DNA from: Chrysochromulina parva
Lineage: Eukaryota > Haptophyta > Prymnesiales > Chrysochromulinaceae
Reading direction: 5' to 3'
Length of the DNA: 27,067 nucleotides
Assembly (NCBI GenBank): GCA_002887195.1
Contig: PJAB01000427.1
Location: 1-27,067 of the forward strand
Every line of letters starts with the position of its first letter. The first letter of the stretch is position 1. The notes under the pieces are model-generated. The model did not search any database and was not told the DNA's origin. It saw nothing but the letters and a program-made list of their open reading frames with translations. Made by a program: the position numbers and the translations under genes. Below, one piece after another: positions 1 to 27,067 of this stretch.

Positions 1-2243
1 ATCGTATCCACATCACTCACCTGCATGCAATGAGGGAGGCCATCAGCATGCACTCAGTCGGATGGAGGATCGTATCCACATCACTCACCTGCATGCAATG
101 AGGGAGGCCATCAGCATGCAATGAGGGAGGCCATCAGCATGCAATGAGGGAGGCCATCAGCATGCACTCAGTCGGATGGAGGATCGTATCGACATCACTC
201 ACTCGCAGGCTGAGCAGTAAGGTCGGCTCGGCGGCCTGCAGATCGAATGGCTCGAGAGGTACGTCATTCGACGCGATCTCGCGCCCCGGAGATTGCCCTC
301 CGCCCATGACCTCGCGCCCCGGAGACACCGACAGTTGCCCTCTGTGCGAGCCCGCTACGGCGCCGTCCCCCTTGCTGTCCCCCTTGATGTCGCCCAGATT
401 GAGCGGCGAGGCGAGATGCCCGCCACCGAAGCTCTCGCCCACACCTACGGTCTGAGGCAGCCCATCTTCTCGACCGCCAATGAAATGCAAACCGCCCCAG
501 ACTACGACGTAGAAGGCGGACGGCGCGCACCCGGCACGCAGGGCCTTGGCGTACCTGCAATCGGTGAGGCAATCAGACGCACTCAGACGCACTCCGAGGT
601 CATCAGAGGTCATCAGAGGTCACCAGAGGCACTCTGCTGGTGCGCACCGAGGCAGTAGCTTGAGCTTCATCATGCCCGCGAGCGCGTACACTTCACGGTA
701 CGAGAGGGAGGCGAACATCTTGAGCGGCCTTAATATGGCAAGCTTCTTCCTATGCGGCACGATGATGGTGGCGAAGATGGCGCGAAGCTTCTTGAGCAGA
801 TGGATCCGTTTCGCGAGCCGAGTTAGGAAGGCGGTTGTAAGGACCTGATGACGGTAATCAGTGACGAATCAGCGGCGGATCCATGGCCCTGACCGCCACT
901 AATTGCCACAAATCAGTGACAGTCGATGATACATCAGTGACAATCAGTGGCAACCAGTGGCTGTCAGGGAGCAATCAGCGACCATCAGGTGGTAATTACC
1001 GTTCGCTGCCAGCGGTTGACGGGGCGCAAGATGCGATCGAAGATCGAGTAGCGCCGACTCGGGCGCATCTGCGATTGAAGGTCAATCAGAGGTCAATCAG
1101 AGGTCAACTAGAGGTCATCGGGGCGCTATCTCGAGCGCGCCGTCTCGTGCGCACAGTCTTGATCTTGGCGCGCTTCCACGCCGACGGTGACGAACCCAAC
1201 GAATCCATCTCGACGGTCGAGGTCCGACGAGATGGTGACACCGACGGAGACATCTCGACGGTCGAGGTCCGACGAGATGGTGACACCGACGGAGAGACCG
1301 ATGGAGATTCCGTGCGATCGGGCTCGTCTGCCGCCCGGGCCGACATCCGCTTGAGCGGCATGGGCGAGGCTGACGAGGAGGGCACGGGCGAAGGGGAATG
1401 CGATCCTAAGGACACTGCCATATTAGGCACTGGCGCCTGCCGGCGAGACTGATGCGGCGAGGCTGATGTGGCGGCTGCGGCGAATGCCGCTGCTGCGGCT
1501 GATCCTGCTGCTGCTGCGACGACGGCGACGGCGGCGGCGGCGGCGTTGGCGGCGTTGGCGGTAGGGGCAGGCTCGAGTCCATCGAGGCCACGTGGACTCG
1601 ATTTGGGCGTCGAGCGTGGCGCGGACCGTAACTCGTCACGCGCGTCCGGCTGTGCCGCCATCTGCTGCGCGTCCGTCGGCGGGAGCGCGCCTTTCCCCAG
1701 GAGCAGGCCCGTGGCCGCCGCGGGCGCGGCTCCGGCCGGCCACGAGAGCGATGGCAGCATGGCTCCCGCCATGGCACTGGGCCTGCTGCCGGGCCGGCGG
1801 TGGCGGAGCGCGGCCGGTGCGAGCGTCGGAGTCGAGATGCCGTGCCGCATCGCCGCCGACTGCGGTGGCGCCTCAAACTCGAACGCCTCGACGTGCAGCA
1901 TCGCCCCGGATGAGTGGCCGCGGTGGCGCTCATCGTGGAAGCCGGTGGTGTTGAGCCGATCCGCCTGCGGCCGTGCCACGTGCACTGACGCGGTGCGCGG
2001 CGGGTCCAGCTCAGAATTCTTGCTCTTCCTCAGCGTCTCAGAACTCTTGCTCTTCCTCAGCGTCTTCCGGCTGCCAGGCAACCCCGCCGAAGACTCGAAT
2101 TGCTTGAGCTGAGGCCGGGCAACGTCGTCGAGCCGCACCGCCGGACGCACGTCCTCTCGGGTAATCTCCCCAAAGGAGAAGCGGGACAGGATGGAGACCT
2201 CCCGCACATACTTCGGATCGGGCGCGGACTGGGCGCGATGCAT
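1..2243 (-). CDS. Cyclic nucleotide-binding domain protein, N-terminal part (5 exons seen, 3' end off window)
   Basis: Model on the minus strand: exons 2243-1155, 1068-1000, 844-648, 554-203 and 20-1, all with GT-AG borders and compatible phases. The first in-frame ATG is at 2243; the frame is open upstream to about 2420 but only through TTG, so an extra 5' exon is possible. The first ~360 residues look disordered: Ser/Pro/Arg-rich, with a 9-residue repeat (TLRKSKSSE-like), a 15-residue repeat (SPSVSPSRRTSTVEM, twice) and a poly-Ala tract. The joined exons then read a basic helix (SIFDRILRPVNRW) and a CNBD-like core: LSYREVYALAGMMKLKLLPR, RAGCAPSAFYVV, VGVGESFGGGHLA, then SLR-VSDVDTI. A Gly-rich insert sits inside the core. 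This pattern fits the CNBD beta-roll (known family); ligand and function are not determinable, and no membrane segment is seen. A second CNBD gene lies at 25666-27067 on the same strand. Confidence 0.7.
21..202 (-). repeat. Intron 4 of the left CNBD gene, built from copies of the next exon's start
   Basis: Read on the minus strand, the intron starts at 202 with GTGAGTGATGTCGATACGAT. An almost identical copy begins at 88, and the probable real exon begins at 20. Each copy is followed by ATCCTCCATCCGACTGAGTGCATGCTGATGGCC where visible. Between 152 and 89 the unit TGATGGCCTCCCTCATTGCA is repeated about three times. Three possible AG|GTGAGT junctions therefore exist. Only the last is used in the model, because it keeps the CNBD-like reading SLRVSDVDTI. 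Confidence 0.75.
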
Positions 2244-2460
2244 CGCGCGCACGCGCACGCGCGCCGCTGCGTGAACCGGCGGTCGCACTGCTGACGACTC
2301 CGGTGTGAAGGGGGCGAACAAGGCTGTGAAGACTCTTGATGGACGGGGGATGTGAGACAAATGGGCGCGTGGGAGCGGTAGAAGGAAGGGAGAAGGCGGT
2401 TTTACCGTGTGATTCTGTCACAAAGGTTGCATGCACAACTCACTTCAACGGAAAAACAAA
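2244..2460. promoter_or_regulatory. Short divergent intergenic region between the CNBD and SGNH genes
   Basis: About 217 bases separate the two predicted start codons, so the promoters and 5' UTRs of both genes must lie here or in unrecognised 5' exons. A perfect 5-bp inverted repeat TGTGA-ttctg-TCACA lies at 2408-2422. No TATA box is convincing. Regulatory function is inferred from the head-to-head arrangement only. Confidence 0.35.
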
Positions 2461-4726
2461 ATGGACGTCGTCAGCGCTCTCTTACGCGAGCTCGCGTCGC
2501 TTCCTTTGCTTGGAGACGACCTTCCTGCGGGCGTATTAAATCTCGCACACTTGCGACGCGCCGTCTCGCACGAGGGCGGCCTCAACCGCCTACGCTGCTT
2601 CGCCGCCAAGCTGCGGGCGGGCAACAATGTGAGCATCGCGGTGCTGGGCGGCTCCGTGTCGGCGGGGTCGTCGTCGCGCGTACGCCCGGATCAGAGCGGC
2701 CTCTACCACCGCAAGCTGCAGCGGTGGCTGCAGTCGCGCTTCCCCGGCCACGTCGGCCACATTAACGCCGCCATGCCCGCCGTGCCGCCAGGCTACATGG
2801 AGCAGTGCCTCTCGCTTCACGTACCTCCGACCGTCGACCTCGTTCTCCTCGAAGCCTCGGCGAACATGTGCGGGCGTGCTCGGCGCGAGGGCGCCTCGTC
2901 CGGGCAGCCGGATCCGTGCGAGCTGGGCCGTGAGTCGGTCGAACGCATGCTGCGCCAAGTGCTCGGCTTTCCGTCGGCACCCGCCGTCGTCTTCGTGCAT
3001 GCATTCCCGTTTTGGACGATGGAGACGCCCAAATCTTGGCACGCGCGCTGGCCGAATGAGGGGCAGCGCGGGCGCACGGTGCCCGCCGCGCCGCTCGCGC
3101 ACGCGTCCGACCTCGCGTTCAGCTATCACAAGCAATGGGGCCACACTGCGAATGAAGACTCGCTCGAGATGCTCGCGAGGTACTACGATCTGCCCTCAAT
3201 CTCGCTGCGCAACGTCATCTGGCACGCGATGAAGGCCAACCGTACGTTTGGCGGGCTGCACCTGCATGAGCTCTATTACGACTGATTGTATGCTGATTGC
3301 CTCCCTCATCAGGTACGTTTGGCGGGCTGCGCCTGCATGAGCTCTATTACGACCGGATCCACCCTTCCAATTATGGGCATGCGATCCTTGCTCACGGCCT
3401 CGTCCATCTGCTCAAGACGGCGCTCCTGATGCTCGAGCTCACCGGAGCTCCGATGCATGCTGCCCATGACGAACCCGTGGTGCCCACGCCCACGTCGTCG
3501 CCCTCGATGTCACCCTCGGCTCTGATTGCCCTCGCCCACGACGACGCCGTGCGTTTCGCGGCGGGGCGCTCGGTGAAGCCCCTCAATGCCAAATTAGGCG
3601 ATGCCAATTCCACAGACGCCCTGGCCACGTGTGCACGGCCCGGCGGCATTCGGACGCTGCCGCCGCAGCCCATGCTACCCAACGTCGCCGGCGCGGAGGC
3701 TCGCCGGCTGGAGTGCCATGATGCTGACTCGTTGCATGCCTTGGTCGAGCGTGAGGGTTGTATCGGCTGGGCGTACGCCGTCGAGCGTTCGCCTTCCGGC
3801 GTGCCAAAACCCGGCTGGATGAGCGCCGTCGTGGGCGCTCAGGTGCACGTGGCCGCAATGAGTGGCTCTGATGAGCCTTGATGAGCCCTGATGAGCTCGG
3901 ATGGCTTTTGATTGTCTTTAATGGCATCTGAGTGCGTCTGAGTGCGTCTGAGTGCGTCTGAGTGCGTCTGAGTGCATCTGAGTGCGTCTGAGTGCGTCTG
4001 AGTGCGTCTGAGTGCGTCTGAGTGCGTCTGGTTGGACTGCGCATGCAACTGAGTGCGTCTGGTTGGACGCGCATGCCACGCGCAGTGCACCTTCTCGTAC
4101 GCTCTCGGCGACACGACGAGCGTGGCTAACCGAGTCGGGATTGGCTACCTGAAGAGCTATGAGCACATGGGCTCCGTCCGTGTCGATTGCATGCACCAGT
4201 GTGCATGCGAGCCGCTCGTGATCGACGCGCACAATCTCGAGCGCATCTCGCCTCTCGATCTCGTCTACTTCTCCGTGCGGATCCAACAGCCGCCTCCAAC
4301 GGCAGAGGCGTTGCGTGAGAGCACCCGGCGGCGCTGCGGCGTGCGCCTTACGGTCCTCAACGCCACGTCATCTGGTCATCACAAGTTTAAGTTGACCGCG
4401 CTCTTTGTGAACAGGTGAGCACTGTGGATAGCACTGTTGGCTCTTTGAGTGCACCTGAGTGCACCTGAGTGCTTTTGACATTCAATCGCGCCCTGTGCTG
4501 GGCAGGCACGGCGACGCGAGCTACTTCGGCCGGTGGATCTACGGCCAGGTGATGCTGATTGCAGGCTGATTGCAGGCTGATTGCAGGCTGATTGCCTCGG
4601 CCGGTGGATCTACGGCCAGGTGATGCTGCCGATCCGTGGACCATCTGTCAACCATCTGCGTGCGACGCGTCTGATTGCGTCTGATTGCGTCTGATTGCGT
4701 CTGATTGCGTACGCACAGGCGACTGA
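2461..4726 (+). CDS. SGNH/GDSL-like hydrolase domain protein (6 exons)
   Basis: Exons: 2461-3241, 3313-3842, 4086-4414, 4506-4548, 4620-4659 and 4719-4726. ATG 2461 has a strong context (AAAATGG); an in-frame ATG at 2431 is possible. The protein begins with a helical stretch, then AVLGGSVSAGS with the candidate nucleophile Ser65 (block I of SGNH esterases). Block III-like INAAMPAVPPGYMEQCL and LVLLEASANMCGR follow. The junction of exons 1 and 2 restores YYDRIHPSNYGH, with the catalytic-type Asp274/His277 pair. A C-terminal beta-rich part (GYLKSYEHMGSVRVDC, CACEP) matches the tail common in algal and fungal SGNH-type proteins. The usual Asn-Asp after block III is replaced by Asn-Met. Substrate unknown; a polysaccharide acyl-ester role is possible. 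The 3' end is the weak point: the last phase-1 junction gives an immediate stop (4726), while a phase-0 junction would extend in an Arg/Lys-rich frame to 4850. Confidence 0.72.
3242..3312 (+). repeat. 71-nt intron 1 of the SGNH gene carrying a copy of exon 2's start
   Basis: The first 41 bases (3242-3282) match 3313-3353 with a single A/G difference; both begin GTACGTTTGGCGGGCTGC. The copy is followed by TGATTGTATGC and then TGATTGCCTCCCTCATCAG as the 3' end. Reading through gives an early stop directly after the copy (TGA 3283-3285). Confidence 0.9.
3899..4034 (+). repeat. 10-nt tandem array (TGAGTGCGTC) inside SGNH intron 2
   Basis: Intron 3843-4085 contains about ten nearly perfect head-to-tail TGAGTGCGTC units, one variant TGAGTGCATC, and a degenerate TGATGAGCCC-type lead-in. 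The array ends in a duplicated CTGGTTGGAC-GCGCATGC segment before the acceptor ACGCGCAG. Confidence 0.9.
4549..4619 (+). repeat. 71-nt SGNH intron 4 flanked by a 32-nt direct duplication of the exon junction
   Basis: The segment TCGGCCGGTGGATCTACGGC-CAG-GTGATGCTG occurs at 4526-4557 and again at 4597-4628. The copy of the upstream exon end sits at the intron 3' end and the copy of the downstream exon start (GTGATGCTG) at its 5' end. Between them is an 11-nt array, GCTGATTGCAG repeated about 3.5 times. Confidence 0.9.
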
Positions 4727-5435
4727 GGCGCGCGGGGCGGTCGCCGTGGCGGACTCGGCCGAGCGACGCAGCAAGGCACGGACCGGGCGAGGCGGCAAGA
4801 GGCGGGGGCGCACCAAGGCGGGGAGAGGTCAGTGGGAGAGGTTACCGTAGGCGGAGGCGCACCATGGCGGAGAAAGGTGAGGCATTTGCGCATGCTTCCA
4901 GGAACGAGCGAACGGAGACCATGAGGGAGATGCAGCTTTCGCCCTTGCTTTCGCCAGCCAGCAGTATTCAGTATACAGTAAGTAAACAGTGAGTATACAG
5001 TAAGTACAGCAACCGACTGGAAGCGAGTCGTGTAGAGGCAAGATCGAGACTGTGCAAGAGAGCCGAAATGTGGGGGGGTCATAGAATTTTCCAGCCCGAT
5101 TAATAACCACCCCATGAATCGTCTAACACTATGACTTTCAACGCACTTCACTCACGCACACTACCCACCAACCAATTGTCACCAACAATACATCCAGATG
5201 CATACAGCACCTCTTTTGGATAGCTCTTGCGCTGCGACAGCAGATTCGGATGAGATCAATTTAGTTTGCGGGAGATGCGCTTCTCCCAGAACTTAGGATC
5301 GCGCAACAGGAGATAAACCTTTTCCTAAAATAGTAGAGAACATCTCGCGTTGCGCGTTCCTAAGTTCTGCCGGAATTGCCTAATACCTCCGTGCAATACC
5401 TCCGTGCGGGGAGAAGAACCGTGCAGAAGAGACCA
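4727..5435. other. Intergenic region; no gene recognised
   Basis: It holds the possible Arg/Lys-rich 3' extension of the SGNH gene (to 4850), then sequence poorer in GC than the genes. An AGTATACAGTAAGTA motif is repeated at 4971-5008. A 13-nt direct repeat (AATACCTCCGTGC) at 5381-5407 lies just before the NF-YC-like start. No tRNA, terminator or convincing TATA element is seen. Confidence 0.5.
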
Positions 5436-6269
5436 ATGATGAAGATCTTGCCCTCGTTCGGCCCAATCCACAAGGCGCGCCAGAAGAGCGAGCAAGAAGC
5501 CGAGTTCACTCGTAAGTTCCTCGAGTCCACAAAGCTCGAGCTCGAAATGCGGGTGGCGGACAAAAGCGACCATTTGTGGGAGAAGCGCATCCTCAACGAG
5601 TGGCCCATCGTCAGAGTCAAGAGGATCATGAAGAGGCCTACGATATTCGGGAGCCCACGAATGGTCTCCGCCAATGCAGTTTATCTCATGGCCTATGCTA
5701 CGAGAGTGTTCCTGCGCCTCATCACGGCGCGTGCGGCACAGTTTATGATTGCCGAGAAACGCACCACGCTCTTGGTGAGAGACATTATCGCTGCGGTGAA
5801 GGACTCGTCCAATTGCGACTTCTTGCTCGACATCGTCGACGAATGGGAGCGGTCACACATGTCCATGTCGCCTGCTTCCAAGCGGAGACGAAAGGCTAAT
5901 GAGGCTCGGGCCGCTCTTTCCAACCAGGGACTTAAGCCCGCTCCTTCCGCGCAGGGACTTGAGCCCGCTCCTTCCACCTTACTGCCGCTCCCGCCGACAG
6001 GATCGGGAGTGGCGCACCAGGAACGCGATGCCTACCGTTCCCTGCCCCCGTTCGCGTTGACCATGCCGGGGACGGGAAGGGAAACACCGCAAGCAGGAAG
6101 CTTCGATCTCGTTGCCGAGCTAGGTGCCGAGCTTCGCCAGTGGGGCAGCGAAAGTGATTGTCTTCTGAGCACAGGCATCGCGATAGACTGGGGAGCAGCG
6201 CAGCTAGCACTCGAGCCAGACAGCTTTGAGCTCGACGGCGAGCTTGCCCAGTGGGCTACCGGAGACTAA
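5436..6269 (+). CDS. NF-YC/HAP5-like histone-fold transcription factor subunit
   Basis: Intronless, 277 residues, starting at the first of two adjacent ATGs (5436, 5439). Residues ~54-135 form a CBF/NF-Y-type histone fold: WPIVRVKRIMKRP, then SANAVYLMAYATRVFLRLIT, then KRTTLLVRDIIAAV, then FLLDIVDEW. This order of LPxxRVKRIMK-like, A-xxL-A-A and T-x-DI-AA motifs is the NF-YC / DPB3-CHRAC pattern. A basic KRRRK cluster follows at ~153. The rest (~160-277) is Pro/Ala-rich with a 9-residue repeat (GLKPAPSAQ / GLEPAPST) and ends acidic (FELDGELAQW), which could act as an activation tail. Known members pair with NF-YB to bind CCAAT boxes. NF-YC versus a chromatin-accessibility or polymerase-epsilon subunit cannot be settled by eye. 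The stop lies in a short ACTAACCGGAG tandem repeat. Confidence 0.82.
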   Translation: MMKILPSFGPIHKARQKSEQEAEFTRKFLESTKLELEMRVADKSDHLWEKRILNEWPIVRVKRIMKRPTIFGSPRMVSANAVYLMAYATRVFLRLITARAAQFMIAEKRTTLLVRDIIAAVKDSSNCDFLLDIVDEWERSHMSMSPASKRRRKANEARAALSNQGLKPAPSAQGLEPAPSTLLPLPPTGSGVAHQERDAYRSLPPFALTMPGTGRETPQAGSFDLVAELGAELRQWGSESDCLLSTGIAIDWGAAQLALEPDSFELDGELAQWATGD

Positions 6270-6639
6270 CCGGAGACTAACCGGAGACATAAAGGGTTGA
6301 TCTTGTGTGGCATGCTTGTGTAAGGTCGTTAACGCTGTCAGTCGGTTCTACTCTGGCGGTTCATGCTCGGGTCCACAGGGTCAATAGGTGTCTTGGACAA
6401 TCTTTGTACCCAGATAGCCAGACTCCAGACTGTCTCCGGGAACTTAAAGTTGTCGTCGTACATTATGTGGTAGTGCGTCTTGCCGAGATGGCAATTTAAA
6501 CGTGAACGTGAACTTCGTGGAACTCCTCGACCGGCCACGCACGCACGCACGCACGCACGCGGCTCCTGTCCCCCTCCCCTCCTCCCCTTTTCGCTCTTCA
6601 CAGAAGCGAGAACCCCGCGCCGCGGGAGTGCGAACCCTC
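6270..6639. other. Intergenic region with a short (CACG)n microsatellite
   Basis: It starts with three ACTAACCGGAG-type repeats overlapping the NF-YC-like stop. A CACG tetranucleotide run lies at 6537-6558, followed by a pyrimidine-rich tract (6565-6600) that may belong to the 5' UTR of the fucosyltransferase-like gene. The coding frame extends upstream of 6640 without a stop but also without an ATG. Confidence 0.5.
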
Positions 6640-8681
6640 ATGCAATTGATCTGTCTGCTGCTCCTAAGCACTGGAGTGGCGGCAGATGCTGAGGCTGAGT
6701 GCGACGAGCCGCTGGGCACGCCGCTCTCTACCTTTGCGCATACGATGAACACGGACTTCATCGACAAAGTCACGTCGGGCCGTGCGGGCCAGTTCGTGCC
6801 CTCCACGGGGATGCCGGCGGTCGTGCGCGCGGACGGCTCCCTGAGCATCGTCGACGCGAGCTCCGAGCGCTTCTTCACGTACGTCACCGACAACGGGTGG
6901 AATAATCAGATCCTCAACCTGCTCTGCGCCTTGGACATGGCGCGGCTGCTCAACAGGACGCTGATCATACCGCCGTTTGCGTGGGTACGGCGCCGGGGCG
7001 ACGCGCGCGTGAGCGTGGCGAGGCTGCTCGACCTGAGCACCCTCGCCCGGCTCGGCGTGCGCGTCCTCTGCGAGGATGAGCATGGCAGCGTCGATGGGCT
7101 GGTCGCACCCGCGCTCGCTGCGGCCGGTCGGTCGACGGTGACGCTCTCGGGCGAAGGGCAGCCTCATCGGAGACGCGGCATGCCTCGCTGGTCGCGCGAG
7201 GTCTGGGTGCGCGACCACGCGGGCAGCGACGTCGGTCTGCTCCGGGTCACCTGTTGCCTGTTTTGGACGTGGCCGTTGCCCGAGGAGATCGCGCTCGAGA
7301 TGTACAAGCTGATAGCGTACGCTGAATCCATAACTAATCTCCCCTCTGGCCCCCGCTCATGGGCCTCTGATGGCCCTCTGATGGCCCTCTGATGGGCCTC
7401 TGATGGCCCGCTGATGGCCCTCTGATGGCCCTCTGATGGGCCTCTGGTGGGCCTCTGATTGCCTCTGATTGCCGTCTATACGGCGCCTTCTCTCTCACAG
7501 CATGCGATCCGCTTGCAATCAGTCTCTCATCAAGTACCACCCGACACTCATGCATGCGGCGCGAGAGACTGATTGCATGCTGATTGCCTCCCTCATCAGA
7601 TACCACCCGACACTCGTGCGTGCGGCGCGAGAGGCGGCGGCACCTCTTGGCCCTTCGTACGCGGCGATGCACGTGCGCCGTGGCGACAAGGCCGTTGTCG
7701 ACAAGGCGTACGTCCATGCAATCTTCGGCGGCAAGATGACGACTGATGACCCCTGATGACCCCTGATGACCCCTGATTGCCTCCCTCATCAGCTACGCGG
7801 CCGTCTTCGGCGGCAAGATGACGACCGAATTCTTCGGACAGCTGGCGAAGGACGAGGGGTTCGTCAACGGCGCCACGGTCTTCGTCGCCACGGACGAGCT
7901 CGAACGCAGGTGCGCTGATTGAAACGGATTGCCATTGATTGCCATTGATTGCCATTGATGGCCATTGATGGCTATTGATTGTCATTGATTGTCATTGATT
8001 GTCATTGATTGTCATTGATTGTCATTGATTGTCTTGGTCGCCACGCACGAGTTCGGACGCAGCTGGTTCAAGCCGCTCGCGCAGCTGGGCGGGTACAAGC
8101 TGGTGTTCGTCGACGATCTCGCGCAACCTCCGCTCGTGCTCGCGCTCTCCGCCTTTCCACAGAAGCTCTGGGCTGACGTGCTCGCCATCCTCGAGCAGGT
8201 GCGCTGATTGCCATTGGATTGAAATCGAGTTCCATTGAGTGCTGTTGTTCGCCGTTGAGTGCCATCCGTGGATGGGGCCATGAATGGGCATGAATGATTG
8301 TTCGGCGCTGATTGCCCTCGCCATCTGGACGCGCTGATTGCCCTCGCCATCTGGACGCAGATCGTGTGCGCCGAGGCGCCCGGCGGCTTCGTAGGCTCGC
8401 TGCCCTCTACTCTGTCCGGCCACGTCATCAACGTGCGCCGTGCGCAACACCCGACGGACACGCGTCCGCTGTTTACCAAGGTGTGTCAGACCCCACACTT
8501 GATGACCTCTGATGACTTCTGATGACCTCTAATGAGATCTGATGAGCTCTGATGACCTTGCACGCAGGTTCATGAGACTTGTTGTGACGCGCGCACCGAA
8601 ATGGACCTGCTCAAGCTACCAGGCGTAGCCTCGCTCGCCGACGTGCCGTGCCATCCCCACAAAGGGAATCCCTGGTGTTGA
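6640..8681 (+). CDS. GDP-fucose protein O-fucosyltransferase-like glycosyltransferase (7 exons)
   Basis: Exons: 6640-7316, 7501-7533, 7600-7707, 7793-7909, 8063-8198, 8361-8480 and 8568-8681. Phases agree at every junction and give 434 residues. ATG 6640 is the first in frame and starts a signal peptide (MQLICLLLLSTGVAADA). Motifs in order: DNGWNNQILNLLCALDMARL (~84-103) is the donor-site loop of O-fucosyltransferase-like enzymes, normally GxxNQ. LNRTLIIPPF follows. MHVRRGDKA (~260-268) holds the diagnostic HxRRGD. FVATDE (~303-308) is the usual (I/V)xATDE element. LVFVDDL comes next, then a Cys-rich C terminus ending PWC. Expected role: transfer of a sugar, probably fucose, to secreted or surface proteins in the ER/Golgi. 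Exact donor and acceptor are unknown. Introns 2-5 all carry exon-edge copies. Confidence 0.82.
7365..7480 (+). repeat. TGATGGCCCTC-type array in intron 1 of the fucosyltransferase-like gene
   Basis: About eight units of TGATGGCCCTC or TGATGGGCCTC (11 nt), followed by TGATTGCCTC (10 nt). It lies within intron 7317-7500, which ends with a conventional pyrimidine-rich acceptor (TCTCTCTCACAG). Confidence 0.88.
7534..7599 (+). repeat. 66-nt intron 2 of the fucosyltransferase-like gene, copy of exon 3's start plus cassette
   Basis: The bases from 7535 (TACCACCCGACACTC-TGCGGCGCGAGAG region) match exon 3 from 7600 over about 34 nt with 2-3 differences. The copy is followed by TGATTGCATGC and TGATTGCCTCCCTCATCAG. 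Joining exon 2 to exon 3 reads SLIKYHPTLVRAAREAAAP without interruption. Confidence 0.88.
7708..7792 (+). repeat. Intron 3 of the fucosyltransferase-like gene, copy of exon 4's start plus 10-nt array
   Basis: The first ~36 bases (GTACGTCCATGCAATCTTCG onward, sharing TCTTCGGCGGCAAGATGACG) resemble the start of exon 4 (CTACGCGGCCGTCTTCGGCG). The remainder is TGATGACCCC repeated three times and the TGATTGCCTCCCTCATCAG end. Confidence 0.85.
7910..8062 (+). repeat. Intron 4 of the fucosyltransferase-like gene: 10-nt array plus copy of exon 4's end
   Basis: It starts GTGCGCTGATTG. The body is about eleven units of TGATTGCCAT / TGATGGCCAT / TGATTGTCAT. The last ~29 bases (8034-8062) copy the end of exon 4 (7881-7909): GTCGCCACGcACGAG-TCGgACGCAG versus GTCGCCACGgACGAG-TCGaACGCAG. 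Here the acceptor AG comes from the duplicated exon end. Confidence 0.9.
8199..8360 (+). repeat. Intron 5 of the fucosyltransferase-like gene with two partial copies of exon 5's end
   Basis: It begins GTGCGCTGATTGCC, as does intron 4. Near its 3' end CTGATTGCCCTCGCCATCTG occurs twice, at 8310-8329 and 8334-8353. The second copy leads into ACGCAG. Both resemble the end of exon 5 (GTGCTCGCCATCCTCGAGCAG). Confidence 0.78.
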
Positions 8682-8816
8682 GATGGTGTTGAGATTACGG
8701 TGGTTGAGAGTCTTGCGACTTTCGGGACTTGGGAGAGTTTGGATCTGTTCGTTTGCAGTTGTCACATCTGTCGACTGTTAACGTTCACACGTCAGTTCAC
8801 GGCGCTTTCTGTAGAT

Positions 8817-10890
8817 ATGGATTCCGACGACGAGTCGGCGCCCGGCGATGGCGTCGCCAGCCTGATCGCGAAGGCCAACGAGCTCAAGGCGCTCGGCAAC
8901 GAAAATTTCACCGCGGGTGACCTTGTCGCGGCCACTGCGGCGTACGAGCAGGCCGTCGCCAAGCTGACATCCGACGCGGCCAAGACGGCCCTCCGCGTGT
9001 GGTGGAAGAGCAACCCGGGCGAGACGGACACGGCGTCGCCACTGCTGGCCGCGTGCCACAACAACCTGGCCGCGTGTCACGTCAAAGCGCAGCAGTGGGA
9101 GAGCGCCCTGCGCGCCGCGTCCGCCGCCGTGGACCTCGATCCCTCCCTCGTCAAGGCCCGGCTTCGACGGGGTGTCGCGTGCTCCCACGTGGGCAAGCTG
9201 GCCGAGGCCAAGGCCGACCTGACCGCCGTGATCAAGGCGGACCCGAAAAATCGGGAGGCGCGCGCCGCGCTCGAGCTCGTGCTCGCCAAGCTCAAGGAGC
9301 AAGCCACGTCTGAACGTGCGATGATGGGCAAAGCTTTCGAAGGGCTCGCGAAAGAGGAAGCGGCGATCGAGGCGCGAGAGAAGGCGGCGAAGGCCCAGGC
9401 GCTCGCGAAGCAGGAGGCGGCGCTGCTGCACGAGTGGCGCCAGGAGTGCGACGCACTACGCCAACGCGGGCCGCCGAACCCCGCGATCGGTCTACTTGCG
9501 TCCGCGGCGGCGTCGGGGGACGCGGAGGCGCGAGCGGCCCTTGATAAGCTTGCACCACTCACGCTTGAGGAGTTCGGGCAGGTGAGTGGCGCTGAGTGTG
9601 CCACTGAGTGCGCCACGCATGCCTCGGATGGCCTGGGATGGCCTCTGATGGCCTCTGATGGCCTTCCTCATCAGGCGAAGCTCAAGGCTGCAACGAAGGA
9701 GAGAGCTCGCCAAGAGGAGCGCGAGGCCAAGCGAAAGGCGGATGAGGACCTGCGAAAGGCTGAGGAGGTGCGCGACAGCGAGAGGAGCTTCGGCTAATTG
9801 CGACTGATTGCGACTGATTGCGACTGATTGCGTCCCTCATCAGGCGCGCCAGCGAGAGGAGGCGCGCCGTGCATCGCAGTCGGCGGTGACGAAGCTGGAG
9901 GTGGAGGACGAGGACGAGGCAGCTTTGCTCGAGGGCTTCAGCAGAGGGTACAAGGTACGCTCCACAGAGTACCACAGAGTACCACAGAGTGTCACCCAGT
10001 GCCACAGAGTGCCACAGAGTGTCCCTGATTGCAGGGGGTACAAGGTAGCACATCTTTGGTCGGATGGCTATTGAAGGCCTCTGATGGCCTCTGATGGCCT
10101 CCGATGGCCTCTGATCGCCTCTCTGATTGCCTCCCTCATCAGGTCCGCGCCGACGGAAGCAAGACATCGTACTTCGACCGCACCGACCAGGTGTGAACGC
10201 CGCAACCATCGGAGGTGGAGTCTGATTGCATGCAAGTGCTCACCACGGCGCCATCCCGTCTTCCCACAGGTGGACACCGCAACCAAAGCGCTCCTCGATG
10301 CCCAAAAGGCGCCCAAGAAGCTCGAGATGGCGCCCACGACGGCGCCCAAGCCGACGCCCACGACGGCGCCCATGCCGACGGCGCCCATGGTGGCGCCCAC
10401 GACCGCGCCGGCGAGCGCGGCCAGTGCTTGGAACAGTGCGGGCACGTGGGAGGAGCGCGACGTGAGCGCGTGGGCCCTCGCCGACGTGCAGAGGCGGCTC
10501 GAGGGGCTGAGCTTGGCCAATATCTCGGTGAGCAACGTCGCGGCGCTCGAGGGGCACGCGTCGATCATCAGCATGCGCGGCAGGGTGAAACGGCCGTTCG
10601 AGCTCAAGTGCGAGATCGAGTGGCGCTGGGGTGCCCAGGACGACGCCGGAGCCGGGGGGGAGGTGCCCACGACGGCGGCCCGTGGCAAGCTGCTGTACAG
10701 CGAGATCTGCCCAACCGGACCTTCCAAATCCGGCCTACCGGCAGCGGCCGTTACGTATGAGCTAGGCGAGCAGTGGACAGTCGCGCCGTCGTCGGCGGCG
10801 CGACCGGCGGTGCAGGCCGAGCTCGCGCACCTCAAGCAGCGCGTCGAGAGCGCCCTCGGCGATTTTGTGGCGGAGCTCGGGCGGAGGTGA
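8817..10890 (+). CDS. TPR co-chaperone with C-terminal Aha1 (Hsp90 ATPase activator) N-domain (5 exons)
   Basis: Exons: 8817-9581, 9675-9767, 9844-9954, 10143-10190 and 10270-10890. All junctions are phase 0, giving 545 residues. ATG 8817 is the first in frame. Residues ~12-165 are a three-motif TPR (KANELKALGNENFTAGDLVAA; HNNLAACHVKAQQWESAL; KARLRRGVACSHVGKLAEA), like carboxylate-clamp TPRs that bind Hsp70/Hsp90 tails. Residues ~170-310 are a long charged helix. Next is GYK-VRADGSKTSYFDRTDQ, then an Ala/Pro/Thr-rich linker (~360-390). Residues ~393-535 begin WNSAGTWEERDVSAWALADV and continue RVKRPFELKCEIEWRW, the Aha1_N pattern (WxxxxWhWEErD). Expected role: cytosolic Hsp90 co-chaperone that couples client or chaperone docking to ATPase stimulation. 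Introns 2 and 4 begin with copies of the following exon; intron 3 holds a copy of GGGTACAAGGTA. Confidence 0.8.
9955..10142 (+). repeat. Composite repeat intron 3 of the TPR-Aha1 gene
   Basis: It starts with about six AGAGT(G/A)CCAC 10-nt units. In the middle it has GATTGCAG followed by GGGGTACAAGGTA (10033-10045), a copy of the upstream exon end plus donor (GGGTACAAG|GTA at 9946-9957). A second array of TGATGGCCTC units then ends in TGATTGCCTCCCTCATCAG. It looks like two successive intron-forming events in one place. Confidence 0.8.
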
Positions 10891-11518
10891 CGGAGAGATA
10901 CATGAATTTCAGTTTGAGGTGCGTGAAGGGTGCGAGCGGCTCGCACCGCAATACATGACAAGCTTGTTCCTCTATATTTACTTTTTCAGAGACCACATCC
11001 TACGCGCTACACAAAGGAGTTATACGAGTTTATTCGAGTTTCGACCGAACAGTTACCCTAAACGAAATTAATTTGTGTAAGCATGTCTCGTCTAGATAGC
11101 CGAGCATGCGATGTCTCGATCGTGAAATCTGTCAGAAGTCAGTAGAAGAGAAGCCTCGCCTCTCCTTGCGTTTCTCGTGAGCGGCGCGCGCCGATCGGAC
11201 GTAAACTGTTCGGACGCCGCGGGGACTTGTGGGTTCGACCGGGACCGCGCCTTTCTCTGGACGACCTTTCCACGCCGCTGACAGGAAGGATTCGTGAAAG
11301 CTCACTGCCTGACGAACGTGCAACGTCGAAACTCGTCAAATTTTCTCGCCACGCCATTTTGAGACGGATACCATCAACGAAACCCTAATAACTCATCGCT
11401 AAAGGGGTAGTTTACAGGAAAACACCCGTCTGCGCGGCGGGAGCCCATACTCGACTCGCGAACAGTGGATGGACTGCTCGTCATCAACGCCGCGCTAAAC
11501 CCAACGCCCTCGCGCACA
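10891..11518. other. Intergenic region, no gene recognised
   Basis: This tandem (same-strand) spacer lies between the TPR-Aha1 stop and the methyltransferase start. It contains an AT-richer tract around 10960-11075, probably the 3' UTR and poly(A) region of the upstream gene. A minus-strand frame at 11139-11357 has no recognisable family pattern and is left out. Confidence 0.45.
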
Positions 11519-12346
11519 ATGCTCTCGCGCACGGCAGGCGCGATCGTGACGCTCCTTGCGATGCACACCCGGGTCGCCTCTGGCTTCTCCGCCAAGCCAC
11601 CAATCAAAATGGGTTCGTCGCGGCCCAAGGGTGCTGTTCTCTCGGGGGACCTGGCCGTGACGACGCGGCCCAAGGATGCCGCGTCCTCGACGGGAACAAC
11701 GGCACCGGTTCCGTACTGGTACAATCCGCAGATCCACACGTTTGGCAACATCGGGCTTGGCGGCTTTTTCCACGCCCTCATGGCGCCACTGGCCACGGCG
11801 GTCATCGACCGTGCATCCTATGGCGGTTTGGATGTCCGCAAGGTGGCTCACGACATGATCGGGACCGACAAGACGGTGCTCGACCTTTGCTGTGGCGTCG
11901 GCTTCTCGACGATGGAAGGCGGCCACGCCATCGACACCTCACCCATGATGCTCAACGTCGCACGCTTCCATCGGCCTGACTTGTCCTTCTCGTTTGGCAA
12001 CGCGGAGACTTACGGCGATACCCAGGGCTACGACGTCGTGACGATCATGTACGCAATGCACGAGATGCCGGGCGATGCGCGTAAACGCGTGCTGGCCAAC
12101 ATGATGCGCGTCGCGCGCGAGTCCGTCGTGATCGTCGACATCCACCCCGAGTTCCAAGAGACGCTTGCGAAGAAGCCCATGAACGGAGAATTTTTCTTGA
12201 TGGGCGAACCGTATGTCCTCGAGTACCTCACAAACATCGACACGGACGTCTTCTCGGCGGCGGCGACGCACGAGAATCGCTGGAGCGTCCGGCGCGTCAC
12301 GATGCTTGCCGGTCATGTCGTTATGTACCGCCTCGATCGCGCGTGA
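11519..12346 (+). CDS. Class I SAM-dependent methyltransferase, probably plastid- or secretory-targeted
   Basis: Intronless, 275 residues, from the first in-frame ATG (11519). The N terminus MLSRTAGAIVTLLAMHTRVA-SGF resembles a signal peptide followed by an ASAF-like ASGF motif, the bipartite plastid-targeting signature of algae with red secondary plastids. A Ser/Thr/Pro-rich spacer follows. Motif I is VLDLCCGVGFST (~120-131); acidic loop II is AIDTSPMMLNVAR (~137-149). YDVVTIMYAMHEMP (~171-184) and VVIVDIHPEF complete the Rossmann-type fold. PYWYNPQIHTFGNIGLGGFF upstream is a conserved-looking entry segment. Substrate unknown; Methyltransf_11/25-like. A quinone, pigment or small-molecule role is possible but not shown. 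Confidence 0.8.
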   Translation: MLSRTAGAIVTLLAMHTRVASGFSAKPPIKMGSSRPKGAVLSGDLAVTTRPKDAASSTGTTAPVPYWYNPQIHTFGNIGLGGFFHALMAPLATAVIDRASYGGLDVRKVAHDMIGTDKTVLDLCCGVGFSTMEGGHAIDTSPMMLNVARFHRPDLSFSFGNAETYGDTQGYDVVTIMYAMHEMPGDARKRVLANMMRVARESVVIVDIHPEFQETLAKKPMNGEFFLMGEPYVLEYLTNIDTDVFSAAATHENRWSVRRVTMLAGHVVMYRLDRA

Positions 12347-12365
12347 GCGCGCGCGCAGCAAGACG

Positions 12366-12462
12366 CAGCATGCATGCATGCACGAGGACGCCAGCATGCA
12401 TGCACGCACGAGGACTCCAGCATGCATGCACGAGGACGCGCATGCATGCACGCACGAGTACG
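12366..12462. repeat. CATGCATGCACGAGGAC-type tandem repeat in the 3' flank of the methyltransferase
   Basis: Four irregular units of about 20-29 nt, each starting GCATGCATGCACG(CACG)AG and ending GACGCC or GACTCCA. The core contains overlapping GCATGC palindromes. Confidence 0.85.
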
Positions 12463-13565
12463 TTCTGGCCATCAGGGACACTCCCAGGCTGATGTACCTT
12501 TATGTACACCTCCGGCTCGGCTTGTCGCACCTCGCACGTACGTCTTCGCGCGTGCGGTGGGCCGGCCGTGTACCCTCTCCGCGATGTTGTACTGCATGAC
12601 ATTACTGTCGCCCAGCCCTCGTAGTCGCCCTCTTGAGACATGTCCTGGTCCTGTTGTACCGCAGCACCACACGGTTGTTCACTCGTGTATACTTCGACTT
12701 CCGCCTCGCCCAGTCTCGTAAGAAAAACATGCAAGCAAGGCAGCTTAGTCTAGAATGTATGTTTGTGTCAAACCAAACGTTTGCTGGGCGCATGGCTGGG
12801 CGGTTGTTTCTAACGCTGAGGCGTTAGATTGGTTGTCTTCAGGGGCAAGCAACTAAGGGGCGGTAGGGCGCTCGCTCCGGCGCTGAGCGGCGCGCACACA
12901 GCGGGCGGGCAGAAGCATGCATGCATACGAGAAGCGGGCGGGCAGAAGCATGCATGCATACGAGAATATCCATCCATTTAGGGACATCATGCCACATTGA
13001 CGAACGGACTCAATGAACGAACCAAGTCCGTCCGTCGCTCTCAAGTGTGTCATGTCTCGCCCTCGTGTCGTGTCAAGAGTGAGCGGAGCGCGCACTCTTC
13101 CCGGCCCGTGGCCGGCTCCCGTCGTCCCGTGGGGCTGTTTGATATTTTGAACGTCCCTTTCACAGATGCGCAGCACAGAGAAGACATGCTACTACTAACA
13201 TACTCACCCATCAGTCTCGAGTCCGACCCAGATCGCAGAAGAGAATAGTTCAATCTAAGAATTCAAATTGTTTCCTCTACGATCAACCCCGTGCGCACGG
13301 GCACGCAGCGGGATGGTTCACCCAAGACCCAACGTCGTGTAGAGCTGCCCAGCACCGACCCCATCAACCGACTACAAAGCCCCCGAACAAACCCCCCAGA
13401 CCACGGGCGCCCGAAAGTTCTATCCTACGCCACGGGCCGTTTCAAGCCAAAGTCTCGAATCTTAAGTTTCAGGACGCTGAGACTTGAAAAGTGGCGAGAT
13501 CACTCGGCGAGATCTCTCGCAAGTCCATTTCCGAGACGCAAGGCTCATCTGCGGAGCCAGCAGGA
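12463..13565. other. Long intergenic stretch (about 1.1 kb), no gene recognised
   Basis: Several short frames are open on both strands (for example 12321-12734 minus and 12853-13176 minus), but none shows a domain, a signal or a plausible splice partner. A 33-bp tandem duplication lies at 12901-12966. The end, from about 13400, is presumably the promoter and 5' UTR of the urea transporter. The transporter frame is open back to a GTG at 13491. Confidence 0.45.
12901..12966. repeat. 33-bp perfect tandem duplication with GCATGCATGCAT core
   Basis: Positions 12901-12933 and 12934-12966 are identical. Both begin GCGGGCGGGCAGAAGCATGC and end ATACGAGAA. The GCATGCATGCA core is shared with the repeat at 12366-12462. 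Confidence 0.92.
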
Positions 13566-14702
13566 ATGCTGCGGCGGGGAACAGTGCGGCTCACTCGATG
13601 CGGCGGCGGCGCGCGCGCGCTGCAAATGATGGAGGTGCCGCTCGCGCACGGGCCGCTACGTCATCCCGGCCATACCGTGCGGGCGCTCGCATCCAAGTCT
13701 ACACCCGCGAAAACGAGCCCACCTCAAGCAACGCCACCGTCATCCTCTGTCTCCAACAAGCCCGGCCTGCCACCGTTTGTTGATGAGGTGTTGCGAGGCG
13801 TGGGGCAGGTGGTCTTCTGCAACAGCGCAGCCTCCGGAGCGTTGATGCTTGCCGCGCTCTTCAAGGGCGATCCGTGGCTCGGCACGCTGGCGACCATTGG
13901 CACGGTTTCGGCTACCACGACCGCCAAAGTCTTCAACCTTGACTCGGGCGCCATCGCCAACGGACTGACCGGCTACAACGGCTGCCTCGTCGGATGCGCC
14001 TTCTCCGTCTTCATGGGCACGGACGCGTGGACGTTGCCCACCGCGGTCGCCGCCGCCGTCGCCGCCGGCGGCAGCACGTTGCTCACGGTGCCTCTCAAGA
14101 TGGCGTGTGGCGCAGTGCCGCAGTTCACTCTCGCCTTCAACATGGCGACGCTCTCGGTGCTCGCCTTCGTCAGGCCGCTGTGGGAGTTCTCGCCGCCGCC
14201 CGACCCATCCGCCGTCGTGGGCGGCATCACCGACTGGCTCTGCGCTCCTCTCGTGGGTGTGTCGCAGATCTTTGTCGTCAACGACCCGATCGCAGGCGCG
14301 ATGATGCTCGGCGCCATCGGCGTCTATTCCCCACAGTGCGCTGCGCTCACGCTGATGGGCTCCGCAATCGGCACCGGTACGGGCGCCGTACTGGGCGCGT
14401 CGCACTTCGACATCGCCAACGGGCTGTGGGGTTTCAACGCGGCCCTCACCTCCCTCGCCGTCGGCGTCTTCTTCGTTCCTAAATTGGAAATGTATGTCCT
14501 CGCCGGCTCCGGTGCCGTGGCATCGACCTTGGTCTTCGGTGGCGCCAAGGGCATCGTCGCGGCGGGTCTGGGTATCCCTGTGTGCACGTTGCCCTTTTGC
14601 GCCGTCGCGAGCGCTTGCATGCTCACACCGCGTCTCGGGCTTGTGCCTGGGCTACTTCACGCAGCTAACCCACACTCGCCCGAGAAGAACGAGGCGCCGT
14701 GA
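13566..14702 (+). CDS. Urea transporter, SLC14/UT family
   Basis: Intronless, 378 residues from ATG 13566; a start at 13626 is also possible. After a Ser/Pro/Thr-rich N terminus of about 65 residues come two homologous membrane halves. In the first, VLRGVGQVVFCNSAASGALM (~75-94) is the first UT signature, followed by GTVSATTTAKVFNLD and GLTGYNGCLVG (~133-143). In the second half, GAIGVYSPQCA is followed by GSAIGTGTGAVLGASHFDIA and GLWGFNAAL (~286-294). The LD-x-x-I-x-x-GL-x-G-Y/F-N motif of both halves is the pore signature of this family (PF03253). It should be an integral plasma-membrane channel for facilitated urea uptake or release, fitting nitrogen scavenging in phytoplankton. The N-terminal extension could carry sorting or regulatory signals. 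It is convergent with the phosphatase gene downstream. Confidence 0.92.
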   Translation: MLRRGTVRLTRCGGGARALQMMEVPLAHGPLRHPGHTVRALASKSTPAKTSPPQATPPSSSVSNKPGLPPFVDEVLRGVGQVVFCNSAASGALMLAALFKGDPWLGTLATIGTVSATTTAKVFNLDSGAIANGLTGYNGCLVGCAFSVFMGTDAWTLPTAVAAAVAAGGSTLLTVPLKMACGAVPQFTLAFNMATLSVLAFVRPLWEFSPPPDPSAVVGGITDWLCAPLVGVSQIFVVNDPIAGAMMLGAIGVYSPQCAALTLMGSAIGTGTGAVLGASHFDIANGLWGFNAALTSLAVGVFFVPKLEMYVLAGSGAVASTLVFGGAKGIVAAGLGIPVCTLPFCAVASACMLTPRLGLVPGLLHAANPHSPEKNEAP

Positions 14703-14760
14703 CGGGCGCCGCGACGGGCGCCGCGGTGCGCGCCGCGGTGCGCGCCGCGGTGGGCGCCGG
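14701..14760. repeat. 12-nt GC-rich tandem repeat directly at the urea transporter stop
   Basis: Five head-to-tail 12-mers tile exactly: GACGGGCGCCGC twice, GGTGCGCGCCGC twice, then GGTGGGCGCCGG. The repeat begins within the TGA stop codon (14700-14702), so it forms the first part of the 3' UTR and can fold into GC-rich stems. Confidence 0.9.
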
Positions 14761-15511
14761 TGCGGAGGAGAATTGCGTCGGAGCTGTGTTGATGGTGCTG
14801 ATGAGCGAAGATTCCCGCGTCGTCATACAGGACGAGGCGGGAAAATAGAGAGCATTTACAACAGAACAAGCTCACCAATTGGCGGAACCCCCTAAATTGC
14901 GGTGGGAAAGGTTCAGGTGAGTGCGCGCGCTCCGGCCTCCGGCTCCTCATTCCAATCCCCGCACAAGCGGGAATCCCCACGACCGGTTTTCACTTTTCTC
15001 TTCACGCGCGACCACGGCACGCCTCATCGCGTCAGCCGGCTATGTCGTGCACAATGCATGTCGAGTACAATCGTGTCGAGTTTCGTAATTATCATATAAT
15101 TCGTCGAGTTTCGTAATTATCATATAATTCGTCGAGTTTCGTTCGGCGCCCGAGTTGTGGCCGTGGAGAGAGATGCCAGATCGCCATCTCAGAGATCCGA
15201 TCATGCATGGATGCTTCGACTGCGCAGTACGGCTCGTGGGTGCGGGCGTTTCGTCGACTTCTCTCCGACACCATCCCAGCGGCGGAAAGGAACAGACGCC
15301 ACCGTGTGTGGTGTAGGACTCGGAGGACTAGGAGCGGTGCCTGGCCAGTGCCGACCTCGGTCCTGAGGTACGCGCCGGCCTCATGTCTCAGCTGCCGGCA
15401 GCGAAGGGCAGAGCTACCGAGGGGGCCCTCGGCCATCGCCTGTTCAGTGTGTCGCGGCTCCCGGTTGCTGTCCGGATAGCACTCATGAACTGCTCCCCCT
15501 TGGCCACCTGT
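14761..15511. other. Convergent intergenic region between urea transporter and phosphatase 3' ends
   Basis: No gene recognised. It holds an AT-rich palindromic repeat (15077-15141) and presumably both 3' UTRs. Small frames on either strand (for example 15092-15436 minus) lack family patterns. Confidence 0.5.
15077..15141. repeat. 28-bp AT-rich tandem repeat containing an inverted repeat
   Basis: CGAGTTTCG occurs at 15077, 15105 and 15133 with an exact 28-bp period. The spacer contains AATTAT-CAT-ATAATT, a 6-bp inverted repeat, present twice. It stands out in an otherwise GC-rich region and lies between convergent 3' ends. Confidence 0.9.
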
Positions 15512-17575
15512 TCACGCGTCATACGGCGTCAAACGGTGAGCGAGCCGTTTGACGCGCACGAGAAGCTCCCCCAGTTCATTATTTGCGAAGAGGAGAAGCG
15601 CCGAGTCATTCTGTTCCCCATCGCAGTAGTTCCGCGCCGAGAAGAGAGTCACCAGGTGTCCGCCATGCATGTATTTGGCACCTTCGGGCACGAACTGATG
15701 TGAGCGGACGACCATCTTCAGGCCCTCGCGTGCGCAGAACCGGCGTGTCACGTCCGCACCGAACCCGGGGATCCCCGCACCCACATGCTGCATGTTCAGA
15801 CCTTTACTCGTACTGTTGCGTGTGTGCACGCCGTGGGCCATGACCGCATCGGAATCAGCTGGATCACTCCAAAGGGCTTGCGATGCGCATGGGGGCACGT
15901 CAGCATCAGATTCGTCACTCAACGGCCGTCTGACAGCGGCGAGGTCGTCGACCGTCCAGCTGCCGTCGCCGATGCCTCCGTGAAGCACGAGCACCACCCC
16001 GCCGACGCGTGCGGCGAGCGGAAGCCAATCGAAGCTCGCGTGTATCCTCTCGTACACCCCCACCAGCCCACGGTCGGGGATCGTCGAGAAGGCTGGATGG
16101 TGCTTCACGTGATGGCGAAAGCCTCGGAGGCCCATTCCCTCCGACTGGCTGCGGAACTCATGGTTTCCCCGAATGAGGAAGACGCGCGCGGGATAGAGTG
16201 TTTTGAGGGCGAAGAGGAGCACGACGACCTCGAGCTGGTGTGCGCCACGATCGACCCAGTCGCCGTTGAAGACGTACGATGTCGTCTCGATGTCGCCGCC
16301 GTGATGCGAAGGGAAGCCGTACCGGCAGAAGAGCATCAGAAGGTCGCGAAGCTGCCCGTGGATATCCCCAAACACCTTGGCTGGAGCAGGGACCTGCACG
16401 ACCATCGGCTGCGCTATCGCGATGCGCTTTACATGTTCGCACAACCGTCCGATCATATATTCAAGCGAAAGTTGCGCCAACTCAGGCGTTCGACGTCTAT
16501 CCAGTAGACGTTCGAGCGCTGCGCTTCCAGGCATCCAGTCGCGGTGGTCAACGTCGGGCTGCGTGGAGATCTCATTCGAGAGCGCACGCGCATTCTCGAC
16601 CACGAGCTGCGCGATCCTGAAGCGTTCGGTACCGCGAGGGGCGGCGAGCGCCCCGCGCCAGTCGTCTCCAGCGTTGGGACACAGCTCCGGATCCAGGCGC
16701 ATATCAGGAGCTACCGCTTTGGGCCCTGCCATATTGCTCGCTGCGCGATGGGGGCCTCCGGCCGCGGCCTGCTCCATGACCACTTGACGATCGTCCACTT
16801 TGAGGGAGGTCGTGCGCTCCGTCGCTGGTGGATCTCCGATGTTGAGACTGGCCAGAGTCATCAGTGTGCCTTGCTGAACCGCCTGGGCAAACTGTGCGTA
16901 TGTCATCGGCGCTGCCGTGTCGTCCAAAGGCAAGCCCAGGGCTGCCAACACGCGGTCCACATGGGAGGAGCGCCCACAAAGATCGCGGACGCGCTCGACT
17001 AGCTTTCGACGAGCTGCCGCGTTGAGCTCGTTGTCCGATGACATATGCATGGCGAAGAGCGCGCGACATCGAATCTCGATCAGATCGTTGTTTGCGGCGT
17101 CGCGGGCGGGGTCAAAGGTCTCGAGAGCACGACGGAGCATCGCGAATTCGTGACGGTTAAGCAAGGTGGATCTATCGACGTCAGCGGCCTGGAACGCAGC
17201 ATGCAGTGCACGTGCTGACCAGTCGGGCACGCGCTGACGCATTATCGCCTGGAACCGGGCGCTGTCGATGGTTGGTTCGCCGCTTGCTGGAGATGGTGCG
17301 ATGGTTGCCACGTGATCGAAGATGGTGCAGGACTCCACATAATCTGGAGATAAGTTGCCATGTTTGTCTCTCAGGCCTGCACGGATGAGGCGTTCACGCC
17401 GTTCATCGACTGGGCTCTCAGGCATCGGTCGCGGTGGCGGCACCGGCGCGAGCGCGCCCGCAGGGCCGGGATTCATCGCCATGGTACGCGATGCTATGGA
17501 TCGCAAAAAATGTTGCAGCCAAGCAAAAGCGTTCGCTGAAGACGGAGGTCGCTGTGAACGGTGGCTTTCCGTCAT
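15512..17575 (-). CDS. PPP-family Ser/Thr phosphatase with N-terminal EF-hand-like module
   Basis: Intronless, 687 residues from ATG 17575; an in-frame ATG at 17482 is an alternative. The open frame extends to 17794, but a CTTCTACTTCACAG acceptor-like site there suggests a 5' intron or UTR. Residues ~105-145 hold a helix-loop-helix with loop DVDRSTLLNRHE, a plausible EF-hand, within a longer EF-like region (105-235). The catalytic domain (~365-680) has all PPP blocks: VFGDIHGQ (402-408), GDWVDRG (438-444), LIRGNHEF (467-474), HGGIG (532-536), WSDP (569-572), RSHQFVPEG (624-632) and FSARNYCD (645-652). Metal ligands D, H, D, N, H, H are present. Deviations: Trp for Tyr in GDYVDRG, Ile for Leu in HGGL, and Arg for Pro in FSAPNYC. 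The architecture suggests a Ca2+-linked phosphatase, but here the EF-hand is N-terminal, unlike animal PPEF. Confidence 0.88.
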   Translation of the reverse strand: MTESHRSQRPPSSANAFAWLQHFLRSIASRTMAMNPGPAGALAPVPPPRPMPESPVDERRERLIRAGLRDKHGNLSPDYVESCTIFDHVATIAPSPASGEPTIDSARFQAIMRQRVPDWSARALHAAFQAADVDRSTLLNRHEFAMLRRALETFDPARDAANNDLIEIRCRALFAMHMSSDNELNAAARRKLVERVRDLCGRSSHVDRVLAALGLPLDDTAAPMTYAQFAQAVQQGTLMTLASLNIGDPPATERTTSLKVDDRQVVMEQAAAGGPHRAASNMAGPKAVAPDMRLDPELCPNAGDDWRGALAAPRGTERFRIAQLVVENARALSNEISTQPDVDHRDWMPGSAALERLLDRRRTPELAQLSLEYMIGRLCEHVKRIAIAQPMVVQVPAPAKVFGDIHGQLRDLLMLFCRYGFPSHHGGDIETTSYVFNGDWVDRGAHQLEVVVLLFALKTLYPARVFLIRGNHEFRSQSEGMGLRGFRHHVKHHPAFSTIPDRGLVGVYERIHASFDWLPLAARVGGVVLVLHGGIGDGSWTVDDLAAVRRPLSDESDADVPPCASQALWSDPADSDAVMAHGVHTRNSTSKGLNMQHVGAGIPGFGADVTRRFCAREGLKMVVRSHQFVPEGAKYMHGGHLVTLFSARNYCDGEQNDSALLLFANNELGELLVRVKRLAHRLTPYDA

Positions 17576-18310
17576 GTTCCGTGTGAAAGGGATTGTAGGA
17601 ATCGACAAACAGTCCGAGGAGCCAGCCACATGCGCGCGCGCACATCCCCTGCACCCCCTTGCCTGCTCCGCTCTCGCGCCCTCGCGCGCGACGCCGTCGT
17701 ATGGCCGCCGTCTTCGTGCGCCGCGTCTTCGATGCCAACGACGGTGCCCCCCTCGCACGCCCCCTCGTGATGCGACCCTGTGAAGTAGAAGCATGCTCGC
17801 GCCTATTTGTGCTCGTGCTCGGATCCAGGCTATTGGGCTCTTTATCCTGCCCCTTTGATCCTGCTATGCACATGACTCCCCCCATCCCCCCAAGGGCATC
17901 CCCCGCCATGAGTCGAGCATGCTCCACGCCCACCCTTAGCCCACCCTCTCACCCTGTTCCGCGTATGGGTGCACCCTTGGACTAGCATATCACGCTTGCG
18001 CACTCCCCCCACGCGCCCAGTGTGGAAGGTTCCCACTCCAGGTCCCGACACTGAAGTCCGACCCCTGAGCTGACCGCCTGACCCTGAGGTCCGACCACGA
18101 AGATCACGATTGCGACTCGATTACGTTGCAAGCTTGCCAGCCTCTTGAGCCAGCCACTGCCGTGCCACCCCGGCAGCTGCAGTTGGCTCTTCACAGATGA
18201 AGTTGGCTCTTCACAGCTGCAGTTGGCTCTTCAGCGCTCCTCGGTGAGTGGCGAGGGGACTCGACTCTGGATGAGAAGACTTTGGGTGTGAAGACTTCGG
18301 GTGTGAAACT
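17576..18310. other. Intergenic region between channel 3' end and phosphatase 5' end
   Basis: Both genes are on the minus strand. The part near 17790 has an acceptor-like CTTCTACTTCACAG on the minus strand, hinting at a 5'-UTR intron of the phosphatase. Near 18180-18310 there are short direct repeats, AGTTGGCTCTTCA three times and GTGTGAAGACTT-type copies, in the presumed 3' UTR of the channel gene. No coding region is supported. Confidence 0.45.
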
Positions 18311-21300
18311 CTAGGGGGTGACGGAAGCTTCGGGGATGGACAATGCGGGGGCCATCGCGAGCCGATGCTCTTCGGTCTGCTTCTCGATGAACCTGCCCAG
18401 GCCCTCGTAGCGAATCGTGTAACAGTGGGGCGTCGTCTCGGTGAGCACGTGCACAATCTCGGCGCGGATCTGCGTGCCATGGCCCGTACGGTAGAGGACC
18501 GCGTCGCCCTTGGTGAACGCCCCCTTTGTGGAGTCTGTGGAAGTGGACGACGACATCAACCCTGGCATCGTCACAAGCGACGGGCCATCGGCGGTGAGCG
18601 CTGTGGTGAGCGCTTTGCGGATCTTGGCAACGTCGAGTGCCTTGATGCCGCACGTCTCAAAGTGCGGAAGCCCCGCGAGGATGTGCAGGTCCTTCAGGCA
18701 CTCCACACCCTCTTCTTGCAAGTCGCCAAGAACTAGGGCCACAGAGCTCTCATTCACCTCCGCGGCATACAGTAGCCACGTGAACAGCTCGGTGCCATCC
18801 GAATTCATCGTGGCGGAGCCGCCTGCGTGGAAGCGGGCCGCCGATGTAGCGACGGCTGACGCCGAGCTCGGCGCCTTTGAAAGTAGATTTCCTTCGGGGC
18901 CAATCGTGACATGGGATCTTTCCTTCTTGATGCGATGCTCCTTGTCCTTGAGGGTGGTATCCTTGGTATCCTCCTCGAAGACGCCTTCGCGCTCATCACC
19001 CGGCGATGCGGGGATCTCTCTGAAATGAACAGAGCCGATCCCCATCCGCACCTTAGGGACCTTAGGGACCTTGGGACCGGCATTGAGGAGTTGCGACAGT
19101 GTACGTTCGCCCTCGATGAGCGCGTCGAGAAACTTGGGCTCCGTGAGCACACCCGAAGAGGGATCGACGTACCCGGACATACACCGAATGCAAGCGCTCA
19201 GGTCATCGCGAGAGATCTTCGGGTGGAGGGCAACGAACAAGTCGCGCAACTCGTCCGTGTCAAGTTCGCCACTTTCGTCCACGTCGAAGGCGTGGAAGAC
19301 CTGCCTCACTCTCGTGTCGTACTCTTTGCCATCGGCGGGATTGGCCTTCTTGAGCTCCTTGATGCATTTTGCCTGCCAGCGCCCTAGGCGCCCCTGCCGA
19401 ACCCAAACAAAGAACAGGGTTGCCGGGATCATAGTGATGATGAAAATGCCCATGATCGCAAAGCCCACGCTCGTGTAAAGTTCTCGGCCACGGCCAATGC
19501 CGTAGATGAAGATGCCCGCCGTCACGCCGATGTAAAGGGCCGGCAGCGTTTGCCGGCAGACAGAGTCGATGTGCGTGGCGAGCTTAGCCGCGTTATGTTT
19601 GAAGAGGAGGTGAACCACCATCGTCTCGGCCACCGCGATCAGCGAGAGAAGCAGCTGCGAAAGGTTGAAGAGGTCGTACCAGAGCAGCGAGGAGACCTTT
19701 CCTAGGCCCAGGTTGGTCGTCGCCATGTTGGTCAGCGAGATGAGGAAGGCGATGTACAGCACCGACGCGCGGTCGCCGCTGTGCTCTTCGGCATGCATGA
19801 AGATCGCCGTCAGCAAGGAGCCGAAGACGATAATGATCGTCGTGAGCAGCGCACGGAAGATGAACACTGTCGGGTTGCGGTTCGCCATCATAACGACCTC
19901 GCATCGGTGCACCTGCTCCACTCCGTTTTCGAATGGGTGCGCCACACGCACCGTCTCGGACAGGGGTCCGTCTAAGTACCACTCGGCCGTCGGTGGCAGC
20001 AACACTTTGTCCTTGTTCTCCTCCGTGAGGCCCATCGCGGCCAGCACAGGCGAGTCCGCGCCCGTGCCCACGCAGCCGTACAGCCAGGCCCCAGCCACTT
20101 CTATGGTCACGGTGAGTTCCTGCTGGTCAAAGGGATAGAAGAAGAAGACGTGGTGCGACTGGAGCAGCTGGAACTCGATGTCGCCCGTCCAGGAGGCGCA
20201 ACCGACACATGCCGACGTGTTGCGTGGCCCCAACGTGAACTGGTTGGCGATCGGGAGGACGCCCGAGAGCGTTGCTGATGGTGCGGACGCCGGTAGGCTG
20301 CTCCCATAGCCTTCGAGCCAAGGCTGCACTGGCATAGGGACCCTTAGCCCTTCATCTCTCGATCCTGGCGCACCGTCCACAAGAATCGTCTCCGTACCTA
20401 GATGGAAATCGGCGGATGCATCGATGCCACGGTAGCCAGGGACGGCGAATACCTGCATTAACGAGGGCACCCAAAACTTGGAGCGCATCGCGCGGGCCGC
20501 CTCGCGCGCGATGTCGCTCAGGCCCTGCTCAAAGTCGAGCGAGAGCATCCCCGAAAGTGCGCCCGCACACGGCGAGCGAGCGAGGCGTGGGTCGGCCCAC
20601 TGCAGCGTGTACCTCATCTCGGCGAAGATGTAGTTTTCGTTGAAGTCTTGCTGCAGCACCAGGCGGATGGGCGAGAGGTTGAGTGAGATCGCGACCGGCA
20701 CGCGGCCCATGGCGAGCATTGAGGCGCTCGAGGTATGCGAGTTATTTTCTTGCAGGAGTAGCCGGAAGGAGCCATCACTCACACCAACGAGGGTCCCGAG
20801 CGCCTGCGGCTTCGTACTGTAGTCCGTGCGACCAAGATCCTGCTCGGCCATGCACACGGACCGGATCTGGCTCAGTGTGCATGCGCCGGCGTCGTAGCCA
20901 CACTCGCGGTTGTTGCAATTGGGGTCGCAGATTGTGTCACCATACATGGAGGCCATGCACCCATCGCCGCGCTTCGTTTCGGTCAGCGCATTGTTGCGCC
21001 TCTGACACTCGAGCGAGCAGGTGAGACAAAAGTCACGTGAGCCGCAGTCAGTGCAGTCGCTGCCGAACGGGCAGAGCTGCCTAAAAGGAAACGGGTCAGG
21101 GGAGGCGCCGTCGTTGCACACACCCGGGGTGCCCCCTACGCCAGAGGCGTCGCACGTGTTCGAGCACAGGCCCGGTGGCGCTGCGGGAGGCGGAGGCGCA
21201 GGCGGGGGCGAGGGTGGCTTGTAGTACGGCAAAGCTGCGGAGGTGATTGTTGCGTCGGGTCGGCTGGTGACGCCGAATGCGCCGAGCAAGGAGTTCCCGC

Positions 21301-22999
21301 CTATCACGGTCGGTGCTGCCAGGACCGCGATCACGGTAGCCGAGAGACGTCGGGCACGGCGTACGCCTGTGACGTTGGCGAGCATGAGGCTTGCGAGGCT
21401 CGGGCTGCTAATGGCGCTGGTGATCCTCGACTGCACCGTGGTTGCCGTCTCTGTGGGCGTCCGAATACGCACGGCAACGATGACGCCGGTGGCCGTGCCA
21501 CAGGTCACGACGCTGCACGACGTAACATTCAGAACAACTTGCTGGCGCATGCCGCAGTCGGTGCAGTCGGTGCCGATGGCGCAGGATGAGTACTCCGTGC
21601 CCAGACCGCCGTCGTCGCAATCGCCATCGGAGGCCCACTCGCACGTTTCAGTGCAGGCAGACACGTTCATACTCGCCGCGGTCGCGATCGCGGCGGCAAT
21701 CTCGCCATTCACGCTCTCAGTGAACGCGGCGACGTCACCGGCAAGCAAAAGGGCGAAAGTGATGGTGCGGTCTGCCGAATACGCCGGCGCGGTGAGTGGC
21801 GTAGACGCGAAGAGCGTGCGCACCGCATTGGCGCGCGCCGCTCCCGCTGCGGCGGGGACGACCGAGCCAGCGGAGCCGTTAAAGTTGGACTCGGGGAATG
21901 CGAGCCGAAAGGTCATTGTGCTCGCGAGCACCTGTGAAAACTCCCGACCTAGGTGGTCTACGAATCCAGGGCTGGTTGATGTCAGCTCACGAGATACTTG
22001 GCAGCGTACTGGGTGGGTTGTGCAGAGCGCAACGTCGACCACCGTACGCGTGAACTCGACCACTTCCTCCTGAGTCACATTCCGCGGGGGGAAGGAGAAG
22101 GCGACGCGCACGACGGGCACGCCTCCCATGATGAGCGCTCCGCCTGGCAACGGCGAGAGCGGTGGATATGTGGGCGACGGAGGGGACTCCAAGAGGCGGA
22201 TCCCACAATCGGTGCAGTCTGTGCCCAAGTCGCAGTCGCCGAATTCAGCCCCTGGCCCGCCATCGTCGCAGTGGCCGTCGTTGATGTACCAACAACCATC
22301 CGACCCGCTACCATAATTATTCGAGCAGAGGCTCGGTTGTGAAGGCGGTGGTGCCGGTGGATACGGTGGTGATCCCGGCGGCGGCGCTGATGGCGGTGGC
22401 GGCGGCGATGCTGGCGGTGCTGGCGGTGGCATCGGCGGTGCTGGTGGCGACGGTGGTGCTGGTGGTCGTGCTGGTGGTGGTATGATCATACAGATCACAA
22501 AGCCTGGACCCGTGACCGAGCTATCGCTGTACCAGGTCACAGTTGTTCCGGCGGTCACTTGCACATTCGTTGGCCCTTGGGTGCCGGAGAATGTGTTGCC
22601 CCCAATCGTGAGATAATCGCAGCAGCTCTCGGTGTTGAACTCGATGGCGGTGATATTCATTGTCACTTCCGCTCGCATCGTGCAAGCCTCGTTGTCGTTA
22701 TACGATTCGCTGCCATCGGTGATGCACAACCCATTGGAGGTGACCTCGCAATATGATCCACCCGAAACAATCGACCAGCTCGTCCCCGACGGCGACGCCC
22801 CTCGAGGGCCGCAGTCAGCGCAGTCGGTGCCAATCGTGCAATCAGCAAACACCGCGCCTGGGCCGCCATCGTTGCAGTATCCATCGGAGGCGTAGTTGCA
22901 CGTCTCCGTGCACTGCGCATCGGTGGCGCTCACCATCAGGGCGAAGAAGATGGCGTGCGCAAGTCGAGGCGCGGAGCGGCGCCACGAAGATTGAAGCAT
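18311..22999 (-). CDS. Multidomain pentameric ligand-gated ion channel-like protein (1562 aa, intronless)
   Basis: One open frame from ATG 22999 to TAG 18311. A signal peptide (1-28) is followed by four Cys-rich repeats of the DCDDGGPG...GTDCTDCG type (~30-66, 225-268, 449-485, 612-655). There is a CUB-like module (~74-170, ending WYSDSS...GFVIC), three Pro-rich linkers and two SEA-like or adhesion-like segments. A Lin12/Notch repeat lies at ~681-707 (CMASMYGDTICDPNCNNREC). Residues ~765-1040 match a Cys-loop-superfamily ligand-binding domain: LQWADPRLA, FWVPSLMQVF, then HHVFFFYPFDQQELTVTIE with the FPFD-type signature. Membrane spans are at ~1042-1068, 1078-1098, 1105-1133, 1153-1170 and 1176-1200. 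The cytoplasmic end has an EF-hand (FDVDESGELDTDEL, ~1238-1251), a SAM-like helical domain (~1403-1465) and an SH3/Tudor-like tail (~1495-1547). The signature Cys after PFDxQ is absent, as in prokaryotic channels. Ligand and ion are unknown. Confidence 0.85.
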   Translation of the reverse strand: MLQSSWRRSAPRLAHAIFFALMVSATDAQCTETCNYASDGYCNDGGPGAVFADCTIGTDCADCGPRGASPSGTSWSIVSGGSYCEVTSNGLCITDGSESYNDNEACTMRAEVTMNITAIEFNTESCCDYLTIGGNTFSGTQGPTNVQVTAGTTVTWYSDSSVTGPGFVICMIIPPPARPPAPPSPPAPPMPPPAPPASPPPPPSAPPPGSPPYPPAPPPSQPSLCSNNYGSGSDGCWYINDGHCDDGGPGAEFGDCDLGTDCTDCGIRLLESPPSPTYPPLSPLPGGALIMGGVPVVRVAFSFPPRNVTQEEVVEFTRTVVDVALCTTHPVRCQVSRELTSTSPGFVDHLGREFSQVLASTMTFRLAFPESNFNGSAGSVVPAAAGAARANAVRTLFASTPLTAPAYSADRTITFALLLAGDVAAFTESVNGEIAAAIATAASMNVSACTETCEWASDGDCDDGGLGTEYSSCAIGTDCTDCGMRQQVVLNVTSCSVVTCGTATGVIVAVRIRTPTETATTVQSRITSAISSPSLASLMLANVTGVRRARRLSATVIAVLAAPTVIGGNSLLGAFGVTSRPDATITSAALPYYKPPSPPPAPPPPAAPPGLCSNTCDASGVGGTPGVCNDGASPDPFPFRQLCPFGSDCTDCGSRDFCLTCSLECQRRNNALTETKRGDGCMASMYGDTICDPNCNNRECGYDAGACTLSQIRSVCMAEQDLGRTDYSTKPQALGTLVGVSDGSFRLLLQENNSHTSSASMLAMGRVPVAISLNLSPIRLVLQQDFNENYIFAEMRYTLQWADPRLARSPCAGALSGMLSLDFEQGLSDIAREAARAMRSKFWVPSLMQVFAVPGYRGIDASADFHLGTETILVDGAPGSRDEGLRVPMPVQPWLEGYGSSLPASAPSATLSGVLPIANQFTLGPRNTSACVGCASWTGDIEFQLLQSHHVFFFYPFDQQELTVTIEVAGAWLYGCVGTGADSPVLAAMGLTEENKDKVLLPPTAEWYLDGPLSETVRVAHPFENGVEQVHRCEVVMMANRNPTVFIFRALLTTIIIVFGSLLTAIFMHAEEHSGDRASVLYIAFLISLTNMATTNLGLGKVSSLLWYDLFNLSQLLLSLIAVAETMVVHLLFKHNAAKLATHIDSVCRQTLPALYIGVTAGIFIYGIGRGRELYTSVGFAIMGIFIITMIPATLFFVWVRQGRLGRWQAKCIKELKKANPADGKEYDTRVRQVFHAFDVDESGELDTDELRDLFVALHPKISRDDLSACIRCMSGYVDPSSGVLTEPKFLDALIEGERTLSQLLNAGPKVPKVPKVRMGIGSVHFREIPASPGDEREGVFEEDTKDTTLKDKEHRIKKERSHVTIGPEGNLLSKAPSSASAVATSAARFHAGGSATMNSDGTELFTWLLYAAEVNESSVALVLGDLQEEGVECLKDLHILAGLPHFETCGIKALDVAKIRKALTTALTADGPSLVTMPGLMSSSTSTDSTKGAFTKGDAVLYRTGHGTQIRAEIVHVLTETTPHCYTIRYEGLGRFIEKQTEEHRLAMAPALSIPEASVTP

Positions 23000-23583
23000 A
23001 CTGCTCTGGGGAGCGCTGGGGGAGCGCGATGGGGGAGCCGGGGAACGGACACTTGTGTTGAGACCTGCGACGTGAAGCGCAGCACCCGCGTCGAGTCAGC
23101 AACGCCGATGACCCCCAGGGGCGCGCAGGGCGGGCAAGGCGAGCCGGCGCTCGGAGTTGCCGCCTGTGAGTCGGGAAGGCCTCTTCATACTCGCTCCTTT
23201 GCGAATCAGCGAAGGATTCTGCGCGGCGATATAAAACGAGATCCTCAAACAGCAGGGTTCAGATTGAAATCTCCAGGAATTTGCGCTTATTATAATGAAA
23301 ACATTTACAATGTCAGGCATGCTTTTTAATTAGTATCGTCAATAGGCATACCGGGTGGAGCGTGTCACGGGTTTCGATTCAGCGGGCGTTCTTGGGCTCC
23401 ATTTGTATTCACACACCGGACCGCGCAATCGCCAAAAATCGCGCGTGTCGTCGTGTTGTGCCCGACAGCGACACGACGCTCACCAGGGACATGCGACCTC
23501 AACTTCGCTCATCATCGCTGCCTTCGTCGGGACTGTTCTTGGCGCTATCGCGTGCTGGTCACGAAAGCATGCACTGGCGTGCA
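23000..23583. other. Intergenic region upstream of the channel gene and downstream of the TPR gene
   Basis: Its 5' half should carry the minus-strand promoter of the channel gene. There is an AT-rich tract around 23225-23335, and a GTTTTATATCGCC element on the minus strand near 23226-23238 could be TATA-like (weak). The other half holds one copy of the tandem duplication described for 23506-23640. Confidence 0.4.
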
Positions 23584-23640
23584 TCAAGCGCTCATCATCG
23601 CTGCCTTGGACCGTTTGGCGCTACTCGCGTGCTGGTCACG
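23506..23640 (-). repeat. Imperfect tandem duplication across the 3' end of the TPR gene
   Basis: Positions 23506-23563 and 23589-23640 are diverged copies. Both begin CGCTCATCATCGCTGCCTT and end CGTGCTGGTCACG. The 23589-23640 copy is the last coding stretch of the TPR gene in the model, and its TGA stop (23584-23586) lies at the junction. The other copy would be 3' UTR. Confidence 0.85.
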
Positions 23641-25227
23641 CACCATCGCCTGCATCTTCTCGAGCTGCTCGAGGTTGAAGTGAGCGCTCTCGCTGCTGAG
23701 GGGGGCGCTCAACACGACGCGCTGTAGAGGCACTCAAGCGGCACTCAGAGAGGCAATTAGAGAGGCACTCAGAGAGGCGCGCAGAGAGGCACGCAGAGAG
23801 GCACACGCACCTGCCCGGATAGAGCTCCACGACGCGCTCAAGACGGCGCCTCGCTAGCTCAAGTCCCTCGCTCCCCGCATCCAGCGGCCCCGGAGTCTCG
23901 CGCCAAATGGCAGTGTGCACGAGCGCCGCACCGCTGAGCACCCCAAAATGGATCAGGTGGAGCGCGAGAGTGAGCTCATCAAGGGCCATCAGTGGCCATC
24001 AGTGGCCATCAGTGGCCATCAGTGGCCATCAGTGGCCATCAGTGGCCATCAGTGGCCATCAAGGGCCATCAGTGGCCATCAGTGGCCATCAGTGGCCATC
24101 AAGTGCAATCACCTGAGCGCCCCAAAATGGATCGGGTTGAGCGCGAGCGTTCGTTCCACATCGTCGAGCGCGTCGAGGTGACGCCTCTGTAGGTAGCGAA
24201 GGGTCGCGCGCTGATTCCATGCTTCGGCCCAATTGGGCGCCTGTGCAAGCACCTGATGAGGGATGCAATCAGAGGGTCGCGCGCTGATTGCATGCTTCGG
24301 CCCAATTGGGCGCCTGTGCAAGCACCTGATGAGGGATGCAATCAGAGGGCACTCCGCTCATCAAAGGCAAGCACCTGATCGAGCAGTGCGTGCGCGTCTA
24401 CGGGCTGTTCCAACTCAACCAGCCTCTCGACCTTCCGTAGCTACACACCGAGATTCGTCACCGGAGATTTGTCACCGGAGATTCGTCACCGGAGATTCGT
24501 CACACTCGGATCCCATCAGAGAGAAGCAATCAGACGCTACCTGAGCGTCGAGCTCTCGCTGGCCGCTTCGCTTCCACAGCCGCCAGAGCGCCGCTTCGCC
24601 CTCCGAGACGAGGCGAGGGAAGCGCACCATCACCTGCCGGATCAACTCCGCCGCGCCCGACTCAGAGATCGATGCATGCGCGCCCGTGCCGAACGTGCTC
24701 GCGGCGTGGACCGCGTAGAGCACTTCTCGATCAGTCGCGCCTTGTCGTTGGAGGAGGTCGTGTAGCTTCGCGAGCTGCTGCGCCGCAACGACCGAGGGCG
24801 AGGCGGCCGGCGCAGAGCGCGCGTTGGCATTGCTGATCTGCGCCTGGTGCTCAGCCGCCATCAGCTGCCACACATTGTATGCCTCATCCCACTCCTCCGC
24901 CTCAAGAGCCATCTCGAGAGTATTCGCGAGGCCCGACCAGCTGGCCGCGAACACCTCGCTCACAGGCGCACCGCCTCTGCTGCCGTCGGCCGCGACCACG
25001 CCCCGCGTGAAAACGGCGCCCGTGACCGTGCCGTCCCCTCGTACACCCCTAGGGCCGGCCACGCCGCGATTCCGGTGCAAGGGATGGTCTGGGTCGAGGA
25101 AACCCTTGACGAGATCGTCAAGGTACTGCGCCGAAGCCATCCAATCGTGTGGGAAGCTTGTCAGCGCCCATTGCCACAAAATGGCGACGAGAAAGAGAAG
25201 GATCGCCACACACGACGGTAGCCGCAT
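23584..25227 (-). CDS. Membrane-anchored TPR protein (5 exons)
   Basis: Minus-strand exons 25227-24541, 24431-24375, 24252-24113, 23933-23811 and 23695-23584, all phase-compatible, give 372 residues. ATG 25227 sits in AAAATGC. Residues ~5-22 (CVAILLFLVAILWQWALT) are a signal anchor or signal peptide. The middle (~85-229) is helical with an Ala-rich patch. The joined exons 2-4 read VERLVELEQPVDAHALLDQ, then APNWAEAWNQRATLRYLQ, then DDVERTLALNPIHFGALSG. This is a canonical TPR (NxAEAWNxRA...A...L.LNPxHFGAL) of the type common in small TPR proteins of plants and bacteria. A second TPR-like helix pair follows (LELARRRLERVVELYP). The C terminus is a short coiled-coil-like helix (LEQLEKMQAMVRDQ). 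Likely a protein-interaction adaptor; partner unknown. Introns 2, 3 and 4 carry exon-edge copies. The last acceptor is less certain than the others. Confidence 0.72.
23981..24110 (-). repeat. 13-unit 10-nt array (TGATGGCCAC on the coding strand)
   Basis: On the plus strand the units AGTGGCCATC (with AAGGGCCATC and AAGTGCAATC variants) tile 130 bases without slippage. The array is the body of TPR-gene intron 3 (24112-23934). The part of that intron next to the acceptor copies the end of exon 3: 35 nt ending TTTTGGGG(T/C)GCTCAG with about 3 differences. Confidence 0.93.
24201..24346 (-). repeat. 73-bp tandem duplication creating a second exon-start copy in TPR intron 2
   Basis: Positions 24201-24273 and 24274-24346 are nearly identical (C/G difference near 24217). 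On the coding strand each contains CCCTCATCAG|GTGCTTGCACAGG followed by APNWAEA-coding sequence. The upstream copy runs into a TGA after ACCCTC and is treated as intron; the downstream copy is exon 3. Another GTGCTTGC begins the intron at 24374. Confidence 0.88.
24451..24503 (-). repeat. 14-nt tandem repeat in intron 1 of the TPR gene
   Basis: About 3.8 units of AGATTCGTCACCGG (one with T for C) on the plus strand. On the coding strand each unit contains GTGACGAATCTCCG. Confidence 0.85.
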
Positions 25228-25665
25228 TTTGAGTGCGGGGCTTCATTCACGAACACTTACAAGTTCACAGCCAATCGTTCACACTCGCTTCTAATTCGAC
25301 ACCGAAGACACCGGACCGGCGTTCACATGGGCCGCCGCGCATCCATACTTCGCACTTGCAGTTGCACTTCCACTGGTGAGTGGTGCCTAGCCTAGATCAC
25401 ACTCACGGCCAGATCCCGTCACCTTCGTTTCACGGACGAGACGTGACGTAACGCAGAACGCGCATGCCGGATGCATGCTTGGATGCATGCGGGCAACACA
25501 GAGGGGCAGTTATTACCCTCACGCTACTTTTTTGTTGCCAATTAAACACCGTCACTCACCCCGTGCGGGCGACTTGAACGGTGCCGCCGATGCAGGCGGC
25601 TTGCACTCAGACGTCAGACCGCCCAGGGGTAAGAGAGATCCTCGATGAGTAGTAGTCCTGCGCAC
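25228..25665. other. Intergenic region, no gene recognised
   Basis: It lies between the TPR gene start and the stop of the right CNBD gene (both minus). It probably contains the TPR promoter. GCATGC-rich short repeats are visible at 25463-25492. Nothing else is supported. Confidence 0.45.
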
Positions 25666-27067
25666 TCAGACTCGCATGGCGCTCATGTCTTCGCTGGACC
25701 CTGTGGACTCTCTGGCGCCCATCTCGGCGCCCGAAGTCATGGGCTCCGCTTGAATGACGATCTGCTTGCGCTTGCGATCAAACTCCTCTAGGCTAATGAA
25801 GCCAGCATCGAGCAGCTGCCTGAGCAGCTGCATGCGCTCTGAAGCGGAGCCTCTGCTGGCCGCGTGCCCGCCCACGATGGCGCCTGAGGGTCCCGGGGGT
25901 GCTGCAGCTGGTGCTACCAAGTGTGCCTTCATGCACCTCACGGCCACTCTAGCCGGTGATTTGAGGCTCAATGGCCCATGGGGTGGGAGGGAAGCCTGAT
26001 GGGATGGTAGGGAAGCCTGATCGTCACGAACGACCGTCACAAACGCCGCCGGGATGCGCATGCGGCGGGCCCCGGCGACATTCGTGTGGGCCCCGGGGCT
26101 CGTGTTGGCGACAGTAGCGCCGTGGTGAGCGCTCGGAGGCCTCGGCGGCGAGGAGCTGATGAGAAGATGATTGCAGTTGGATCGGAGCGCATCGGATTGA
26201 AGTGCCTTTGCGATCCGAGTGTCCTGTGACGAAGCCTTCTCAATCAGCGTCTCATCGGATGTGAGGCTCGCCTCCCCGGCGACGCGCGCGTAGATGAACT
26301 GTGAACGAGCACCCCGGGAACGCAACGAGCACTCCGTGTCAATCCTAATTAGGAGCGAGCACTCCGTGTGAATCCTAATTAGGAGCGAGCACTCCGTGTC
26401 AATCCTAATGAGCCAGTTCATCGACCTCAAGGTACTCGCGTGCATTCCTTTGCCACCCCCCAGGGGAAGCTGATGAGGGATGCAATCAGATGTCATGAGA
26501 GGCCATCAGCATACCTGCGCGCGCCCCATGAACCGCACGCCGCGCCGATAACACTCCTCCTCTGCGGCACGCACGATGGCGCGCCGGATGGCGAGGTTGG
26601 TCTCGAGTTTCTTGATGATTCTCCGGATGGGCATCGGGCACTCGCGGATGATCTCGCGCAGCCGCTCGCCCGGGATCGCGAACGTCGTCAAGTAGCCTAG
26701 GGCCGTCACGCTGAAGCGCGCACGCAGGCCGGCGTTCTCGAGGAACTCGTCCGTGCGGAAGGCGTTGCCGAAATGGATTATCCTACCTGAGTACTTGTGT
26801 TCGGTACGTCCGGTGACTGCGGCGCCATGTGAGACGACGTAGAGCGAGCCGTGGGGCACGGGCTCCTTGTGCGGGAAGACTTGCGCGCGCAGCTCGAGGC
26901 ACAGCATGATGTGCAGCTCACGGTCCTGCTCCATATCAATACCCTCAAGCCACCACACGTTCTTTAGCCAGCGCACATTCATCCTGAGTGCGAAGTCGCC
27001 GGCCAGCCCGGGCGAGAGCAGCTGTAGCAGCCGGACGCGCGTCGCGCCCTGGCGCAGATGCACCGTC
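25666..27067 (-). CDS. Cyclic nucleotide-binding / channel-like protein, C-terminal part (open at right edge)
   Basis: Two minus-strand exons: 27067-26515 (open at the window end) and 26469-25666, separated by a 45-nt intron ending TGATTGCATCCCTCATCAG. The first exon reads LLQLLSPGLAGDFALRMNVR, then WLKNVWWLEGI, ELHIMLCLELRAQVFPHKEP, VPHGSLYVVSHGAA, SGRIIHFGNAF and ALGYLTTFAIPGERLREII. This is the C-linker-to-CNBD pattern seen in CNG/EAG-type channels and related algal proteins. A basic helix with EE-rich C end follows (IRRIIKKLETNLAIRRAIVR). The second exon encodes three copies of the 10-residue LIRIDTECSL, a disordered Ser/Pro/Ala region, and a C-terminal ERMQLLRQLLDAGFISLEEF helix-loop resembling a SHOCT motif. 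Transmembrane segments, if any, are off the window. The canonical PBC Arg/Glu are not obvious, so cyclic-nucleotide binding is unproven. Confidence 0.72.
26315..26410 (-). repeat. 30-nt coding tandem repeat containing the palindrome CCTAATTAGG
   Basis: Three units of GAGCACTCCGTGT(C/G)AATCCTAAT (plus strand) encode LIRI(D/H)TECSL three times on the minus strand. CCTAATTAGG, a perfect 10-bp palindrome, occurs at 26344-26353 and 26374-26383. The TTAG ends could also serve as cryptic acceptors. Confidence 0.88.

Follow-up and report, generated by a model that had tools for sequence, protein, structure and literature searches.

Introduction

How introns are gained is a long-standing question, and the traces of the process usually decay. 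Among the described systems, introners are given duplications of 3–9 bp in the earlier-described families and of 4 or 8 bp in the examples of the sections available, in a survey that filtered out low-complexity families (PMC9860276). The introns described here resemble introners in that similar introns are dispersed, mostly in aquatic organisms, that one splice site, or even both, can come from the duplicated target and that the length of the message is mostly kept; they differ in that the duplications reach from 14 to ~60 nt instead of 3–9 bp, that some of the inserts contain parts of other exons and that the inverted repeat noticed does not exceed 5 bp (PMC9860276). The introner elements of Amoebophrya, a marine protist, are likewise repeated introns with direct repeats but, as far as the available text goes, these repeats span 3–5 nt, inverted repeats of 8–20 nt are present and the splice sites are mostly non-canonical (PMC7789003). 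In Daphnia, introns attributed to break repair are described with repeats of 4–12 bp (PMC4202315), whereas those found here are longer and enclose a filler resembling the ends of other introns. Across 213 introns of many kinds, repeats of 4–30 bp (mean 11.4) are reported in the accessible part of one study (PMC11782384), and a review, in the portion available, lists seven proposed routes of intron gain (PMC3443670). By analogy, the introns analysed here appear to arise much as introners and the Daphnia break-repair introns do, but with longer and variable duplications. A search of literature titles and abstracts, with subscription papers and preprints outside its scope, returned no exon-edge duplications this long around copied intron ends, which is weak evidence.

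Exon-edge copies in the introns of the window

The window, that is, the whole 27,067-nt stretch of DNA analysed, is contig C427 of a 45.07-Mb assembly of 2199 contigs. Its genes are called SGNH and CNBD (names taken over from a sequence-only reading of the window), FUT (O-fucosyltransferase), TPR-Aha1 and TPR; Pfam domains were matched by FUT (O-FucT) and TPR-Aha1 (TPR and Aha1_N), and the same domain search gave no match for the SGNH exon. The sequence-only reading, which had placed 24 introns, noted that many of them duplicate the adjacent exon edge, which would suggest recent birth. We bounded 18 introns by hand (four in SGNH, five in FUT, four each in TPR-Aha1 and TPR and one in CNBD), a set that covers little of the CNBD gene and all but one of the SGNH introns. 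Copies were accepted at a local score of at least 22 when no more than 12 nt separated their start from that of the downstream exon, or no more than 2 nt their end from that of the upstream exon, limits that were fixed after a first run with the earlier boundaries, in which 7 of 20 introns passed at a score of at least 24 versus ~1.3 expected. In-register exon-edge copies were found in 10 of the 18 introns (SGNH1, SGNH4, FUT1+2, FUT3, FUT4, AHA2, AHA3, AHA4, TPR2 and TPR3) versus a maximum of zero in 1000 exon derangements, which bears out the copies reported earlier (Table 1); those claimed for FUT5 and TPR4 proved weak and fell below the limits. For TPR intron 2, the exon copy stood and the boundary did not: the latter was moved to CTCATCAG at 24253 because the sequence that follows encodes a TPR motif, which scores under Pfam's own cut-off.

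In clear cases, the sequence shows a single anatomy, in which a target segment of 14 to ~60 nt is followed by an intron-end fragment and by the same segment again. Splicing would take out one copy together with the fragment and thereby restore the message: in type Y, GT would start the segment and AG end the fragment; in type X, AG would end the segment and GT start the fragment; in the spanning type, AG|GT would lie inside the segment. The X, Y and both-ended classes of the sequence-only reading are thus seen, although not as separate kinds, all of them fitting one structure that differs in the position of GT and AG; because the anatomy is common, the mixture of two mechanisms proposed there is unneeded. 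The point made there that one splice site comes from the duplicate is right. A single insertion structure, acted on by selection, could give rise to three different ways of obtaining splice sites.

Table 1. Window introns with matches to flanking exon sequence
Feature	Positions	Strand	Copies and cassettes
SGNH intron 1, type Y	3242..3312	+	next-exon copy at 3242-3282, 41 nt with one mismatch to the original at 3313-3353; then a 30-nt cassette with CTCATCAG at its end
SGNH intron 4, spanning	4549..4619	+	segments 4526-4557 / 4597-4628 (32 nt, identical), AG|GT in both; insert 4558-4596
FUT intron 1 (1+2 of the sequence-only reading)	7317..7599	+	exon copy 7535-7567; exact 31-nt core CTGATTGCATGCTGATTGCCTCCCTCATCAG at 7569-7599
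FUT intron, type Y	7708..7792	+	copy 7722-7746 of exon 7804-7828, in register
FUT intron, type X	7910..8062	+	GTGCGCTGATTG at start; 32-nt copy (8031-8062) of upstream exon end at its end
FUT intron with GTGCGCTGATTG start	8199..8360	+	9-nt upstream-exon match only; weak, uncounted
TPR-Aha1 intron 2, type Y	9768..9843	+	copy 9770-9787
TPR-Aha1 intron 3, compound, ends CTCATCAG	9955..10142	+	internal 14-nt copy (10031-10044) of upstream exon end
TPR-Aha1 intron 4, type Y, second cassette family (10228-10252)	10191..10269	+	copy 10193-10208
TPR intron 2	24253..24374	-	two successive units ending CTCATCAG; copy 24273-24325 (53 nt, one mismatch) of exon 24200-24252
TPR intron 3, type X	23934..24112	-	38-nt copy of upstream exon end (23934-23971)

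Support for splicing

The protein P0242, drawn from contigs of at most 1192 nt, shares 242 of 243 residues with the product expected when all five FUT introns are spliced out. Since a search of the same assembly found no close second FUT copy and P0249 runs from FUT exon 1 into intron 1 (as P0254 appears to do as well), P0242 is most likely a transcript and, as such, probably confirms five introns of the window. It skips 11 residues once taken as a small exon, so that FUT introns 1 and 2, listed separately in the sequence-only reading, are one intron. Outside the window, the spliced frame of the C1917 gene (see below) is open, and the spliced product of locus L001 fits aminodeoxychorismate synthase (8hx6) without gaps across the junction. 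The best-scoring named match of two spliced proteins comes from Prymnesium parvum (70% and 52% identity), with Emiliania huxleyi scoring lower for the second of them (the one at 52%); the matches of a urea transporter include a transcript labelled with a Phaeocystis taxid, a dinoflagellate and diatoms. By the matches of the two spliced proteins, the DNA probably comes from a haptophyte.

Cassettes across the assembly

The 18-base tail TGATTGCNTCCCTCATCAG has 957 exact matches in the assembly and its reversed control none; the 31-mer core has 387 matches at up to three mismatches, and a second 3′ cassette, in which GCATGCANGTGCTCACCACGGCGCC precedes a pyrimidine stretch and CACAG, has 405 exact matches, with no matches for the controls of either, only part of the 957 and 405 having been placed within introns. 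No cassettes were found in the viral contigs searched. Six cassette matches in other genome contigs all belong to bacterial records and were taken as chance. In each intron, the similarity between cassettes extends to a single boundary, and the opposite end consists of target sequence.

Alignment of introns with their flanking exons, run with shuffled controls on the window and on chosen loci (all of the latter picked by cassette, lineage word or homology), yielded copies far above the shuffles. For introns ending in CTCATCAG (109 sources, namely 108 loci and the window, with 95 terminal cassettes scored), a downstream copy starting within 2 nt at a score of at least 24 was present in 51 of 95 versus 0.4 per shuffled set, and absent in 44. 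These copies measure 14–64 nt (median 26, quartiles 21 and 33.5), the 64-nt copy, at L064, being over-extended by the alignment and L040 being a tandem artefact; 18 of the 51 are identical to the exon, and the first bases are GT in 42, GC in five and GA in one, with three offset. Another cassette precedes 13 of the 51, which are therefore later units of arrays. Introns started by GTGCGCTGATTG (AGGTGCGCTGATTG, 26 unique sites) carry an AG-anchored copy of the exon end in 16 cases versus 0.05 expected. For the second cassette, 16 of 30 sites pass versus 0.3 expected, 14–15 being the safer figure given that at least L077 is a match to the cassette itself and L079 is doubtful; the two 3′ cassettes are unrelated and yet share the anatomy. 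Low-complexity arrays of 10–11-mers could align randomly, and the similarity might then reflect chance or repeats and no intron gain at all; the shuffled pairs (0.4 of 95, 0.05 of 26, 0.3 of 30 and 0 of 18) contradict this reading, to which we assign a negligible probability.

Gain at formerly empty sites

The C1917 gene (L105 and L106) contains ten introns, and its homologs bear GTPase and Hsp20 domains. A homolog on contig C1028, 85% identical in nucleotide sequence, is a single unbroken frame that runs through 10 of the 10 C1917 junctions without interruption. Nine of these are firm, as the alignment around junction 1 is poor. For this gene, introns were thus created at previously intron-free sites. 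Over 306 bases in nine hand-picked duplicated stretches, with junctions 1 and 6 excluded, copy and exon differ at 8 positions (2.6%) and exon and homolog at 36 (11.8%), so that the duplications would be younger than the split, unless gene conversion evened out the copies. The C1028 gene may be a paralog or belong to a co-binned relative, and CTCATCAG does not occur within the 5.1 kb read there. The recent birth of introns proposed in the sequence-only reading appears, from these comparisons, well supported by the homolog empty at ten sites, the duplications younger than the split and the inserts with pieces of other introns. Many young introns seem to have retained their target duplication, a source seems traceable for some of them and, for one gene, there seems to be a homolog whose sites are empty, which makes models of intron birth testable junction by junction.

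Some inserts bear pieces of the exons of other genes, and copies can therefore be ordered into a chain. The word GATTGGTGGAGGTCGCTGATTGC has five matches in the assembly at up to two mismatches: at L064 it is partly the gene's own exon, and it recurs as an insert at L065 (7 kb away on the same contig), L038 and L098, where it stands behind 12 nt of the L065 exon. We infer from these sequences a three-step order of copying, probably from L064 to L065 to L098. A second word, from an exon at L043, is found again in inserts at L042, L063 and L115. Exact young copies also share contigs more often than expected (7 extra versus 0.9), as counted with interpolated contig sizes on 70 matches of a 30-base pattern, reduced to 56 by dropping those within 300 nt, four of the clustered sites lying in the C1917 gene.

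Structure of the duplications and inserts

A search for cassette-like spacers in sense orientation flanked by direct repeats of 18 nt or more, counting one event per target segment, returned 109 sense events: 39 of type Y, 16 of type X, 21 spanning and 33 that fit no clean splicing rule. The segments have a median length of 28 nt (quartiles 24 and 35), and the spacers, which the search requires by design, one of 52 nt (quartiles 39 and 73; range 15–189 nt). Direct repeats flanking a filler, as in break repair, are thus present in these events, and the filler is common to other introns. Duplicated exon segments were not found in direct adjacency without filler, the arrangement of AGGT-type duplication, the copies being separated by a spacer through the design of the search; AGGT tandem duplication, named in the sequence-only reading as another route, leaves the fragment between the copies unexplained. 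A separate count of 197 direct-repeat pairs found a cassette-like spacer in 117 and none in 80, the motif occurring in 0.28 of random segments; some of the 80 pointed to the second cassette.

Between the two copies, the fragment either holds a putative branch-point-like CTGAT or CTCAC, a pyrimidine run and AG, and so brings a 3′ splice site ready for use, or begins with GT. Once segments containing a cassette end were removed, the right junction showed an intron-like 3′ end in 34 of 36 type Y inserts, a figure that follows partly from the definition of Y. The corresponding counts are 2 of 15 for type X, 4 of 18 for the spanning type and 7 of 29 for the unclassed inserts, the class labels in part defining the insert ends. 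Because the X, spanning and unclassed inserts mostly have no intron end, the precise end of the type Y inserts is probably a product of selection. Every one of the 11 registers of the 11-mer is represented among the insert starts. At the free junction, microhomology averages 1.54 versus 0.65 expected (26 junctions, p 5e-5), six C1917 junctions having been added by hand and L040 and L064 dropped as misaligned or over-extended, and 1.0 without the C1917 gene (16 junctions, p 0.09); microhomology is suggestive and, depending on one gene, unestablished.

Mechanism of intron gain

With slightly better than even confidence, we favour the view, built on sequence comparison, that these are recently gained spliceosomal introns that would have arisen by capture of intron ends at staggered breaks or through template switches, filtered by splicing. 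The process would start with staggered breaks or nicks, or with a backward template switch; the gap would be filled by a short templated copy from another intron and the target duplicated through fill-in or re-copying. Insertions that splice cleanly would be kept by selection, new introns would become donors and tandem units would result from slippage. In favour of capture are the anchored exon copies far above shuffles, with three kinds of insert, the 11 of 26 insert starts away from the CTGATTG repeat boundary, the non-Y inserts mostly without an intron-like 3′ end, the exon words that recur in inserts at other loci, the common anatomy of two unrelated cassettes and the clustering of exact young copies on contigs. 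Against it stand the weak microhomology once the C1917 gene is removed, the 15 of 26 inserts that begin no more than 2 nt from the CTGATTG boundary, as a defined 5′ end would give, the 44 of 95 introns without anchored copy and the 33 of 109 duplications that fit no clean rule; no break or repair intermediates were seen. More tentatively, the mobile unit may possess neither fixed ends nor an enzyme of its own, any splice-competent intron-end fragment being able to enter staggered breaks as a copy made during repair or by a template switch in replication, to duplicate 14 to ~60 nt of target and to persist because it splices. If so, unrelated cassettes would take the same route, each new intron would be a donor and splicing competence alone would drive the intron burst.

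The insert starts near CTGATTG, the dispersed copies (957 of the tail and 387 of the 31-mer, with empty controls), the several young inserts that equal the 31-mer core to within one base and the 5-bp CTGAT/ATCAG inverted repeat on that core, beside which inspection by eye noticed no longer one, would all be consistent with a conventional introner, namely a tiny non-autonomous transposon served by some integrase and making unusually long target duplications. We consider this unlikely, since the length of the duplication varies widely instead of being constant and short, the other 11 insert starts lie elsewhere, some inserts include pieces of other exons and an unrelated cassette behaves alike.

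The ends of the type Y inserts recall a different process, in which the RNA of an excised intron enters a staggered nick through reverse splicing or reverse transcription, so that the insert has a fixed 3′ end at CAG and a shortened 5′ end and the target is duplicated: these inserts end at the intron end, their 5′ side varies and the copy begins at the exon start, and the clustering of young copies on contigs would fit as well. Such an RNA route is rather improbable, because in type X the insert is anchored to the 5′ end of the intron and, among the 18 spanning inserts, no more than the 4 mentioned above have an intron-like 3′ end; it explains type Y and leaves X and most spanning events unexplained.

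Tandem units of copy plus cassette are present, for example, at L027, L060 and L043. In the potato RdRp gene, according to the part of the report available, the 3′ signals of an intron and the start of an exon underwent a tandem duplication like that of the secondary units described here, but in a single local event, whereas some fragments in the present introns match introns elsewhere (PMC4974935). Repeated local duplication of this kind is very unlikely as the general explanation, given that several first units directly adjoin coding sequence and some fragments match the introns of other genes; as the sole route it already fails for the C1917 introns, and it remains for the secondary units.

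Additional cassettes and apparent variant splice sites

A second 3' splice-site cassette, GCATGCAAGTGCTCACCACGGCGCC...CACAG, is present in intron 4 of the TPR-Aha1 gene (window 10191-10269) and at other loci; its sequence is unrelated to that of the first 3' cassette, and a search of the assembly returned 405 exact matches to it. Other recurring spacers, namely TATGACGAACCCTCACATCC arrays and those of the TTCACAGCG type, were observed at three loci elsewhere in the assembly (L067, L073 and L080) and may represent additional families. Near-identical units, each composed of an exon copy and a cassette, are arranged in tandem at L027, L043, L056 and L060, as well as in the window itself (24200-24349). 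In some introns of this kind, those at L016, L077, L087, L111 and junction 8 of the ten-intron C1917 gene, the apparent intron start is GC in place of GT, and in the L022 intron it is GA.

Other features of the window

Three long open frames and one inverted repeat are listed below. The 1594-residue frame adjoins intron-dense genes, and a 301-residue open frame adjoins the inverted repeat.

Open frames and inverted repeat in the window
Feature	Position	Strand	Remarks
Inverted repeat	5287-5369		28 nt, 89% complementary, arms 27 nt apart
Urea transporter	13488-14702	plus	Long open frame
Calcineurin-like phosphoesterase	15512-17863	minus	Long open frame
1594-residue open frame	18311-23095	minus	LNR/Notch match; EF-hand matches below cut-off
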